Below, piece by piece: positions 1 through 61,161 of a DNA stretch of 61,161 nt. This DNA is from a virus. Where the stretch lies: IMG/VR virus record IMGVR_UViG_3300037264_007944, positions 1-61,161 of that record. One strand, written 5' to 3'. The position numbers and the translations under genes were made by a program. The notes under the pieces are model-generated. The model was given only the letters and a program-made list of their open reading frames with translations. It was not told where the DNA came from and did not search any database. Every line of letters begins with the position of its first letter. Position 1 is the stretch's first letter.

Positions 1-2
1 CC

Positions 3-458
3 AGAGCGGGCACACAGCACGCCTGGAAGAACGAGGCGGACTTCATCCGCGAAGTGAAGAGGAAGCTGAAGGACAAATTCTGGAGCTCCTCCTACGAGGG
101 GCCAAGCGTCTTCTTCGGGCCGCCTGACCCAGCGAAGATCGGGCCACAGCATCCGATGAACGTGCTGAAGACGCAGACGTTGAAGATCAATCTGACCAAG
201 CTCCTGAAGAAAGAGCCGAAGACGGTCATCCACGGATCGGAGCTCGTCCCGTACGACCCGAATGGTCCGAAGTACCAGGGCGAGAAGCGGCACCACCCGA
301 TCACGGCCGAGGAAGCTCGCGCCTACATCAAGACGAAACCGGAAGTCCTCTGGAAGCACTACAGCGACCCGAAGGGAAGGCGCTACGCCGGCGGCGTACC
401 CCACGCGCACATAGTCACTCCTTCTGGCATAATCCCGCGCGAGTTCTTAGAATTCTAG
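3..458 (+). CDS. Unknown protein, 5' end cut by window
   Basis: The reading frame is open from the first bases of the window, so the N-terminus lies outside; a GTG at 54 is only an internal possibility. The visible part is basic and Pro-rich, with a C-terminal section containing GGVPHAHIVTPSG and ending in FLEF. I do not recognise the family. It precedes the DUF2589-like gene by three bases and is probably cotranscribed with it. Confidence 0.6.
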   Translation, partial: RAGTQHAWKNEADFIREVKRKLKDKFWSSSYEGPSVFFGPPDPAKIGPQHPMNVLKTQTLKINLTKLLKKEPKTVIHGSELVPYDPNGPKYQGEKRHHPITAEEARAYIKTKPEVLWKHYSDPKGRRYAGGVPHAHIVTPSGIIPREFLEF

Positions 459-461
459 TCC

Positions 462-1076
462 ATGGGCCTGTTCACCGGATGGCGCAACCGTAAGAACAAA
501 AAAGAAGAGCCCAAGTCCTCCCACACGCTCCCCGACTTCGTCCGCGGCATCCAGCACGCCGTCAACACCGCCGCCCTCATGTACGAGCAGAGCGTCGAAG
601 GCTTCCTCGATCGCCACCTCAGGCAGGACGGCACCCCTGAGATCCAGGTCGTCAAGATCCCCAACTCCAAGTACGTCCTCCTCGCGCCAACGATGACGGT
701 CTCACGACCGCCGGACATGATCCTCGAAGAGATGGAAGTCAAGATGTGCATCCGGGTGGACAAGACAGAGGTGAAGGCTGGCCACCCCGCAGGAGACCCG
801 GAGGTCACCCGCTCCAGCTTCCAGGTGTCCCTGGCGTCCGGCAAGTCGAGCGAGAAGAGCTCGAGCGACATCGACATCGTGATGAAGTTCAAGCGCGGCG
901 ACGCTCCAGAAGGCGTGTCCCGCATCATGGAGGCGTTCGTCAACTCGATCGTCCCGGTGGATCCGCCGGTCAATCCGATCCCCGCCTTCGAGCCCGACGC
1001 CAACCCGCCCACGGGCGAGACGACCACGATCCTGAAGCCCAAGGACGGAGAACAGCCGGCGTCTCCTGCCGTATAA
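462..1076 (+). CDS. DUF2589-like protein
   Basis: 204 aa. The order of features matches the DUF2589 family: an N-terminal helix near FVRGIQHAVNTA (residues 27-38), a central strand region with the LEEMEVKM stretch (about 88-95), and a C-terminal segment with KFKRGDAPEGVSRIMEA (about 143-159) before a Pro-rich tail. DUF2589 has no established function; members occur in bacteria and phages. The start is ATG directly after the previous stop. The TATAAT of the next gene's promoter overlaps its last codons and stop. Confidence 0.6.
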   Translation: MGLFTGWRNRKNKKEEPKSSHTLPDFVRGIQHAVNTAALMYEQSVEGFLDRHLRQDGTPEIQVVKIPNSKYVLLAPTMTVSRPPDMILEEMEVKMCIRVDKTEVKAGHPAGDPEVTRSSFQVSLASGKSSEKSSSDIDIVMKFKRGDAPEGVSRIMEAFVNSIVPVDPPVNPIPAFEPDANPPTGETTTILKPKDGEQPASPAV

Positions 1077-1077
1077 T
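1050..1077 (+). promoter_or_regulatory. Phage promoter, GAACAGC-N15-TATAAT
   Basis: GAACAGC at 1050-1056, exactly 15 bases, then a perfect TATAAT at 1072-1077. Only six bases separate the -10 from the GTG start of the helicase at 1084, so the transcript should start at or next to the start codon. It is one of a family of promoters with identical spacing found throughout the window. Confidence 0.7.
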
Positions 1078-1083
1078 CCACGG

Positions 1084-2571
1084 GTGAGCAAAGCCGTCTT
1101 TCTGGAGAAGCTCGCCGCCATCTCCAAGAGCATCACCCTCCAAGCCCACCAGGAAGAGGCGGCGAAGAAATCCAGGTCAGGCGGATCCGGCATCCTGCTC
1201 AACTGGGGCCTTGGCTCAGGGAAGACCATCGGCGCGCTGAATATCTCCGAGGGCCGCGGAGGGAACACCCTGGTCGTGGTACCCGCGTCCCTGCGCGAGA
1301 ACTTCAGGGGCCAGATCCAGCAGGCCGTCACCAAGGACAGGCGCGGGACCTACAACATCGTCAGCTACGAGGCGTTCAAGAAGGACCCCGAGGGCATCAT
1401 CGCCAGGACGAAGCCGTCCACACTCATCGTCGACGAGGTGCACCGCCTCAGGAACGTCGCTCCGCGGGAGCCGTTCGATAGAGTTCGAAGCCAGATCCCC
1501 TACATGATCGGGCTCACGGGAAGCCTCGTGAACAACAGGCCCGAAGAAGTCGTCCCGCTCGTCAACCTCGTGGCAGGAAAGAAGGTCTACAACTCAGAGG
1601 ACGAGTTCGTCAGGGCGCACATCCAGCAGACGAAAGTCTTCCCTGGCGTGATCCCGTGGATGCGCGGTGCGAAGTCCGGCATCAAGGAGTCGATCAAGAA
1701 CAAGAAGGGCATCGCGGACCGCCTGGGCCCGCACGTCCACAGGTTCACCGGAAGCAAGGAGTACCTCAAGAGCGTCCCCAAAGTCGAGGAGGCCGTGGAG
1801 ACGGTCGAGCTCACCGACGAGCAGGAAAAGCTCTACTCCATGCTCGAGAACAAGAACCCGATCCTGGCTCAGAAGATCCGGCAGAACCTGCCTCCGAGCA
1901 AGCGCGACCTGACCAACATGAACTCGTTCCTGACGGCCGCCAGGCAGATCGCCAACACGCCGTCCGCCTACGTACAGTCCGGCTCGACGGCGTCCCCGAA
2001 GCGCGACCAGATCGTGCGGTCTATCGTGAGCAAGCTAAACCGGGACGAGAACTACAAGGCGATCGTCTACAGCAACTTCCTGGAGAGCGGGGTGAGCCCG
2101 GTCGTGGACCAGCTGGCCAGGTCAAAAGTCCCAGCCGCGGCGTTCACAGGGGAGCTCAACGACGCCCAGCGCAAGGCCCTGGTGGAGAGGTTCAACAGGG
2201 GGGAGCTCAAGGTGCTTGGGCTCTCCCCTGCTGGTGGGGAAGGACTGGACCTCAAGGGCGTGAAAGCGGTCCACCTCATGGAGGAGCACTGGAACCCGGA
2301 GCGCGCCCGCCAAGCGGTTGGGCGCGGCGCCAGGTTCATGAGCCACGAGCACCTCCCCGAGGAGGAGCGCAACGTCAACGTGACCAGGCACCTCGCCGTC
2401 CACGAGCCGACCTTCATGAACCGGGTGTTCGGCACGAAGAAGAAGATGTCCGTTGACGAGTGGATCGACCAGCGTCGCAGGGAGAAGCTGGAGCTCAACA
2501 AGGACCTGATGACCGCAATCCCGAAGTCCGCCGCGGACATGGGTGTACAGCCGGCCTGGAAGACGCTTTAA
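1084..2571 (+). CDS. SNF2-type superfamily 2 helicase/ATPase
   Basis: 495 aa. Walker A is GLGSGKT at residues 42-48, the Walker B/DEAD-like box is DEVH at 117-120, and motif III-like GLTGS is near 143. The C-terminal RecA-like domain has SPAGGEGLDL (motif V) and QAVGRGAR (motif VI, arginine finger), near residues 380-415. This is the compact SNF2/DEAD-box architecture used by phages as a DNA translocase or helicase in replication, repair or transcription. The start is GTG, probably leaderless. The active-site motifs are complete. The exact role cannot be read from context because neighbouring replication genes are missing. Confidence 0.88.
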   Translation: MSKAVFLEKLAAISKSITLQAHQEEAAKKSRSGGSGILLNWGLGSGKTIGALNISEGRGGNTLVVVPASLRENFRGQIQQAVTKDRRGTYNIVSYEAFKKDPEGIIARTKPSTLIVDEVHRLRNVAPREPFDRVRSQIPYMIGLTGSLVNNRPEEVVPLVNLVAGKKVYNSEDEFVRAHIQQTKVFPGVIPWMRGAKSGIKESIKNKKGIADRLGPHVHRFTGSKEYLKSVPKVEEAVETVELTDEQEKLYSMLENKNPILAQKIRQNLPPSKRDLTNMNSFLTAARQIANTPSAYVQSGSTASPKRDQIVRSIVSKLNRDENYKAIVYSNFLESGVSPVVDQLARSKVPAAAFTGELNDAQRKALVERFNRGELKVLGLSPAGGEGLDLKGVKAVHLMEEHWNPERARQAVGRGARFMSHEHLPEEERNVNVTRHLAVHEPTFMNRVFGTKKKMSVDEWIDQRRREKLELNKDLMTAIPKSAADMGVQPAWKTL

Positions 2572-2572
2572 T
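2545..2572 (+). promoter_or_regulatory. Possible weak promoter, GTACAGC-N15-TTTAAT
   Basis: This variant has the same geometry as the GAACRRC promoters: GTACAGC at 2545-2551, 15 bases, TTTAAT at 2567-2572, and six bases to the ATG at 2579. The -35 and -10 each deviate from consensus, and the site lies in the end of the helicase gene, so this is a tentative call. Confidence 0.35.
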
Positions 2573-2578
2573 ATACCC

Positions 2579-3181
2579 ATGCCGGATGAGCCGATGAACC
2601 TCCCTGGCGAAGGGCCGCTGGACCCAAAGCCAGAGCGCAACACAACGATAGTTGTGAAGGATCCGACGAAGCAGAGCTTCTGGCGCTTCCGAAACATCGC
2701 GCTCCTGGTGCTGACCGCTGTGCTTCCTGCCACCACGGGCTGGATCTACAACAAGTCCGAGCAGAGCGTCACCAACTACTTCAACAAGCAGAAATCCCAG
2801 GACGAGCGGATTCGGATCCTCGAGGAAGACACCCGCGAGCGGCTGAAGGAACTCGAGAACGATCACGCCAACAACAAAGCAATCTGGGACGCGATCGCCG
2901 AGGAGCGGACCAAACAGACCGAGCAGGAGATCGAGCTCCGGGTGCTGCAGCGCATCGTGGACCACGAGTTCAGGCGGTCCATCATGGCGTCGCGTCCGAA
3001 GCCTGAGAAGGAACCTAGTACCACGCCGGGGGAAACCCCGGCGGAACTTTTCCCGCCGCTTCCGGTCCCGCCGCAGCCGCTTCCGGTCCCGAAGCCGGCG
3101 CCGAGGATCGACCCAGACAGGTACCGTCTCGAGCAGGAGTCGAAGTTCCCGAAGCCTGCACCGAATCAGCAGAAGAAATGA
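2579..3181 (+). CDS. Membrane-anchored coiled-coil protein with Pro-rich tail
   Basis: 200 aa. A short N-terminal segment is followed by one membrane helix (about 37-54, IALLVLTAVLPATTGW), a charged probable coiled coil (about 60-125, rich in E, R, K) and a Pro-rich C-terminal third with repeated PLPVP. I choose ATG 2579 because an upstream in-frame start at 2543 lies inside the helicase gene. It overlaps the next gene by ATGA. The topology (one N-terminal membrane helix, a coiled coil outside) is what inner-membrane spanins look like, but no lysis genes are nearby, so the function stays open. Confidence 0.7.
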   Translation: MPDEPMNLPGEGPLDPKPERNTTIVVKDPTKQSFWRFRNIALLVLTAVLPATTGWIYNKSEQSVTNYFNKQKSQDERIRILEEDTRERLKELENDHANNKAIWDAIAEERTKQTEQEIELRVLQRIVDHEFRRSIMASRPKPEKEPSTTPGETPAELFPPLPVPPQPLPVPKPAPRIDPDRYRLEQESKFPKPAPNQQKK

Positions 3182-3483
3182 ATATCTCCGACCCATTCGT
3201 CCAGGGCTTTCTTTGCGAGCTTGAAAAGGACGCCGGGCTCAAGCAGAGGTTAATGGCCGGGGTGACTGCGGCCGGGATGTGCGTAGGCGGCGGATGCGCC
3301 AAGCCTGTGGAGCAGGCTGTCATAAGGGCGGCGAAGCCGGCGAGCGCCATTGAGCACTCTCAAGGGCTTGTCGACTCCATCACCGATCGTACGCTTAGGG
3401 ATAAGATGCAGAAGCTCGTCGACATACGGAAGTCGGAAGAGATCAATAAAAACATCAACGCCGTTGTCGGCTCAAAAAAATAG
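3178..3483 (+). CDS. Small unknown protein ending on a slippery A7
   Basis: 101 aa. The N-terminus has FVQGFLCELEKDA (residues 7-19), similar to the GF..EL motif of several head-region proteins here. Residues 26-41 (LMAGVTAAGMCVGGGC) resemble a lipobox, but the charged sequence in front makes it a poor signal peptide. The last codons are TCA AAA AAA TAG, so A-AAA-AAA sits in phase for -1 slippage, followed by a 10-bp stem. It is coupled to the upstream gene by ATGA. Not assigned to a family. Confidence 0.65.
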   Translation: MNISDPFVQGFLCELEKDAGLKQRLMAGVTAAGMCVGGGCAKPVEQAVIRAAKPASAIEHSQGLVDSITDRTLRDKMQKLVDIRKSEEINKNINAVVGSKK

Positions 3484-3530
3484 TCAGGAGGCCGTATGGC
3501 CGACAAGCTGAGTCACCTGGCGGCCTCCTG
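3474..3530 (+). promoter_or_regulatory. Possible -1 frameshift signal: A-AAA-AAA plus stem-loop
   Basis: A7 at 3474-3480 is in the zero-frame phase A-AAA-AAA. Four bases later begins CAGGAGGCCG (3485-3494), perfectly complementary to CGGCCTCCTG (3521-3530). Slippage would bypass the TAG and add 53 codons, to the TGA at 3639-3641. The stem also buries an AGGAGG that could otherwise serve the ATG at 3496. Use of the signal is unproven. Confidence 0.4.
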
Positions 3531-3641
3531 TGCGGGCACGACTACGCCGCTGAGTGGCCTGGCGTGAAGATGGCCGTCAAGGAGACAGACCTCGACTTCA
3601 GGGTCGCGGATGGCGCGAAGATCTGGTACGTGACCCTATGA
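3480..3641 (+). pseudogene. C-terminal remnant of a SAM-dependent methyltransferase
   Basis: The frame from 3480 encodes 53 codons with SPGGLLCGHDYAAEWPGV, very like the PGG.L.G.DY..WPGV segment near the C-terminus of class I methyltransferases (Methyltransf_24 type) found in glycan clusters. There is no N-terminal SAM-binding part and no proper start codon for the homologous part. Its TGA overlaps the ATG of the next gene (ATGA at 3638-3641), as expected of a former cotranslated gene whose front was deleted. It might still be translated by -1 slippage from the upstream gene. Confidence 0.5.
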
Positions 3642-4405
3642 GAAGTCTCGCCGTGGCCAGAGCTGGGGACAAGTCGACGCACGATACGTGGGCGAAAGGT
3701 CGAAACGGACGCTTCGCCATGCTGGTGGGGTCGTACGCAGGCGACCCTGAGAAGTGGCGGGATGGGGCAGACTTCCATCACCACGAGAAGGGCCTCAAGT
3801 ACCAGTGGTTCTACTCGTACCTGAAGACGAACCCGTGGGTATTCGACTTCGACGCTGTGTGGCTGGTCGACGACGACATCGCCATGGACTCCGATTCCGT
3901 GGCCGATATGTTCGACATATTCCACGAGCGCGATCTGTGGATTGCGCAGCCGTCGATCCGGGCTCCCGGCCAAGGCTCGTACCCATGCGGCTTCCCTATT
4001 CTGACGACGGTCAGAGGGAGTCTGCTGCGGCATCTCGACAGCATTGAGGAGCAGGCGCCAATCTTTTCCAAGGAGGCCTTGAAGAGGATCTGGAAGTCGT
4101 TCGGAGCCAACCAGAGCGGATGGGGGATTCGACTGCTTTGGAAGCACGAGCTGAAGGCGCCTGTCGGGAAGGTCGGCGTGATTGACGCCGTTGTTGCGCA
4201 GCACACGCGGCTTGCCGGTACCGGCCCCATGTACAAAGAGGTGCTCAGTGGCATGAAGATCTCGGCCAAGAATGAATACGCCGAAATTTTGCGAAGGCAC
4301 AACAACGAGTCGAAGCTGATCCAACTCGGCTCCGTGCCTCTCGATCCCAATCACCCGAAGACCGAAGAGCGCCTTCGGCGGCAAGGCGCTCTATATGCGG
4401 TATGA
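3638..4405 (+). CDS. DUF707-type glycosyltransferase
   Basis: 255 aa. VWLVDDDIAMD with the metal-binding DDD at residues 78-80, followed by IAQPS, FSKEAL, SGWGIRLLW and VIDAVVAQHTR, is the motif order of the DUF707 family (GT-A-like). It is expected to transfer a sugar from a nucleotide sugar; donor and acceptor are unknown. The start chosen is ATG 3638, which overlaps the preceding TGA; an upstream in-frame ATG at 3554 would add unrelated Arg/Gly-rich residues. The gene overlaps glf by 11 bases, so both belong to one operon. Confidence 0.8.
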   Translation: MRSLAVARAGDKSTHDTWAKGRNGRFAMLVGSYAGDPEKWRDGADFHHHEKGLKYQWFYSYLKTNPWVFDFDAVWLVDDDIAMDSDSVADMFDIFHERDLWIAQPSIRAPGQGSYPCGFPILTTVRGSLLRHLDSIEEQAPIFSKEALKRIWKSFGANQSGWGIRLLWKHELKAPVGKVGVIDAVVAQHTRLAGTGPMYKEVLSGMKISAKNEYAEILRRHNNESKLIQLGSVPLDPNHPKTEERLRRQGALYAV

Positions 4406-5471
4406 TTTCGTCGTCGTCGGGGCCGGGATGTTCGGCGCGTCGTTCGCAAGGATGGCGGCCGACAAGGGCAAGAAGGTCCTTGTGCTGGACGCCAAGCCGC
4501 ACACGGGCGGGATGTGCCACACCGAGATGGTTGACGGGATCATCCACCACAAGTACGGGCCGCACGTCTTCCACACCAATAGCCAGGAGATCTGGGACTT
4601 CGTGAACCGCTTCGTCGAGTGGCGCCAGTTCACGGTGAGGACGAAGGCCTTCCACCAGGGCAGGATGTACCCGCTCCCGTTCGCGATGCCAATGTTCCAC
4701 ATGCTGTGGGGCGTCGTGAGGCCGGCGGACGCGATCGCCCGCCTCGAGAAGGCCAAGGTCAAGATCGAGAACCCGAGGAACATGAAGGAGTGGGCTCTCG
4801 CCAACCTCGGCTACGAGATCTACGATAAGTTCATCCACGATTACACGGTGAAGCAGTGGGGCGTGGAGCCCGAGGATATCCCGGCGTCGACCCTCCGCAG
4901 GCTCCCGGTCCGCATGACGTACGACGACAACTACTTCACCGACCGATGGCAGGCGGTCCCGATCGGCGGCTATGCACCGATGTTCGACAAGATGCTCGAC
5001 GGGATCGAGGTGAAGCTGGGCACGGACTACTTCTCAGACCGTGACGGATTTGACCGGCTTGGCCAGGTGATCTACACCGGCAGGGTCGACCGCTTCTTCG
5101 ACTACGCCCTCGGAGAGCTAGATTTCCGGACCTGCCGGTTCGACACGAAGTCCATGACCGGGGACTATCAGGGGAACCCCGTCGTCCACTACGTCGAGCG
5201 GGACTACCCGTTCACGCGGGTGATCGAGCACAAGCACTTCAGCAACCCCGCAGCCAAGAACACGATTGTGACCTGGGAGTACCCCGGAGCAGCCGGTCGT
5301 GAACTGGAGCCGTTCTACCCGGTCAACAACGAGAAGAACGACGCCTTGTACGCTCGGTACTGCGCCCTCGAACACAAGGCCGTTTTCGCCGGAAGGGTTG
5401 GCAGCTACCGGTACTTCGACATGTGCGAGGTGATCGCTCAGGCAAAGCAGCTTGTGGGGTGTCTTTCGTGA
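4395..5471 (+). CDS. glf: UDP-galactopyranose mutase
   Basis: 358 aa, close to the normal length for the family. The N-terminal FAD-binding GAGMFG is at residues 9-14, followed by KYGPHVFHT (about 53-61), KQWG (about 153), the substrate-binding region with PVRMTYDDNYF, RDYPFTRVIEHKHF, and the C-terminal FAD-contacting GRVGSYRYFDM. The enzyme converts UDP-galactopyranose to UDP-galactofuranose in the cytoplasm, supplying donor for galactofuranosyl transfer. All motifs are intact. It lies between glycosyltransferase genes, which implies galactofuranose is added to a virion, host or DNA acceptor. Confidence 0.95.
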   Translation: MRYDFVVVGAGMFGASFARMAADKGKKVLVLDAKPHTGGMCHTEMVDGIIHHKYGPHVFHTNSQEIWDFVNRFVEWRQFTVRTKAFHQGRMYPLPFAMPMFHMLWGVVRPADAIARLEKAKVKIENPRNMKEWALANLGYEIYDKFIHDYTVKQWGVEPEDIPASTLRRLPVRMTYDDNYFTDRWQAVPIGGYAPMFDKMLDGIEVKLGTDYFSDRDGFDRLGQVIYTGRVDRFFDYALGELDFRTCRFDTKSMTGDYQGNPVVHYVERDYPFTRVIEHKHFSNPAAKNTIVTWEYPGAAGRELEPFYPVNNEKNDALYARYCALEHKAVFAGRVGSYRYFDMCEVIAQAKQLVGCLS

Positions 5472-6211
5472 AGGTCTCATTCTGCACGTCGTGCATGGGC
5501 AGGGCGCACCACTTGAAGCAGACCCTTCCGGCGAATCTTGTCCACAACTCTAACGTGGACACGGAGTTCGTGGTGCTGAGCTACAACTCCAAGGACGATC
5601 TGCACGAGTGGATGCAGCAGTTCCTCGCCACCAACCCTATGGCCTTCCGGGTGGCGTACTTCCATGAAAGAACGGCCCAGTTCTTTGATCCGAGGCACGC
5701 CAAGAACGTGGCGCACCTGTTGGCGACTGGCGACGTGGTTGTCAACCTAGACGCGGACAACTTCACGGGTCCTGAATATGCCACCAAGCTTGTTGAGCTG
5801 TTCGCTTCCCCTAACGTGTGCGTCACGACGAACGATGTGAACAAGAGCATGTCTGGTAAGATAGCCCTCCGCAAAGATGCTTTTTTGCGCTTACGCGGAT
5901 ACGACGAATCTTTTACTGGCTGGGGGGGCGAAGATCTTGATCTTGTAAGGCGAGCCGTAAACTCCGGAATTGGGCGCGTAGAGCTGGTGTGGAACGGTGA
6001 GTCCGCCATAGCGCACTCCGACGAAGACCGGGTCCGCAACTTTCAGATGGGTGGAAAAGCGCGGTACGTGACCAACAGGGATAACGTGGATCGGTCTAGG
6101 CGGCGTCCGCCGACGGAATTGGTGAACAAGGCTGGGTTCGGCAAGGCGCTGGTTTACGTCGGGCTTACTGACCGCACGCTCGAAGTTGGCGTGCGTGGGG
6201 AGGCGGGGTGA
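5468..6211 (+). CDS. Galactosyltransferase-like GT-A glycosyltransferase, copy 1
   Basis: 247 aa. The N-terminal SFCTSCMGRAHHLKQTL is followed by VNLDADNF (DxD-type metal site at 95-97) and GYDESFTGWGGEDLDL (about 144-159), the hallmark of the Glyco_transf_7C/galactosyltransferase C-terminal motif. The start GTG 5468 overlaps the glf stop (GTGA). It is a paralogue of the gene at 7020, with matching MGRAHHL, RHAKNVAHLL and GYDE..GGED segments. A galactofuranosyl transferase role is a reasonable inference from linkage to glf but is not shown by sequence. Confidence 0.82.
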   Translation: MKVSFCTSCMGRAHHLKQTLPANLVHNSNVDTEFVVLSYNSKDDLHEWMQQFLATNPMAFRVAYFHERTAQFFDPRHAKNVAHLLATGDVVVNLDADNFTGPEYATKLVELFASPNVCVTTNDVNKSMSGKIALRKDAFLRLRGYDESFTGWGGEDLDLVRRAVNSGIGRVELVWNGESAIAHSDEDRVRNFQMGGKARYVTNRDNVDRSRRRPPTELVNKAGFGKALVYVGLTDRTLEVGVRGEAG

Positions 6212-7017
6212 CCACCACGTACTTTACGGCCTGTAATACCCCGTACTGGCCCTTCGTGCTCCCCTATGCTGTCTCCGCCCTCCATCACGACGCCAAAGCG
6301 GTTGTGGAAATCTGCGTCGAGAATCCCGACCGCTTCCAAACCGTCTATGCCGCCGGTATCGACGTCATCGAGCGCCACTTCCCTGACCGATTTCTTCTGC
6401 GCGGAGCCAAATTCAAAGACATCTTGCCGAACTCCGTCCGGTTCGTGGAGACGCCGACGCTGGTCTCGGACTACACCTACATCGGAGACATCGACATCCT
6501 CATCCTCGACCGAAACGTGACGGCCGCCCACGTGGCGAATATGGCCAAGACCGGGCTCCCTTATAGCAACTGCTTGCGTCCGGGGACGCAACGCCTGACC
6601 GGGCTCCATTTCACGCGCACGGACGCCCACTACCCTCTCGTCATCCCGCCCGACGCGAACCTGCGGGAATACGACGAGGAACTGCTCCTCCGTCTGATCG
6701 TCGCCAAGGGCTTGCAGGCGCCGAACCCCGAGAGTACATTTCGCCCACTCCACGGAATCCATTTCTCCATCAGACGTCCGCCTACGCAAACGCCTGAAAA
6801 GTTCCCGCACTGGGCGATAACCGCCGATGCTGCCAGTAGCTACCTGGCGCTTTGGGAGGCGCCGAGTTGGCAGGCGGCCTCAGCGTATTTCCATCCTGCG
6901 TACCGCACCTTGCTCATGATGCTCGACGCAGTCCTTCAGGAGCGGTACCCATCCAAGCTCGTCTATAGAAGAAACGAAGCCGTCGCACTGTGGTCGCATT
7001 TGACCAAGGAATCTTAG
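6208..7017 (+). CDS. Putative glycosyltransferase with DxD motif
   Basis: 269 aa. An acidic DxD-type motif lies in YIGDIDILIL (residues 91-100), preceded by SVRFVETPT, an arrangement like GT8/GT-A enzymes; the rest is not clearly assigned. It also has RLTGLHFTRTDAHYP and a C-terminal helical region. The start is GTG overlapping the upstream stop (GTGA), so it is cotranslated with the flanking glycosyltransferases, and this is the main support for the role. Confidence 0.6.
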   Translation: MTTTYFTACNTPYWPFVLPYAVSALHHDAKAVVEICVENPDRFQTVYAAGIDVIERHFPDRFLLRGAKFKDILPNSVRFVETPTLVSDYTYIGDIDILILDRNVTAAHVANMAKTGLPYSNCLRPGTQRLTGLHFTRTDAHYPLVIPPDANLREYDEELLLRLIVAKGLQAPNPESTFRPLHGIHFSIRRPPTQTPEKFPHWAITADAASSYLALWEAPSWQAASAYFHPAYRTLLMMLDAVLQERYPSKLVYRRNEAVALWSHLTKES

Positions 7018-7019
7018 GG

Positions 7020-7781
7020 ATGAGGATCTCGCTGTGCGTGCCCTGCATGGGGCGGGCCCACCATTTGCAGAAGACGCTGCCTAAAAATTTGGCGGACAAC
7101 GCCGGGTGCGACGGACTTGAGATCGTGGTCTTGGATTACAACTCCAAAGACGGCCTAGAGGACTGGATGCGCTCGGAGATGGCCGACGACCTCGCCAACG
7201 GCAGGGTGGCGTATTACCGGGAGCGGGCGGCCAAGTTCTTCAACCCAAGGCACGCGAAGAACGTAGCCCATCTTCTCGGACGCGGTGAAATCCTCGTCAA
7301 CATCGACGCCGACAATTTTACCGGGCCGGGATACGCGCAGAAGATCATAGACCTGCTCTCGGAGCCGAACGTCTTCATGCGAGCGGATCAGGCAGGCCCC
7401 GGCAGCAGCAGGCCACGGCACATGAGGGGGATCGCCGGAAGGATCGCCTTCCGACGGGAGAGCTTCCTGAAGCTGCGCGGATACGATGAGATCTGCCTCG
7501 GCTATGGTGGCGAAGATTCGGATATCACGCGCCGCGCAACACTCGTGGGACTTCGGAGAGTACTGCTGACCTGGCCCGGAGAAGACGTGATAGACCACTC
7601 CAATCAGGAAAGAACCGCACGCTTTGAACACGGCGGGAACGATGTATCATGCAAGCCATACAACGAGATTTGGCACAAGCGTACGGCTGATGCCGCCGTG
7701 AATCCGGACGGTTATGGCCAGGCGACAGTGCTGCGCGGCTTCTCGGATGAAGTCGTGCAAGTCGGCGTTGGACCTTCTTGA
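7020..7781 (+). CDS. Galactosyltransferase-like GT-A glycosyltransferase, copy 2
   Basis: 253 aa, paralogue of the gene at 5468. It has CVPCMGRAHHL at the N-terminus, VNIDADNFTG as the metal-binding motif, and GYDEICLGYGGEDSD as the galactosyltransferase C-terminal signature. ATG 7020 follows the previous stop by two bases. An in-frame ATG at 6990 lies within the upstream gene and is rejected. Two copies in one island suggest successive transfers or different acceptors. Confidence 0.82.
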   Translation: MRISLCVPCMGRAHHLQKTLPKNLADNAGCDGLEIVVLDYNSKDGLEDWMRSEMADDLANGRVAYYRERAAKFFNPRHAKNVAHLLGRGEILVNIDADNFTGPGYAQKIIDLLSEPNVFMRADQAGPGSSRPRHMRGIAGRIAFRRESFLKLRGYDEICLGYGGEDSDITRRATLVGLRRVLLTWPGEDVIDHSNQERTARFEHGGNDVSCKPYNEIWHKRTADAAVNPDGYGQATVLRGFSDEVVQVGVGPS

Positions 7782-7788
7782 GGACAAA

Positions 7789-9792
7789 GTGATCTACTAC
7801 AGCATCCCTTGGGACAGCTCGATGAACATCGGCCGATACTACGACTCTTTCATGGAGGCCCTTCCGAACGACGCGGACGCGGCCTGCTTCGTGGACGCGG
7901 ACGCGGCGCTCGTGACAGGGTCGTACGGGCGCCAGTTCGAGGCGATTCTTAGGAGGTACCCGGAGTGCGGGCTCTTCTTTGGGATGACGAACCGCCTCGG
8001 ATGCCAGCACCAGGTCGTGAAGAGCGTCGACCCGGTGTCGAACGACATCGCTTATCATAGGAAGGTCGGCGCAGAGCTCCTGGAGAAGTACTGGGACGAA
8101 TGCGTCCCGGTGACGGCAAGTAAAACCGAGCTCATGAGCGGGGTCCTGTTCATCCTGCGGAAGTCGGCCTGGAAGAAGGCGGGCCGCTTCCTCGACAAGG
8201 GAATCCTCGGCGTCGACAACGACATGCACGCCAAGGTCGCCGCATCAGGAACCACGGTCATGCTTATGAAGGGCGCGTACGTCTACCACTGGTATCGCGG
8301 CGGGAAGCGAAGCGTCACGGCTCACCTGAAGACCACCAGGAAGGCCGTCTACACGGCCATCACCGGAGGGTACGATACGCTCCTAGATCCTGCCGTCGTC
8401 ACTCCGGGATGGGACTACGTCTGCTTCACCAACACCCCTGGGTTGCGGTCGAGCATCTGGAACGTGATCCAGTTTGCCCCTGGTGGCGACCCGGTGAAGG
8501 AGGCCAGGAAGCGGAAGATACTCTCCCACAAGTTCATGGGGTGGTACGGGTTGACGGTCTGGGTCGACGGCAACATGAGGATCCTGCGCGACATGGACGA
8601 CCTCGTGGCCAGGTTCCACGGGCAGAGCGCGATCACGATGATGCGTCACCCTGAGAGGAACTGCATCTACGATGAGGCGGAGGCTTGCAAGGCGCTAAAA
8701 AAGGACAACCCGGCCGAGATCGACGCACACATGGACAGAGTGCGGGCTGCCGGGTGCCCTGAGAAGAACGGCCTGGTAGCCACCGGAGTCATCTTCAGGT
8801 CCGGCTCCGACCCGGACGTTAAGAGGCTCTGCAGCGAGTGGTGGAAGATGGTCGAGGCCGGAAGCCGGAGGGACCAACTAAGCTTCAACTTCGCCGCCTG
8901 GAAGGAGCGGGTGAAGTACAGGGAGGTCGACTTCGACGCCGTCATCGGCCCCATGATCGAGAAGGTGAAGCACACGCGGAAGGCGAAGAGCGTCGAGGTC
9001 GTGCTCCGAGAGCAGGAGCCAAAGAAGGCGTCCCCCAAGTTCGACTTGTCGGCCGGCGACCCTCTCGTGACGATCGTGATTCCGACGAGGAACAGGCCGG
9101 AGCTCCTCGCCCACGCGATCGGCCTGATTAGGATGCAGACGTGGCTGAAGTGTGAGATCGTGATCCTGGAGGACTCGGACCCGGAGTTCAGGATCCCGAA
9201 GATCAACGTCCACGGTATCAACCACATCGTCATGGAAGAGCGCGCGACCGTCGGTGAGAAGCACGACATCGCCTTGCGCGAGGCCAGCGGGGACGTCATC
9301 GCCCATTGGGACGACGACGACTGGTTCTCTGCGGACCGCATCGACGCGCAGGTCAGAACGCTCCGCGAGACAGGCTCCGGCCTCTGCGGGATCGTGCTCG
9401 ACCTGATCTTGATGAACGGGAAGTGGTGGCACCTTGGCCGCGGGATCCGTGAGTCGCTTGGGAACAACGACCTCAAGCCGGAGTTCACGTTCCACGACGG
9501 GGCCGCCATGTACGTTAGGGGCGCCGTCCCGCCTGGGGCGGTCTACGGGAGCCGTCAGGTCGGGCAGAAGGTGAAGCTCCTGAACGAGATGGTCTCCGCC
9601 GGAGTAAAATTGACGTCAGTCGAGAACAACGGGAAGTTCGTGTACGTCAGGCATGAGTCAAACAACTGGAAGTTCGACGAAGTGTCTGCGATGATTCCAG
9701 CTCCAAAGCCGCTGTGGTTCCCAGGGCACGAGGCCCTTTTCTATTCATCCATCGGAGGCGTCCATGCCCGACAAGCAGATCATGTGCGCTGA
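7789..9792 (+). CDS. Three-domain glycosyltransferase (GT-A + DUF616 + GT2)
   Basis: 667 aa from GTG 7789, chosen because GAGGA lies five bases in front and the protein then begins IYYSIPW like its neighbours; an ATG at 7747 lies inside the upstream gene. Domain 1 (about 1-180) has CFVDADAAL (DAD near 36-39). Domain 2 (about 185-415) matches DUF616/TOD1-MUCI70-type transferases: KAVYTAITGGYD, WDYVCFTN, VWVDGNM. Domain 3 (about 425-667) is a GT2 domain: VTIVIPTRNRPELL and HWDDDDWF with the acidic site at 508-511. One polypeptide may therefore carry out up to three transfers. Substrates are unknown. Confidence 0.85.
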   Translation: MIYYSIPWDSSMNIGRYYDSFMEALPNDADAACFVDADAALVTGSYGRQFEAILRRYPECGLFFGMTNRLGCQHQVVKSVDPVSNDIAYHRKVGAELLEKYWDECVPVTASKTELMSGVLFILRKSAWKKAGRFLDKGILGVDNDMHAKVAASGTTVMLMKGAYVYHWYRGGKRSVTAHLKTTRKAVYTAITGGYDTLLDPAVVTPGWDYVCFTNTPGLRSSIWNVIQFAPGGDPVKEARKRKILSHKFMGWYGLTVWVDGNMRILRDMDDLVARFHGQSAITMMRHPERNCIYDEAEACKALKKDNPAEIDAHMDRVRAAGCPEKNGLVATGVIFRSGSDPDVKRLCSEWWKMVEAGSRRDQLSFNFAAWKERVKYREVDFDAVIGPMIEKVKHTRKAKSVEVVLREQEPKKASPKFDLSAGDPLVTIVIPTRNRPELLAHAIGLIRMQTWLKCEIVILEDSDPEFRIPKINVHGINHIVMEERATVGEKHDIALREASGDVIAHWDDDDWFSADRIDAQVRTLRETGSGLCGIVLDLILMNGKWWHLGRGIRESLGNNDLKPEFTFHDGAAMYVRGAVPPGAVYGSRQVGQKVKLLNEMVSAGVKLTSVENNGKFVYVRHESNNWKFDEVSAMIPAPKPLWFPGHEALFYSSIGGVHARQADHVR

Positions 9793-9943
9793 GTGCAAGC
9801 AGGAGTTCGCCTTCACGGAGGATGAGTCGCAGAGGCTCCACGATCTGGTGAAGGATGGGAAGATCGACGAGTACCACGAGCCCAGGCGCTGCAGGCCCTG
9901 CCGCAACGCGCGCAAGCAGCAGCGTAAGTCCCAGGGCGCCTGA
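9764..9943 (+). CDS. Small zinc-ribbon protein (zf-trcl type)
   Basis: 59 aa. Two CxxC pairs, MCAEC near residues 8-11 and CRPC near 44-47, with EFAFTEDE between and PRRC..CRNARK at the end, match the 'probable zinc-ribbon' (zf-trcl) pattern. GGAGG lies just before the ATG. It overlaps the glycosyltransferase end. The role is unknown; such ribbons bind nucleic acid or protein partners. Confidence 0.75.
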   Translation: MPDKQIMCAECKQEFAFTEDESQRLHDLVKDGKIDEYHEPRRCRPCRNARKQQRKSQGA

Positions 9944-9959
9944 CGTCACGGAGGGGGAG

Positions 9960-10319
9960 TTGAACAGCTACGCCGCGCGCAATCGCACAGACGGCCGGTG
10001 GGACTGGACCTGCCTGAACAACAAGCAGATCTGGAAGACCGGACCGTGCGCGGAGCATGAGGACGGCCACGCCACGAAGGCCGAAGCGGAGAAGCACTTC
10101 TACGACCACGAATCCAAGAAGCTCCGCGAGGTGACCAGCGGCAACCGCGAGATGCACGCCTGCGACGCCCCTGGGTGCAAGACGTTCACGCACATGGGGC
10201 TCGTCGGTCAGCACTGGTTCACGGACACCACCTGGCTCTGCGCACTGCACAATCTGCCGACCGTCGTGGAGATGATGCACCCGTTCAAAGAGGGGATCGA
10301 GATATGGGCGTCGTGGTGA
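9960..10319 (+). CDS. Cys/His-rich protein of unknown function
   Basis: 119 aa if it starts at TTG 9960, which is preceded by GGAGGGGG; upstream in-frame codons read through the zinc-ribbon gene and look artificial. Cys and His residues are grouped as HACDAPGCKTFTH and WLCALH in the C-terminal half, suggesting a metal site. The N-terminal half has WDWTCLNNKQIWKTGPC. Its end overlaps the SET gene start by 16 bases. Family not recognised. Confidence 0.65.
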   Translation: MNSYAARNRTDGRWDWTCLNNKQIWKTGPCAEHEDGHATKAEAEKHFYDHESKKLREVTSGNREMHACDAPGCKTFTHMGLVGQHWFTDTTWLCALHNLPTVVEMMHPFKEGIEIWASW

Positions 10320-10822
10320 ACAGCATCATCCCGGACATCATCGAGGGGAAGTCGAAGGTCCACGGCCGCGGCGCCATCTCCGGCCGGCACTACAACTCCG
10401 GCGACGTCATCGCCGACTGGACGCCGACGTTCCTCGCGAGCCGGGCCGAGCTTCCGGCCGGTGAGTGCGTCGCCGTGCAGGTGGGGCCTGACCACTACGT
10501 CCTCGGCGTGGCCGACGGCGCGACCCGCCTCATGAACCACTCGTGCGACCCTGGGGCCGCGGTGATCATCGGCAACGGGAAAGTCATCCTGAAGGCGATC
10601 CGCCCGATCAACCCGATGATGGAGATCACGTTCGACTACTCGATCACCATGCAGGACGACTCGTTCTCCATGACCTGCAACTGCGGCGCGAAGAACTGCC
10701 GTGGGGTCGTGAGGGAGTTCAGGGCGCTGCCTCAGGCAGTGCGCGAACGCTACGAGTGGATGAAGGTCGTCCCTGCGTACGTCCTCGTGGGCGTCACCCC
10801 CGCGAATGCGCGTGCAGGATAG
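10304..10822 (+). CDS. SET-domain protein (putative lysine methyltransferase)
   Basis: 172 aa. KSKVHGRGAI (17-25) is the N-terminal SET motif, RLMNHSCDPG (75-84) is the NHSC motif that forms part of the active-site pseudoknot, EITFDYS (107-113) is the ELTYDY-type motif with the catalytic Tyr, and CNCGAKNCRG (125-134) is a post-SET zinc-binding tail. SET enzymes transfer methyl from SAM to protein lysine. A complete minimal SET plus post-SET in a phage is uncommon. ATG 10304 has GAGGGG upstream; GTG 10316 overlapping the previous stop is an alternative. The target could be host or virion protein. Confidence 0.88.
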   Translation: MGVVVNSIIPDIIEGKSKVHGRGAISGRHYNSGDVIADWTPTFLASRAELPAGECVAVQVGPDHYVLGVADGATRLMNHSCDPGAAVIIGNGKVILKAIRPINPMMEITFDYSITMQDDSFSMTCNCGAKNCRGVVREFRALPQAVRERYEWMKVVPAYVLVGVTPANARAG

Positions 10823-11315
10823 CCGCCAGGCGATCCGACCACCCGCGCGAGATGTACTTGAGCTGCCCCATCTCCACGCAGAGCGTCACGAGCTTGTGCA
10901 GCGCGTCCTGGACGCCGATGTCCCCGAAGGCGAGCTTGCGGTTGACCTGCCAGAGCTTGCAGGAGATATCGTCACCGTACTGATCGTAGCCGCGGACTGC
11001 TTTGCGCTGCTCGAACTTCTCGGATCCGTACTCGGAGTAGGTCTCCCGCGGACGATCGTCCAGGGAGCCCTGGCCGTCCGCCTGGGAGTCCACCCAGCCA
11101 GTCTCCAGGCCCCAGCGGTCGTCCTCGTTGTCTGCAGCCTCCTTGATGCGCTTGGCGAGCGGATCTCGGTCCTCCATCCAGCGGCGGATCATGCGGCCGA
11201 TGCTCTCGTCGAGGTCCCACTCCGGGCCGGCCTTGGTCTTCTTGGCCCTGGCGGTCGAGACCGCCTTCCCGATCATTTCGATCAGGTCGAAGACGTACTC
11301 CTTGGTGATCCTCAT
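10794..11315 (-). CDS. Unknown minus-strand protein
   Basis: 173 aa, charged and helical. The N-terminus is ITKEYVFDLIEMIGKAV; the central section is acidic (DNEDDRWGLETGW). The codon pattern looks real on this strand and the opposite strand has no convincing gene. It converges on the SET gene, overlapping its last 29 bases. GGGAGGAG stands somewhat far (about 12 bases) before the ATG. Family not recognised. It is one of few minus-strand genes, so it may be expressed at a different time. Confidence 0.7.
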   Translation of the reverse strand: MRITKEYVFDLIEMIGKAVSTARAKKTKAGPEWDLDESIGRMIRRWMEDRDPLAKRIKEAADNEDDRWGLETGWVDSQADGQGSLDDRPRETYSEYGSEKFEQRKAVRGYDQYGDDISCKLWQVNRKLAFGDIGVQDALHKLVTLCVEMGQLKYISRGWSDRLAAILHAHSRG

Positions 11316-11354
11316 GAATCCGAGACTCCTCCCTATAGACGGACGGTCGAGGTG

Positions 11355-11705
11355 TTACAACCTGCAGGGTTGGACATTTTTCAGATGAATGCCAGACCTC
11401 CACCCTCTATTGCTTGGCCAGGGCCGATCCTGACACGAAATCGGCACGCCCTTATTAAGGCGGACGGCCAGGCTGAAACCGGACACGAAAACGACACTGC
11501 CCCGTAAAACAGCTGCAATCGGCGTGCCAGGCCTCTCTGGGCCGGTTGGGCCGGTTTCCCGTACGTAGGAGACACCGCCTGCTTGTCTTACGAGGTGACC
11601 CTGGGCAGGTGACACCTTGTCGTCTGAATCCACGAATTTGGTCCCGAAATAGAATGACCAGGGTCCGGTGAATTTGTAAACCTCAATCGGATTTATGTTG
11701 CTCAC
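11355..11705 (-). CDS. Possible small minus-strand gene starting inside an operator
   Basis: 116 aa from a GTG at 11705-11703 that is the centre of the palindrome GTTGCTGTGAGCAAC, with GGAGAG five bases in front on the minus strand. The first 50 residues (EVYKFTGPWSFYFG, FVDSDDKVSPAQG) look protein-like; the C-terminal half is less convincing. No family recognised. If real, repressor binding would block its start. It may instead be non-coding. Confidence 0.35.
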   Translation of the reverse strand: MSNINPIEVYKFTGPWSFYFGTKFVDSDDKVSPAQGHLVRQAGGVSYVRETGPTGPERPGTPIAAVLRGSVVFVSGFSLAVRLNKGVPISCQDRPWPSNRGWRSGIHLKNVQPCRL

Positions 11706-11711
11706 AGCAAC
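11697..11711. promoter_or_regulatory. Palindromic operator candidate (site a)
   Basis: GTTGCT-CAC-AGCAAC, a 15-bp inverted repeat also found at 14657, 34480 and 47091. On the + strand it overlaps TTGCTC (11698-11703), which with a 17-base spacer and TACATT (11721-11726) could form a promoter. On the minus strand it contains the start codon of the possible gene at 11355-11705. Confidence 0.6.
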
Positions 11712-11732
11712 TCTCCGTTGTACATTATGGGT

Positions 11733-11905
11733 GCAGTGAGGTTGGGCGACAGATAGAGAGGCCATATGGATAGCTGGCCTCGAAATTCTGTTTCCCCCTC
11801 TCTCCAGGGCCAGGCCGCCTTTACAGGGTAGAACCTCGAAGCGGTGGCCTGGCTCCTTTAATCATCACGGGGTCGGTCGCCGTCGCGGCCGACCCCTTTC
11901 TTTTT
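11733..11905 (+). ncRNA. Candidate small RNA between an operator-promoter and a terminator
   Basis: The 250 bases between the operator and the next gene hold no convincing + strand protein gene; the only small frame is 21 codons from ATG 11765. TTGCTC-17-TACATT would start transcription near 11733, and a strong rho-independent terminator ends at 11905. The stretch contains an internal hairpin (GAGGCCA pairing with TGGCCTC around 11759-11783). A roughly 170-base structured RNA is inferred, not shown. Confidence 0.35.
11869..11905 (+). terminator. Rho-independent terminator
   Basis: GGGGTCGG (11869-11876) pairs with CCGACCCC (11889-11896), followed by TTTCTTTTT. No + strand gene ends close upstream, so it would end the candidate small RNA and insulate the next promoter. 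Confidence 0.75.
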
Positions 11906-11908
11906 GGC

Positions 11909-11937
11909 TTGACGTCGTAGCTACGTTGCACTACATT
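11909..11937 (+). promoter_or_regulatory. Sigma70-like promoter with palindromic spacer
   Basis: TTGACG (11909-11914), 17 bases, TACATT (11932-11937), followed by AGGAGAG and ATG at 11961. The spacer contains the palindrome CGTAGCTACG (11916-11925), and CTACGTAG lies at 11942-11949 just past the expected start point, so a dimeric regulator probably binds here. It drives the operon with the XRE regulator. Confidence 0.65.
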
Positions 11938-11960
11938 TACGCTACGTAGGAGAGAGACAG

Positions 11961-12407
11961 ATGGCCGATCCGTACGCGCACTCGAAAGACCCGGCCCCGG
12001 TGTCACCCGCAGGCAAGCACGACCGACACGCCTGCCCGATCTACAAGAAGACAATCTCTCCGTGCAAGGACTGCCTTCCGGCGTACTCCTCGAACCCGGA
12101 GCCGGACCCGGAGCCCATGTGCAAGAACCCTGAAGTCGCGCCAAGTAAGATGCCTGAGCCCACGGGCGAGTTCGCCAATGTCCCGCCAGGCTGGCCGCCG
12201 CAGACCTGGGGCGCGCATCTCGCCTGCATCGCGTGGATGACCGCGATGGGCCGAGGCCACTACAGCTTCACGGAGCCGAAACGGCACATCAAGGCGTACA
12301 CGAAAAAGATCCTCGAGGAAGAGCGGCTCAGGGTGATCAAAATCCTGCGCGAGGCCCACGTGGGCAACATGGACGTCGAGAGGAAGATTTACCCGGAGTG
12401 GCGGTGA
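11961..12407 (+). CDS. Unknown Cys- and Pro-containing protein
   Basis: 148 aa. The N-terminal half contains HDRHACPIYKK and SPCKDCLPAY, a possible metal site, then a PEPDPEPMC Pro/Glu stretch. The C-terminal half is helical (KAYTKKILEEERLRVIK). It is the first gene after the promoter at 11909, with AGGAGAGAG before the ATG. Its TGA overlaps the next GTG start. Family not recognised. Confidence 0.7.
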   Translation: MADPYAHSKDPAPVSPAGKHDRHACPIYKKTISPCKDCLPAYSSNPEPDPEPMCKNPEVAPSKMPEPTGEFANVPPGWPPQTWGAHLACIAWMTAMGRGHYSFTEPKRHIKAYTKKILEEERLRVIKILREAHVGNMDVERKIYPEWR

Positions 12408-12691
12408 TCCCCGTCCTCAACAAGGGCTGCGACGCCATCCCGAAGGGTGCGATCTACATCGGCCGGCCTGGGCCGTTCGGCAACCCATTCAAGATCGGCA
12501 AGGACGGTGACCGCGACGAGGTCGTCAGGAGGTTCAAGTGGTACTTCGTCAGGAGGGTCGGAGAGGACGCGGTCTTCAGCGGGGCAGTGAAGATGCTGAA
12601 GGCGGAAGCGACCGCGCTGGTATGCTTCTGCGCCCCATTGAAGTGCCACGGAGATGTGATCTCAGAGTACCTTGAGACGATAGGCGTATAG
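12404..12691 (+). CDS. DUF4326-type protein
   Basis: 95 aa. AIYIGRPGPFGNPFKIG near the N-terminus and CFCAPLKCHGDVISEYL at the C-terminus are the defining segments of DUF4326, a small family frequent in phages and bacteria with unknown activity. The start GTG 12404 overlaps the previous stop (GTGA). A longer in-frame version from 12233 would read through the upstream gene in Arg/Gly-rich nonsense and is rejected. Confidence 0.85.
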   Translation: MIPVLNKGCDAIPKGAIYIGRPGPFGNPFKIGKDGDRDEVVRRFKWYFVRRVGEDAVFSGAVKMLKAEATALVCFCAPLKCHGDVISEYLETIGV

Positions 12692-12699
12692 GAGGAAGA

Positions 12700-12972
12700 A
12701 TGCCAAGCCCAGGTACAGAGTTCGGCCGTGAAGTGAAGAATCTCAGGATCCGCGAAGGCCTGACGACCGTCGTCCTGGCCAGAAAGACCGGCACGCACAA
12801 GGGCTACATCTCCGGCATCGAGAACGCCAAGGTGAATCCGCCGTCGAAGAAGATCCTCGTGAAGATGGCGAAAGCCCTCGGGGTGGAACTCAAGTGGCTC
12901 ATGAAGCTGTCCGTCGTGTCGAAGGCCCCCATCGAGATCCGGGCCGAGGTCGAACGGAAGCTGATCGGGTAA
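12700..12972 (+). CDS. XRE-family transcriptional regulator
   Basis: 90 aa. An HTH_3 domain covers residues 8-65: GREVKNLRIREGLT, VLARKTGTHKGYISGIENAKVNPPSKKILVKMAKALGV with the usual helix-turn-helix spacing. It is preceded by AGGAGGAAG. Dimeric XRE proteins bind palindromes; the palindromes in the promoter at 11909 of its own operon are the obvious targets, but this is inference. Confidence 0.88.
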   Translation: MPSPGTEFGREVKNLRIREGLTTVVLARKTGTHKGYISGIENAKVNPPSKKILVKMAKALGVELKWLMKLSVVSKAPIEIRAEVERKLIG

Positions 12973-12976
12973 AGAG

Positions 12977-13060
12977 ATGCCGATGGACTGGATCTGTGGC
13001 GCCACGTTCAGCGGGTGCATTTTGAAGGCTGACTTGAAACCTCAGCCATTTTTAGGATAG
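12977..13060 (+). CDS. Doubtful 27-aa peptide
   Basis: The short frame from ATG 12977 contains DWICGATFSGC. It has only a weak ribosome binding site and its end forms the hairpin before ssb, so it may be non-coding spacer. Reported because it fills the gap between the XRE gene and ssb. Confidence 0.2.
   Translation: MPMDWICGATFSGCILKADLKPQPFLG
13027..13053 (+). terminator. Weak rho-independent terminator before ssb
   Basis: GGCTGA (13027-13032) pairs with TCAGCC (13042-13047), followed by ATTTTT. The six-pair stem is modest, so it would attenuate rather than fully stop transcription from the XRE gene. Confidence 0.45.
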
Positions 13061-13071
13061 AGGAGGGAAGC

Positions 13072-13488
13072 ATGGCGAATCTCAACAGCGTCCACCTGAT
13101 CGGCAACCTGACGCGCGACCCGGAGCTCAAGTACACCCCGCAGGGGAAGGCGGTCTGCGAGTTCGGGCTCGCCATCAACAGCTCGTACGTGAACAAGACA
13201 TCCGGCCTGAAAGTCGAGGAAGTCACCTTCATCGAGATCGTGGCGTGGGGGAAGACCGCCGAGATCTGCGCGGAGTACCTGAAAAAGGGCCGGCCCGTGT
13301 TTGTGGAGGGGCGGCTCAAACAGGATCGATGGGAGTCGCCCGAAGGCAAGAAGATGAGCAAGATCCGGGTGACCGCCGAGAACATCCAGTTCCTGGGTGC
13401 GAAGCCGGCCGGCGGGGGACAGCAGGCGCAGGAGGCGCCCGCCGCGGCAGGCGATGGCAGCATACCGGACGGGGACATTCCGTTCTAA
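13072..13488 (+). CDS. ssb: Single-stranded DNA-binding protein
   Basis: 138 aa. The N-terminal OB fold (about 1-105) has NSVHLIGNLTRDPELKYTP, AVCEFGLAIN, FIEIVAWGKTAEICAEYLKKG and VEGRLKQDRW, all standard SSB segments. A Gly/Gln/Ala-rich linker follows, then the acidic tip DGDIPF that recruits replication and repair partners. AGGAGGGAAG precedes the ATG. It coats single-stranded DNA in replication and recombination. Confidence 0.96.
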   Translation: MANLNSVHLIGNLTRDPELKYTPQGKAVCEFGLAINSSYVNKTSGLKVEEVTFIEIVAWGKTAEICAEYLKKGRPVFVEGRLKQDRWESPEGKKMSKIRVTAENIQFLGAKPAGGGQQAQEAPAAAGDGSIPDGDIPF

Positions 13489-13498
13489 CGGAGGTCGC

Positions 13499-13840
13499 AT
13501 GACAGCCTGCGCCCACTGCTGGGAAGCCGTCCTATCCCCCGTGTGGGCAAGCAAGCAGCACGCCGACTGCAAGTCATGCTGCGGGTGCGGCTTCAGCCGG
13601 GTGTCGCTTGGCATCGGCAACTGCAGCCGCTGCACCATAGGCCTGACGGGGCATCCGGCCGTTTTCTACGTGGAGCTCAAGGTTGGAGCTGGCCACCGCT
13701 GGAACATGAACTTGTGCTCGTTGTGCAGGGAATGGCTCAACGAAACCATCCGGAGGTTCTCGGTGATGCAGGACGTCGGCAGGATCCCGGCCGACAGCGG
13801 ACCAAGGATTATCACCCTTCCGGAGGACGACCATGAGTAG
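13499..13840 (+). CDS. Cys-rich small protein (probable zinc fingers)
   Basis: 113 aa from ATG 13499, with GGAGG six bases upstream; an upstream in-frame start would overlap ssb with Arg-rich nonsense. Cysteine groups CAHC, CKSCCGCG, CSRC and CSLC imply two metal sites. The C-terminus is acidic. It is probably a nucleic-acid or protein adaptor; family not recognised. It overlaps the next gene by eight bases. Confidence 0.7.
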   Translation: MTACAHCWEAVLSPVWASKQHADCKSCCGCGFSRVSLGIGNCSRCTIGLTGHPAVFYVELKVGAGHRWNMNLCSLCREWLNETIRRFSVMQDVGRIPADSGPRIITLPEDDHE

Positions 13841-14045
13841 GCCGCAGACGCAGCCCACGAGCTTCAGGCTTCCGGCGGAAGTGATCGACGCTCTTGATGT
13901 TGGGGCGTCCAGATTCGGGATGAGCAGGACGGATTGGCTCACCTTCCTGGCGAAATCGGCCATCGCCGACAAGACGTCCCAGATCGTCTTCAACGAGAAC
14001 GAGGTTATCGTCCGGTCGAGGAAGTGCCCGCTTCGGGAGAGGTAG
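13833..14045 (+). CDS. Ribbon-helix-helix-type protein
   Basis: 70 aa. TSFRLPAEVIDALDVGASRFGMSRTDWLTFLAKSAI has the strand (TSFRLP), helix, turn (GMSRTDW), helix order of Arc/MetJ-type ribbon-helix-helix DNA-binding proteins. The C-terminal part is basic. It may regulate its neighbours; no operator is assigned. Confidence 0.7.
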   Translation: MSRPQTQPTSFRLPAEVIDALDVGASRFGMSRTDWLTFLAKSAIADKTSQIVFNENEVIVRSRKCPLRER

Positions 14046-14066
14046 CGTGGAGGAGAAGAAAAGCGC

Positions 14067-14309
14067 ATGGGCAAAGCGAGTAGACGCCGCCTGGAAAAAC
14101 GTAATGCTCGACCTAAGGCGAAGAGTGTCGAGGTGCCGAAAGAAACCGAGGAAGAAGATCCGGGTCCAGGGTTCATCGAGGCGATAGAAGCCGCGCAACG
14201 AGGGCACAAGCAGGAGTTCGACGAGAAGTTCGGCACGAACGTCAACGTCGAGATCAAGGACGGCAAGATGCACGTGGGGCTGGCCAAGAAGCCGGAGGCG
14301 AAGTCGTGA
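14067..14309 (+). CDS. Small charged protein, unknown
   Basis: 80 aa. The N-terminus is very basic (GKASRRRLEKRNARPKAK), the middle acidic (ETEEEDPG), and the C-terminus contains VNVEIKDGKMHVGLAKK. GGAGGAGAAG lies before the ATG. It is coupled to the next gene by GTGA. No family recognised. Confidence 0.6.
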   Translation: MGKASRRRLEKRNARPKAKSVEVPKETEEEDPGPGFIEAIEAAQRGHKQEFDEKFGTNVNVEIKDGKMHVGLAKKPEAKS

Positions 14310-14620
14310 TCTACAGGCCCGCGCACTACGACACGAGCACGACGACGGACACGGCCCCATGGGCCACGCAGTTCGTGGCATCAGCGGCGAACGTCGTCAT
14401 CACCGGGACGATTCCAACCGACATGACGGCGATCCCGGTCTCCGGAAGCGTCGCCGTGTGCTACTCGCCATCCGACGCGGTGTTCCTCGAGCTGCCCAGG
14501 ACGTCCCCAAGAAACCCGCCGCATCCAGCCCCGGCGTGGCGGGCGAAGCTGCAGAAGGTCACCCCCTTTTTTGCCCCACGGCCGGAGTTCCACGCGCGGT
14601 CGAATCCGAGCGGCCGGTAG
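14306..14620 (+). CDS. Unknown small protein
   Basis: 104 aa from GTG 14306, overlapping the previous stop. The N-terminal half (TAPWATQFVASAANVVITG, IPVSGSVAVCYSP) looks like beta strands; the C-terminal half is Pro/Arg-rich. No family recognised. It ends before the operator at 14657. Confidence 0.55.
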   Translation: MIYRPAHYDTSTTTDTAPWATQFVASAANVVITGTIPTDMTAIPVSGSVAVCYSPSDAVFLELPRTSPRNPPHPAPAWRAKLQKVTPFFAPRPEFHARSNPSGR

Positions 14621-14656
14621 ATCGATAATCCTTAACCGGAAGTGCTTGCAAAAATT

Positions 14657-14671
14657 GTTGCTGTGAGCAAC
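14657..14671. promoter_or_regulatory. Palindromic operator candidate (site b)
   Basis: GTTGCT-GTG-AGCAAC. The symmetry extends to 21 bp (14654-14674), the best of the four sites. It lies nine bases before the ATG at 14680, between a possible TTGCAA (14646-14651) and the start codon, so bound repressor would block expression of the gene at 14680. Confidence 0.65.
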
Positions 14672-14679
14672 AATCTGAT

Positions 14680-15090
14680 ATGAAGAAAAAGCTCACGATA
14701 CATGATGTCCTAAGGGCTGAGGCCAAGGCGAAAAAGACCGAGGACCGAGAGTGCCGCGAATACTTCGCCGCCGGGCAGGCCCAGGCGAAGGGCTTCGTGG
14801 CGGAGCTGAACAAGATCGCCAAGCGGCCGGCCAAGTCAACCACCACAAAAGATGACTTCGACCACCTAGACAAGTTGTTCGCGGAGTCCATGATCCTCGC
14901 GACCAAGCTGGCCGAGAACCACAAGGCCTTCCTGGCGAAGCTGATGAAGATCTCCGACAGGATCGACGCTGCCAAGGATAGGCTCCCTTCGGTCCTCGTC
15001 CCGTTCGTCCAGACGGCCCCAATCAAGCCTATGAAGTCGAAGACGACCGTCTACGCTCCGGCGCCGCATCCAATAATCTATTCAAGGTGA
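14680..15090 (+). CDS. Unknown protein with YFAAG...GF..EL motif
   Basis: 136 aa. CREYFAAGQAQAKGFVAEL (about 24-42) is nearly the same as segments in the proteins at 43947 and 45249, although those genes are almost 30 kb away in the head region. The rest is helical and basic. The operator palindrome sits directly upstream, so the gene is probably under phage repressor control. No family recognised. Confidence 0.65.
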   Translation: MKKKLTIHDVLRAEAKAKKTEDRECREYFAAGQAQAKGFVAELNKIAKRPAKSTTTKDDFDHLDKLFAESMILATKLAENHKAFLAKLMKISDRIDAAKDRLPSVLVPFVQTAPIKPMKSKTTVYAPAPHPIIYSR

Positions 15091-15094
15091 TTGC

Positions 15095-15748
15095 GTGACC
15101 GAGAATGCCGAGTCGGTGTACTGCCCGCAGTGCAGCGGGACCATCTACGTCCCGGGCAGAAACTGGCACGGCGCCGAGCTTCCTCAGGCCTACAAGTGCT
15201 GCTACTGCGAGCCACCGCCAGTCAGCCCGCCTCACGAGGCGGCATCGGCGATCGTGCGAGACCTGACCGAGGATGTGCGCAGACTGCAAAAGTGGGTCAC
15301 AGTCCTGGCCAGGCTCATCCCGCAGGGCTCTGGCCCGGTAACGATGTCGCCGAGCTCGTGGGTGAACGAGGACCTGCACAACATGGGCCTGGCGCTTCCT
15401 GACCACGTTCTCAAGGGCATTCTCGAATTAACCGAAAAGACTTTCCGCGGGTCTCACCCGAAAGGCACCATCTCGGTCAACGTCTGCCTGTACTGCGGCG
15501 ATTCGTATCTGCTGTCCGTGAACAAGTTGGTTGAAAACTCGGTGGTTCTGAACGGCTACGCGATATGCGGCGTCTGCAGCGTGATGAGGCACGAAAACAA
15601 AGAGGTCTTCAGCTGGGTAAGCAAGATTATCAAATTCGGATACGTTCGCGCGCCAGAGCAGATGCCGCCCGTCATGCCGCCCCCGCCGCCTCCGAGGCCA
15701 GACCAGATGGAGCATCACAAGGTGATCACGCTGGACCCTGGAGAGTAA
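15095..15748 (+). CDS. Two-zinc-finger protein with Pro-rich tail
   Basis: 217 aa from GTG 15095. An N-terminal CPQC...CCYC group (10-40) and a second VCLYCG...ICGVC group (130-162) suggest two metal sites. A PPPPPPRP tract precedes the C-terminus. Family not recognised; possibly a nucleic-acid-binding or scaffolding protein. Confidence 0.65.
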   Translation: MTENAESVYCPQCSGTIYVPGRNWHGAELPQAYKCCYCEPPPVSPPHEAASAIVRDLTEDVRRLQKWVTVLARLIPQGSGPVTMSPSSWVNEDLHNMGLALPDHVLKGILELTEKTFRGSHPKGTISVNVCLYCGDSYLLSVNKLVENSVVLNGYAICGVCSVMRHENKEVFSWVSKIIKFGYVRAPEQMPPVMPPPPPPRPDQMEHHKVITLDPGE

Positions 15749-15759
15749 AGCTTCCAAGG

Positions 15760-15787
15760 GAACGACTCGATCAAGGCAAGGTATACT
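15760..15787 (+). promoter_or_regulatory. Phage promoter, GAACGAC-N15-TATACT
   Basis: GAACGAC (15760-15766), 15 bases, TATACT (15782-15787). The GTG of the next gene lies seven bases after the -10, so the transcript is predicted to be leaderless. It opens the fibre gene block. Confidence 0.8.
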
Positions 15788-15794
15788 CGGGCCT

Positions 15795-16163
15795 GTGATT
15801 CTGCTGACGAGTACCGCCGACAAGATCCGCGTCGCCCTGGCCCCGGCCGTCACCACTGACATCCACGCGTCCTACATGGACACGGACGGGGCCGTTTCGG
15901 TCCCTGGCAGGAAGAACACCGCCACAACGATCGAGCTCCTGGTGGACGCCGTCGACCCTCCGGCCCTCACCTTCTCCAGGAACGTGAAGGCCCTCCACAT
16001 CCGGAACAAGCACGCCTCCAGCACGGTGACGATCCTGGTCACCCACACCGACGGCGTGACGACCGTCGAGATCGCCAGAGCCGAGCTTGGCCCAAGCGAG
16101 CTGCTCTCGTTTGTTGAGGGGCAGGGGTTCCGCGTGTACGACTCGAATGGAGCCATCAAGTAG
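15795..16163 (+). CDS. Virion-like beta protein, paralogue of next gene
   Basis: 122 aa. STADKIRV at the N-terminus, a repeated strand pattern (TVTILVTHTDGVTTVEIA) and ELLSFVEGQGFRVYDSNG at the end match the first 120 residues of the following gene (STADKIRV, VDVTVQHTDGATPVSLE, ESLSYSEGEGFRHT). It is probably a small fibre or base decoration protein. GTG start with no Shine-Dalgarno, consistent with a leaderless mRNA. Confidence 0.7.
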   Translation: MILLTSTADKIRVALAPAVTTDIHASYMDTDGAVSVPGRKNTATTIELLVDAVDPPALTFSRNVKALHIRNKHASSTVTILVTHTDGVTTVEIARAELGPSELLSFVEGQGFRVYDSNGAIK

Positions 16164-16940
16164 ATGCTCATTCTCGCGAGCACGGCCGACAAGATTCGCG
16201 TCATCACGAGCTTCGCCGTCCCCGTGGACGTCCACGCCACCTGGGCGGATTTCGACGGGGCCGCCGTCACCGCAGGGCGGACGAACACCGAGATCACCCT
16301 GGCAACCACGACCGACGTCGTCGCATCGCCGGCGATCGGCTTCTACCGGAAGCTTAAGACCCTGATCGTCCGGAACACGGACCCGGTGACTTCCGTGGAC
16401 GTCACCGTCCAGCACACGGACGGCGCCACGCCAGTCTCTCTTGAGAAAGTCACCCTCCTGCCGAACGAGTCCCTGTCCTACTCCGAGGGCGAGGGATTCA
16501 GGCACACCCTAGCCTCAGGGGCAACGGCAGACTCCCAGGAAGCGGACACACAGACATATGTCGCTGCCGGGGCTGGCGTCACAGTCAACCGCGTCGTCTA
16601 CAAGAACTCCGTCGCCCACGAGGTCGCGCACGCGCTCGCGTCAGGGCTCGCCACGTCGGACACCGTAGTCGGGATCGCCGTGAACTCCGCCGCGGCTGGC
16701 GCGCTGGTCGGCGTGGTCAATGACGGGCTCGTGACCGCAGACGCAACCGCGGGCATCACCATCCTTCCAGGCCAGAAGATCTTCCTGTCCGAGATCTCAG
16801 CAGGCGAAGTCACGAACGTCGAGCCGTCGTTGAGCGGCGAAGTGAAGCTGTTTCTGGGTGTTTCGAAGACCGGCACCGCCATAGCCGGCGGGACCTTCAC
16901 GATAGCCCTCGATAGGAGAACGCCGACGCTGATCCCGTAA
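16164..16940 (+). CDS. Virion-like two-module protein
   Basis: 258 aa. Residues 1-120 repeat the preceding protein. Residues 125-258 form a second module (NRVVYKNSVAHEVAHALASG, LATSDTVVGIAV, PGQKIFLSE) that recurs at the C-terminus of the 784-aa fibre protein downstream. ATG immediately follows the TAG of the gene before. Likely tail fibre or decoration protein; no enzyme motif. Confidence 0.7.
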   Translation: MLILASTADKIRVITSFAVPVDVHATWADFDGAAVTAGRTNTEITLATTTDVVASPAIGFYRKLKTLIVRNTDPVTSVDVTVQHTDGATPVSLEKVTLLPNESLSYSEGEGFRHTLASGATADSQEADTQTYVAAGAGVTVNRVVYKNSVAHEVAHALASGLATSDTVVGIAVNSAAAGALVGVVNDGLVTADATAGITILPGQKIFLSEISAGEVTNVEPSLSGEVKLFLGVSKTGTAIAGGTFTIALDRRTPTLIP

Positions 16941-16945
16941 CGGGT

Positions 16946-16973
16946 GAACGACCGGGCCTCTGGACCGTATACT
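16946..16973 (+). promoter_or_regulatory. Phage promoter, GAACGAC-N15-TATACT
   Basis: GAACGAC (16946-16952), 15 bases, TATACT (16968-16973). Unlike most of its family it is followed by a leader of about 50 bases with GCAGGAG before the ATG at 17028. Confidence 0.8.
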
Positions 16974-17027
16974 CAGGCCTTGAGATTGTATCAGGACTCG
17001 TAGAAGACTTAACTGCAGGAGACGACC

Positions 17028-19382
17028 ATGGCCGACCGCATCGCGCTATTCTCTGAATCAGGAGCCCTCAAGGGCATCTCGGACACCGCCGACCGAGTCA
17101 GGGCCATAGGGATGGTGTCCGGTGCGGCGACCAACATCGCCCTCGCTCGCGCGGGTGCGGCCGGGACCACGCTGACGATCAGCGGGACGGCCATCGAGCT
17201 CGGCTCGACCCTCGACACCCTGGACGTCAACTCGACGACCTTCCACATCGCGCCAGACACCGCGACGACCGTGAACATCGGCGCGGGTGCGACCACCGGG
17301 GTGAACATCGGCGCTTCGGCTGGCCCGCTGACCATCGCCAGCGCCACGATCACCGGCACGAACGCCACCGCCCTCAACCTGAACGGAGCCACCACGGTCA
17401 CCGTCGCGGGCTCTGTGGCGACGACCGTGAACATCTTCAACACGGTCGCCACCACGGTAAACCTCGCCGGAGCGGCCACCACCCTGACGGTCGGTGCCGT
17501 GACAGGCACGACGACCGTCCGGAACAACCTCACGGTCACGGGAAACCTGACCGTGTCCGGCACCACCACGACGGTCAACTCCGAGACCGTCCTGATCGAC
17601 GACAACTTCATCTACCTGAACAACGCGTACGCCACGGACGCCGCCCAGGCCGGCGGCATCGTCATCAACTACGATCCGACGACCACGGTCGACACCGTGG
17701 CGGCCGGAAGCTTCACGGCCACGACTGTGCCGACGGCGGGAACTGGGCTGTTCATCGCCGGCGACATAGTCCAGTTCCACAACTGTTCCAACCCTCAGAA
17801 CAACGGCATCTACCAGGTCGTCTCGCATTCGGGCAGCAGCCTGACCATCACCGCTACTCCAGCGTTCACCTTCCTCCAGTCCGGCTTCACGGCCGGAACG
17901 ACGGGGACCGTGGGCAACATCACGAAAGTGGCCGTCGCCGTCATGCGTGTGAGCACGACCGGAGTCTGGGAGGTCACCAGCGGCTCCAGCACGACCGGCA
18001 TGGTCTTCACCTCGCTGTCCACCGGGTCGTCCAACCTCCAGCAGGCGTACGACGCCTCGACCAGCCCGGCGACCATCACGACCAACAGCACGGACGACGA
18101 AGTCCTGATCACCGGCACGGCTGGTCTGCGCGTGACCGGCACGGGCGCCGACAACACGGTCAGCGCCGGGTTCGGCTTCGAGGTCGACACGACCGGAGCC
18201 TTCCGCCTCCTGGGCGACGCTGGCTCGACGCTGTCGACCACGGCGGCTGCCCTCACACTCTCGACGGTGACCTCCGGCACCCTGACGATTGTCTCGAGCG
18301 CCCTCCTCGACATCGACTCCGGCACCGCCGGCGTCACGATCGATTCCTCGGGCGGCGGCATCAGCCTCGGCGCCGTGGGCGCGAGCGACTTCACCGCCAC
18401 CACGGGCGGGCTCACCATCGCCACGGTCACCTCCGGCGCGCTGACCGTCAACGCCGCCGCGAACCTCGATGTCAACGTCACGACCGGCATCACGATCGAC
18501 GGCACCACGATCGCCATCGCCGGAACCGGGGCGTCCAGCGTCACCGTGACCGGCGCCGGGCTTACCCTCTCCACGGTGACCTCCGGAGCCGTGACCATCA
18601 CGTCCGCCGGAATCATGGACCTGAACCCCGGGGCGAGCCTCACCATCGACACGGCCGGCTCCTCCACGATCACCTCGACGACGTCGACGTCGATCGTGAC
18701 GCAGGGCGGCAACATCCTGATCGACAACCAGTCCGTGACCGGGCTCACCCTCATCGACCTGGGAACCAACACCTCGGCCACCTCGTTCCGCGTCCGGAGT
18801 GACGCCGGCACGATCAACCTCTCGGTGGACGGGGCCGGCCTCGTCACCATCGGCGCCTCGGCCACCGACTCCGTCGCCGTGAACGCGGAGTTCACCACCA
18901 GCCTGGTCCCGGACGTCACCCTGACGTCCGACCTCGGCAGCTCGACCAAGCTGTGGAACAGCCTCTTCGTTGGAAGCGTACTGGCCGACAAGATCGGAAG
19001 GACGATGGTGACCGGGGCCGCCGGTGTCACCGCGGCCCGCCTGGTCTACAAGGACACCGTGACCACCAACTCCGTCCTCGAGGCCGACAACGCGGGGCTT
19101 GCCACTGCGAACTCGGTGATCGGCGTGGCCAGAACGACGCAGACCAGCGGACAGAACGTCGTGGTGGACTATGCCGGCGTGATCTCGATGCGCGTGACCA
19201 GCGGCGTCACCATCGTCATCGGCGACATCCTTTACCTCGCGACGACCGGGCGCGTCACGAACGTGGCGCCAACCGCATCCAACACGGCCGTTCTTGTGGT
19301 AGGGTATGCCATGGCGGGCGCCGCGGCGGACGCGCTGGTCAACGTCGAGTTCCAGCCGCGCACGCCGTTCGTCAACCCGTAA
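17028..19382 (+). CDS. Large repetitive tail fibre-like protein
   Basis: 784 aa, very rich in Thr, Ser, Ala, Gly and Val. Irregular repeats such as LTLSTVTSGA (several copies between about 395 and 530) predict a beta-helical or beta-roll shaft. The N-terminal ADRIALFSESGALKGIS matches the protein at 19815, so this segment probably attaches to a common partner. The C-terminus (ARLVYKDTV, AGLATANSVIGVA, IGDILYLATTGRV) shares a module with the gene upstream. Possibly a host-recognition fibre. No intramolecular chaperone or lyase motif seen. Confidence 0.75.
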   Translation: MADRIALFSESGALKGISDTADRVRAIGMVSGAATNIALARAGAAGTTLTISGTAIELGSTLDTLDVNSTTFHIAPDTATTVNIGAGATTGVNIGASAGPLTIASATITGTNATALNLNGATTVTVAGSVATTVNIFNTVATTVNLAGAATTLTVGAVTGTTTVRNNLTVTGNLTVSGTTTTVNSETVLIDDNFIYLNNAYATDAAQAGGIVINYDPTTTVDTVAAGSFTATTVPTAGTGLFIAGDIVQFHNCSNPQNNGIYQVVSHSGSSLTITATPAFTFLQSGFTAGTTGTVGNITKVAVAVMRVSTTGVWEVTSGSSTTGMVFTSLSTGSSNLQQAYDASTSPATITTNSTDDEVLITGTAGLRVTGTGADNTVSAGFGFEVDTTGAFRLLGDAGSTLSTTAAALTLSTVTSGTLTIVSSALLDIDSGTAGVTIDSSGGGISLGAVGASDFTATTGGLTIATVTSGALTVNAAANLDVNVTTGITIDGTTIAIAGTGASSVTVTGAGLTLSTVTSGAVTITSAGIMDLNPGASLTIDTAGSSTITSTTSTSIVTQGGNILIDNQSVTGLTLIDLGTNTSATSFRVRSDAGTINLSVDGAGLVTIGASATDSVAVNAEFTTSLVPDVTLTSDLGSSTKLWNSLFVGSVLADKIGRTMVTGAAGVTAARLVYKDTVTTNSVLEADNAGLATANSVIGVARTTQTSGQNVVVDYAGVISMRVTSGVTIVIGDILYLATTGRVTNVAPTASNTAVLVVGYAMAGAAADALVNVEFQPRTPFVNP

Positions 19383-19392
19383 GCTGAACTTT

Positions 19393-19431
19393 TTGAGCGG
19401 CGGCTCCGGATGGTCCAGGGCCGCCGCTCAA
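19393..19431. other. 12-bp inverted repeat between genes
   Basis: TTGAGCGGCGGC (19393-19404) pairs perfectly with GCCGCCGCTCAA (19420-19431). No T-run follows on either strand, so it is not a normal intrinsic terminator; RNA processing or partial termination after the fibre gene is likely. Confidence 0.6.
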
Positions 19432-19453
19432 CATGATAGACAGGAGGCGATCC

Positions 19454-19792
19454 ATGGCCGAGCGGAAAGACGTCCAGAAGATCCTGCAGAACCTACCCGA
19501 GGGAAACGGAGAGGCCAAGTCGGCCGCGAAGCCAGAGGTTGGCGCGCGTGTCCTGAGCGAGATCGACTCCCTCCGGATCGAGATCCTCACCAAGGACCAG
19601 CAGATCATGAACCTCCGACAGGAGCTTCTGGCCTCCCAGAAGAAGATCCTCGCTACCCAGGAAGAGAGCATGAAGTTGCAGCAGAGCGCCCAGGCCAAGG
19701 AGGCCGACAAGCTGATCTCGGACCTCGGCATGACCGGTACCGTCAACCTCGTCAAGAACGCGGAAGGCCGGTACGTCGTCAACGGCAAATAG
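19454..19792 (+). CDS. Coiled-coil protein
   Basis: 112 aa from ATG 19454 with CAGGAGG in front. Residues about 38-90 form a heptad-like coiled coil (SLRIEILTKDQQIMNLRQEL, LATQEESMKLQQSAQAKEA). It sits between two fibre genes with related N-termini, so a fibre chaperone or connector is possible. Not assigned to a family. Confidence 0.7.
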   Translation: MAERKDVQKILQNLPEGNGEAKSAAKPEVGARVLSEIDSLRIEILTKDQQIMNLRQELLASQKKILATQEESMKLQQSAQAKEADKLISDLGMTGTVNLVKNAEGRYVVNGK

Positions 19793-19814
19793 TCCATAGC
19801 GCGGGAGCTGATGG

Positions 19815-20624
19815 GTGGCAGATAAAGTAGCCGTCACATTCGAGTCCGGCGCGCTGAAGGGCATCAGCCAGACCGTCCCGGACAACGTCCTGGCTGGTGG
19901 CCTCAAGCGTGCATCCGGCGACGTCACCATCGATGCCGGCGGCGCCAACACCGTCATCCTCAGAACCAACGGCGTGACGTCGGTCACCGTCACCTCCGAC
20001 GGCAAGCTGACCACGTCGTCCACCACAACGACGCCAGGCCTCTTGATCGGCAGCTTCACGGCGGATCCGTCTGTTCTTGCGAATGGCGATATCTGGTACA
20101 ACTCCACGACGGGCAAATTCCGGGCCCGTGAGGCTGGCGCTTCCACGGACATGATCGGCGGTGGCGGCGGCGCCTCCGGGTGGACCGACGCTGGCTCAGA
20201 AGTCCACCTGACGACGTCGACCGACGAGGTCACGGTCGGAGCATCGGGCGGCACCGGCGGAAAGTTCACCGTCGTCGGGGACACGATAGGCCAGATCACG
20301 ACCGTCATCAGGATGGTGGCCTCACAGACGGCCGACGCCTTGCTGATTGAGAACTCCGCCGGGGCGGACCAGATCAGGATCACCGCCTCGAACGAGTTCG
20401 TCCCGGCCACGACCAACACGGGGTCCGTCGGGACGTCCGGGCTCAAGTGGGCGAACGTCTTTGCGACGACCGTGACATCTGGCGATCTCGAGCTGGAGAG
20501 CGAGATGGCCAAGTGGACCGTCCGCGAGGCGAAGGTCGACGGCGAGGACATCGAGACCCTCTACGCCATCAACCGCAAGACCGGTAAGAAGTACCGCCTT
20601 CTGATGGAAGAGCTTCCAGAGTAG
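19815..20624 (+). CDS. Tail fibre-like protein
   Basis: 269 aa from GTG 19815. ADKVAVTFESGALKGIS at the N-terminus matches the 784-aa fibre protein. The middle is Thr/Ser/Gly-rich (TVTSDGKLTTSSTTTTPG, GGGGGASG). LGDIWYN-like ANGDIWYNSTTGKFR and SGLKWANVFATTVTSG are typical of fibre C-terminal repeats. The C-terminus is charged. Probably a receptor-binding or fibre accessory protein. Confidence 0.72.
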   Translation: MADKVAVTFESGALKGISQTVPDNVLAGGLKRASGDVTIDAGGANTVILRTNGVTSVTVTSDGKLTTSSTTTTPGLLIGSFTADPSVLANGDIWYNSTTGKFRAREAGASTDMIGGGGGASGWTDAGSEVHLTTSTDEVTVGASGGTGGKFTVVGDTIGQITTVIRMVASQTADALLIENSAGADQIRITASNEFVPATTNTGSVGTSGLKWANVFATTVTSGDLELESEMAKWTVREAKVDGEDIETLYAINRKTGKKYRLLMEELPE

Positions 20625-20631
20625 AAACCGT

Positions 20632-22041
20632 GTGCGGAGCCAGACCGGGCCCATGAAAAAGAACCACGTCCACAGGTGGGCCAAGATCTGTAGAGGGCTC
20701 CCCCACTCCGCCTGCAAGTGCGGCTTTCTAAAGGTCTCCTCTGTCCAGGTCGGCCGCAACACGATCACCATGTCGCCATCCGGCGTTGGAGATGTAGCCC
20801 GTTGGTCGGCGACCCAGACGGCTCCCGCTGTCGGCGATGTCGGCATGAACGTGACGACGGGCCGACTTCAGTTCAACCTGAGCGGGACCGGCAACGTAAA
20901 CGCTGCGGTGGCGGGCGACATCAACTCGTCATCCTATGGGCTTGGCTTTTTTGGAGCCGGAGTCGACGGAGCCGCCACTCTCGTCGCCAACACGACTATG
21001 GCGGCCGACGCGAACGTGGTGCAGTACACCAACCTCGCCATGGGCGGATTCAGCCTGACCAACACGTCGGCTGATGTTGGTCTCGTGGTCCATATCAGCG
21101 GGAATCTTTCCGGTGGCGGGACCTTCCGTGGGAACGTCCTGACCAGCCCGACTGGAACGGCAGGCACGAATGCCACGACAGGCGGCAACGGAGGAGTCGT
21201 TGCGTCGAGCGCCGGATGGGCTAAGATCTTTGTCAACGTCATCGCTACGGGTGCATATACCGTAACGACGGTCGGGCAGACGGGCGGGCTTGGAGGAAAC
21301 GGACTAGCCCCGAGTGCAACTGCCAACGGAGCAGCCGGAGCGTCCGGAACGACCACCCTCATCGGCTGTGGGGCAAGCTATCCTGTCGTGACGGCGGCTA
21401 CAGGAGGCGGAGCCGGTCTTTCTGCCGGTGGAGGCGGCGCTGGAGGGGCCGGTGCATCAGCCGGAATCAAGCGGCGTCTTTTCAAGGACCTTCATAAGTT
21501 GATCACCGCCGGCGGTTTGGATGATGGCACGACCGGCGGAAACAGATACTCATTTCAAGGAACCAGGGGAGGCGCGGGCGGCAAGGGTGGGGCGAACAAC
21601 GGCGGCGCTCAAGGGGCTGGCGGGGCCGGTGGCGGCGGCGGCGGCACGATGACTCAGAGTACGGCAGGACCTGCCGGTGGCGCGGGTGGTGCAGGCCTGG
21701 CCGGTGGGAGCGCAGCGGGCGGAGGAGGCGGAGCCGGCGGAGGCCCTGGCGGCCTCTCCATGGTCGTTACCAATTTCAACGAATCCACCTCTCTCAGCGT
21801 TCTTGCTGACGGCGGGGCAGGCGGGGCCGGTGGAAACGGCAACGCCGCACAGGGCGGCCGTGGAGGAGGCGGTGCCGGTGGCGCTGGAGGCGCGGCCGTC
21901 TACTTCGGAAATTCCGGAGATGCTCCGACCGTTACGGCTTCCGCTGGCGCCGGCGGAGCCGCCGGTTCCGGCACAGGCAACGGCGGGTCCGCAGGAACCG
22001 CCGGTCAGTCAGGCAAGGCTTTCACCTTGAGCAGATCATGA
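20632..22041 (+). CDS. Glycine-rich adhesin-like protein 1 of 3
   Basis: 469 aa from GTG 20632 (alternative ATG 20653). The N-terminus has an HVHRW...CKCG group, then VGRNTITMSPSGVGDVARWSAT shared by three tandem paralogues. The second half is dominated by GG-rich stretches (GGGGAGGAGAS, GGAGGGGGG). Long glycine-rich loops in phage tip adhesins can fold as packed polyglycine II helices that carry receptor-binding loops, as known for the gp38 adhesins of T-even-like phages; this is an analogy. Stop overlaps the next start (ATGA). Confidence 0.75.
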   Translation: MRSQTGPMKKNHVHRWAKICRGLPHSACKCGFLKVSSVQVGRNTITMSPSGVGDVARWSATQTAPAVGDVGMNVTTGRLQFNLSGTGNVNAAVAGDINSSSYGLGFFGAGVDGAATLVANTTMAADANVVQYTNLAMGGFSLTNTSADVGLVVHISGNLSGGGTFRGNVLTSPTGTAGTNATTGGNGGVVASSAGWAKIFVNVIATGAYTVTTVGQTGGLGGNGLAPSATANGAAGASGTTTLIGCGASYPVVTAATGGGAGLSAGGGGAGGAGASAGIKRRLFKDLHKLITAGGLDDGTTGGNRYSFQGTRGGAGGKGGANNGGAQGAGGAGGGGGGTMTQSTAGPAGGAGGAGLAGGSAAGGGGGAGGGPGGLSMVVTNFNESTSLSVLADGGAGGAGGNGNAAQGGRGGGGAGGAGGAAVYFGNSGDAPTVTASAGAGGAAGSGTGNGGSAGTAGQSGKAFTLSRS

Positions 22042-23417
22042 TGCCGCACAACCATGCCTGGGTGCCTCTGAAGAAAGGCTACGAGAAGTGCCTCGTCTGC
22101 GCCTGTGGGGCCATGCACGTTCGCGGTATCCAGGTTGGCGATAATACGATCACGCTGTCCCCTTCCGGGGTCGGCGACGTGGCCCGCTGGTCGGCAACCA
22201 AAGAAGCAGTGGCTGCCGGTGACCTCGGAATGAGCGTCACCAGCGGAAGACCAAACGTGATCGTTTCCGGCGTGGTCAGACCCCTTATCTACACGACCGA
22301 AGTGGTCGGAGGGACCTTCGGCATCGGGATGTTTGGGGACGGATCTGACGGAAACTCGACCCTTGTCGCCAACACGGTGTTTGCCGCCAACGACAATGTC
22401 CAGCTCTACGACAACTTCACCAGCGGCGGCTTCAACTTGTCGGCAAACTCGGCGGACTTGTCTCTGGTCATGTATGTCAAGAGCACGGCCAGCATCAGCG
22501 CGGGAACCAACATTACCGCTACCACCTTCGGAGCTGTCGGCACGGGCGGAGCCGGTGGCGGCCCAGCCGGTGGCGGCGCCAATGGAGGCACCTCTTGCGG
22601 CACCGTGGCGATCTACGCCAACACGATCACCGGAAGCGGGACCGTCAGTGCGAACGGCACTGCGGGAAGCGTTGGGGGCATCGGCTCCGCTACCGCCACA
22701 GCAAATACCGGCGGTGTCGGCGGTGCGGCTGGATCGACCAATAGCAGGCTTTTCGGTATTGCCTTCGCCGCGGCAGCCGCCGCCGGGGTAGGAGCAGGCG
22801 CTTCAGCCGGTGGCATACCGGGCATTGGAGGTACGGCAGGAACGGTCAACGCACTTGCCCCCGACGTGTTTCAGGACTGCAATAGATTCATGATCGGCTG
22901 GGGAGGCACGGACGGCTTTACTGTTGGGACGGACTCGAACAGCAGGTGGGCGGCAGGCGTTTCCGGAGGAGGCGGAGGTGGCGGCTCCCAAAATACCGCG
23001 GGCGGAGGGGGCGGCGGCGGAGGGGCCGGTGGCGGTGCCTTCATAAGCAACGGCGGAGTCGGCGGGGGAGGCGGAGCCGCACCTGGCGTATCCGGAACCG
23101 GATCAGGTGGAGGCGGAGGTGGAGGAACGGCAGGAATCGCCATCGTGATCTCCAACAACACGTCCGCCATTTCCGTGCAAGCTAATGGCGGGGCTGGCGG
23201 GGCTGGCGGGGCTGCTGCGGCGGTCAATGTTACAGGCGGAGGCGGAGGAGGCGGTGCTTCCGGCGGTCTTTCTCTTGTGGCGGGACAGAGCGGCCACAGC
23301 GCGGCGTCCAGCGCGGCGGCAGGCGCTCTAGGGGCCGGTGGAACGGGCACAGGTCCTTCCGGCACGTCCGGGGCTGCCGGTGGCGCAGGGATCGTGTTTA
23401 ACTCGTCGTGGAGCTAA
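22038..23417 (+). CDS. Glycine-rich adhesin-like protein 2 of 3
   Basis: 459 aa. Its N-terminus (NHAWVPLKKGYEKCLVCACG) has the same His-x-x-Trp and Cys-Gly arrangement as its neighbours, then VGDNTITLSPSGVGDVARWSAT. The C-terminal half contains several runs of glycine (GGGGGGS, GGGGGGGAGGGAF). It differs from copies 1 and 3 mainly between the glycine runs, where receptor specificity would be expected to lie. Confidence 0.75.
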   Translation: MMPHNHAWVPLKKGYEKCLVCACGAMHVRGIQVGDNTITLSPSGVGDVARWSATKEAVAAGDLGMSVTSGRPNVIVSGVVRPLIYTTEVVGGTFGIGMFGDGSDGNSTLVANTVFAANDNVQLYDNFTSGGFNLSANSADLSLVMYVKSTASISAGTNITATTFGAVGTGGAGGGPAGGGANGGTSCGTVAIYANTITGSGTVSANGTAGSVGGIGSATATANTGGVGGAAGSTNSRLFGIAFAAAAAAGVGAGASAGGIPGIGGTAGTVNALAPDVFQDCNRFMIGWGGTDGFTVGTDSNSRWAAGVSGGGGGGGSQNTAGGGGGGGGAGGGAFISNGGVGGGGGAAPGVSGTGSGGGGGGGTAGIAIVISNNTSAISVQANGGAGGAGGAAAAVNVTGGGGGGGASGGLSLVAGQSGHSAASSAAAGALGAGGTGTGPSGTSGAAGGAGIVFNSSWS

Positions 23418-23418
23418 T

Positions 23419-24795
23419 GTGAGATCGAACCACGTCCATCGGTGGAAGTCGCTCATCGGGCAGGAGCTGCCCATGGGATGCGATTGCGGAGCCCTTCTTG
23501 TCAAGAACATGAAGGTCGGCGGCAACACGATCACCCTTTCCCCATCCGGAGTCGGTGACGTCATCCGGTGGAGCGCGACTAAGGCGTCGGTCGCAGCTGG
23601 CGACATTGGAATGAGCACGACTACGGGTCGTCCGAGCGCCTTCATCGGTGGGGCTGCCAGGGATATTTCCGAAGACGCCACGAACTTGAATACGGCTCCC
23701 GGCTACGGGATCTACGGTTCCGGCAGTGACGGGTCTCCTTCTTCTCCTCTGGTTGCCAACACGACCCTGGCTTCAGGAGACCGGTGCGTCCGGTTCACGA
23801 ATCTTGATCTGGCCGGATTCATCCTGACCCCGAATACTGCCGACCGAAGCTGTGTTCTGACAATCAGCGGCACGTTGACCATGGGTGGCGGAACTATCGC
23901 GGCGGCGGCCGGAAGCACCGCCGGCGGTGCCGGTGGCGCTGGAGGAGGAACGGCGGGGGCTGGAGGGGCGGGCGGAAGCGGACGTTGGAATGTCTACGTT
24001 TATGCCAGGGCCATTTCAGGTTCCGGGACGTTCACGGCTACGGGCGGATCTGGCGCGAACGGTGTTGCCGGAACAGCTCCAGCCTCCAACACGGCCGGAA
24101 GCGGAGGGACGTCGGCTACCAATAGCAACGTGCAGTTCAACATCCAGACCCAGGCGTCGTCTACTGTTGGAGGTGCCGGTGCCGCTATCGGCGGGGCAGG
24201 CGGTGCCGCCAGAACCGCCCAGACAGTCGGTGCAAGATCAGCCGCTACCGCAAAAGACCTGCTTCGGTACTGGTACTTCAGCGGGCCACAGACCAACTCA
24301 ACCGGGGACAACCAGAGGGTCTGGGAGTCCTCCAACGGCGGTGGCGGGGGTGGTGGGAGTGCGCGTAACGTGAGCCCTTCCGGGGGCGGAGGCAGCGGTG
24401 CCGTCGGGTCCAGATTCATCGGCGTTGGCGGAGCCAGCGGAGCCGGTGCTACCGGCATAGCTGGGACCGGCGCGGGCGGAGGGGGCGGCGGGGCTGGCGG
24501 GCCGGGAAGCCTCATCATGGTCGTGTGCGAGACGTCCTCCGCGTCCCTGACCATCTCGGCGAACGGCGGAACTTCCGGAAACGGCGGCAGTGCAAGCTCG
24601 GCGACGGCAGGCGCAGGGTCAGGCTCAGGAGGCGCGTCCGGCGGGTCGGCTCTTTACATCGGCCCGGTAGGTGGGTCGGCCACGGTGACGGCCACAGGGT
24701 CGGCGGCCGGAGCCAGCGGTGGGACCGGGGTGGCGGCAGGGACTGGGTCCTCCGGAGGAAACGGTGTCGCCATGTCCATGACGAGGGAAACGTGA
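23419..24795 (+). CDS. Glycine-rich adhesin-like protein 3 of 3
   Basis: 458 aa from GTG 23419, one base after the previous stop; its first residues (RSNHVHRW) then align with copy 1. CDCG follows the HVHRW group, then VGGNTITLSPSGVGDVIRWSAT and a long GG-rich C-terminal half. A 27-residue longer version from 23338 would overlap copy 2 and is rejected. Stop overlaps the next GTG (GTGA). Confidence 0.75.
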   Translation: MRSNHVHRWKSLIGQELPMGCDCGALLVKNMKVGGNTITLSPSGVGDVIRWSATKASVAAGDIGMSTTTGRPSAFIGGAARDISEDATNLNTAPGYGIYGSGSDGSPSSPLVANTTLASGDRCVRFTNLDLAGFILTPNTADRSCVLTISGTLTMGGGTIAAAAGSTAGGAGGAGGGTAGAGGAGGSGRWNVYVYARAISGSGTFTATGGSGANGVAGTAPASNTAGSGGTSATNSNVQFNIQTQASSTVGGAGAAIGGAGGAARTAQTVGARSAATAKDLLRYWYFSGPQTNSTGDNQRVWESSNGGGGGGGSARNVSPSGGGGSGAVGSRFIGVGGASGAGATGIAGTGAGGGGGGAGGPGSLIMVVCETSSASLTISANGGTSGNGGSASSATAGAGSGSGGASGGSALYIGPVGGSATVTATGSAAGASGGTGVAAGTGSSGGNGVAMSMTRET

Positions 24796-25019
24796 TGATG
24801 TTCGTAGCGTACTGCAAGGGGTGCCTTCCGACGGCAACGGTGATAGGATGGGCGACCGTGGAAGAATCGGCGGCGTCCTTGAGGCACTCCGACCATCCGG
24901 ACGCGGAGGACGGGCACTTCTCCATGACCGACGGGGAGTGGGTGTCCGCGTACGTCCTTGGGGACGGTATTCAGACTGCGGCGAACATCGTGGCGGCTCA
25001 CTCGGACAGATTCGTGTAG
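24792..25019 (+). CDS. Small unknown protein
   Basis: 75 aa from GTG 24792. FVAYCKGCLP at the N-terminus contains a CxxC; DGEWVSAYVLGDGIQTA lies in the C-terminal half. It is cotranslated with the adhesin before it. Family not recognised. Confidence 0.6.
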   Translation: MMMFVAYCKGCLPTATVIGWATVEESAASLRHSDHPDAEDGHFSMTDGEWVSAYVLGDGIQTAANIVAAHSDRFV

Positions 25020-25027
25020 AGGACAAG

Positions 25028-25456
25028 ATGAACAAGTACGACGTCTACTGCAAGGGCCCGTTCCCTGACGGTCGAGGCCATGAGTGCTGGGTACGGGTCG
25101 TTGAACTTGAGCTTCCGGACAATGCCGATCCTCGCAGGCATCTGAGCAAGTACATGTGCTCGACCTGCGGAGTAGCTGAATCGGTCATCCGGCCGCTTTG
25201 CCAGCGGAACCTGATCCCCTGGTGGGATGCCGACTACCGAAAGACGATCATCGCGGCCTTGGAAGTCCCCTGCCGGATCTTCCCTCATGAAAAGACGGAC
25301 GCCTCCAGGCCCGGGGCGTACGACGACTGGGAGCGGCGCCAGAGCGGCGCGGTCATCGCCGCCCTGGTCAAGGTTCTCAGGAACGAGCGCATCCCCGAGC
25401 GAGAGATCGTCAGGATGGTCATGCGCAAGCGGCCCTTGCAGACTGTTACGGTGTAA
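25028..25456 (+). CDS. Small unknown protein with two Cys pairs
   Basis: 142 aa from ATG 25028, preceded by AGAGGAC. MCSTCG near residues 38-43 and other Cys/His residues suggest a zinc site. The C-terminal half is helical and basic (ALVKVLRNERIPEREIVRM). No family recognised. Confidence 0.65.
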   Translation: MNKYDVYCKGPFPDGRGHECWVRVVELELPDNADPRRHLSKYMCSTCGVAESVIRPLCQRNLIPWWDADYRKTIIAALEVPCRIFPHEKTDASRPGAYDDWERRQSGAVIAALVKVLRNERIPEREIVRMVMRKRPLQTVTV

Positions 25457-25458
25457 TT

Positions 25459-25596
25459 GTGCCTGACAGGGGGGCCTGGGTATACTGGAACTGCACACTG
25501 TGCAGTCTGGAGATCGGAAAGCTCGAGGAAGAGCTTGGGCCGCAGGAGGCCAAGAGGCCTGTCGTGACGATCGCCGGATCATGGAGGAAGTCGTAA
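25459..25596 (+). CDS. 45-aa CxxC protein
   Basis: The frame from GTG 25459 fills the gap between its neighbours exactly: two bases after the stop before and directly adjoining the GTG at 25597. It encodes RGAWVYWNCTLCSLEIGKLE, with CTLC as a probable metal ligand pair, and then a charged helix. Confidence 0.6.
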   Translation: MPDRGAWVYWNCTLCSLEIGKLEEELGPQEAKRPVVTIAGSWRKS

Positions 25597-26316
25597 GTGG
25601 GTCGCGTAGGTCTATTCGATCCTGAAGTCCTCCCGGCAGCCCTGTTCGACGAGACCGTCGTCCAGGAGGGCTGGTTCGACACGGACCTGATCCAGACCGC
25701 GGCGGCCCCGCCGGCCGCACCGGCGGCCCTTGTGGCGATCGCCGGCGTCTCCAGGGTCACGCTTTCCTGGACCGCGGTCCCCGGGGCGATCAACTACAGG
25801 GTCTACCGGTCACTCACGTCTGGCTTCGGGTACGTCCTCATCCAGGCGGGCGTCACCGCCACGACGACCATAGATTTCGCCGCGACGAACGGGACGCAGT
25901 ACTTCTACGTGATCGCCGCGTACGGCCCAGGCGGCGAGGGCCCGTACTCTCCCGAGGCGTTCGCCACCCCGTTCTCCGGAGCGACGGTCCCGCACGTCAC
26001 GCTGTACGACTTCGACGAGATGCGGGCTCAAGCCCTCGCCAACATCAAGGATCTGGACGTTCAGGTGAACCTGGACCTGGAAGCTCCAATCGGCGTCACC
26101 GACCTCGACGAGCTGGTCGCGGAGATCACAGAGCTGCGCCTGGTGCTGGTCTACTCCGAGAACGACAGCCCGTTCCAGGTGGACCTTGGGGCCGGCATGA
26201 GCCCCACGCTGCACACGCTGGTCTACATGATCCCGCAGCACTCCGGCCCGTTCATCCTGAATATCAACTGCCCGGCGCCATCTTCGATCCGTATGGTCAT
26301 CGGGGGTGATCTGTGA
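25597..26316 (+). CDS. Fibronectin type III-containing virion protein
   Basis: 239 aa from GTG 25597. Residues about 40-128 form an FN3 domain: SRVTLSWTAVPGAINYRVYRS, YVLIQAG, QYFYVIAAYGPGGEGPYS. The C-terminal 100 residues (NDSPFQVDLGAGMSP, LHTLVYMIPQ) repeat in the next gene. FN3 domains on phage particles mediate weak carbohydrate or surface binding. Probably virion surface. Confidence 0.8.
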   Translation: MGRVGLFDPEVLPAALFDETVVQEGWFDTDLIQTAAAPPAAPAALVAIAGVSRVTLSWTAVPGAINYRVYRSLTSGFGYVLIQAGVTATTTIDFAATNGTQYFYVIAAYGPGGEGPYSPEAFATPFSGATVPHVTLYDFDEMRAQALANIKDLDVQVNLDLEAPIGVTDLDELVAEITELRLVLVYSENDSPFQVDLGAGMSPTLHTLVYMIPQHSGPFILNINCPAPSSIRMVIGGDL

Positions 26317-26657
26317 GCTACTTGTACGACTACCAGTTCGTGAGCTACGAGTCGAAGACCGGCGACGTCGTGGTCGACACGTTCCTGCGGGCCTTCCCAG
26401 ACTTCATCGAGAGCCACGTTGACGCGCCTATTGGGGCGACAGACCTCTCCGGGATCCTGGCGTCTCTCGTGAATCCGAGATTCCTCATGATCTACTCCGT
26501 AAATCACAAACCGTTCCAGGTGGACCTTGGGGCGGGCCCGGTCCCGATAAGCAACACCACCTTCATCACCTCACTTAAGCAGGGTGTCGCGGCATCCATC
26601 GGCGTGGTCTGCCAGGACCTGAACCACCTCCGGGTCGTGGCGGCCGGCGTCCAATAA
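26313..26657 (+). CDS. Paralogue of the FN3 protein C-terminal domain
   Basis: 114 aa from GTG 26313 (GTGA overlap). VDTFLRAFPDFIESHVDAPIG and NHKPFQVDLGAGPVPISN correspond to the C-terminal region of the preceding protein. Two neighbouring copies suggest a hetero-oligomer in which only one partner carries the FN3 domain. Function unknown. Confidence 0.68.
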   Translation: MSYLYDYQFVSYESKTGDVVVDTFLRAFPDFIESHVDAPIGATDLSGILASLVNPRFLMIYSVNHKPFQVDLGAGPVPISNTTFITSLKQGVAASIGVVCQDLNHLRVVAAGVQ

Positions 26658-26665
26658 GATCCTGG

Positions 26666-26693
26666 GAACGACCCACGATCACCGTGCTATGAT
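26666..26693 (+). promoter_or_regulatory. Phage promoter, GAACGAC-N15-TATGAT
   Basis: GAACGAC (26666-26672), 15 bases, TATGAT (26688-26693). The ATG at 26689 is part of the -10 and cannot be the translation start of a message made here; the ATG at 26701 is seven bases past the -10, giving a leaderless mRNA. Confidence 0.78.
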
Positions 26694-26700
26694 GAGCGCG

Positions 26701-27765
26701 ATGAATCCCTTCGCCGTCGAGGCACGTATTCGGGATCTTGCGGACCAGGCCGCGACGACCTTCTTGTCGCCGCTGTCTGAGAAGCGGGCCTCCCCTGAAT
26801 GGATCTCGAAGAACGCCGAGAAAGTCCTGGCCGACGCCGGGGCCGACCTGACGAAGGTCGTGACCAAGATCGCCTTCGACGAGAACCTCAACCCGCACGA
26901 GGTCGCCCGCGTCTGCGAGGAAGCCAACAAGGAGGTCTTCGGCCGGCTCTACAAGAGCTCGGACGACAAGACCTTCAGCTTCCCAGTCGCCGACGCGACC
27001 CAGGTCCTCGGTGCGCTGGATCGCCCCTACCAGGGCCCAGGCGACATCTACCTGCCCGTCGAACACCCAAAATACGCCGCTCTTCAGAAAACGGCCAAGG
27101 CTCCCAGCAACGACTCCTGGGCGAGATCCGCGCTCGTCCCCACGGAGGCTCAGGCGCTCCAGCTCCAGCATCAGGAGGAGAAGGACGCGCACGACGCCTT
27201 CAAGGAGTTCACGATGGAGGCTGAGGCCGGAAAGCACCAGGCCGCGCTCGACTTCGCCAAGATGGCGCGCGACATGGTGCTTGAAGGAGAGCGCACACCG
27301 AGCGAGATTTTTGCGATGGTCAAAGAGGCGCGGCCCGGCCAGCCCCTCATCGAGAAGGCTGCCCGGGAGCTTCTCGCACTTGTCACGGTTCTCACGGGCG
27401 CCAAGTTCCACGAGGGCGCGTCCGACGTCGTGAAGTACGCCAAGGCGCTGCTCGGCGTCTCGGAGACCGGAGGCGGCAGCGTCCCGTCCGACGATCTTCG
27501 TGACGTCACCCCCGAGCAGTACGAGTTCTGGACGAAGTCGCCCGGCCAGCCGGTCGAGGCGTTCATCGGCCCCGTGTCGTCCGGCGGAGATCCAGTCCGC
27601 ATCATCAACGGCGGCCACAAGCTCTTCATGAACCTCGACACGCTGATCGACCAGTCCAACAAGGAGGGCTGGGGGAACAAGGGTCTCCTCCTCTCCCAGG
27701 ATCGCGTTCGCTCAATCGCGCGCAACGTGGTCAACTGGAAGGGCAAGAGCGAGGGCGTCGCGTAG
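26701..27765 (+). CDS. Unknown helical protein, probable virion component
   Basis: 354 aa from ATG 26701. Helix-rich and charged; NPFAVEARIRDLADQA at the N-terminus, ALQKTAKAP in the middle with the K-T-A motif shared by head-region proteins, and a C-terminal domain with VRIINGGHKLFMNLDTLID. No enzyme motif recognised. It opens a leaderless transcript whose following genes are beta-rich small proteins. Confidence 0.65.
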   Translation: MNPFAVEARIRDLADQAATTFLSPLSEKRASPEWISKNAEKVLADAGADLTKVVTKIAFDENLNPHEVARVCEEANKEVFGRLYKSSDDKTFSFPVADATQVLGALDRPYQGPGDIYLPVEHPKYAALQKTAKAPSNDSWARSALVPTEAQALQLQHQEEKDAHDAFKEFTMEAEAGKHQAALDFAKMARDMVLEGERTPSEIFAMVKEARPGQPLIEKAARELLALVTVLTGAKFHEGASDVVKYAKALLGVSETGGGSVPSDDLRDVTPEQYEFWTKSPGQPVEAFIGPVSSGGDPVRIINGGHKLFMNLDTLIDQSNKEGWGNKGLLLSQDRVRSIARNVVNWKGKSEGVA

Positions 27766-27776
27766 CGACGGCACGA

Positions 27777-28184
27777 ATGAGCTTCAAGAGCGAGCTGAGA
27801 GTTTCCGTGACCGTGATTGACGAGGACCTCCCGTCCCCGGGCCTCGAGGTCCTCGAGGAGAAGGTCGAGTCCGTCACCACGATCGACGAGTTCCTGGAGA
27901 TGGCCCTCACGGTCCCCTTCACGGCGCTCGACATCCCCTTCACGAACGGGAAGCCGATCGTGTTCAGCACCTGGGGGCTGGCCCCGCACCAGATCTTCAT
28001 CAAGTCGACCGGGCCCATCGGGGTCGTGCAGTACATGACGATTCCTGATACGGCCTTCCTGCAGCCGTGCCGGTCCGAGCTCGTCATGACGTATGATGTG
28101 GCGAATCCTCCGACCGAGATCAGGCTGCTCAACCTCAACGCGGCCCCTGTGGACGTCAAGATTTTGGTATCCTCGAAGAATTAA
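27777..28184 (+). CDS. Small beta-rich protein, paralogue of next
   Basis: 135 aa. IDEFLEMALTVPFTALD corresponds to QDEFLEMSVTVPAAAVD of the gene at 28199, and both end with V(D/Q)VKI(L/V)(V/L)xSxN. Probable strand-rich virion decoration or fibre protein. Not assigned to a family. Confidence 0.65.
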   Translation: MSFKSELRVSVTVIDEDLPSPGLEVLEEKVESVTTIDEFLEMALTVPFTALDIPFTNGKPIVFSTWGLAPHQIFIKSTGPIGVVQYMTIPDTAFLQPCRSELVMTYDVANPPTEIRLLNLNAAPVDVKILVSSKN

Positions 28185-28198
28185 CGTAGGAGAGTTCT

Positions 28199-28576
28199 AT
28201 GGCGCACACCGTCACCCTGAACGCGTCGATGCTCATCCAGGACACGAGCGGCGCGGCCCCCGTCACGGTCGCGAACGACTCCAAGACCGACCAGCTCACC
28301 GCCCAGGACGAGTTCCTGGAGATGTCGGTGACCGTGCCGGCCGCGGCGGTCGATCAGACGATTGACCTGACCACGCCCGGTCTGTCGGCGCGGACGCTCT
28401 ACATCACCACGACACAGCCCCTCACGATGAAGCAGGGCGTGTCGGTGTTCGCCCAGCCGATCCGGTCGATCTTCGCGGCCACTTACGAGTCGGCCAACGT
28501 GCCCGCGAGCCTGAAGTTCTCGAACGCGGGCGCGATCGCCGCTCAGGTCAAGATCGTCCTCGGGTCGCAGAACTAA
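28199..28576 (+). CDS. Small beta-rich protein, paralogue of previous
   Basis: 125 aa with GTAGGAGAG before the ATG. TVTLNASMLIQDTSGA at the N-terminus, then DEFLEMSVTVP, and AAQVKIVLGSQN at the end. It and its neighbour are about 30-40% alike by eye. Two hairpins follow its stop, suggesting a transcript end or processing point. Confidence 0.65.
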   Translation: MAHTVTLNASMLIQDTSGAAPVTVANDSKTDQLTAQDEFLEMSVTVPAAAVDQTIDLTTPGLSARTLYITTTQPLTMKQGVSVFAQPIRSIFAATYESANVPASLKFSNAGAIAAQVKIVLGSQN

Positions 28577-28587
28577 GCCCTTTTCCG

Positions 28588-28656
28588 CCGCGCCGTCAGG
28601 CGCGGAGGATGAGATAGGGCTCGCCGGGCTCCTCCTTCAATGGAGGGGCCCGGCGG
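28588..28656 (+). terminator. Two tandem GC hairpins, possible termination or processing site
   Basis: CCGCGCC (28588-28594) pairs with GGCGCGG (28599-28605) around a GTCA loop. A second stem runs 28622-28656, with CGCCGGG...CCTCC pairing with GGAGG...CCCGGCG. Only a weak pyrimidine run (TCTTCCCC) follows, so termination may be partial. Confidence 0.5.
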
Positions 28657-28674
28657 TCTTCCCCGCGGAACAAA

Positions 28675-28956
28675 ATGCCTACGCCAGGCGTTCAGCTCCT
28701 GATGAAGCGCCACTTGGACGCCCTCAACCGGCTGCGCCGGCTTGGGAAGGGCTCCGTGAAGTTGTCGTCGGAACGAGCCCCCATGCAGAATCAAGTCGCC
28801 AACGTGCTCTCAGCGTCCGGCATCGCTCCGGAGAAGCAGGCGGAGATCTACAAGAAGATCCTTCTCAAGGCCGCTCCGGTGACGCCCGGGGTCATCCCCA
28901 AAGTGTCGTTTGCGCGAGACGCCTTGAGGCAGTTCTGCAAACGTGTGGTAGAGTAA
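28675..28956 (+). CDS. Small basic protein, unknown
   Basis: 93 aa, Arg/Lys-rich and helical (LMKRHLDALNRLRRLGKGSVKL; EKQAEIYKKILLKAA). The ribosome binding site is weak. It follows the hairpin pair. Family not recognised. Confidence 0.6.
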   Translation: MPTPGVQLLMKRHLDALNRLRRLGKGSVKLSSERAPMQNQVANVLSASGIAPEKQAEIYKKILLKAAPVTPGVIPKVSFARDALRQFCKRVVE

Positions 28957-28960
28957 TCGT

Positions 28961-29494
28961 ATGAGCTCAGAGGCGGTGAAACGTCTTGAACTCGTGCGCC
29001 AGTACCTGCTGGACGTGTTCCACAATCCGGCCTCAATCCTCGAGGCGTCCGACGCCGTCAACTACGTCAAGTTCAACTTCCACGAGGCCGTGAAGGCCGC
29101 GCGCGCGGCTGCAGACCTCCGCCGCGGTGTCAGGCGAATCGGAATCGGCGCCAAGGCCATCGCGTCGCTCACGACGTTCCAGCTCGAGAGCGAGATGACC
29201 GAGCTACGGCTGCAGCGAATGTGGCCGGTGATCTCGAGCCAGGAGACGTTCGAGAGCTGGTTCCACAAGAATCTGCTCTCCCCAGTGGTCGCCGAGGAAG
29301 ATCGCATCCTCGGCCATTCAACGGGCCACATCGCGCATACGGGCTCCGGGGTGGGGTCCTACTTCGACCGGGTGGCGGAATCCTTTCGATTCAAGGTCTG
29401 GGAGGTAGTCCACTTCCCAGAGGCGAAGGATGTGCCGCCGCGTATCCTTCCGTGCCCAGACGAAACAAAGCCTCCACCAAAGAAGGCGGTATAG
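28961..29494 (+). CDS. Unknown helical protein
   Basis: 177 aa. The N-terminal two-thirds is helical (VKRLELVRQYLLDVF, VKFNFHEAVKAARAAADLRRG), then a segment with HSTGHIAHTGSGVG and a Pro/Lys-rich C-terminus. It starts four bases after the previous gene. No family recognised. Confidence 0.65.
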   Translation: MSSEAVKRLELVRQYLLDVFHNPASILEASDAVNYVKFNFHEAVKAARAAADLRRGVRRIGIGAKAIASLTTFQLESEMTELRLQRMWPVISSQETFESWFHKNLLSPVVAEEDRILGHSTGHIAHTGSGVGSYFDRVAESFRFKVWEVVHFPEAKDVPPRILPCPDETKPPPKKAV

Positions 29495-29498
29495 CTTC

Positions 29499-29768
29499 AT
29501 GTTGAACACCATGGTTTTACAGGCAGAGCAGATTTCTCAGGCGGCCAGCACCATTATGTCCGCCGGCGTCATCGGTGCGTGCCTCGTGTCCCTGGCGATT
29601 TGGCACGTCCTGCTGTCCAGGAAGTACGACAAGCGCGTCGACTCCATGCTGGCGCGGGAGCGCGAGTTTCAGGAGATCCAGTCGGCCGCCCTGGAAAAGT
29701 ACAGGACCGCCATGGAAAGCGTCGCGAAAACCCTAGATCTTGTTGTGACGTTGATCCGTGATAGATAG
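29499..29768 (+). CDS. Small membrane protein with coiled coil (holin-like)
   Basis: 89 aa from ATG 29499. One membrane helix (about 17-40, STIMSAGVIGACLVSLAIWHVLL) is followed by a charged helix (REREFQEIQSAALEKYR). This plan resembles small class III holins or membrane anchors. With a second one-helix protein directly downstream, a lysis role is possible but no endolysin is adjacent. Confidence 0.6.
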   Translation: MLNTMVLQAEQISQAASTIMSAGVIGACLVSLAIWHVLLSRKYDKRVDSMLAREREFQEIQSAALEKYRTAMESVAKTLDLVVTLIRDR

Positions 29769-29807
29769 ACTGGCCCACGGCTTGCGTCTCGTATTACAGG
29801 AGGCGTT

Positions 29808-30185
29808 ATGGGCATGACAGCAACGATCGCAGTGCTGGCCGCCATACTCACGTTCGGGTGGATCGTTGTGAGCTCGGTCCGCCACATCAGGCGTGAACGC
29901 GCGGCGGTAGAGTGCCAGGTCGGGTCCATCGTCCTCGAGCAGCGCATCAAGGAGTGCAGCGTGGCCGAGGTCGAGGGCAGGGTCATGGGGAGCATGCGGG
30001 AGATCAGCGATATAGTCGCCCGCCGGGCTCCGACGAAGATGCGGGAGAGGATGGCCCCAGAGATGACCCCGAGGGATCTCAGGGCGGTCGACCCACTTGG
30101 CGACGAGACTCGAACCATGATGGCGATCCGGGTCAAGGCCGAGGACATCGGGCGAATGGTCAAGTCAAAGAGATCGAAATTTTGA
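29808..30185 (+). CDS. Single-pass membrane protein
   Basis: 125 aa with CAGGAGG before the ATG. The N-terminal membrane helix (about 5-25, TIAVLAAILTFGWIVVSSV) is followed by basic residues and a charged cytoplasmic domain. It could work with the membrane protein before it. Family not recognised. Confidence 0.62.
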   Translation: MGMTATIAVLAAILTFGWIVVSSVRHIRRERAAVECQVGSIVLEQRIKECSVAEVEGRVMGSMREISDIVARRAPTKMRERMAPEMTPRDLRAVDPLGDETRTMMAIRVKAEDIGRMVKSKRSKF

Positions 30186-30188
30186 CCT

Positions 30189-30536
30189 ATGTCTGAGTAC
30201 GATTACCTCCTGCATTTCGACAAAGCGAAAATGGTCGCCCTATCGGAGTCCATCAAGAAGGAGCTGGTCGCCGAGGGTCTGACGGCAAACCTCTGGTCGA
30301 TGGAGCCCTGGAAACTCGCATTCGACGTCCGCTCCGCCATGAGCGACTTCGCCAGCGTGATCCACAAGATTTACCAGAGGCCGGAAGTCACGACGGTGTC
30401 CATGGGGGTCGAGCCTGGGACCCGCCTCGTAATGATCCACATATCCCTGTCCGAGCGGTGGTTCATCGCGGAAGAGAAGAAGAATGGGAAAGCAAGCAAG
30501 CGCCACCCGGAAGACGCCGGCGGCGACCTCGCATAA
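30189..30536 (+). CDS. Unknown small protein
   Basis: 115 aa. An N-terminal helical part (FDKAKMVALSESIKKELVAEG) is followed by strands (VTTVSMGV, TRLVMIHISLSERWFI). It overlaps the next gene by 53 bases, an unusually long overlap for this genome, so the C-terminus of this one or the start of the next may be misplaced. Confidence 0.58.
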   Translation: MSEYDYLLHFDKAKMVALSESIKKELVAEGLTANLWSMEPWKLAFDVRSAMSDFASVIHKIYQRPEVTTVSMGVEPGTRLVMIHISLSERWFIAEEKKNGKASKRHPEDAGGDLA

Positions 30537-30900
30537 GGGGAAGCGGACCCTCGTCAAGCGAGGGATTCCAGCTGTCGCCGGCGCCGGGAAGATCGTCGTC
30601 GTCAAGCGCGGCGAGGACCTCCACTCCGCCCTCGAGACGCGCTACATTCTCATGCAGAAGGACGTCGAGACGGTCGAATTCTTCTGGAATACCCTCATGA
30701 AGCCGGAGAAGGCCTACTCCGAGACGAAGGAGTGGCCGGAACACCTCGCGCTCGTGAACAAGTGGGAACTCCACGAAGGCGTGAAGACGATCTACGAGTA
30801 CCGTGCGAAGATGCGCAAGCTGAAGGTGTGGATCGACCACTTCCAGGCCGGTCGCGATTATGAGCTGACCGTGGACGAAGTTGTGGAGATCCAGTCGTGA
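30484..30900 (+). CDS. Unknown protein with basic N-terminus
   Basis: 138 aa. The N-terminal 30 residues are very basic (GKQASATRKTPAATSHKGKR). The rest is helical with aromatic residues (VEFFWNTLMKPEKAYSETKEWPEHL; YEYRAKMRKLKVWIDHF). If translation starts later than 30484 the long overlap with the previous gene would shrink. Stop overlaps next GTG. Confidence 0.6.
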   Translation: MGKQASATRKTPAATSHKGKRTLVKRGIPAVAGAGKIVVVKRGEDLHSALETRYILMQKDVETVEFFWNTLMKPEKAYSETKEWPEHLALVNKWELHEGVKTIYEYRAKMRKLKVWIDHFQAGRDYELTVDEVVEIQS

Positions 30901-31667
30901 GCGCAGGTGAGAAAGTCGCAAAGCTCCCAGCGGGGTTCCCGGCCGGTCGCCTGCGCCTGAGCAAGACCCTGTCGAGGGGGATCAGCGACCGTGCGACGGG
31001 TATGAACAGAACCCTTCCTCCGATGGTCTCTCCTCTCGGCGGCCAGGCTCCAGGCCGCACGCCGACGTCTACGCAGCAGGGGGACGTCAGGACCATCCAG
31101 GCCAGGGGCAGGGGGACCCTCAGCGAGACCGTCGCCGCGAAGGCGAACCAGAAGGTCGCCCCTCAGGACAGGTCCCAGGTGACGCCGCATGGCGAGGCCA
31201 TGCCGCACAACGAGGGTGATGGCGCGAGCCGCGGCTCGTCGCCGTTCCAGGACGTCAGGGCGCAGAAGGAGGCCCGCGCCGTCCTTCGGGAGTCCCTCGG
31301 CAAATTGTCGATGGCCATGCGCCCGGCCGACATGGTGAGCTTCATGTCCCACGCGTTCGACAAACGTCACATCACGCGGTTCAGAACAGATCCGGTGAAG
31401 CTACTGGAGCCGGCACTGAAGCAGATGAAAGAAGTCCGCCCGCTCCCGGAGATCGCCGGGCACGGCTTTGTCGCCCACCTGCCTGGCGAGCACAAGATCA
31501 TGGGCAAGATCGACTCGCTCGGATGGGTCAAGCCGCGTACGTTCTACGGCCCCGGGCAGGCCCACGACAAGAGGCGCGGAGACGTCGACATCACCAAGGC
31601 CATCTCCGACATCAAGAACAAGATGAAGGGCGACGAGGGCGGTCAGCTTCTCGGGGAACAGCTATAG
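30897..31667 (+). CDS. Unknown low-complexity protein
   Basis: 256 aa from GTG 30897. The N-terminal half is disordered-looking and rich in Gly, Pro, Gln, Arg; the C-terminal half has ESLGKLSMAMRPADMVSFMSHAFDKRHI and GDVDITKAISDIKNKMKGD. No family recognised. The promoter at 31656 lies in its last codons. Confidence 0.62.
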   Translation: MSAGEKVAKLPAGFPAGRLRLSKTLSRGISDRATGMNRTLPPMVSPLGGQAPGRTPTSTQQGDVRTIQARGRGTLSETVAAKANQKVAPQDRSQVTPHGEAMPHNEGDGASRGSSPFQDVRAQKEARAVLRESLGKLSMAMRPADMVSFMSHAFDKRHITRFRTDPVKLLEPALKQMKEVRPLPEIAGHGFVAHLPGEHKIMGKIDSLGWVKPRTFYGPGQAHDKRRGDVDITKAISDIKNKMKGDEGGQLLGEQL

Positions 31668-31683
31668 CTTTGTCGGGTATAGT
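31656..31683 (+). promoter_or_regulatory. Phage promoter, GAACAGC-N15-TATAGT
   Basis: GAACAGC (31656-31662) as at the helicase promoter, 15 bases, TATAGT (31678-31683). The GTG at 31692 lies eight bases after the -10. Confidence 0.6.
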
Positions 31684-31691
31684 GGCTCTCT

Positions 31692-31856
31692 GTGGCCGCC
31701 AAGAAAACGACAGCCCAAAAGATCCTGGCCGCCCCGCACGAGGCCGTCCAGTGGGGCATGAACCGTGCCAGAAAGTTCATCTGGAAGAACATGAGCATGG
31801 AGCAGAAGGCCAGGCACCTCCTGCGTCAGGTCTCTAGAGCGGTGGCTGGCAAGTGA
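31692..31856 (+). CDS. 54-aa basic protein
   Basis: The frame from GTG 31692 encodes AAKKTTAQKILAAPHEAVQW and a helix with RARKFIWKNMSMEQKARHLL. It starts just after a promoter and its TGA overlaps the GTG of the next gene, both typical of genuine genes here. Highly basic; possibly nucleic-acid-associated. Family unknown. Confidence 0.68.
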   Translation: MAAKKTTAQKILAAPHEAVQWGMNRARKFIWKNMSMEQKARHLLRQVSRAVAGK

Positions 31857-32107
31857 ACCTCTCCGACGCCCGCAGCGCCCTCCGGTGGGCCGTCTTCAAC
31901 CCGAACGCCGCTGAGGCGGCCGGGAACAAGATGATGGAGTCCATCCCGCAGGTGATGACCACCGTCGGCGCGTACATGCTGTCCGAGTGGCTCTCGAAGC
32001 GGTACGGGCAGGTCTTCTCGGAACCCGGTGAGAAGCCGCAGATCCCGTCGCAGCCGATCCCCACGATCTCGATCCAGACAATCGAGGGGCCTGGAGGGCA
32101 GCTGTGA
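31853..32107 (+). CDS. Unknown small protein
   Basis: 84 aa from GTG 31853. NLSDARSALRWAVFNPNAAEAAG at the N-terminus resembles the openings of the genes at 33677 and 34270 (xxxxARxxLKxA). A hydrophobic stretch QVMTTVGAYMLSEWL is in the middle, and the tail is Pro/Ile-rich. GTGA overlaps at both ends. Confidence 0.6.
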   Translation: MNLSDARSALRWAVFNPNAAEAAGNKMMESIPQVMTTVGAYMLSEWLSKRYGQVFSEPGEKPQIPSQPIPTISIQTIEGPGGQL

Positions 32108-32610
32108 GCTTCCAACCGTTCTCCTACCGGGCCCTGCCGTTCCGCATCAACTGGACGAAGCGCGGGATCTCGCCGGACCAGCACGACGGAGACTCCCTCT
32201 GGCTGCTCTTCGACAAGGGCGACTACCAGTACACGAATGCGAACTGCAGGCTGTTCGGCATCAACACGCCTGAGATGAACGACCCGGACCCGGCTGTCCG
32301 CCTGAAGGCCGTCGCGGCCCGCGAGCATCTCGCCGGGCTGCTCGGACTGAAGAAGGCGTGCGCCGCGCACGACTGGGTGGCGTCGAACGACGCCAGCACC
32401 CGCCTCTGCAAGATCTGCTGCGAGATCGAGAGGCTGACGATCGTCGGCCCGAAGAATCTTTGCGTGAAGTCCGAGAAACTCGACAAGTACGGCCGGCCGC
32501 TCGTGACGATCTGGACGGACCCAGCCGCCTTTGGCGACAACTCCAAGAGCGCCAACAAGGCCATGATCGATGCCGGCCACGCGATCCCATTCATGGGGGA
32601 TCTGGCGTGA
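32104..32610 (+). CDS. Staphylococcal nuclease-like protein with Cys insertion
   Basis: 168 aa. DGDSLWLLF (28-36), CRLFGINTPEMND (48-60), DKYGRPLVTIW (127-137) and MIDAGHAIPF (154-163) follow the thermonuclease pattern; Asp28/Asp30, Arg49, Glu57 and Arg131 match catalytic or metal ligands. Asn53 stands where the calcium-binding Asp40 of staphylococcal nuclease is found, so activity may be altered. An insertion with HDW and LCKICC (89-106) looks like a metal knuckle. No signal peptide. Host DNA degradation or a packaging-linked role is possible. Confidence 0.75.
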   Translation: MSFQPFSYRALPFRINWTKRGISPDQHDGDSLWLLFDKGDYQYTNANCRLFGINTPEMNDPDPAVRLKAVAAREHLAGLLGLKKACAAHDWVASNDASTRLCKICCEIERLTIVGPKNLCVKSEKLDKYGRPLVTIWTDPAAFGDNSKSANKAMIDAGHAIPFMGDLA

Positions 32611-33680
32611 CCAAGGTCGTCGTCGGCTTCGATGAGGGGCTCTGGAATGGCGGCGTTGACGACGGCGCGTTTGCAGAGGAGCGCGACCCGGGCGGCGTCT
32701 GGTACACCCTTGAAGTCGACGGCGTAAAGGTTGCGCTTGCCGCCGCCACCCCTGGCCCGGCCGACCTGACCAACATCAGCTACTACGTTCACCCAGATCA
32801 CCGCGGCCACGGCTACGGGACGAAGATCGCCTCGCAGGTGACGGACCTCCACGAGAAGGCGACGTTCACCATCTTCAAAGACAACGATGCCTCCATCAAG
32901 GTCGCGCTCGCTGCGCTCCGCAACAAGTTCGCCATGACGATGGGTCGGAATGTCGTGCGGCTCACGAAGACCGCCGACGCGATCCCTGGCGGCAAGGCGG
33001 ACAAGAAGAAGCCGGGCGACTTCAATGCGGAGGCCCTGGCAGAAGGGGCGAAGCACGAGCGCGAGCACACCTCGAGCGACGCCGTCGCGCAGGAGATCGC
33101 GATGGACCACCTCGCCGAGGATCCTCAGTACTACGTGAAATTGCGCAAGATCGAGAAGAAAGCGCTCGCAATCAAGGATGAGCGCAACACCATCGGCACC
33201 ACGCTCACCGGCAGGATCCACGAGAGCTTCACGGTCGCCGCCGACAGGATGATCCAGGCTGGGATGCTCTCCGAGAAGGAGCGCATCGAACTCTCCGGCG
33301 CGATCGGCAGCCTGCTGGGCCAGTTCCGCAAGTCGGTGAACCGGGACGTCGCCTCGAGAGAGATGACCCCGCACGCGCATGACCTCCTTAAGAAGGCGGT
33401 CTCCACGCAGACGGGTCGCGCGGTCATCGAGGCCAGAACCATCCAGTCCAAGATGAAGGGGCTGACGTCGCCACAGGCGGTCGACCGCAGGATCTCTGAT
33501 GCGGCTGGCCGGGTGGCAAAGGCCCCAACGTCTCCGCTGTCCCCAGAGGAGAGGAAGAAGATCCTGCAGGCGTCCAGGTATGTCCGGATGAACGTGCAGG
33601 ATCCGAAGGGTGGCGAGATCTACAAGAGGATCAAGTCAGAGTCGCTCAACAAGAGCCACCAGATGGAGATTCCGACATGA
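32607..33680 (+). CDS. GNAT-like domain fused to DUF5661
   Basis: 357 aa from GTG 32607. Residues 1-118 form a GNAT-like fold with YYVHPDHRGHGYG (acetyl-CoA-binding motif A, 59-71). After a KTADAIPGG linker, residues 138-183 (EHTSSDAVAQEIAMDHLAED) match DUF5661, a short domain common in phage virion-region proteins. The last 170 residues are helical. A longer frame from 32358 lies within the nuclease gene and is rejected. Substrate unknown. Confidence 0.75.
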   Translation: MTKVVVGFDEGLWNGGVDDGAFAEERDPGGVWYTLEVDGVKVALAAATPGPADLTNISYYVHPDHRGHGYGTKIASQVTDLHEKATFTIFKDNDASIKVALAALRNKFAMTMGRNVVRLTKTADAIPGGKADKKKPGDFNAEALAEGAKHEREHTSSDAVAQEIAMDHLAEDPQYYVKLRKIEKKALAIKDERNTIGTTLTGRIHESFTVAADRMIQAGMLSEKERIELSGAIGSLLGQFRKSVNRDVASREMTPHAHDLLKKAVSTQTGRAVIEARTIQSKMKGLTSPQAVDRRISDAAGRVAKAPTSPLSPEERKKILQASRYVRMNVQDPKGGEIYKRIKSESLNKSHQMEIPT

Positions 33681-34267
33681 ACGTGATTGAAGCCCGGGAA
33701 CTCCTGAAGCAGGCCGCCGGGAAGACCTACCCGATCTCGAGGGCTCTGACAAGCCCGCTCGGGGCGCTTGTTTCCGGAGGGCTGTCCGGCGCCACCAGCG
33801 GAGTCCTGGTCACGGCAAGACACGGCCCGTCCCCGGAGGCCGCGGGGATAGGCGGCATCATAGGCGCCATCGCCGGCATGTTCGGATCTGGCAGCGTCAG
33901 AAAACAGTACGCCATGGGCCTTGCGGACGAAGTCAGGGCCGGTTACGCAAAATACCTGGAGCCTCATCACCTCGAGGTTGTAAAGGCCATCGAGAAGGCC
34001 AGGCTGAAGGTCGCCGCGTTTATCCCGCTCGCCCTGGCCCCAATGGCCCTGAATTACGCCCTCATGGATGGCCTAAGAAGAAGGGCCCTTCTGGGCCGGA
34101 TCGCCAAAGGCGGCGGAAGCCTGATCCAGTCGGAGCGTGACCTGGTGAAGGTCGTGCAGACGGCGGCGAGGCGCAGGATCGTGCGGAAGGCGGCTCTCGC
34201 CACCGCCGCGGTCGGCGCTGCCGGCTACGGGGCCTCCAGGCTGGTGGCCTCGGATACCGATTCGTAG
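33677..34267 (+). CDS. Glycine-rich membrane-active protein, unknown
   Basis: 196 aa. It begins MNVIEARELLKQAAG, with the K-Q-A form of the motif common in this region. Gly/Ala-rich hydrophobic stretches at about 34-75 (LVSGGLSGATSGVLV, GIGGIIGAIAGMFG), 115-130 and 175-190 could be membrane helices. Probably a virion protein delivered with DNA or a pore former; no family recognised. Confidence 0.6.
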   Translation: MNVIEARELLKQAAGKTYPISRALTSPLGALVSGGLSGATSGVLVTARHGPSPEAAGIGGIIGAIAGMFGSGSVRKQYAMGLADEVRAGYAKYLEPHHLEVVKAIEKARLKVAAFIPLALAPMALNYALMDGLRRRALLGRIAKGGGSLIQSERDLVKVVQTAARRRIVRKAALATAAVGAAGYGASRLVASDTDS

Positions 34268-34269
34268 GC

Positions 34270-34467
34270 ATGGAGTACGCCGACGCGCGCGTCATGCTCA
34301 AGGAGGCGCTTACCAGGAAGGCGAAGCTCCAGCGCGACCGCGAGCAGCTCCACAAGATGGTCGGGCCGATGGCGCGCCGTATCCCCTACAAGACCAAAGG
34401 CGCGAAGGGTTGGGACGTCATGGTGGACGCCATGATGTCCGACACGCATTCCGGCCCTGCGAAATAG
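34270..34467 (+). CDS. 65-aa basic protein
   Basis: EYADARVMLKEALTRKAKLQ begins a basic helical protein, ending GWDVMVDAMMSDTHSG. Two bases separate it from the previous gene. No family recognised. It ends just before the operator-controlled regulator. Confidence 0.58.
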   Translation: MEYADARVMLKEALTRKAKLQRDREQLHKMVGPMARRIPYKTKGAKGWDVMVDAMMSDTHSGPAK

Positions 34468-34479
34468 CAGAATAAAGAT

Positions 34480-34494
34480 GTTGCTCACAGCAAC
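34480..34494. promoter_or_regulatory. Palindromic operator candidate (site c) at the regulator promoter
   Basis: GTTGCT-CAC-AGCAAC, 22 bases upstream of the Cro/CI-type gene. It covers the -35 position of a promoter whose -10 is TAGTAT (34502-34507); the start codon GTG 34517 lies nine bases after the -10. A repressor bound here would block its own promoter, the usual autoregulation of phage repressors. Confidence 0.72.
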
Positions 34495-34516
34495 AATGTG
34501 GTAGTATCCATCCACT

Positions 34517-34756
34517 GTGCAAGGCGACTTTCCTCTTCCAAACAAGCTGTCCGACTTCACGAAGATGATCGGGCCACTTAGAAAAAAGCACAAGATCCCG
34601 CAGGAGAAGCTCGCCAGGAAGCTTGGGATCGCGAGGTCATCTCTCGCCTGCATCGAAAAAGGTTACCGGGAGCCTTCAGCTCAGGTGCTATGGAGACTTC
34701 TTGGTGTGTTCAACAACGGGCACCTGGACGAATTAAGCAGGAAAGGGAAACGCTGA
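34517..34756 (+). CDS. Cro/CI-type helix-turn-helix regulator
   Basis: 79 aa from GTG 34517. HTH_3 domain over about residues 14-66: MIGPLRKKHKIPQEKLARKLGIARSSLACIEKGYREPS, VLWRLLGVF. No C-terminal dimerisation or cleavage domain, so it is Cro-sized. The palindrome at 34480 in its own promoter, repeated at 11697, 14657 and 47091, is the likely binding site. It probably sets early/late or lysis/lysogeny choice; no integrase is in this window. Confidence 0.88.
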   Translation: MQGDFPLPNKLSDFTKMIGPLRKKHKIPQEKLARKLGIARSSLACIEKGYREPSAQVLWRLLGVFNNGHLDELSRKGKR

Positions 34757-34941
34757 TGCAGATCATCATGAAGTGTCCGGAGTGCGGCAAGGGGTTCCTC
34801 GCACACGCCGGGGCCGGGTACACCAGCGAGATCATCACGACCGAGAACAAGAAGTGCAGCGGCTGCGGCGCCCAGCTCGACATCAAGATCAAGATCGTCG
34901 TGTCGGCCGCGAAACCTGAGGCTTCGAAGAAGGGGTCGTAA
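34756..34941 (+). CDS. Small zinc-ribbon protein
   Basis: 61 aa. CPECGKGF and CSGCGAQL form a two-knuckle zinc ribbon (residues 7-10 and 33-36). ATG 34756 shares a base with the preceding TGA. The C-terminus is basic. Possibly nucleic-acid-binding; no specific family. Confidence 0.72.
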   Translation: MQIIMKCPECGKGFLAHAGAGYTSEIITTENKKCSGCGAQLDIKIKIVVSAAKPEASKKGS

Positions 34942-35601
34942 ATGCCGATCCAGCCGATACCGCCTATCCAAGGGTACATCCCTCCGCAGGTGGCTTCGTC
35001 CGCCCAGAAGCAGATCGAGGACATGAAGGCGTTCATGTCCAAGGACGTGACGGAGCTGGCGGCCGGCCTCAAGGAGTCCGCGTTCCAGTACGACGCGATC
35101 GCCGTCCGCGGAAGGTTCATAGCGGTCCCAAGGGCTCCGGCCAACAGGATGATGAACTCAGCCATCATCGCGTGCCTCTTCGCCCTCAAGGACCCGCGCA
35201 TCGACAAGATCCTCCACGCCGTCAAAGCCCAGACGAACTTCGTCACGCCAGAGGGCGAGATTTCCACCCAGCCGATCATCCCGTGCCTCGGCACGACCGG
35301 CGATCTTCCAAAAGAATTCACCCTGGAGGAGCAACCGCCAGAGCCGCCAAGGCACATCTTCATAGAGGAGGGGCAGGCCAAGCTCGTCGAGAGGGCGGAC
35401 CAGATGGTCGCCGTGCTCGGCCCTGACGGCTCCGTCGTGAGCGTCGGGTTGGTCACCGTCTGGAATACCAAGGTCGATCCGTCCTGCCACATGGTTCGAA
35501 CCGTCGATGGTATGGAGCACGAGGAGGCGGAGTCGAGCCTGAAGGCGATCAACTCGATGGCCGACCTCGTCCGCCTCTGCTCGGAGCCGAAGCAGCAATA
35601 G
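34942..35601 (+). CDS. Unknown protein, Pro-rich start
   Basis: 219 aa. It begins PIQPIPPIQGYIPPQ, then has a mixed alpha/beta body (YDAIAVRGRFIAVPRAP, MVAVLGPDGSVVSVGLVTVW). No family recognised. It directly adjoins the zinc-ribbon gene and ends before the promoter at 35604. Confidence 0.62.
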   Translation: MPIQPIPPIQGYIPPQVASSAQKQIEDMKAFMSKDVTELAAGLKESAFQYDAIAVRGRFIAVPRAPANRMMNSAIIACLFALKDPRIDKILHAVKAQTNFVTPEGEISTQPIIPCLGTTGDLPKEFTLEEQPPEPPRHIFIEEGQAKLVERADQMVAVLGPDGSVVSVGLVTVWNTKVDPSCHMVRTVDGMEHEEAESSLKAINSMADLVRLCSEPKQQ

Positions 35602-35603
35602 GT

Positions 35604-35631
35604 GAACGACCGGCTCCATTCGCTGTAGACT
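35604..35631 (+). promoter_or_regulatory. Phage promoter, GAACGAC-N15-TAGACT
   Basis: GAACGAC (35604-35610), 15 bases, TAGACT (35626-35631), six bases to the ATG at 35638. The message is predicted to be leaderless and no Shine-Dalgarno is present. Confidence 0.75.
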
Positions 35632-35637
35632 ACTCCC

Positions 35638-35997
35638 ATGGGTCTGCTATCGGCCGATCTTGAGCGGCACCGTTCCGGCCTGCGGAAGGTCTCCTTCATC
35701 GAGAAGGCAACCCCCGTGATCCAGAAGAAAGCCTCCACAATGGACATTCTGAAGGTCTGCCTCGAGCAGTTCTCCGGGGCCGACACCGCCATGGAGAAGG
35801 CGGCCTCCGAAGAGGATCGCGGCCGCCTCTTCACCATGCACGAGGCAGTCGAGGCCGCCTACCGAGAGAGCGTGAAGGCCGGGAAGCGTCCGGAGGCCGA
35901 CGCTCTGATCGACAAGTTCGCGGGCTGGAAGTACCTGAAGGGGCAGCCTGGAGAGGCGGGCGATCTTCACCCGTTCCCGGCGCCTGGCGAGAAATGA
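35638..35997 (+). CDS. Unknown helical protein
   Basis: 119 aa. FIEKATPVIQKKASTMD and AMEKAASEEDRG carry K-A motifs like those in head proteins. The rest is helical, ending in HPFPAPGEK. First gene of a leaderless transcript; stop overlaps the next ATG. Confidence 0.65.
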   Translation: MGLLSADLERHRSGLRKVSFIEKATPVIQKKASTMDILKVCLEQFSGADTAMEKAASEEDRGRLFTMHEAVEAAYRESVKAGKRPEADALIDKFAGWKYLKGQPGEAGDLHPFPAPGEK

Positions 35998-36164
35998 CCG
36001 AGAAGACGGCCAGGGCAAACATCAGGAAGGCCCTCGCGCTCTTGAAGAGCAGGATCAGGTTCCCGAAGATCCGTCTCCGCGAGATTCTTGAGGCGGAGGA
36101 CATCGTCACGGCCATCAAAGAGTTCTCCGGCCAGAGGGTCCTGAAGATCCTGGAGAAGCGATGA
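35994..36164 (+). CDS. 56-aa basic protein
   Basis: The frame from ATG 35994 overlaps both neighbours by ATGA and encodes TEKTARANIRKALALLKSRI and a second helix ILEAEDIVTAIKEFSG. It starts with the E-K-T-A motif. Strongly basic, helical, family unknown. Confidence 0.68.
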   Translation: MTEKTARANIRKALALLKSRIRFPKIRLREILEAEDIVTAIKEFSGQRVLKILEKR

Positions 36165-37039
36165 GCTTGATGTTCGGCTTTGGCGGCCGCGGAGGGTTGG
36201 TGCAGTTCTTGTTCGGTACGCCGATTGGACCTCGCCAGATCACGCTTGGTGAGATCGCCGGGAGGAAGGCGCTCAAGGGCGCCGTAAGAGACATGATGCC
36301 AGCGGAAGACAGCAGAAAGAAGTCCGGCGAGAACCACCCGGTCCTCGAGAAGCTCGCCTTCTACTCCGCGCTGGCCAATATGTCGGCCTTCGAAAAGGAA
36401 GCGCCGTTCAAGAGCGAGGCGCAGCGCCGAAAGTTCTACGCCATGGAGTCCCGCGGCGAGATCTCCAAGAAGGAGGTCCGCAAGTGGGAGCGAGAGACCA
36501 CCGACAAGGACCTCCCTGATCGGATTCACAAGAAGGAGGCTGGCTCTCTCATCGTGAAGGGCGTCGGCCTCCTTGCTAAGGGGGTCATGGGGACTGGCAA
36601 GGTCGCCCTGAAGGCGGCGAAGCCTGTCGGCAAAGCCATGTTCCTTCCGACCACGAGGATGCAGGGTGCCGTCGGGAACGCCCTGTGGTCGACACATTCC
36701 GGCGTGTCCGCCGCGAAAGCGTACCAGCCGATGGCCCCGTCGCTTCCGCAGATGCGTCCTATGGCGACGGCGTCCAGGCAACCCTTGCAGATGGCCGCCT
36801 CCGTCGACGAGCTCATCGAGATGACCAAGCAGGCCGCCCTTGCTTCCGCCGTGGCGAAGCCGATGAGCCGCGTGGCGAAGCCGATCGGTCATGGCATGCC
36901 GGACAGCTGGCTCAAGCGCAGCACCACGGGAACGTCCCAGCTCAACGTGGCCGCCGACGCCCCGAAGGCGCTGGCGATCGCTGGTGACGCCACCCTTCAG
37001 AGGGCCGGCGCCGGGTCCAACGTCCACATCCAGAGGTAA
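36161..37039 (+). CDS. Virion-region protein with DUF3008-like motif
   Basis: 292 aa. The segment with FKSEAQRRKFYAMESRGEIS and KWERETTDKDLPDRI (about 85-123) resembles the short KS.AQ..F.......K.W...TP....LP motif (DUF3008-like) common in phage structural genes. K-E-A and K-Q-A motifs occur at about 80, 126 and 223. The C-terminal half is Ala/Met-rich. Role unknown, probably inside the capsid. Confidence 0.62.
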   Translation: MSLMFGFGGRGGLVQFLFGTPIGPRQITLGEIAGRKALKGAVRDMMPAEDSRKKSGENHPVLEKLAFYSALANMSAFEKEAPFKSEAQRRKFYAMESRGEISKKEVRKWERETTDKDLPDRIHKKEAGSLIVKGVGLLAKGVMGTGKVALKAAKPVGKAMFLPTTRMQGAVGNALWSTHSGVSAAKAYQPMAPSLPQMRPMATASRQPLQMAASVDELIEMTKQAALASAVAKPMSRVAKPIGHGMPDSWLKRSTTGTSQLNVAADAPKALAIAGDATLQRAGAGSNVHIQR

Positions 37040-37041
37040 AA

Positions 37042-37596
37042 ATGACGCCCCTTAAGCAGCACATCCGCGATCTCGAGGAATCCGGCGCCGTTGAGCCGGG
37101 CAGGATCCAGAAGCTGGCCGCCTCCGCGTTCAAGCTGGAGATCGGGAAGTGGCCGCACCCGCTCGAGGCCCTCAAGGAGATGGTCGGCATCAAGAAGCCG
37201 ATCATGGAGCGCGTGATGGGCTACGTCCGCGAAGGCTTTGAAGCCGCGAAGCCGCGCGCCGGCCTGGCCGCCGCCGCCGCCGCCGCCGCGCTAGGGGTCG
37301 CCGCAGCCACAAAGCTTTACAACGAGGTCAAGTTCCAGGCCGCCATTAGCACGTTCCACGGAGATCCGGAGATCATGGCGGATTTTGACAAGGCCGAGTC
37401 AATCGCCCACATGGTCAAGCGGTGGGCTCCGTCGATCGCCGCGGATCCGCAGATCCTCAAGGGGACCGTGAAGAGCCTGATGAAGTTCCCGGACAGCTAT
37501 CTGACCTACGACATCGCCGGGAAGCTGTCTGAGACCGAGAAGAGGTACTCCGCCACCCACGGGATCTTCAGCATCCTAAAGGAGCGGGTCCTCTAA
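37042..37596 (+). CDS. Unknown Ala-rich virion-region protein
   Basis: 184 aa. An Ala-rich hydrophobic run (AGLAAAAAAAALGVAAA, about 73-90) may be a membrane helix. The C-terminal domain has SIAADPQILKGTVKSLMKF and LTYDIAGKLSETEKRY, a pattern I have the impression of in other phage structural genes, without a name. Confidence 0.6.
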   Translation: MTPLKQHIRDLEESGAVEPGRIQKLAASAFKLEIGKWPHPLEALKEMVGIKKPIMERVMGYVREGFEAAKPRAGLAAAAAAAALGVAAATKLYNEVKFQAAISTFHGDPEIMADFDKAESIAHMVKRWAPSIAADPQILKGTVKSLMKFPDSYLTYDIAGKLSETEKRYSATHGIFSILKERVL

Positions 37597-37597
37597 C

Positions 37598-38530
37598 GTG
37601 GCCAACCGCAAAGTCCTGTTTCGTTCCGGCGGGAACGTCAACGAGGTGTCGCCATCCGCCGACTCCGTTTTGATCGCATCGATCGACCAGGGGTCGACGA
37701 CTTTCACGCTCAAGACCGCCGGGGTCACGCTCTACTCTGTCACCGTCTCCGGCCTCATGGCCATGAACGGGCCGTTCTCCCTGGCTCCAGCCACGGACGA
37801 CACCGGCACGATCGGCGTGGACCCAGGCGAGACCGGCGGCGATCCACTGGCGGTCGGCGCGCTGCGGCGGTTCTCGGTCATCCGCGGCCGCAAGCTCAAG
37901 TCCGGCATGTCCATCGTCTTGGAGAACTCGCTCGATATCGGGAACTCCGCGGACGGCGTAGGGCCGGCGAACACTGGCCGGATCAAGTACGAATCCGCCA
38001 CCCAGGCTCTCCGGGCCAGCGAGAACGGCGGGGCGCTCGCTGACTTGGTCCTTACCACGAAAATCCAGACGCTCTCCCAGAAGACTTTAACGACGCCGAC
38101 GATCGCTGACTTCACGAACGCGCAGCATACCCACACGAACGCGGCCGGCGGCGGCGCGATTTCGATCCCCCCGTCGCGCGAGACGTTCCGATTCGTCGGA
38201 GATGGCAACATCATCACCATGACGAACCTGGACGGAACGTGGATCGCGCCCAGGGCCTGCACGATCAAGAGGATCAGCCTCTTTCGCAGGTCCGCAGGAT
38301 CTGGCGGGTCCACTACGGTGGACGTCAACAAGCAGGGGGTCACCGTCTTCACGACCCAGGCGAACCGCCCGTCGATCGCGTTCGGGGCCGGGAACAACGT
38401 CGTGAACGCGCACACGGATATGGACGTGACGGCCGTGGCTCAGGACGACAGGATCGATATCGACGTCGACGCCGCCGAGACCGGCTCTGCCAAAGACCTC
38501 AGCGTCGTCATAGAAGTGGAGTACACGTAA
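37598..38530 (+). CDS. Tail fibre-like protein
   Basis: 310 aa from GTG 37598. Strand-rich, with LTTKIQTLSQKTLTTPTIADF followed by QHTHTNAAGGGAI, which is the usual shaft-to-tip pattern of short phage fibres. The C-terminal 110 residues form a beta domain. Stop overlaps the next ATG by one base. Confidence 0.72.
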   Translation: MANRKVLFRSGGNVNEVSPSADSVLIASIDQGSTTFTLKTAGVTLYSVTVSGLMAMNGPFSLAPATDDTGTIGVDPGETGGDPLAVGALRRFSVIRGRKLKSGMSIVLENSLDIGNSADGVGPANTGRIKYESATQALRASENGGALADLVLTTKIQTLSQKTLTTPTIADFTNAQHTHTNAAGGGAISIPPSRETFRFVGDGNIITMTNLDGTWIAPRACTIKRISLFRRSAGSGGSTTVDVNKQGVTVFTTQANRPSIAFGAGNNVVNAHTDMDVTAVAQDDRIDIDVDAAETGSAKDLSVVIEVEYT

Positions 38531-39033
38531 TGGCTCATTTCCCGGCGACTAACACCGTGAATGGGATCATCATCGCCGCTGACCAGTTCGCCCTCGCCTC
38601 GAGCAAGAGGGATTTCCTGGAGACCATCATCCAGTCGACGCCGAACGACGTCGTGCGACTTCATGGAGATGGCGGCGCGAACGCCAGAGGGATAAACTTC
38701 GGCACCAGCAGGAACATGCTCCGGCTCCGCATCTCCTTCAAGGTGGACGCGGGGAACAACCACGATCTCCGCGTGCGGCTGATGAAGTACAACGACAACG
38801 ATTCGACCAGTTACGAACTGGCAAGGGCCACGAGGTCCGACATGGTCGATGGGAATCCAGGGAACAACACCTATCACGCCATGCAGCAGCTGGTGTCTGC
38901 CGGGGCAAACCCGTCGCAGAGTGACGTCATCGCCAATGTCGACTTTCTGTACTTCATCATCGACAAGGCCGCCGGGACAGTGGCCACGGGGATATCCCAA
39001 CTCACGATTGCGGCGGAGCACGAAGCACTGTGA
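38530..39033 (+). CDS. Beta-rich protein, possible fibre partner
   Basis: 167 aa from ATG 38530. NMLRLRISFKVDAGNNHDLRVRLMKYNDND and FLYFIIDKAAGTVATGISQLTI suggest a jelly-roll-like beta sandwich. It lies between fibre-like genes and overlaps the next by GTGA. A frame extending upstream into the fibre gene is Arg/Gly-rich nonsense. Confidence 0.65.
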   Translation: MAHFPATNTVNGIIIAADQFALASSKRDFLETIIQSTPNDVVRLHGDGGANARGINFGTSRNMLRLRISFKVDAGNNHDLRVRLMKYNDNDSTSYELARATRSDMVDGNPGNNTYHAMQQLVSAGANPSQSDVIANVDFLYFIIDKAAGTVATGISQLTIAAEHEAL

Positions 39034-39476
39034 GGGCAAGCCTCTCAGACTTCCTGGCCACCGCGGCGGAGGCTGTCGGGAACCGCAAGGCCGTCCGGTA
39101 CGGCTCCGTCGGGGGTCAGGTTGCGCTTGCCGTCGCTGACGGAACCAGAAAGCGCCCTGCCGGCTTCACCTGCTACGCTGCCGCGCTTGGGGAAACCGTC
39201 TCGGTCCAGAGGACGGACATCCTGGACGGGTTCTCCGGCCTTACGCCAGGCGTCGTCTATTATCTTTCGCAGTCGAACCCAGGAGAGATCACGAGCGCGC
39301 GCCCATCTTCAGGGGAAGTCCAGGTCGCCGGGGTCTCAAGGTCATCGGATAGCCTTGACGTCGGGTTTCACTGCGAGGAGGGGACGTACAACGAGCTCGT
39401 CATGAAGGACCAGGTTACAGGGGATCTCTATAAGGTGAGCGTAGTGAACGGGGCCCTGACGGTGACGCCGGTATAG
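39030..39476 (+). CDS. Small virion-like beta protein
   Basis: 148 aa from GTG 39030. The part GLTPGVVYYLSQSNPGEITS and EVQVAGVSRSSDSLDVGF recalls the module at the C-termini of the proteins at 16164 and 17028 (GD.LYL....G.VTNVAP...). Probably fibre or decoration. Confidence 0.62.
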   Translation: MRASLSDFLATAAEAVGNRKAVRYGSVGGQVALAVADGTRKRPAGFTCYAAALGETVSVQRTDILDGFSGLTPGVVYYLSQSNPGEITSARPSSGEVQVAGVSRSSDSLDVGFHCEEGTYNELVMKDQVTGDLYKVSVVNGALTVTPV

Positions 39477-39483
39477 GTGAAAG

Positions 39484-39921
39484 ATGCCCCCAAGAAAGAT
39501 CGCGTTCAGCATAGACGTCGAGAAGGCCAGGTTCGAGGTCAGGTCTTCCGCCAAGAAGATCATCAACGTCGGCCCGTTCGTGGAGGACTCGTTCGACGTT
39601 TCCACGGGAATCGATGCGGGACTATCTTCGAACTGGGTGTTCGACGGCGTTGAGAAGGTGGTCAGGCAGGACGGCGTGGCGATGGGAACCGTCGTGTCCG
39701 TCCCGGTCACGTTCGCCTCCAACGTGGCCGCGAATGTGTCAGGGCTATGGGAGGAAGAAGGAACCGTCCGGGTGTACTTCTCCAGGAACAACGGGGCAAA
39801 CTGGACTCGACTGACCGATGGCGTGCAAATCACCATCGGAGGGCCGGCCGGTAAAGTCGTTCGCCTGAAGGCCGAGCTTGATCCAGGGGCCATTCTCAAG
39901 GGGTGGTCGGCGCACTGGTAG
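39484..39921 (+). CDS. Unknown beta-rich protein
   Basis: 145 aa, strand-rich (ARFEVRSSAKKIINVGPF, TVRVYFSRNNGANWTRLTDG). The last phrase resembles the exposed loops of sialidase/Asp-box-like surface modules, but a single copy does not prove it. Start has GGTGAAAG before it. Family not assigned. Confidence 0.6.
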   Translation: MPPRKIAFSIDVEKARFEVRSSAKKIINVGPFVEDSFDVSTGIDAGLSSNWVFDGVEKVVRQDGVAMGTVVSVPVTFASNVAANVSGLWEEEGTVRVYFSRNNGANWTRLTDGVQITIGGPAGKVVRLKAELDPGAILKGWSAHW

Positions 39922-39930
39922 GAGCTCTTT

Positions 39931-40623
39931 ATGGAAGCGAATGAATCACCGATCCGCAAAGTCGGGATCGACCAGAAGGACAAGTCGGCTGGCTTCAGGA
40001 CCCGGAAAGGGTTCTCCAATACGTTCGCTGCCGGCCCTAATGTGAAAAGCTATTTCGACATCAGCTGGCCCTACGACGTAGACCTCGCCCTTGGGGACTA
40101 CAAGATTCCGGCGGCCGCAAACGCGGCCAACAGGCTATGGATCGAGCTCGCCCCGAACTTCGACCTGGCCATTCTCGCGGCCCCGGCGGCGATCCAGAAT
40201 GCCGTCGCCGCAGGAGACACCGGGGTCGTGCTCAACCCGTACGCGAAAGCAGCCCTCGACGGACTCCTCGCCTCGAATGGGGACGTGCAGACGTCGGAGG
40301 TCTACTTCAGGCTGACGAGCATCCCCGGAGACCCGACAGACTTCACCGCCCTCAGGATGGCCAAGTGGGATTCCGAGAACTCGAAGCTGGTGTCGCCCAC
40401 TGGGGCCGCCTTCGGTCTCGCGGCCGCCGCAGGCGACAAGATCTTCATCACGACAAGGTGGGAGGACGGCAGCTACATCTTCCCTGGCGAGTACATCAGG
40501 ATCGGAGACGAGTCCCTGGGCTCGAGCTCACTTCCCGCTGGCGTCAAGATCAGGGTCATCGTCCTGAACGAAGACGCCGCGGCCCTCACGATGTACTTCA
40601 ACCTCGTTTACTACCACAGCTAG
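39931..40623 (+). CDS. Unknown beta-rich virion-like protein
   Basis: 230 aa with AGGAG seven bases before the ATG. Contains SYFDISWPYDVDLALGDYKIP and IRVIVLNEDAAALTMYFNLVYY, a strand-rich architecture like its neighbours. No family recognised. Likely surface or fibre component. Confidence 0.62.
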   Translation: MEANESPIRKVGIDQKDKSAGFRTRKGFSNTFAAGPNVKSYFDISWPYDVDLALGDYKIPAAANAANRLWIELAPNFDLAILAAPAAIQNAVAAGDTGVVLNPYAKAALDGLLASNGDVQTSEVYFRLTSIPGDPTDFTALRMAKWDSENSKLVSPTGAAFGLAAAAGDKIFITTRWEDGSYIFPGEYIRIGDESLGSSSLPAGVKIRVIVLNEDAAALTMYFNLVYYHS

Positions 40624-40632
40624 GAGTTAAAA

Positions 40633-41157
40633 GTGAGCGTGATGCGAGGGACGATAGGGTTCAGCCGCAAGAAGGCGAACTTCATATCTAAAGTCATCCG
40701 CTGGTTCACCCGCAGCCAGTGGTCCCACACCTACATCATCTACCAGGACGCTCCGGAGATCCTCGTCGTCGAGGCCGGGACGTTCACTGTCCAGCTGGTC
40801 CCGATCACGAAGTACGAGTCGGCGAAGTACGTAAACACGTTCTTCGTCCCAAGGCACGTCAGCGTGGAACTCGTCGAGGCGGGCATCAAGAAGGTCCAGG
40901 AAAAGGTCGAGGCGACGTACGGCTGGCTTCAGCTTATCGGGTTCATCCCCGTCGTGATCGCCCGCAGGCTTCTTGGCATGACGATCTCCAACCCGGCGCG
41001 CGGCGGGATCATCTGCTCCGAACTCGTCCTGATATACCTTCGCGAAGCGGATCCGGACGGCCCGTGGAAGGACGCGGACCGGAACGCCGTCTCTCCAGAG
41101 GACATCTACGAGGAGCTGCTCCTGAGTCCACTGTTCGAGAAGGTGGAGTCGACTTAG
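40633..41157 (+). CDS. Papain-like amidase (YiiX/C92, NlpC/P60 superfamily)
   Basis: 174 aa. GTIGFSRKKANFISKVIRWF, QWSHTYIIY (His32) and GGIICSELVLIYLREAD (Cys128) are in the order of the permuted papain-like YiiX family, in which His precedes Cys; Glu48 in VVEAGTF may assist. Such enzymes cleave amide bonds in peptidoglycan or related molecules. In a phage it could act in cell-wall penetration or release. It lies at the end of the fibre-like block. Confidence 0.75.
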   Translation: MSVMRGTIGFSRKKANFISKVIRWFTRSQWSHTYIIYQDAPEILVVEAGTFTVQLVPITKYESAKYVNTFFVPRHVSVELVEAGIKKVQEKVEATYGWLQLIGFIPVVIARRLLGMTISNPARGGIICSELVLIYLREADPDGPWKDADRNAVSPEDIYEELLLSPLFEKVEST

Positions 41158-41158
41158 G

Positions 41159-41186
41159 GAACGACCGCGCCCAGTTAGAGTATGAT
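41159..41186 (+). promoter_or_regulatory. Phage promoter, GAACGAC-N15-TATGAT
   Basis: GAACGAC (41159-41165), 15 bases, TATGAT (41181-41186). The GTG at 41194 follows after seven bases. It opens the head gene block. Confidence 0.8.
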
Positions 41187-41193
41187 TGATCGG

Positions 41194-41436
41194 GTGATGG
41201 CTCAGAAGCGAGTGGGCAGAACGTGGCTCCTGAGGGGCGAGATCCAAAAAGGAAAGCTCATCATCAAGACCGTCGACAAGGTCGTCGAGGCGTCCAGCGA
41301 GGAAGAGCTTGAGTCTGCCGAGCGCGAGCTCCGGTCCGCCCTCGCTGAGGAGGCCTTCCAGAACTTCAAGAAGGGCGACCTGAAGGATATAAAGATAGAA
41401 GTCCGCAGTGAAATCGACAAGTCAGACCGGCCCTAA
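41194..41436 (+). CDS. Unknown small charged protein
   Basis: 80 aa from GTG 41194 (ATG 41197 is equally possible). An ATG at 41182 lies within the -10 element and is rejected. MAQKRVGRTWLLRGEIQKGK is followed by an acidic helix (EASSEEELESAERELRSAL). Predicted leaderless. Family unknown. Confidence 0.65.
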   Translation: MMAQKRVGRTWLLRGEIQKGKLIIKTVDKVVEASSEEELESAERELRSALAEEAFQNFKKGDLKDIKIEVRSEIDKSDRP

Positions 41437-41454
41437 GGCCGATAGGAGACCCAG

Positions 41455-42078
41455 ATGAAAGTCGAAATCCTGAAGTCAGACGAGGGCGTTCAGATCCACC
41501 TCGAGAACGAGGATGGGTCGAAGACGGTCTGGCTATGCGACACCGAACAGGCGGCGATCTTCAAGCTCGCCAACCTGCTGTTCTCCGCCCAGGAGGACCC
41601 GAAGCAGGCCAAGCGGTCCATCCTGATCGGCGACTTCGACGCCCCGGAGCCAAAGGAGAAGCCTCTCGCCGAGCGCGCCGAGAAAATTCGCGAGGATCTC
41701 AAGAAGTCCGGCCTCGCCCAGAAGGGCGGCGACATGGCCGCCAAGGACCTCGAGAAGTTCAAGGACATCCTCAAGAAGATGCAGGAGGCGCAGGAGATCT
41801 CGGCTCCGTTCACGGTCCCGAGCATCTACGACACCCCTGGCATCAAGATCTACCCGGCATCCATCCCGCAGCCGATCCCGATGATGCCGTACATCGGCGA
41901 TCTTCCGTACAGCGTAAGCGGCACCGGCCAGCCGTGGTGGGTTCAAAGCCAAAACATCCAGGTGACCAACTTCAGCGGGGCAGCCCTCGTCGAGACTCCA
42001 GCGGCCGACGTGCTGACGGCGAACGGCTCCGCCGTGAAGATGTTCAACGTATCCATGAGCCTTCAGAGCAACGGATGA
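41455..42078 (+). CDS. Head-region protein, unknown
   Basis: 207 aa with AGGAGAC before the ATG. N-terminal strand part, central charged helix (LEKFKDILKKMQEAQEI) and Pro/Ile-rich C-terminal domain (YPASIPQPIPMMPYIG). It immediately precedes the protease-like gene (ATGA overlap), the place where scaffold or portal-associated genes usually are. No family recognised. Confidence 0.62.
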   Translation: MKVEILKSDEGVQIHLENEDGSKTVWLCDTEQAAIFKLANLLFSAQEDPKQAKRSILIGDFDAPEPKEKPLAERAEKIREDLKKSGLAQKGGDMAAKDLEKFKDILKKMQEAQEISAPFTVPSIYDTPGIKIYPASIPQPIPMMPYIGDLPYSVSGTGQPWWVQSQNIQVTNFSGAALVETPAADVLTANGSAVKMFNVSMSLQSNG

Positions 42079-43934
42079 TCGAAAAGCGCAGCCACGTCCA
42101 GGCCTACGACCCCGTGCACGGGCAGAACGTGTTCGTGCTCGGCGGCGAGCTCGAGAAGACCGCCTCGATCGTGAAGATCGCGGAGGTTTCCGATGTCATC
42201 GCCCAGGCGATCGAGGGCCTGAAAGCCGAACCCGGACACCGCTACGTCCTTGTGAACGGCATCGGAGCAGGCGAGTTCTGGGGCTCGAACAGGAACGGCG
42301 ACTACTTCCCCGAGGGCGGCCTCAAGCACGCCGGGGAGGACTACGGGTTCCGGACGTTCCTTGCCGGCCACAACTTCCTCCATCACGAGAACAAGGACCC
42401 GCTCAAGGCCGTCGGCACCGTGAAGTGCGCCCACTACAACACGAAGATGCACCGCGTCGAGCTGCTTCTGGACACCGACCTGGCGAAGCTCGCAAAAGCC
42501 GATCCGGAGATCTACGAGAAGGTCGCCAACGGAGATCCCGTCGACGTGTCGATGGGCTCGAAGTGCGACTTCGACGTGTGCTCGATCTGCTCGCACCGCG
42601 CGGCGACGCGCCAGGAATACTGCGCTCACCTGAAGACCGCCATGAACCAGGTGATGGACGGCGGGCAGAAGGCGTATGCCTACACGCCGCACCCGCGCTT
42701 CTTCGACATCAGCTACGTCACGAAGGGCGCCGACGTCACGGCGAAGGCTCTCCACTACCTGGACAAGCAGGCCAGCCTGGCCGACAACGTCGTCTCCCGC
42801 CTGAAAGCCGCGGCATGCCCGGCCCCGGAGATGCACGAGAAGGTCGCCTCGCAGGCGACGTACTCGCTTCCGTCCTTCAAGGAGGATGACCGCTGCGTGG
42901 TTGCCCTCCTCGAGGCCGTTGAACCAACGATCCCGTTCGAGGCCCTCGCGGGCATGGCGAAGATCGGCTTCAACGAAACGCTCTCCACCTGCACGAACCT
43001 GGGCGTGATTCTGAAGCCGGAGGAGTATCAGGCCGTCGCGCTTGTCGCGCTCGGCCATGAGAAAGAGGCGCGTGCCGCGTACGACGCCGGCGCCTCCATC
43101 GATCCATCCACCGCCGGATCCTGGTTCGACCCGTCTCTCAGGCCGATCAAGGCGCAGATATCCAGCGACAACATGAGCGAGAAGGTCGCCGAGATCATCT
43201 GCGACTTCGTGCCGGAGAGGTCCATCTTCGAGCCGTTCTTCTCGTCCCGCATCGAGAGCATTTCTCACGTTCCATCCGCGACGCTCTCGAAGATCGCGTC
43301 AGCGAACGCGATCATGAAAGAAGCGTCCTCGTTCATGACGGCGGAGCTCGCCGCGGCGCTGGCGCTCGGGTACCTCATCTATAGAGGTGGGACTCCAGGG
43401 GCCGCGACGGAAACTTTGAGAGAGGCCCTCTCGAAACCCGGCATGTCGAAAAAGGTTCTGACGGTCCTCCTTCCTCTCATGGCCGCAGGGAGCGTCGTCG
43501 ACAAGATGCTCAACTACCAGCCGCAGACGTCACTCAAGACGGCCGGGTGGGGCGCCGGATGGGTCGCGCCTGTCGCCGGCACGTACCTGTACTCCGCGTA
43601 CGCGAAGAGAAAAGCTGAGCGTGGAGAGCCGATCAGCGGTCTCGAGCACATGGCGATCGACTACCCTCTCCCTCTGGCCCTTGGCGCAGTTGCCGGCATC
43701 AAGGGCCTCACTCGCAAAATCAGGGGAACGACAGGCAAAACGGGTGGTATCATTTCGGACATGAACAAGAGCGGCTCGCAGGACCTGGCGCTCGCGCTGG
43801 GCTCCGGCTTCTACCGCCCTCGCGCGTCTGGGTTGGCCGGTTACGCCGCCGACTCTGTGATTGCCGTCGGACTCGCGAAGCTTTTCGGATCGCTGAAAAA
43901 TCTCGTTACCGGCGACAAGTCCAAGAACGAATAA
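42075..43934 (+). CDS. Prohead protease-like protein with long C-terminal extension
   Basis: 619 aa from ATG 42075. Residues 60-225 resemble prohead maturation proteases of the S78/assemblin-like type: NRNGDYFPE, HNFLHHENKDPLKAVGTV (His103/104), HRVELLLDTD, and VDVSMGSK (Ser159). A Cys group follows (Cys164, 169, 172, 183), likely a metal knuckle. LEKTAS at 27-31 could be a self-processing site. The C-terminal 350 residues are helical with two hydrophobic stretches. It precedes scaffold-like genes and the capsid gene. A frame from 41535 reads through the upstream gene and is rejected. Confidence 0.6.
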   Translation: MIEKRSHVQAYDPVHGQNVFVLGGELEKTASIVKIAEVSDVIAQAIEGLKAEPGHRYVLVNGIGAGEFWGSNRNGDYFPEGGLKHAGEDYGFRTFLAGHNFLHHENKDPLKAVGTVKCAHYNTKMHRVELLLDTDLAKLAKADPEIYEKVANGDPVDVSMGSKCDFDVCSICSHRAATRQEYCAHLKTAMNQVMDGGQKAYAYTPHPRFFDISYVTKGADVTAKALHYLDKQASLADNVVSRLKAAACPAPEMHEKVASQATYSLPSFKEDDRCVVALLEAVEPTIPFEALAGMAKIGFNETLSTCTNLGVILKPEEYQAVALVALGHEKEARAAYDAGASIDPSTAGSWFDPSLRPIKAQISSDNMSEKVAEIICDFVPERSIFEPFFSSRIESISHVPSATLSKIASANAIMKEASSFMTAELAAALALGYLIYRGGTPGAATETLREALSKPGMSKKVLTVLLPLMAAGSVVDKMLNYQPQTSLKTAGWGAGWVAPVAGTYLYSAYAKRKAERGEPISGLEHMAIDYPLPLALGAVAGIKGLTRKIRGTTGKTGGIISDMNKSGSQDLALALGSGFYRPRASGLAGYAADSVIAVGLAKLFGSLKNLVTGDKSKNE

Positions 43935-43946
43935 CGGAGGAAGGCC

Positions 43947-44438
43947 ATGCCCACGCTCGCAGAAATCTATCGCACGCTTCAGGAACACGAGACCGCCGAG
44001 AAGACGGCGTCCGTGAAGAAGCAGGCCATCGCGTCGCCCCAGAGCGGCGGACAGCCCGGCATCTCCGCGACCCTCGAGGACGTCCTCGGGTCGAACGTCG
44101 CCGAGACGAAGGTCCGCATCAAGAAGAAGCTCGAGGAAGCGGCCGGCGCTCAGGCGTCCGCCGAAGGCCTCGGGTCCCACGCCGAAGAGGCGCCCACGCA
44201 GAGCCAGGCTCCCGTCCAGGGCGACAAGATGCCCCCCGGCGGCGAGAAGGGCGTGGCCGTCCCGACCGGTCTGAGCGGCAAGCTGGCCGCAGCGGCCAGG
44301 AAGGCCGAGTCCGAGAAGGCCGCCGAGGTCGAGAAGTCGGCCGAGGAGAAGCTCGCGGAGGAGTACTTCGCCGCTGGTCAGATCCAGGCCCAGGGCTTCG
44401 TCTACGAGCTGAATCGCCTGATCGGCGAGGCGAAGTAG
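43947..44438 (+). CDS. Head-region protein with YFAAG motif, possible scaffold
   Basis: 163 aa with GGAGGAAGG before the ATG. EKTASVKKQA near the N-terminus, a long Glu/Lys/Ala helix-rich and disordered middle, and EEYFAAGQIQAQGFVYELN at the C-terminus. Composition (Ala, Glu, Lys, Gln; no Cys) and position between protease and capsid genes fit a scaffolding or internal core protein, without proof. Confidence 0.62.
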   Translation: MPTLAEIYRTLQEHETAEKTASVKKQAIASPQSGGQPGISATLEDVLGSNVAETKVRIKKKLEEAAGAQASAEGLGSHAEEAPTQSQAPVQGDKMPPGGEKGVAVPTGLSGKLAAAARKAESEKAAEVEKSAEEKLAEEYFAAGQIQAQGFVYELNRLIGEAK

Positions 44439-44472
44439 TCGTCGTCCGGGCACTTCAACCAGAAGGACCACG

Positions 44473-45231
44473 ATGAACGAGATCGACCAAGCCCTGGACT
44501 CGCTGAGTCCCGCGGAGCTCGCGGCTCTTGAGCAGGGACTCGACAAGCAGGCCGCCGACACAAAGGCGGCATTCCACTTCCAGTCTGGGGTGAAGATGGC
44601 CTCGGAGGCCTTCGCCGCCTACAAGGAGACTGGTGAGCTGTCGCCGCTTCTCGCTCTCGTCACCGAGCCCAAGGTGGCCGTCGATGCCGACGGCGTAGAC
44701 GCCGCCCTGGACAAGTGCTCCGCGGAGCAGCTGGCCGCCATCGAAGCGGAGCTGGACGGCAAGGCGTCCGAAACCAAGATCGCCGAGGAGTACGCCGCGA
44801 AGTACTTCGACATGGGCGTGAAGATGGCCCAGGACTGGGTCGGCAACCTCAGCGGCGGCGACTCCACGAAGACCGCGTCCTGCGGCCGTGAGTTGCTCGA
44901 CAAGCTCGCACTCGGGATTCGTGGCATGGGCTACGCGGCCAGCAAGCAGCAGGTCCTGGCGGCCAGGGCCGCCACCGGCGGCAAGGTTCGCGCAGGAGTA
45001 GCTCCGACAACCCTGGGCACCGGAGAGGCGGTCAAGGGAAGACAGGCGTTCGTGGCCGGTGGAGATGCTCGATCGGTCATCGCCCCCGGCTCGAAGACGA
45101 TGCGCGGCATGGGGTTTGGCGGGCCGCAGAGCATGCACCGCACGAATCCTATGGCAACCGGCGTCGCGGTTGGGGTCGGCGGCACGCTGGCTGCACAGAG
45201 CATGTTCGGCGGCGACAGGGACAGACGGTAA
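44473..45231 (+). CDS. Head-region protein, internal repeat
   Basis: 252 aa. The segment LDSLSPAELAALEQGLDKQAADTK and the later LDKCSAEQLAAIEAELDGKASETK are two copies of one unit, each followed by an aromatic helix (FHFQSGVKMASEAF; YFDMGVKMAQDWV). STKTAS occurs at about 135. The C-terminal part is Gly/Ala-rich. Likely virion internal protein. Confidence 0.65.
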   Translation: MNEIDQALDSLSPAELAALEQGLDKQAADTKAAFHFQSGVKMASEAFAAYKETGELSPLLALVTEPKVAVDADGVDAALDKCSAEQLAAIEAELDGKASETKIAEEYAAKYFDMGVKMAQDWVGNLSGGDSTKTASCGRELLDKLALGIRGMGYAASKQQVLAARAATGGKVRAGVAPTTLGTGEAVKGRQAFVAGGDARSVIAPGSKTMRGMGFGGPQSMHRTNPMATGVAVGVGGTLAAQSMFGGDRDRR

Positions 45232-45248
45232 AATAACGGAGGATGGCC

Positions 45249-45653
45249 ATGAGTCTCGCAGCTATTTACGAAGCGAATTTCGGCAAGGAAGCCATGGAAG
45301 TCAAGAAGGCCGAGCCCGAGGCCGCCGTGGCCGATGCCCCGGTGACGGAAGCTCCCGCGGCGGAAGCCGGCGCGGAGATGACCGACGCCGAGCTCGACAA
45401 GGCCCTCGAAGGCATGACCGACGAGCAACTCCAGGCGCTTGCCAAGGAAGTCGCCGGAGAGCGGAAGGCCGCCGAGGCGAAGTCGTCCGAAGCGAACGAG
45501 AAGCTGGCCGAGGAATACTTCGCGGCCGGGCGCATCTTCGCCCAGGGCTTCATGACCGAAGTGAATGGCACCGAGAAGACCGCCACGAGAGCGCCGGCGA
45601 CAGCGATCCAGAAGTTCGCCGCCATGCTCGAGACGGAACTCCAGGCGAAGTAG
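45249..45653 (+). CDS. Head-region protein with YFAAG motif
   Basis: 134 aa from ATG 45249, chosen because GGAGG lies at the right distance (the same layout as the gene at 43947); ATG 45243 is the alternative. Acidic N-terminal half, EEYFAAGRIFAQGFMTEVN near residue 95, then EKTATRAP. Closely related in plan to the protein at 43947. Confidence 0.65.
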   Translation: MSLAAIYEANFGKEAMEVKKAEPEAAVADAPVTEAPAAEAGAEMTDAELDKALEGMTDEQLQALAKEVAGERKAAEAKSSEANEKLAEEYFAAGRIFAQGFMTEVNGTEKTATRAPATAIQKFAAMLETELQAK

Positions 45654-45669
45654 CCCAACCGGAGATCAG

Positions 45670-46458
45670 ATGAGCAACTCGTTCGTCAAGAGGGCCCCTG
45701 AGATCGCCGAGGAGATTCTCCTCAAGGCGGCATCTGGATACCTCCCTGACGTTCTCCGGACGTACGCGAAGAACCTCCTGAGCAAGGAGGCGTCCGACGA
45801 CCGGGAGAAGCTCGTCGCCCCGGAACGGATGGCGCTGTCGGAGCTCCAGAAGATCGCCCATTCGAACAAGGTCACCCTTCCGCTCATCGCGTCCGTGAAC
45901 TCGGACGACTGGTCTTCGATCGCAGGGGACCTCGTGAAGATGGCGTCCCGCCACGAGGCGGAGAACGGGCGCGAGATCTTCGAGAACGCCGCGGCTATGG
46001 TCGCCATGCGGAAAGAGGCTGGTGGTGTCGCTCGTGGCGCCCGCCGCGCCGCTGGCGCAGCGGCTGGCGCTGGACGCGCCGCTGGCGCTGCGGCCGCCCA
46101 CGCTCCCGCCGTACACGTGCCGCAGCCGCAAGGCAAGTTTAAGCAGTGGTGGCATGGGAAGGACTCGCCCGTAGATTTTGAACATAGAGCCTGGGAAGGC
46201 GGCCAGAGGGCCAGCCTCTCCAGGATCTCCGGCACGACAGAGAACGTAGCCGCCAACGAGGCTGCCAGACAGTCCGCCGCGAGCGCGGCCGAATCATCGG
46301 CCAAGGCGGACGCCCAGAAGCGCCACTTCGACCTCAAGGACAAAGCTGTAAGCAGCCATCACGGCCCGCTGATGGCCGCCGCCGTCGGCGTCCCGGTCGC
46401 CGCCATGGCGATGCGTCGCGACCCGGCCAAGAGAGAGGACGTCAGGATCTACAAATGA
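45670..46458 (+). CDS. Ala/Arg-rich head-region protein
   Basis: 262 aa from ATG 45670. Helical N-terminal domain with LSKEASDD and MRKEAGG motifs, then an Ala/Gly/Arg-rich linker (GARRAAGAAAGAGRAAGAAA) and a C-terminal domain with RHFDLKDKAVSSHHG. A longer frame from 45565 overlaps the upstream gene with Arg/Pro nonsense. Family not recognised. Confidence 0.63.
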   Translation: MSNSFVKRAPEIAEEILLKAASGYLPDVLRTYAKNLLSKEASDDREKLVAPERMALSELQKIAHSNKVTLPLIASVNSDDWSSIAGDLVKMASRHEAENGREIFENAAAMVAMRKEAGGVARGARRAAGAAAGAGRAAGAAAAHAPAVHVPQPQGKFKQWWHGKDSPVDFEHRAWEGGQRASLSRISGTTENVAANEAARQSAASAAESSAKADAQKRHFDLKDKAVSSHHGPLMAAAVGVPVAAMAMRRDPAKREDVRIYK

Positions 46459-47189
46459 GAGATCTTCTCGACGTCCAGGTTGACCTGTACCCGACGATGC
46501 TGCGTCGCATGGCCGCCGGAGAGCACCTCGCCTCCCAGCAGGACGACACCGAGAAGCTCGCCGCCACCCTCCTCGCCGCGGAAGCCATCGAGGCCGAACG
46601 GGCCGCGCAGGCGCCGATCGAGAAGAGTGCGATCGACATCGGGCTCGGAACGCTCGCCATCGGCGCGCTCGCCGCTGGCGCCGCGCCGGCCGTCAGGCTC
46701 ATCAAGAAGATCTTCGCCGGCCCGGCGGTCCCGGAAGAGGGCGCCGAGTTGATTCAGTCCTTCCGGAAGATCATCCAGAGCCAACAGGAAACCGAGGCCA
46801 TGAAGCGCAAGATGCTCATGCTCGGTCTCGGCGCGGCCGGCGCTGGCGCGCTCGCTGTGAAGGCCCTGGAAGGCAGGCGTCAGGACAAAGCCGCCGCCCA
46901 CGAGTCCGACAAGGACGAGGAAAAGTCCGAGAAGGACGAGAAGGGCGAAGAGAAATCCGACAAGAAGAATCTTCCGCCCTGGCTCCAGGGTAAGGGCGAC
47001 AAGAAGGACGACGACAAGTCCAAGTCCGAGAAGAAGGACGAGAAGTCCGAAAAAGAAGAGAAGGACAAGGACGAGAAAGATTCTGCAGATGTTGCTGTGA
47101 GCAACATTGGCGCAGGAAGGACCGCCGTGAAAACGGGGTCTCCCTCCTCTCGCGCGGTGCTCGACCGCTTGATGAAGAGCTTCGCGTAA
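46455..47189 (+). CDS. Membrane-segment protein with extreme charged tract
   Basis: 244 aa. Two hydrophobic stretches (about 62-82, IGLGTLAIGALAAGAAPAV; 122-138, MLMLGLGAAGAGALAVKAL) precede a 65-residue tract made mostly of Lys, Glu, Asp and Ser (about 145-212). The operator palindrome d lies within its coding sequence (ADVAVSNIG). ATGA overlap with the gene before. Role unknown. Confidence 0.63.
   Translation: MRDLLDVQVDLYPTMLRRMAAGEHLASQQDDTEKLAATLLAAEAIEAERAAQAPIEKSAIDIGLGTLAIGALAAGAAPAVRLIKKIFAGPAVPEEGAELIQSFRKIIQSQQETEAMKRKMLMLGLGAAGAGALAVKALEGRRQDKAAAHESDKDEEKSEKDEKGEEKSDKKNLPPWLQGKGDKKDDDKSKSEKKDEKSEKEEKDKDEKDSADVAVSNIGAGRTAVKTGSPSSRAVLDRLMKSFA
47091..47105. promoter_or_regulatory. 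Palindromic operator candidate (site d), inside a gene
   Basis: GTTGCT-GTG-AGCAAC, with symmetry extending to 19 bp (47089-47107), within the coding sequence at 46455-47189. No promoter is evident here, so if bound it may act as a roadblock or structural site rather than as a promoter operator. Confidence 0.5.
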
Positions 47190-47209
47190 GAGGTGAGAGG
47201 TGATTCGCA

Positions 47210-47986
47210 GTGCCTTCGATCAATGTGACGCCGGAAGAAGTCAGCGCGGCTTCCTTGGAAGCGGCGCGAAAGAAGGGAACAGGCAGTTTTTTCCTTGATA
47301 TACTTGGGGCGCCGTTACTGAAGCGCCCAGCTCTTTCAAATGCGGTCGCAAAATACAGGAAAGGCCTGACGGACGCGGACGTTCGCGCCGGAGAAGCCGC
47401 CGGGAAAATCCCGGGGCTCGGACGGATCTTCGAAGAGGAGATGCGGACGCCGGTGAAGACTGTGGGAAACCTGGAAGTGTCCCACGTCGCGAAGGTGAAG
47501 CGCCTGACGGCCCCTCTTGTGAAGGCCCAGAAGTTCATGGTCCCGCTCTTCGCGTACGAAGGGCTGAGGAGAGTGTTCTCTGGGGGCGACGGCGAGGCGC
47601 AGGCGCAAGGTAAGGGAGCGAGTGACACGATGATGACACGCGACGAGCAGGCGGTCCTGGTGAAGGCGGCTGCCGTCATCGAGCAGCTCGGCAAGGAACG
47701 CGCGATGCTGATCGATCAGCTCGCGGTCGCCATGCACGAGAAGCAGGCTCACACGATCGCGGCGGACATGGCCGACAAGGGCATGGTCTCCCGCGAGGAC
47801 GTCGAGAAGAAGGCCGCCGAGCTTGCGCTCGAGCCAGACCTCGGCATCGTCAAGAAAGCAGTCGACCTTTCACAGCGCGGCTTCGAGATGGGACGTATCG
47901 AGAAAACGGCTCAGCTCGAGGATGGCTCCGAGGGGGACATGGATCCGCTCACGGAGATGTTGGTCAACCACATCAGAGGACGATAG
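47210..47986 (+). CDS. Head-region protein, unknown
   Basis: 258 aa from GTG 47210. Basic helical N-terminal half; the C-terminal half is a long helix (EQAVLVKAAAVIEQLGKER) ending MGRIEKTAQLEDG with the E-K-T-A motif. The first 150 bases are less G+C-rich than neighbours. Position right before capsid-type genes suggests a head role. Confidence 0.62.
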   Translation: MPSINVTPEEVSAASLEAARKKGTGSFFLDILGAPLLKRPALSNAVAKYRKGLTDADVRAGEAAGKIPGLGRIFEEEMRTPVKTVGNLEVSHVAKVKRLTAPLVKAQKFMVPLFAYEGLRRVFSGGDGEAQAQGKGASDTMMTRDEQAVLVKAAAVIEQLGKERAMLIDQLAVAMHEKQAHTIAADMADKGMVSREDVEKKAAELALEPDLGIVKKAVDLSQRGFEMGRIEKTAQLEDGSEGDMDPLTEMLVNHIRGR

Positions 47987-47995
47987 GAGGACGCG

Positions 47996-48586
47996 ATGCC
48001 CATCACGAACTTGGAAACGAGCCTGGCCGCCGCGCTCGGCGTTTCCGGCACTCTCTCGGCCCGCCGGGGCCTCTTCCCGATCACTCCGCTGACGATGATC
48101 TGGCGCCGGCCGATCGCGCCCGCGGACGCCCTCCTGTCGGCCATCACCACCCAGGCGGGGATCGCGCTCGCGGAGCGCACCGTCTCCGTGGCCGAGGGCC
48201 AGTGGGTGACCATGGACGCCTCGGGCAACGCCGTCATCGCGGACTCGGTCCTGGGGGCCGGCGCGACCGGCCTGGCCTGGCCCGTGTTCACCGGCGGCGA
48301 CCGCCTGGACATGAAGGGTGGGTTGACGGTCCTCCACGGCAAGTGGGTGGCCCACACCAGCTTCTTCGACCAGGCCGGCGTCTACGCGGTCGGAACGCTC
48401 CTCAAGGTGAACGACGCCGCGGCGCCCGTCACCGTCCAGGGCGTGGCCGGCATCAACGGCGCCCTGACCCCGATCGGCGCGATGAGCGCGACCGAGAACG
48501 CGCGCGTGGTCGCGCGCGTCGAGCGCACCCCGATCGCGATCGCGCCGGAAACGCCGGCGGGGATCATCCAGATCTCGGCAGTGTAG
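47996..48586 (+). CDS. Putative capsid decoration or head fibre protein
   Basis: 196 aa with TAGGAGG before the ATG. Strand-rich with little charge; contains SVAEGQWVTMDASGNAVIAD, LDMKGGLTVLHGKWVAHT and FDQAGVYAVGTLLKVN. The composition and place immediately before the major capsid gene fit a decoration protein. No family named. Confidence 0.6.
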   Translation: MPITNLETSLAAALGVSGTLSARRGLFPITPLTMIWRRPIAPADALLSAITTQAGIALAERTVSVAEGQWVTMDASGNAVIADSVLGAGATGLAWPVFTGGDRLDMKGGLTVLHGKWVAHTSFFDQAGVYAVGTLLKVNDAAAPVTVQGVAGINGALTPIGAMSATENARVVARVERTPIAIAPETPAGIIQISAV

Positions 48587-48601
48587 TAGTCTTGTGCAAA
48601 T

Positions 48602-48621
48602 AGGCCGCCTTGTGGCGGCTT
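48602..48621 (+). other. Hairpin in the major capsid leader
   Basis: GCCGCC (48604-48609) pairs with GGCGGC (48614-48619) around TTGT, extended by two weaker pairs. No T-run follows. A second small stem, GACTG-GTAT-CAGTC, lies at 48648-48661. The 91-base gap before the capsid gene holds no gene; these stems may stabilise the abundant capsid message. Confidence 0.5.
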
Positions 48622-48677
48622 GAAATATCTGGGTTCTGAACGGTTGCGACTGGTATCAGTCAGCAGGAGACACGCAG

Positions 48678-49613
48678 ATGGAAAAGATCAGCGCGGAAGC
48701 CCTGAACGCCGCCTTCCTTGAGCGGATGGGTTCCCCTGAGGGCCGGACGGAGCTCCAGGAGAAGGGCGTTCTCTACATCAAGAAGATCCTTCGCGAGGAA
48801 TCGTTCCTCCGGAAGATCCTGCCGCCCCAGGTCGTCACGAAGATGGACCTGCAGCGGTCGGTCACCACGGACACCTTCGAGAAGATCGTGGACATCGAGC
48901 CGGACAGCTTCGCGCTGGACGTCAACTTCCTGGGCGAGCCCCAGAGTGAGTACGTCGAGGGCAAGCGGTACCGGATCCAGTTCCAGAACATCTCGAGCCC
49001 CATGTTCGAGAAGAACGAGCTGGAGCTGGCGGCCTACGAGATGCCGCTGATCAAGGTGATCGAACAGAACACGATCAAGGACATCCACGAGCGCGAAGAC
49101 CGCGGCTGGCTCCGCCAGAACCGCCAGGTCATGCAGCTCACCGGGAAGTCGATCGATGACCCGAGCTCGAGCTTCCTGACCCGCGACCTCCTCTCCGAGG
49201 GGTCCAAGCTCGTGGCCAACGAGCGCCGCCGCGCGACCAAGATGCTGATGAGCGCCCCGACGTGGGAAGACATCGGCAAGTGGGTCGCCACGGACGTCGG
49301 CGACACCCTGGCGTCCAAGGTGACGGTCGACGGCTACGACCTGAACCAGCTCATGGGCAAGGGCCTGGTCGTCACCACGAAGACGAACATCCTGCCCTAC
49401 GGCGAAGTCTGGTTCTACACGGACCAGGCGTACCTGGGGAACTACTTCCTGTTCGGAAGCACCCAGTTCTACATCGACAAGATCGCAGAACTGATCAAGT
49501 GGAAGGCCTGGGAAGTCATCGGCGTCGGCATCGGCAACGTCTTCTCGATGTCCCGCCTGACGTTCGGCGGCCGCGCCACCTACGTCACGGCGAACCCCAC
49601 GAGCCTCGACTAA
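48678..49613 (+). CDS. Major capsid protein (HK97-fold type)
   Basis: 311 aa with CAGGAGAC before the ATG. An N-terminal helical arm, a central part with FALDVNFLGEPQ, and the C-terminal spine-like GKGLVVTTKTNILPYGEVWFYTDQ, LGNYFLFGSTQFYID, WEVIGVGIGNVFSMSRLTF, a sequence style common among HK97-fold capsid proteins. It has its own leader with hairpins and is followed by a strong terminator, as expected for the most abundant virion protein. No obvious K-T-A processing site in the N-terminal arm. Confidence 0.72.
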   Translation: MEKISAEALNAAFLERMGSPEGRTELQEKGVLYIKKILREESFLRKILPPQVVTKMDLQRSVTTDTFEKIVDIEPDSFALDVNFLGEPQSEYVEGKRYRIQFQNISSPMFEKNELELAAYEMPLIKVIEQNTIKDIHEREDRGWLRQNRQVMQLTGKSIDDPSSSFLTRDLLSEGSKLVANERRRATKMLMSAPTWEDIGKWVATDVGDTLASKVTVDGYDLNQLMGKGLVVTTKTNILPYGEVWFYTDQAYLGNYFLFGSTQFYIDKIAELIKWKAWEVIGVGIGNVFSMSRLTFGGRATYVTANPTSLD

Positions 49614-49646
49614 GCGTCAGGCTTCAGGGTATACTGGCTCTCAGCG

Positions 49647-49679
49647 GGGCCGGGGGTGGCAACGCCCCCGGCCCTTTTT
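49647..49679 (+). terminator. Strong rho-independent terminator after the capsid gene
   Basis: GGGCCGGGGG (49647-49656) pairs perfectly with CCCCCGGCCC (49665-49674) and TTTTT follows. It separates the capsid message from the neck and tail genes. Confidence 0.9.
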
Positions 49680-49708
49680 GTTAGGCTGAGAACTTTCAGG
49701 AGGCGACC

Positions 49709-49894
49709 ATGGCGAGCGCGAAAGCGGTGGACAAGGACGTCACGATCGTGAACAAGGGCAAGAACGTGATCAACTCCGGCCAGATCCGGCTGATGCCGAA
49801 CGGCGGCAAGATCACGCTCCCGGAGTCCAAGATCAGCGAGGGCCTCAAGCGGCTCCTCTCGCTGCCGGGCTCCGGCTTGGTACGAGAGGGGTAA
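49709..49894 (+). CDS. Small basic protein, unknown
   Basis: 61 aa with CAGGAGG before the ATG. Strand-rich (KDVTIVNKGKNVINSGQIRLMPNGGKITLPES). The pattern resembles small capsid-associated or head-tail adaptor proteins. Located between capsid and connector-like genes. No family named. Confidence 0.62.
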   Translation: MASAKAVDKDVTIVNKGKNVINSGQIRLMPNGGKITLPESKISEGLKRLLSLPGSGLVREG

Positions 49895-49897
49895 GAC

Positions 49898-50431
49898 GTG
49901 CTTCCCCTATTCACGGGGACAACTCCAAGCGCAGTCCAGACGGCGTTCCTCACGAAGTGCCGCGATTACATCCGCGACATTCCGGCGATGAACGCCCTGC
50001 TGGACGGTGTTGAAACGTCGGACACGCTGATCGAGTTCTGCCTCGACATGACGTTGGACGACTTCAACACGTCGCCCCCGCTGATCGGGAACTTCACCCT
50101 GGCCAGCCATCCGTCCCAGTCGCTCGTCCTGATCGGGACGATGATCTGGATCCTGAAATCGGCCGGCATCCAGCAGAGCCGGAACCAGCTCGACTACGCC
50201 TCCGGCGGGATCACGGTCGCGTCGTCGAACAAGACTCCGCTTTACCAGAGCTGGATCAACATCCTCATGCAGGAGTACGAGGCCAAGAAGGCGAACCTCA
50301 AGAAGTCTCTGAACGCCGAGCAGGGATACGGAGGCGTCGCGTCGGAGTACACGCAGATCAACTACGGAGCGAACATGTCGCTCCTGGGCCAGGATGGCCT
50401 GAGTCTCGTTCGGAACGGAATCTTCTTCTAA
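49898..50431 (+). CDS. Putative head-tail connector protein
   Basis: 177 aa. Helical, with TKCRDYIRDIPAMNALLDGVE, LEFCLDMTLDDFNTSPP-like LIEFCLDMTLDDFNTSPP and LYQSWINILMQEYEAKKANLKKS. Position just after the capsid and the helical plan are those of neck/connector proteins; this is inferred from order. Confidence 0.55.
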   Translation: MLPLFTGTTPSAVQTAFLTKCRDYIRDIPAMNALLDGVETSDTLIEFCLDMTLDDFNTSPPLIGNFTLASHPSQSLVLIGTMIWILKSAGIQQSRNQLDYASGGITVASSNKTPLYQSWINILMQEYEAKKANLKKSLNAEQGYGGVASEYTQINYGANMSLLGQDGLSLVRNGIFF

Positions 50432-50441
50432 GGGGAACAGC

Positions 50442-50744
50442 GTGGACAAGCTCACCAGCACATACTTCGCGGGCATGGAGGCCGGCGTCCTGCGCAAGGA
50501 GGCCGCCAGCGCCGTACAGGCCATCGAGGCCATGGCGCCGAAGGCCGAAGGCCTGGCGGCGAAGCTCGTCGGCGCCCTCCGCCGGAACCCAATCCTCAGC
50601 GCCGCCACCGCCGCGGCGGCCGGCGCGGGCGTGGCGACCGGCGTCGCCGATGCCGGGGCCAAGAAGAAGGACGAGGAGCGCCGCCGCGAGCAGATCCGGC
50701 AGATCCTCATGTCCAAGTTCAATGAGGGCGGCTACAGCGCGTAA
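50442..50744 (+). CDS. Small virion-region protein with YFAGMEAG motif
   Basis: 100 aa from GTG 50442. STYFAGMEAGVLRKEAAS at the N-terminus is a variant of the YFAAG...GF..E segment followed by K-E-A. An Ala/Gly-rich hydrophobic stretch (SAATAAAAGAGVATGVA) could cross a membrane. Basic C-terminus. Confidence 0.6.
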   Translation: MDKLTSTYFAGMEAGVLRKEAASAVQAIEAMAPKAEGLAAKLVGALRRNPILSAATAAAAGAGVATGVADAGAKKKDEERRREQIRQILMSKFNEGGYSA

Positions 50745-50747
50745 TCC

Positions 50748-51650
50748 GTGATCGAGATCGACCGCGTCGTAGTCCGACCGCTGACGGTCACGTCGGCCGA
50801 GGTCACGTGGGTCCTCAAGCCGACGGATGAGCCGCTGTCGTCCTCCAGGTTCCACGTCCTCATGAGCGAGTCCGAGCAAGGCCCTTTCGAGGACGTCTCC
50901 GGACCGCTCACCGACACGCAGACCTTCATCTGCCAGGTCAACCTCAAGGCGAAGCACAACACGCTTTGCTGGAGGGTCCGCCTGGACGACGTCATCACCG
51001 GGATCTCCACGACGTATCCGAGCGGGACGCCGACCGAGGCGTTCAAGTTCCACCCGCTGTTCGACGTCGTCACCCTTCCGAACGACTACGGCCAGAACTA
51101 CATCGCGATCGAGATCGCCCGTCTGAACCACCTTCTCCTGCGCCGCTATACGGGTCGCGTGACGGCCTATCTGCCGATCAGGACCCAGGGTAAACGCTGC
51201 CCGCAGTGCTGGGACGAGAAGAAGCGTCGCGGGAATTCCTCCTCGTGCGTGGAGTGCTACAGCACGACGTTCCAGGGAGGCTTCTACGCGCCAATCCCGG
51301 TATTCGTGGACTTCAACCCGTCGCCGAACGTGATCCAGATCTCGAACTTCGGGAAGCTCGAGGAGAACCAGACGGCCGCCTTCATGGGCAACTACCCGCT
51401 GGTGAAACCCAACGACATGCTGGTGGAGCAGACAAACCGTCGCTGGCGCGTGGTTCAGGTGAACGCTATCTCCGAAAAAAGGTACATTGTACAGCAACAC
51501 CTGCAGGTTCAGGAGATCGAGCGGTCGGACGCCGAGTACCTCCTGCCCGTAGACCTGAACCTGAAGGCGCCCTCGGAGGATTTCGTCGGGTTCTTCCCGA
51601 AGAACTACTCCCCGAAACTCGTTCCGACTGAAGGGAGCGGCCTGCTGTGA
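50748..51650 (+). CDS. Neck-region structural protein with zinc knuckle
   Basis: 300 aa from GTG 50748. The N-terminal 105 residues are a beta domain; residues about 145-180 hold CPQCWDEKKRRGNSSSCVEC, two CxxC pairs that probably bind zinc; the C-terminal part contains FVDFNPSPNVIQISNFGKLEE and RRWRVVQVNAIS. It lies between connector and tail genes. Similar zinc-bearing neck proteins are seen in other large myoviruses; assignment here rests on order. Confidence 0.6.
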   Translation: MIEIDRVVVRPLTVTSAEVTWVLKPTDEPLSSSRFHVLMSESEQGPFEDVSGPLTDTQTFICQVNLKAKHNTLCWRVRLDDVITGISTTYPSGTPTEAFKFHPLFDVVTLPNDYGQNYIAIEIARLNHLLLRRYTGRVTAYLPIRTQGKRCPQCWDEKKRRGNSSSCVECYSTTFQGGFYAPIPVFVDFNPSPNVIQISNFGKLEENQTAAFMGNYPLVKPNDMLVEQTNRRWRVVQVNAISEKRYIVQQHLQVQEIERSDAEYLLPVDLNLKAPSEDFVGFFPKNYSPKLVPTEGSGLL

Positions 51651-52537
51651 GCGCACTCGAAGAGCTGAATGCGATCCTGACGAAGCAGTCTGCCTCGTTT
51701 GTCCGCCCCAAGGGCAACGTCTGGACGCAGACCAAGCATGTCGCCGAGGTCGCGAAGGCTCACGGGGTCAGCGCGGAGGCCATCGCCAAGGCTCCCGGCA
51801 GGTCTGCCGAAGAAGTCGCCGGCCGACTCGGGGCGGAACGCGCGAAGGGCCTGACGGCGGAACGCGCTCAGCAGCTCGGCGGATCGCCAAGCATGGCCAG
51901 GCTTCACCCAGACGTCCGTGGTGTCGTCAGGGGCGTCGCGCACCCACAGGCCCTTCCCGGGAAAGACCCAGGCTCCGTGGCTCAGTCCGCCAAGTTGAGG
52001 GCCGAGGGGGCGCGCCAGGCGCTCAGGGAGAGCGTCAGCTTGAGCGCCAGGACCGCTCCAACGATCACGGCGACCGAGAAGGTCTCGCCGCAGCTCGCCG
52101 CCGCGCGTGGTCGGACGACCCCGGAGCAGAGGTCCGTGGTCATCCCAGAGAAGAAGTACCCGTCCAAGTTCGAAGCGAAGCACAGGGCCGTCGAGGCGAA
52201 ATCGGAAGCCGAGGCTGTCGTGCGCGGCAAGGAAGTCTCTCAGCAGCTCGGTCACGAGAGGTCGAAGGACATCGCCACCAACGTCGACACGCTCAGGGGC
52301 CAGCAGACCCTGGAGATGGCCACCACCAAGCCGGCGGAGAAGCCGTACTGGGTCCCTCCTTCGAAGCATGAAGTCCGCACCGAACTCGCGGCAAAGTACG
52401 ACAAGAAGGTCGCCCCCAGCAGGTCTCCGGCGGAGGTCCGAGAGGTCCACAATGTTCGCGAGGCGCTCCGCACGCACCTCCGCGGCAAGGAGATCCTGGC
52501 AAAGAGGACCGCTGGTATGGGAGGGGCGACGGCGTGA
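51647..52537 (+). CDS. Arg/Ala-rich unknown protein
   Basis: 296 aa from GTG 51647. Rich in Ala, Arg, Glu, Lys, mostly predicted helix and disorder (AEEVAGRLGAERAKGLTAER). It begins ALEELNAILTKQSAS with a K-Q-S variant of the K-x-A motif. Stop overlaps next GTG. Possibly internal or nucleic-acid-associated. Confidence 0.6.
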   Translation: MSALEELNAILTKQSASFVRPKGNVWTQTKHVAEVAKAHGVSAEAIAKAPGRSAEEVAGRLGAERAKGLTAERAQQLGGSPSMARLHPDVRGVVRGVAHPQALPGKDPGSVAQSAKLRAEGARQALRESVSLSARTAPTITATEKVSPQLAAARGRTTPEQRSVVIPEKKYPSKFEAKHRAVEAKSEAEAVVRGKEVSQQLGHERSKDIATNVDTLRGQQTLEMATTKPAEKPYWVPPSKHEVRTELAAKYDKKVAPSRSPAEVREVHNVREALRTHLRGKEILAKRTAGMGGATA

Positions 52538-53370
52538 TCCAGAAGACAGCTTCCGCAAGATTCTACGAGATGGTCGACGCCGAGCTCGAAAAGCTCAGCG
52601 CCCCGCGCGGGGCCGGCGCCCTCGCCGCCCACGAAGGCGCGGTTGCCGCTGCGGCCGCCAGGAGCGCGGCGCGGAGCGCGCCGAAGCCGACTCTCGAGGG
52701 CGTCCGCCGTGAAGGCGCGATGAGATCTTTTCGCGCCGCCAAGGAGCACGTGAGGGCCGTGACCGGGGCTCCGGAGCTCAGCCCGGCCGAGAGGCTCGCC
52801 AGGGGGAACGAGAGGGTCAGCGCGAAGGCGCACGCGAAGCTCGTCGCCAGGGCGGAAGCCGCGAAGAACGCCCCGAAGCCGCTCGCCGAGCGTGCTTCCG
52901 GAGCCGCTCTGGACGTCAGCCTGAAGGCGCACAAGGCCATGGGCGACGCGGCCACCGCCGCGTCCGGGGCGGCGTCGAAGGCGGTCGCGAAGGGCAAGGA
53001 CCTCGGCAGGTCGGCCGGCGCGGCGCTCGGCACCGCAGGCCGCGCGGCCGGGGAAGCCTTCGGCGACGTCAGCCTGAAGGCGCACAAGGCCATGGGCGAC
53101 GTCAGGCTGGCCATCGGCGGGAAGATCGAGAAGATCAAGAGATCCAGAGCGGAGAGCGCCGCCGCAACCTCCGCTGGGGTACGGGCCCAGGCCGAGGCAG
53201 GCGCAAGGGCAGCGCAGGTCAGGCCTCAAAAGCCACCCAAGGCCACGCGTGAAGCCGCGCCAGAGACATTGAGGGCGACCGCCGGAACGACACCCTGGGG
53301 GACGATCGCGGCGGTTGGCGGCGGCAGCCTGGTGGCTGCCAACGCGCTGAGCAGGCGCGACGATGATTAA
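52534..53370 (+). CDS. Ala-rich protein with internal duplication
   Basis: 278 aa from GTG 52534, starting IQKTASARFYEM. A 37-base direct repeat (52912-52948 and 53065-53101) encodes DVSLKAHKAMGD twice, 51 codons apart. Very rich in Ala, Lys, Arg and Gly. The C-terminal stretch WGTIAAVGGGSLVAANAL may be membrane-associated. Family unknown. Confidence 0.62.
   Translation: MIQKTASARFYEMVDAELEKLSAPRGAGALAAHEGAVAAAAARSAARSAPKPTLEGVRREGAMRSFRAAKEHVRAVTGAPELSPAERLARGNERVSAKAHAKLVARAEAAKNAPKPLAERASGAALDVSLKAHKAMGDAATAASGAASKAVAKGKDLGRSAGAALGTAGRAAGEAFGDVSLKAHKAMGDVRLAIGGKIEKIKRSRAESAAATSAGVRAQAEAGARAAQVRPQKPPKATREAAPETLRATAGTTPWGTIAAVGGGSLVAANALSRRDDD
52912..53101 (+). repeat. 37-bp direct repeat within a gene
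   Basis: Two identical 37-base copies, 52912-52948 and 53065-53101, in the same frame and 153 bases apart, in the Ala-rich gene at 52534. Recent in-frame duplication or conversion. Confidence 0.9.
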
Positions 53371-53380
53371 GGAGAAGACC

Positions 53381-53677
53381 GTGAACATGAAAGATCTCGT
53401 GAAGCAGGCGGCCGAGCTGAGCATCCCCGAAGACCAGAAGGTCGGCGCCCTCGCCGCATCCGCGATGGAAGCTGGCTTCTCCGACGTCATCCTCAAGGAG
53501 GCGGCGAAGCGCGGCTTCCAGATCGAGAAGACGGCGGCGGTCTCGAAGAAGATCGCCGGACGAGAGGTCACCTTCAGCAAGATGTCCTTCGAGGACCTCA
53601 TGTCCCACCTGACCTCGCAGTTCAGCGTGCCCGCCAAGCACGACGTCGACGGCGGGGTCGAGGTCCGCCCTACCTAA
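53381..53677 (+). CDS. Small helical protein with EKTA motif
   Basis: 98 aa if it starts at GTG 53381, six bases after AAGGAG; ATG 53363 (overlapping the gene before) and ATG 53387 are alternatives. KDLVKQAAELS and FQIEKTAAVSKKI carry two forms of the K-x-A motif. The C-terminal half has VTFSKMSFEDLMSHLTSQF. Confidence 0.62.
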   Translation: MNMKDLVKQAAELSIPEDQKVGALAASAMEAGFSDVILKEAAKRGFQIEKTAAVSKKIAGREVTFSKMSFEDLMSHLTSQFSVPAKHDVDGGVEVRPT

Positions 53678-53709
53678 AGACGGCGCTCACCGGCAGCATC
53701 AAGTCGCTG

Positions 53710-53820
53710 ATGAAGCCGCCAGCAGGGAACAGCGCCGTCTCTAATCTCATGGGCGTTTCAGCCATGTTCAAGGTCAGGCCGAAATCCGCGACGCCGACGT
53801 TCATCTCGAGGGCCACATGA
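53710..53820 (+). CDS. Possible 36-aa protein
   Basis: The 139 bases between two genes hold a frame from ATG 53710 (KPPAGNSAVSNLMGV, RPKSATPTF) whose TGA overlaps the next ATG by ATGA, the coupling typical of real genes here. No good ribosome binding site. The frame is open upstream past 53677, so it could also be reached by a -1 shift from the preceding gene, but no slippery site is visible. Confidence 0.4.
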   Translation: MKPPAGNSAVSNLMGVSAMFKVRPKSATPTFISRAT

Positions 53821-54161
53821 GCCTGAGATTCCGCATGGACCCGCGCGAAGACATGTCGAACAGGACGGACTTCACGTACGACCTCATGCAGTCCTTGTCC
53901 AAGAAGGCCCAGGAGGCCGTTGACTCCGCGGACGAGCTCGTTGAGTTGAAGAGATCGGCCAGGGTCAACGTCAGGGTGCAAGGGACCCTGCATTCCATAT
54001 CCGTGGACATCACGATCTCGCCGCTCGGGGACGAGGAGCTTTCGCAGGAGCAGCTCACCTCCGCCAAGAGCGCCATAGCCGCCAAGGTCAACGCGACCAT
54101 CAAGTCGTCGATGGCCGACATGCTCCAGGAATCCATGACGAGCGCAAGGAAGAGGATGTAA
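53817..54161 (+). CDS. Small neck/tail-region protein
   Basis: 114 aa. N-terminal helix (FTYDLMQSLSKKAQEAVDSADELV), a beta hairpin (ARVNVRVQGTLHSISVDITISPLG), C-terminal helix (IAAKVNATIKSSMADMLQES). It overlaps the next ATG by one base. Placed before the tail terminator-like gene. No family named. Confidence 0.62.
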   Translation: MSLRFRMDPREDMSNRTDFTYDLMQSLSKKAQEAVDSADELVELKRSARVNVRVQGTLHSISVDITISPLGDEELSQEQLTSAKSAIAAKVNATIKSSMADMLQESMTSARKRM

Positions 54162-54781
54162 TGTCCGACGAACCGATCGTCATCGTCGACTCGTCCAGCA
54201 AGGACCCGATCGTCGACAACCTGATGACCGACGAGGTCAAGAATCACCTCCTGGAGTTCCTACGGTTCATCTTCTCGAACAGCGAGCGGTTCAAGTACAA
54301 CGACGACGAGCTGGCGTCGAAGATCTCCATCTCGGACGTCTTCCCGAAAAAAGAGGATTACGAGAAGAAGCCCGCCATCGTGGTCCGCCGCGAGAACCTC
54401 ATGACCACGAACCGCGGCATCGGGCACTTTGCCGGGTGGACGTACTCGAAGAATTTTGGGCGTCGCTTTACGGATCTCTTCCGGAGCCAGTGCGTGATCG
54501 AGTGCTATTCCAGGGAGGGGCTCGAGGCCGAGAAGCTGGGCAACATTGTCTTCCAGTCGTTCCTGTACTTCAGGAACAAGCTGCGCGAGGTCGGCCGCGT
54601 CCACGACATTCTGGTGGCGAACATCGGCCCGGAGATCCCGCAGAGGATTTCGAGCGAGATCACCCTGTCCATGGTCCCTGTCCAGCTCTCGTTCGAATTC
54701 ACGGAGTCCTGGGTCACCGAGGAGATCGGGAAGGACCTCTTCAACGGCCTCGAAGTGAGCATCCTGATCAAAGACCTATAA
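54161..54781 (+). CDS. Putative tail completion (terminator) protein
   Basis: 206 aa. A helical N-terminus followed by KPAIVVRRENLMTTNRG, FTDLFRSQCVIECYSREGLEAEKLGNIVFQSFLYF and VQLSFEFTESW. The arrangement (small alpha/beta protein with a long central helix after a Cys-strand) and position right before the sheath gene fit tail completion proteins. Assignment by order and style. Confidence 0.55.
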   Translation: MSDEPIVIVDSSSKDPIVDNLMTDEVKNHLLEFLRFIFSNSERFKYNDDELASKISISDVFPKKEDYEKKPAIVVRRENLMTTNRGIGHFAGWTYSKNFGRRFTDLFRSQCVIECYSREGLEAEKLGNIVFQSFLYFRNKLREVGRVHDILVANIGPEIPQRISSEITLSMVPVQLSFEFTESWVTEEIGKDLFNGLEVSILIKDL

Positions 54782-54787
54782 GAATGG

Positions 54788-54815
54788 GAACGACTGTCCG
54801 GACCGGTGGTATACT
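54788..54815 (+). promoter_or_regulatory. Phage promoter, GAACGAC-N15-TATACT
   Basis: GAACGAC (54788-54794), 15 bases, TATACT (54810-54815), then a leader of about 48 bases with AGGAAGG before the sheath ATG at 54864. It gives the tail genes their own start. Confidence 0.82.
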
Positions 54816-54863
54816 CAGTTCGATCCTGTAGCCGTTCGAGGGTTAAGAACCCAGGAAGGGCCA

Positions 54864-57212
54864 ATGGCTGATGCAATCATAACACTGCCCCGCGCTGGCA
54901 CGGTAGAGGTCATCCAGGAGTTCGCGGCGGCCGCCGCGGCCCCTGCCAGGCCAACTCTCGTCCCGTGCGTGATCGGCAGCTGCTTCCAGATCGCCGAGCA
55001 GAGGTTCGCCGGCTTCTATTTCGGCAGGTTCCTCATCGGCGACGAACTCGTTGGCGTCGGCACCGGGATCCAGCTCATCTTCAACCTCGTCAACGGTACA
55101 GTCCTGACGGCTACTGTGGAGCTCCACATAGCGACCATCGGCGGGACGCTGCTCGTCCAGGGCGTGGACTACAACGTCCAGTCGAGTGGGCAGATCACGT
55201 TGACGCCAGCCGGCGTTGCCGCCCTCGGCGTCCAGGCGCTACACGCCGCGTACTCCTACGCCCCGACCCAGCAATACGTCTACCCGGAACTCAAGCAGGG
55301 CGCCGAGGTCGAGAACCCAGGGGACGTCACCGTGTCCCTCAGAACCGTCGAGGACATCTTCGACATCACCAACGGGTTCGGCGTCATCATCAACGAGACC
55401 ACCGTGAACGTGCCGGGCGACGTCAGCCCCAGCCGCAACGTCTCCACCATCAACGGCCAGGTGGAGATCACCGCGGTCACCGGCGCCATCACGGACACCT
55501 CCATCGACTACTTCGCCATCGGCGTGCGCGCCGGCGACATTCTCAGGTTCATTTCGAATCCGGCCCTCCTCGAGAGGTCGAACTCCATCGTCGCGACGGA
55601 CGCCGCCGATCACGCGATCCTTTCGATCCCTAGCCTGAACCAGATCACGTTCTCTCCGACTGTGGCCCCGCAGGGCGGCAAGGTGGAGTACCAGATCGTC
55701 CGACCCGGGAGCCAGAACGGCGACATCCTGATCTCCTACAAGGCGCGCCGCATCGACAAGGTCGGCGTGTTCCTGGAGTACGAGTCCACCACCACGATGG
55801 ACGACGACATCGGCCCGATCGTCCCCGAGAACCCTCTCGCCTTCGGGCTGGCCAGGTGCCTCGGGTCGACCGACAAGGTCGTGTTCGCCATGATGGTGAG
55901 GGACCAGGACGACCTCGAGGATCACCAGAAGGCCCTTGAGCTCCTGGAGGGCGAGGAGATCTACCTCCTGGTGCCCCTGACGACGAATCAGGCGGTGCAC
56001 GGGATCTACCTGGCGCACTGCGACCAGATGTCCGCGCCGGATAACATGCACGAGCGTCGCGTGATCGTCACGCAGAAGGCGCGCACTCGCAAGACGTACC
56101 AGTCCGCGCTCTCGACCGGGGCCATGGGCGTCAGCTCGACCATCTTCACCGACTTCAACGCCCAGTTCCTCACGAACGGAGTCCCTGTCGGCTCCGTTAT
56201 CCGTCTGGCCTCCCCGGTATCGATCGAGCTGGCCGACGTCGCCAGGGCGGAGCTGATCGTCGCCAGTGTCATCTCAGAGACCCAGCTCAATATCGTCCAG
56301 GCCGTGACGCACGGGACGGACATCACTCTCGAGGACGTCGGCGTGGGCACGGGCGCCCAGCTCCTGTTCCAGCTCAACGCCACCCAGGACGTGATCCCGT
56401 CGAGCGTGCTCATGTTCCTGAACGGCGTCCAGGTGAGCGCGCTCGACCACTCCGTGACCCCGGCCGGCGGAGTCACCTTCATCGTCGCCCCCGGCCTCGG
56501 CATCGATATCACCGGCTCCTACGAGATCACGACAATCGCCGGAATCCAGTACACCGTCGAGAGCCAGGAACTCACGAACTTCGAGATCGCCCAGGACGTC
56601 GCCGCGGTCGGCAACGCCTACAAGAACCGCCGCATCACGGTGACGCACGCCGAGAAGGTGATCGCGGACGACGGGGCCGAGGTCGAGCCGTACTTCATGA
56701 ACTGCTCGATCGCCGGGCTTTCGGCCACGCTCGCTCCAAACCAGCCGATCGCCAACGTGCCTATTCCCGGATTCCTTGGGGTTAAGCACATCCGCAAGTT
56801 CAACGAGCAGCACTTCGGCCTGATGGCCGCATACGGGATCACGGTCTACATCCAGGATCGCGACACCTCGCCGGTCGTCATGAGGAACTGGATCACGACC
56901 GACACGCTCAACGTGAACACGCGCGAGTGCTCGATCGTCCAGATGGTCGACTACTACTCGAAGTTCCTCCGGACGAACGTGAAGTCGATCGCCGGCCGAT
57001 TCAACATCACCAAGAGCTTCATCGACAACATGCTTCGCCCGTCGATCAACGGGGTGAACCAGGAGATGCTCACCGCCGGATTCATCGGCCCGAGGAGCCA
57101 GATCGTCTCGATCGAGCAGTCGACCGTGAACAAGGACCAGATCTTTGTGCTCGAGGAGATCGAGTTCTTCGCGCCAGCGAACAGGATCACGATCACGGTC
57201 CGTGTCCTCTAA
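54864..57212 (+). CDS. Contractile tail sheath protein
   Basis: 782 aa. The conserved C-terminal sheath domain is evident: FGLMAAYGITVYIQDRD, MRNWITTDTLNVNTRECSIVQMVDYYSKFLRTNV, FNITKSFIDNMLRPSINGVNQEMLTAG, EEIEFFAPANRITITVRV. The N-terminal RPTLVPCVIGSCF and the inserted beta domains (about 60-130 and 480-560) are the variable outer parts. It polymerises around the tail tube and contracts on infection, so this is a myovirus-type phage. It has its own promoter. Confidence 0.88.
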   Translation: MADAIITLPRAGTVEVIQEFAAAAAAPARPTLVPCVIGSCFQIAEQRFAGFYFGRFLIGDELVGVGTGIQLIFNLVNGTVLTATVELHIATIGGTLLVQGVDYNVQSSGQITLTPAGVAALGVQALHAAYSYAPTQQYVYPELKQGAEVENPGDVTVSLRTVEDIFDITNGFGVIINETTVNVPGDVSPSRNVSTINGQVEITAVTGAITDTSIDYFAIGVRAGDILRFISNPALLERSNSIVATDAADHAILSIPSLNQITFSPTVAPQGGKVEYQIVRPGSQNGDILISYKARRIDKVGVFLEYESTTTMDDDIGPIVPENPLAFGLARCLGSTDKVVFAMMVRDQDDLEDHQKALELLEGEEIYLLVPLTTNQAVHGIYLAHCDQMSAPDNMHERRVIVTQKARTRKTYQSALSTGAMGVSSTIFTDFNAQFLTNGVPVGSVIRLASPVSIELADVARAELIVASVISETQLNIVQAVTHGTDITLEDVGVGTGAQLLFQLNATQDVIPSSVLMFLNGVQVSALDHSVTPAGGVTFIVAPGLGIDITGSYEITTIAGIQYTVESQELTNFEIAQDVAAVGNAYKNRRITVTHAEKVIADDGAEVEPYFMNCSIAGLSATLAPNQPIANVPIPGFLGVKHIRKFNEQHFGLMAAYGITVYIQDRDTSPVVMRNWITTDTLNVNTRECSIVQMVDYYSKFLRTNVKSIAGRFNITKSFIDNMLRPSINGVNQEMLTAGFIGPRSQIVSIEQSTVNKDQIFVLEEIEFFAPANRITITVRVL

Positions 57213-57230
57213 GGAAGGCAGGAAAAAAGA

Positions 57231-57980
57231 ATGGGAGCCGACGGAGAAGGCATCAAGGGCCTGTCAAACTGGAACTTCCGGACGCAACACGTCCAGAGGG
57301 AGCTCGAGCCACAGGACTTCATCAACGCGTCGACGGTGCTCATCTGCGCCGGCCCGCCGCGCCTCGTCTCCCCGGGAGACCTGGACGGTGTCAGCAAGAC
57401 CGAGGCTTCCAGCGGCGGCGCTGGGGGTGCGTCGTACCTATTCCCGATCGGCATCGTCGAGAACATGACGATGGTGTCGAACCGGCAGCTTCAGATCCTC
57501 TTCGAGATCGGGTCCAAGCGCCAGTTCTACGTCCCCGGCCGCGTTGTTCCTCAGATCTCGCTGTCGCGCACCGTCTTCAACGGCCCGAACATCCTTCGGG
57601 CGCTGTATGCCTACTACCCGGCAGAGAATCTGCCGGGCCGCCAGGCGAACATCGTCCAGCCGTACAAGGGCGCCGGCAAGGAGCAGCAGCTCTGCGACGT
57701 TCTAGAGAACCCCGGCCACATCGATTTCTGGATCAACCTGAACTCGGACCTGTTCGACAGGCCGTTCGGCCTCCTGATTATCATGAAGGACCAGTGCGAC
57801 AACCCGTACGCGTCGTTCTACCTCGAGAACGCGTTCATCAACAACCATCAGCTCTCCGTCAACGCCAGCTCGACGCTGGTTGGCGAGGGTACCACGATTC
57901 AGTTCGAGCGAGTCGTTCCGGTGGACATCGGGGCCAAGCCGACGTTCCAGAAAACTGGCGCCCAAGCAGCGGCAGGGTAA
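57231..57980 (+). CDS. Putative tail tube-type structural protein
   Basis: 249 aa. LFPIGIVENMTMVSNRQLQILFEIGSKRQFYVPGR and VPQISLSRTVFNGPNILRALY lie in the middle; strand-rich with low charge. It directly follows the sheath gene, the standard place of the tube gene. The family is inferred from order. Confidence 0.62.
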   Translation: MGADGEGIKGLSNWNFRTQHVQRELEPQDFINASTVLICAGPPRLVSPGDLDGVSKTEASSGGAGGASYLFPIGIVENMTMVSNRQLQILFEIGSKRQFYVPGRVVPQISLSRTVFNGPNILRALYAYYPAENLPGRQANIVQPYKGAGKEQQLCDVLENPGHIDFWINLNSDLFDRPFGLLIIMKDQCDNPYASFYLENAFINNHQLSVNASSTLVGEGTTIQFERVVPVDIGAKPTFQKTGAQAAAG

Positions 57981-58012
57981 TCTTGTAATTTGAAAGGCAG
58001 GAGGAATTAGCC

Positions 58013-58663
58013 ATGCCCGAAGCATTCAGCAAGCTCGTGAACCGCACCTCGAACACGACCCCGATGGGGTCGGTCCGCAAGGTGGACGTGCGGAACCTGG
58101 CGAAGTACGGGGCACTCGGCATCATGACCGGGTTTCACGTCGCCGTGCAGACGGTGAACTCCGTGCTGCTCAACGTGTCCCGCGGCATCGCCGTGGGCCC
58201 CGGCGGCAAGGAAGTCCTGGTCGGCGCCGACCCGATGGCCAGCACGCAGGTCCAGGCGCAGGCCCTGTTCCTGGACGTCTCCCCGTTCGACGTCCGGGCC
58301 AACCTGACCGCCGCCATCTACAACGCCATCGATCCCGCGGCGCACTCGATCATGCTCACGCTGAACACCGTGACCGAGGTGATCAAGGCGCACAAGATCA
58401 CCGTGGCGGAAGCCGCGGCGATCACGAACGCGGACCTCGCCGGCTTCGACCTCTCCTTCGAGGCGGCAACCGCCGATCACGCGGCCCGCGGCCGGGTGAG
58501 CCAGAAGAACCCTGACACCCTGAACGCGGCGGCCCAGAACGTCGCCACCGAGTTCATCCTGGCGATCGCGGTGAAGAACGTCCTGGGCGCGCCCGGCGTG
58601 CTCAGCGCGGTCACCCTGCGTCGTGAGAAGTCCGCCTACACCGACTTCAACGCCCTGCCGTAA
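58013..58663 (+). CDS. Second tail tube-like or tail structural protein
   Basis: 216 aa with CAGGAGGAATTAGCC before the ATG, one of the strongest ribosome binding sites in the window, so probably an abundant protein. Contains SVRKVDVRNLAKYGALGIMTGF, TAAIYNAIDPAAHSIML and AVTLRREKSAYTDF. Located between the tube candidate and the tail chaperones. Confidence 0.58.
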   Translation: MPEAFSKLVNRTSNTTPMGSVRKVDVRNLAKYGALGIMTGFHVAVQTVNSVLLNVSRGIAVGPGGKEVLVGADPMASTQVQAQALFLDVSPFDVRANLTAAIYNAIDPAAHSIMLTLNTVTEVIKAHKITVAEAAAITNADLAGFDLSFEAATADHAARGRVSQKNPDTLNAAAQNVATEFILAIAVKNVLGAPGVLSAVTLRREKSAYTDFNALP

Positions 58664-58922
58664 GGCGGGTGAGAGCATCTTCGGGCCCGTTGAACCGGAG
58701 CCCTCGGAATGTGACCTCGTAGCACTTGATGTCTGAGTGGAAGGCGCAGTCCGAGGGCTCCCCGAGATGCTCGAACCTCTTGGCGAGGTACGCCGGGAAA
58801 TCTTTCTCCTTGCCGGGGTAGGGGAAGAACTGGAGGATGGACCCCTCGGGGGAGGGGATCACGAAGACTTCGAACAGGCCCTGGAGCTCGACATGTACCA
58901 GGAACTCCTTGGCGGGTTTCAT
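58647..58922 (-). CDS. Small minus-strand gene inside the tail operon
   Basis: 91 aa from the ATG at 58922, with TGGAG five bases in front on the minus strand. KEFLVHVELQGLFEVFVIPSPEGSILQFFPYP and SDCAFHSDIKCYEVTFRGLRF look like a compact alpha/beta protein. TTGACT-17-TTACCT (58955 down to 58927) could be its promoter. It is convergent with the gene at 58013 and leaves a 311-base stretch without + strand gene, like a moron. Family unknown. Confidence 0.65.
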   Translation of the reverse strand: MKPAKEFLVHVELQGLFEVFVIPSPEGSILQFFPYPGKEKDFPAYLAKRFEHLGEPSDCAFHSDIKCYEVTFRGLRFNGPEDALTRLTAGR

Positions 58923-58926
58923 GGGC

Positions 58927-58955
58927 TCCAGGTAAAACAAGAAAGAAAGAACAGT
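58927..58955 (-). promoter_or_regulatory. Possible promoter of the minus-strand gene
   Basis: Read on the minus strand, TTGACT is followed by 17 bases (mostly pyrimidines) and TTACCT, about five bases before the ribosome binding site of the gene at 58647-58922. The -10 is imperfect. Confidence 0.45.
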
Positions 58956-58974
58956 CAAGAAGAAAGGATGATCT

Positions 58975-59436
58975 ATGGCAGACCCCACGCCAGCAGCCCC
59001 CCAGGAAGCGGACAAAACCAAGCCGGACCCGCTGAAGTACACGATGAAGTTCGACCACGTCGGAGAGTTCACGGAGGCGGAGCTCTTCATCCGGAACCGC
59101 GTCGCCGGGAAGATCTGGCTCACCGAGAGGATGTCCGTCACCCTTCGCTCTCTCATTGGGCGAGAGGTGGACGCGATCCACGAGGCGATAAAGGTCGGCC
59201 CGGACATGACCTCCATGCACTACCAGACCGAGGTCACCTACCGGAACCTCGCCTACTCGCTCCAGAAGATCGGGGACGAGCCGTTCGTCGGCACGCTCGA
59301 GGAGAAGCTCGTCAAGATTCGCGATATGAGCGCCACCATCCTCCTGAAGCTGTCGCTCGCGTACGCGGAGTTCTCGGACCACGTCGCGGACCTGTTCGTC
59401 GGGAAGGAGGCTGGGGCACTCGCAAAAAAATCCTGA
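58975..59436 (+). CDS. Tail assembly chaperone, short form (G-like)
   Basis: 153 aa. YTMKFDHVGEFTEAELFIRNRVAGKIWLTERMSV and LEEKLVKIRDMSATILLKL are helical. Its last codons GCA AAA AAA TCC TGA contain an in-phase A-AAA-AAA slippery heptamer. It lies directly before the tape measure gene, exactly where G/GT-type chaperones are found in most tailed phages. It would bind the tape measure during tail assembly. Confidence 0.82.
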   Translation: MADPTPAAPQEADKTKPDPLKYTMKFDHVGEFTEAELFIRNRVAGKIWLTERMSVTLRSLIGREVDAIHEAIKVGPDMTSMHYQTEVTYRNLAYSLQKIGDEPFVGTLEEKLVKIRDMSATILLKLSLAYAEFSDHVADLFVGKEAGALAKKS

Positions 59437-59783
59437 GGTCCCCGGAAGCCAACCTCAAGGCGAACCTGACCATTCTGGGGACCTGGCGCGACGACATCTC
59501 GAGCCTTGAGAAGGCCGTCCTGTACGAGAAGTACACGATGGATAGAATGGCCGGAGTGTACGGCGTCGCCGCGGCCGTGTTCGCCACGCAGGATCCGAAG
59601 AAGGCCGGCGAGTTTCTCACGAAGTACATGGGAGCCCTCTTCCCTGAGATCGAGAGCAGCAAGGAGCATGACGTGACGTCCAAGCTTGCCGAGCTGAGGG
59701 CATTCAGCCAGAAGACCGTGATGCTCGTTCCCAGTGCTCGCGGATTCTCTCTTCAGATCGAGGAAGGTAAGGGGAAGAAGTAA
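58975..59783 (+). CDS. Tail assembly chaperone, frameshifted form (GT-like)
   Basis: A -1 shift at A-AAA-AAA (59424-59430) joins codons 1-152 to the frame continuing from 59430 (ILRSPEANLKANLTILGTW) to the stop at 59781-59783, about 269 aa. The T-part (about 117 aa) includes MDRMAGVYGVAAAVFATQDPK and has no start codon of its own near 59430, so translation by frameshift is required. Its stop is immediately followed by the tape measure GTG. Confidence 0.82.
59424..59457 (+). promoter_or_regulatory. Programmed -1 ribosomal frameshift site
   Basis: A-AAA-AAA at 59424-59430, in phase with the chaperone gene. TGAGGT (59434-59439) can pair with ACCTCA (59452-59457) downstream, close enough to the slip site to stimulate frameshifting. 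Confidence 0.82.
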
Positions 59784-61161
59784 GTGGAAGAGACCTTCAA
59801 ATATCGCGTCGAACTGGACACCCAGGGCCTCTCAGGCCAGCTGGCCAGCGTCCGCGACTTCGTCTCCGGTGGGCTCAACCAGGCGGCCAGCGGAGTCATG
59901 GGCGGCCTCCAGGTCGCCACCGGCGCATTCAACAGGATGTCCTCCGACCTCATGCAGGGCCAGCAGATCATTTCCTCCGCGATCCCATCGCAGACGCTCG
60001 CGATGGCGCCGAACATGATGCAGTCGCCTATGATGAACGTCCCTGGAATGCCGCAGACGTTCATGCAGGAGGCCTTTGCGTCGGCGGGGCTCTCCAGGCC
60101 GCCGGTGGGCGTCTTTGGAGACCAGCACAAGGCCGTGGCTCGCTCCAGGCTCCAGGAGAGGGTTGGCGTCGGGATTAGCGAGGGCGCCACGACCCTTGCG
60201 TCGATGGCTACGTTTGGAGTGGCCGGCGGTTGGGCCGGCGCCACGGCCGGCGCAGCCATCGGCACTATGATAATGCCGGTTGTAGGGACGGCTATTGGCG
60301 GCGCTATCGGCGGCATTGTCGGCGCTATCGGCGGGGCCATCCTCGGCGACACCGTGCTCTCCCCGATCAACGATGGCATCCAGCGCCGAATGCAGGATCG
60401 CGCCCAGATCCAGTCGATCTTTGGATTCAACAAGTTCAACGACGACGAGCGCATGTCCCTCTCCCGCTTCATGGGGCAGTCCAGGGTGAAGTCGATCTTC
60501 TCCCCGGATGAGTTCAACTCTATCCTCCCGAACGCGGCCACCGCCGGCTTCTTCAAGGGCCTCAAGAAAGGCGACACCGCCGGGTTCGAGACCAGGTTCA
60601 ATCAAGCGGAGCGCACCTTCGCCGAGGACATGTACACGATGCAGGTCACCGGCCCCGAGGGGCTGGCTGAGGTGGCGGAAACTCACGCCCGGTTTGGCCG
60701 ATTGGGCATGACCGACAAGGCGGCGCTTGGCCGCCACTTCAGGAGCGCCAGGGTGGTGGCGCAAAACATGTCAGACCAGGGGGAGTTTGTCTCCGTCCGC
60801 GAAGTCGTTCAGCAGCAAGCCATGGCCGCCGAGTCGGCGATCCAGCAGGGCTTCGCTGGGCGTCACGGGGTCGAGTCGTTCTCGCGCCAGGCGGCCATGG
60901 TGTCCAACCTCCGCGCAAGCGGCAATCTCTCGGATGACGACTTCGCGCTTCTCGGAGGAGGAACCCAGGAGGTGGCCCAGAGGCTTTCGCAGACGCTCAT
61001 CAATACGCAGAGGTCGCCCGTGTTCCGGGCGGCCGCCATGGCCTTCGGGGAAGTCTCCGGCGGCGTCGTCGGGATCAACCGCGCCGCTATGGAGTCTGGC
61101 GGAACGAGCTTCTCCGCGATGACGTCCAGGCTCGCGCAGAACCTTGGGACCGGCCAGGACG
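59784..61161 (+). CDS. Tape measure protein, cut by window end
   Basis: At least 459 aa, open to the end of the window. GTG 59784 directly follows the chaperone stop. Position after the G/GT-like pair identifies it. A long Gly/Ala/Ile hydrophobic region (about 127-195: VAGGWAGATAGAAIGT, IGGAIGGIVGAIGGAILGD) is typical of tape measures, whose length sets that of the tail and which insert in the membrane upon DNA entry. The following part is helical and Gln/Ala-rich. Confidence 0.85.
   Translation, partial: MEETFKYRVELDTQGLSGQLASVRDFVSGGLNQAASGVMGGLQVATGAFNRMSSDLMQGQQIISSAIPSQTLAMAPNMMQSPMMNVPGMPQTFMQEAFASAGLSRPPVGVFGDQHKAVARSRLQERVGVGISEGATTLASMATFGVAGGWAGATAGAAIGTMIMPVVGTAIGGAIGGIVGAIGGAILGDTVLSPINDGIQRRMQDRAQIQSIFGFNKFNDDERMSLSRFMGQSRVKSIFSPDEFNSILPNAATAGFFKGLKKGDTAGFETRFNQAERTFAEDMYTMQVTGPEGLAEVAETHARFGRLGMTDKAALGRHFRSARVVAQNMSDQGEFVSVREVVQQQAMAAESAIQQGFAGRHGVESFSRQAAMVSNLRASGNLSDDDFALLGGGTQEVAQRLSQTLINTQRSPVFRAAAMAFGEVSGGVVGINRAAMESGGTSFSAMTSRLAQNLGTGQD

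Follow-up and report, generated by a model that had tools for sequence, protein, structure and literature searches.

A predicted family of two-box, mostly leaderless promoters with a fixed 15-base spacer in a fragment of a large uncultured myophage

A stretch of viral DNA of 61,161 bases (59–67% GC), referred to here as the window, was analysed over its whole length, and ~94 genes were predicted in it, nearly all on the + strand; the start codons given throughout are the output of our own gene caller. Its structural genes encode a major head protein, a tail sheath and tape measure-like proteins, and other genes encode an SNF2-type helicase, an SSB, a UDP-galactopyranose mutase and glycosyltransferases. 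The window is a fragment of a large myophage. In capsid and sheath, the cultured phages closest to it are Salmonella phage Arash (180.8 kb) and Vibrio phages D69, D181 and D148 (~187 kb), at roughly 23–36% protein identity, while five uncultured contigs (G001–G005) are closer, with 59–99% identity in capsid and sheath. A search of known phages for DNA similarity to the window returned no match, a search of bacterial genomes with the capsid for a possible host gave one distant match only (31%, in a MAG), and a peptide scan for relatives of genes 1084, 17028 and 42075 found none.

The initial annotation had described a family of eight promoters in this DNA, each with a 7-base GAAC box separated by exactly 15 bases from a -10 element. 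All eight were present with positions and sequences exact, but the family proved larger than eight, with two further members (43726 and 47277) inside genes. A ninth, weaker site proposed at 2545 scored in the background range; however, its start-codon geometry is right. The sites are as follows.

1050–1077, + strand: predicted promoter GAACAGC-N15-TATAAT; the GTG of the SNF2-type helicase gene (1084–2571) lies 6 nt after the -10, a leaderless geometry.
2545–2572, + strand: weak, probable member GTACAGC-N15-TTTAAT, supported solely by its geometry, with ATG 2579 at 6 nt from the -10.
15760–15787, + strand: predicted promoter GAACGAC-N15-TATACT; stop codon 12 nt before, GTG 15795 7 nt after the -10, predicted leaderless.
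16946–16973, + strand: predicted promoter GAACGAC-N15-TATACT; stop codon 6 nt before, predicted leadered with 54 nt to ATG 17028 and an SD-like AGGAG.
26666–26693, + strand: predicted promoter GAACGAC-N15-TATGAT; stop codon 9 nt before, in-frame ATG 26701 7 nt after the -10, predicted leaderless.
31656–31683, + strand: predicted promoter GAACAGC-N15-TATAGT; overlaps the end of gene 30897–31667, GTG 31692 8 nt after the -10, predicted leaderless.
35604–35631, + strand: predicted promoter GAACGAC-N15-TAGACT; stop codon 3 nt before, ATG 35638 6 nt after the -10, predicted leaderless.
41159–41186, + strand: predicted promoter GAACGAC-N15-TATGAT; stop codon 2 nt before, in-frame GTG 41194 7 nt after the -10, predicted leaderless.
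43726–43753, + strand: putative internal promoter GAACGAC-N15-TATCAT; inside gene 42075–43934, in-frame ATG 43761 7 nt after the -10.
47277–47304, + strand: putative internal promoter GAACAGG-N15-TATACT; inside gene 47210–47986, with the major capsid gene (48678) further downstream.
54788–54815, + strand: predicted promoter GAACGAC-N15-TATACT; in the intergenic gap that precedes the tail sheath gene (54864–57212).

When both strands of the whole window were scanned with GAACRRC-N15-TAKRMT allowing at most one mismatch, 10 matches were obtained, all on the + strand, far above the level in shuffled sequence (mean 0.66, sd 0.76, maximum 3; 0 of 100 shuffles reached 10). At zero mismatches the motif gave seven forward and no reverse matches, and the backwards control gave none. 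The claim of a fixed spacer was likewise borne out: a spacer of 15 bases yielded 10 matches on the + strand and 0 on the - strand, against 0–3 on the + strand for other spacers from 6 to 27, and the five sister contigs taken together gave 13 on the + strand and 0 on the - strand at 15 bases, with 0–1 on the + strand at neighbouring spacers. An unbiased search for 4-mer dyads with gaps of 8–23 ranked GAAC-N18-TATA first (7 observed versus 0.16 expected). Nine TATAVT hexamers occur on the + strand of the 61 kb, six of them with GAAC 22 bases upstream, the count on the - strand being zero. The consensus of the upstream box is GGGAACGAC, with the G two bases 5' of GAAC invariant. Two boxes at fixed spacing, a TATAAT-like -10 and directional placement before genes, as expected of sigma-dependent promoters, were all found at these sites.

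Placement relative to genes was equally regular. The sites had been described as lying on the + strand in gaps or gene ends before gene blocks; all are on the coding strand, and eight of the ten are at gene boundaries. The box starts 2–12 nt past a stop codon at 6 of 10 sites (P 6e-9), and an independently called start lies at an offset of 34–36 from GAAC at 4 of 10 (P 9e-8). If in-frame starts not chosen by the caller (26701 and 41194) are allowed, a start codon stands 6–8 nt after the -10 at 6 of 10 sites, so that the predicted +1 falls on the start codon, the arrangement of a leaderless promoter, and leaderless mRNA is predicted at most sites. This geometry, a feature that the initial annotation had missed, is shared by the weak site at 2545 and by the internal ATG 43761. 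At site 26666, the gene caller's own ATG (26689) falls inside the -10. At 16946 and 54788 the start codon follows a predicted leader of ~50 nt that contains an SD-like sequence, and across the window 61 of the 92 starts have an SD-like 4-mer, which suggests that the phage uses both modes of translation.

Comparison with the sister contigs revealed conservation of the boxes. At 54788, GAAC, TATACT and their spacing were kept in the window, G001, G002, G004 and G005, although the spacer sequence itself has for the most part diverged in G001 and G004. At G004:2735, the homologue of site 41159, the two boxes, their spacing and the offset of the GTG are all retained, although the surrounding DNA has diverged. 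The boxes at 47277 lie in a coding region (KGTGSFFLDILGAP) that uses ACA and ATA codons, each 5–6% of its family here; the probability of the pattern given the protein is ~8e-4, and four contigs (the window, G001, G002 and G004) share ATA and GGAAC. Site 43726 has a close homologue in G002 (2488) and a weaker one in G004 (5311), and is less certain because conservation of the protein could by itself account for these matches (P ~0.006). Weak matches at 51461 and its homologues were rejected as members, being coding coincidences that stem from a conserved peptide, and G001:5119 was rejected as a promoter, being a terminator hairpin with a TATACT loop.

A search of the window for sigma domains or genes found none. 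G001 (22318–23052, corresponding to L027:2318–3052) encodes a 244-aa sigma-70-family protein, which matched Sigma70_r3 in Pfam (7.6e-7, over the curated cut-off), Sigma70_r4 (7e-4, below the cut-off) and PHROG 351 'RNA polymerase sigma factor' (8e-14), and could be aligned to RpoS over residues 33–239 (2e-9). Its structure predicted from the single sequence was unusable (pLDDT 46.5). Homology of the window's last gene ends at G001:15948, and the sigma gene lies ~6.4 kb beyond; judging by synteny with this one sister contig, the window's phage may carry a sigma gene of its own beyond the right end of the window. The G001 gene sits among tail and baseplate genes, which is odd for a factor needed before late transcription.

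Homologues of the G001 sigma were identified in Arash (gp10, E 1e-26) and in D69. Arash also has a second sigma, gp196, any homologue of which in the window's clade would be unseen here. Alignment indicated that region 4 is intact in the G001 sigma, including a TRERVKK helix, whereas it is degenerate in the Arash and D69 homologues. The apparent + strand promoters of these two phages consist of a single TAAAATA box located 32–58 nt before genes; in the D69 stretches examined, TAAAATA occurs 18 times on the + strand and once on the - strand, many of these occurrences being inside genes. Two-box promoters would thus accompany an intact region 4, a consistent picture and not a proof, with few phages compared. 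A second sigma contig, L040 (43% GC), had no such motif. As regards the polymerase core, Arash has a two-piece RNAP made up of gp206 (Rpb2 and Rpb1 N-terminal domains) and gp216 (Rpb1 domain 5), and D69 has both pieces at 54–56% identity, while a search with the Arash subunits gave no significant match in the window or in G001. The helicase gene of the window is a homologue of Arash gp217, which directly follows the RNAP gene gp216, so an RNAP gene to the left of the window is possible.

Over-representation, spacing, strand bias, stop- and start-codon placement and conservation in sister contigs collectively support the initial reading of the sites as promoters with a reader not of the TTGACA type. 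Three readers had been proposed (a phage sigma factor, an activator or an unusual host sigma), and the first has direct support from G001 and the cultured relatives. We consider it reasonably probable that the motif marks the promoters of a single regulon in a large myophage, read by RNAP, either the host's or a multisubunit phage enzyme as in Arash, with a phage-encoded sigma-70-family factor; a phage sigma factor is likely the reader of the motif, a link drawn from a single sister contig and, less directly, from the contrast with two distant phages. Region 4 of such a sigma would contact GGGAACGAC as a -35-type box and region 2 would contact TATAMT as the -10, the 7-base box and the -10 being exactly 15 bases apart, and transcription would begin ~7 nt downstream of the -10. 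The +1 would then coincide, at most sites, with the ATG or GTG that opens the block's first gene, which would be translated from leaderless mRNA; the sheath operon and the 17028 gene would have ordinary leaders with SD-like sequences. At least 10 gene blocks could in this way be switched on from one two-box promoter. Virion genes make up most of the downstream blocks, so the regulon probably acts late, or in both the middle and late phases.

Leaderless mRNAs are known in mycobacteria. In Deinococcus-Thermus, leaderless genes are common, with the -10 directly before the ORF (PMC12340547). An unusual host sigma acting with host RNAP, in a host rich in leaderless mRNAs and with the phage sigma serving other genes, would fit this background and the ordinary TATAMT -10, yet we regard it as unlikely. 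The description of the -35 as unlike TTGACA was upheld, since none of the ten sites appeared in sigma-70 consensus scans and a TTGACA-like -35 at 16–18 nt from the -10, the housekeeping arrangement, was found at 0 of 10; sigma-70-type sites in general were at background in the window (5, 0 and 2 per 20 kb). Across all viral contigs, exact GGGAACGAC-N15-TATACT was found in nine stretches only, two of them in sister contigs, and no second copy of the motif was found in the other seven, which is not like a widely used host element. The earlier likening of the box to ECF-type promoters did not hold: these share GGAAC within the upstream box, but their -10 is of the CGTC/TCTAA type, whereas here it is TATAMT, of sigma-70 type, and the clade sigma has a region 3, is RpoS-like and matches regions 3 and 4 of RpoS/RpoD type. 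An ECF promoter reading, which would call for an ECF-type -10 and a two-domain sigma, was rejected on the TATAMT -10 and the Sigma70_r3 match.

In phage T4, the activator MotA takes the place of the -35 contact and brings in host sigma-70. A phage activator binding GGGAACGAC and recruiting host sigma-70 to the -10 in this MotA-like manner would suit a box of ~9 bases immediately before a good -10, and the window encodes two small HTH proteins (12700–12972 and 34517–34756). However, both are of the HTH_3 Cro/C1 type, whose usual targets are palindromes, and GGGAACGAC is not palindromic; box and spacing are moreover as rigid as in sigma-dependent promoters, and a sigma is already known in the clade, so such an activator seems improbable. 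Finally, it is very hard to believe that the motif is a non-promoter repeated element or a product of chance and coding constraint: the two sites in coding sequence (43726 and 47277) could partly be coding coincidences, and the 51461 group and the hairpin at G001:5119 were rejected as promoters, but the shuffle, spacing, strand and dyad tests all oppose this, the sites lie at gene boundaries and on start codons, and the boxes were kept while the spacer diverged.

Phage-sigma promoters and leaderless promoters are already known kinds. Phage-encoded sigma factors with promoters of their own include T4 gp55 and SPO1 gp28 and gp33/34. The promoters read by the sigma factors of phiEco32 and 7-11 (PMC4331800) resemble the present family in being a conserved, low-copy motif on one strand before gene blocks, associated with a sigma-70-family protein of the phage group, and the 7-11 promoters, also found by bioinformatics, are a direct precedent (PMC4331800). 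The 7-11 motif, however, is compact and of TGTGATGTTATA type, whereas here two boxes stand 15 bases apart, the GGGAACGAC box is new and the promoters are predicted to be mostly leaderless. Late promoters of multisubunit-RNAP phages (AR9, phiKZ) offer another parallel, with a large phage and, in this case, cultured relatives with beta/beta'-type subunits; the AR9 late motif is AACA-N6-TA/G and AR9 5' UTRs are 26–491 nt long (PMC5312081), in contrast to the sigma-70-type -10 with an upstream box and the predicted 0-nt leaders found here. The Deinococcus-Thermus leaderless promoters likewise place the -10 hexamer just a few nt ahead of the ORF, but they are host promoters with a TANNNT -10 and an optional -35 (PMC12340547), while here the upstream GGGAACGAC box is always present. 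A search of the open-access literature found no description of the GGGAACGAC box or of a mostly leaderless phage regulon.

As a wider and quite tentative proposal, a clade with its own multisubunit RNAP and sigma-70-type factor might run a phage-wide GGGAACGAC-N15-TATACT regulon in which the +1 lies on the start codon and leaderless mRNAs open most operons, with relatives without region 4 using one-box promoters. For large phages of an uncultured group, the motif supplies a promoter code that is open to testing, in which a phage sigma factor is matched with predicted -35 and -10 elements. The contrast between an intact region 4 with two-box promoters and a degenerate region 4 with one-box promoters offers a view on the co-evolution of sigma region 4 and the -35 box. 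If confirmed, a mostly leaderless regulon would be a clear case of start-site choice fixing the mode of translation, and would suggest a host in which leaderless mRNAs are translated efficiently.

Besides the promoter family, the window holds the following features:

424-462: CTGGCA-N18-TAGAAT, with ATG 462 lying 8 nt past it
11869-11937: TTGACG-N17-TACATT immediately downstream of a strong intrinsic terminator that has a stem of 12 bp and a tail rich in T
20653-24795: three consecutive genes (20653, 22038 and 23419) of ~ 460 aa each
26689-53677: many genes across this span, e.g. 42075, 44473, 45670, 50442 and 53363, encode proteins with K-x-A-[A/S] in the first 45 residues
49646-49675: strong terminator hairpin directly 3' of the major capsid gene

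TTGACG-N17-TACATT is a candidate host-type promoter preceding a block that includes HTH and SSB genes, and CTGGCA-N18-TAGAAT is a possible leaderless promoter of sigma-70 type. In the sister uncultured contig G001, the hairpin 3' of the capsid gene (positions 5119-5165) has TATACT as its loop.

Genes 20653, 22038 and 23419 have N-terminal H-x-W...CxCG and VGxNTIT motifs in common and look like tandem paralogues. The K-x-A-[A/S] motif (EKTAS, DKQAA, LKAAS and RKEAAS, for example) was found within residues 1-45 in 16 of 78 proteins, versus 3 of 78 within residues 46-90. It is possibly a common N-terminal processing or packaging signal for virion proteins.

Two cultured relatives, Arash (a Salmonella phage) and D69 (a Vibrio phage), both encode a multisubunit RNA polymerase in two pieces, one fusing Rpb2 to the Rpb1 N-terminus and the other comprising the Rpb1 C-terminus. 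Arash has two sigma factors, gp10 and gp196, and a gp10 homologue is present in D69. The features concerned are:

Arash 130093-134670 and 139441-141261 (stretches L030, L034), and D69 (stretch L031): two-piece RNA polymerase genes
Arash stretch L034, minus strand, e.g. upstream of 137660 and 139441: CTTATACC/GGTATAAG elements

The latter elements adjoin TAAAATA in Arash gap regions, and their sequences appear as if they were divergent early promoters overlapping the plus-strand promoters.
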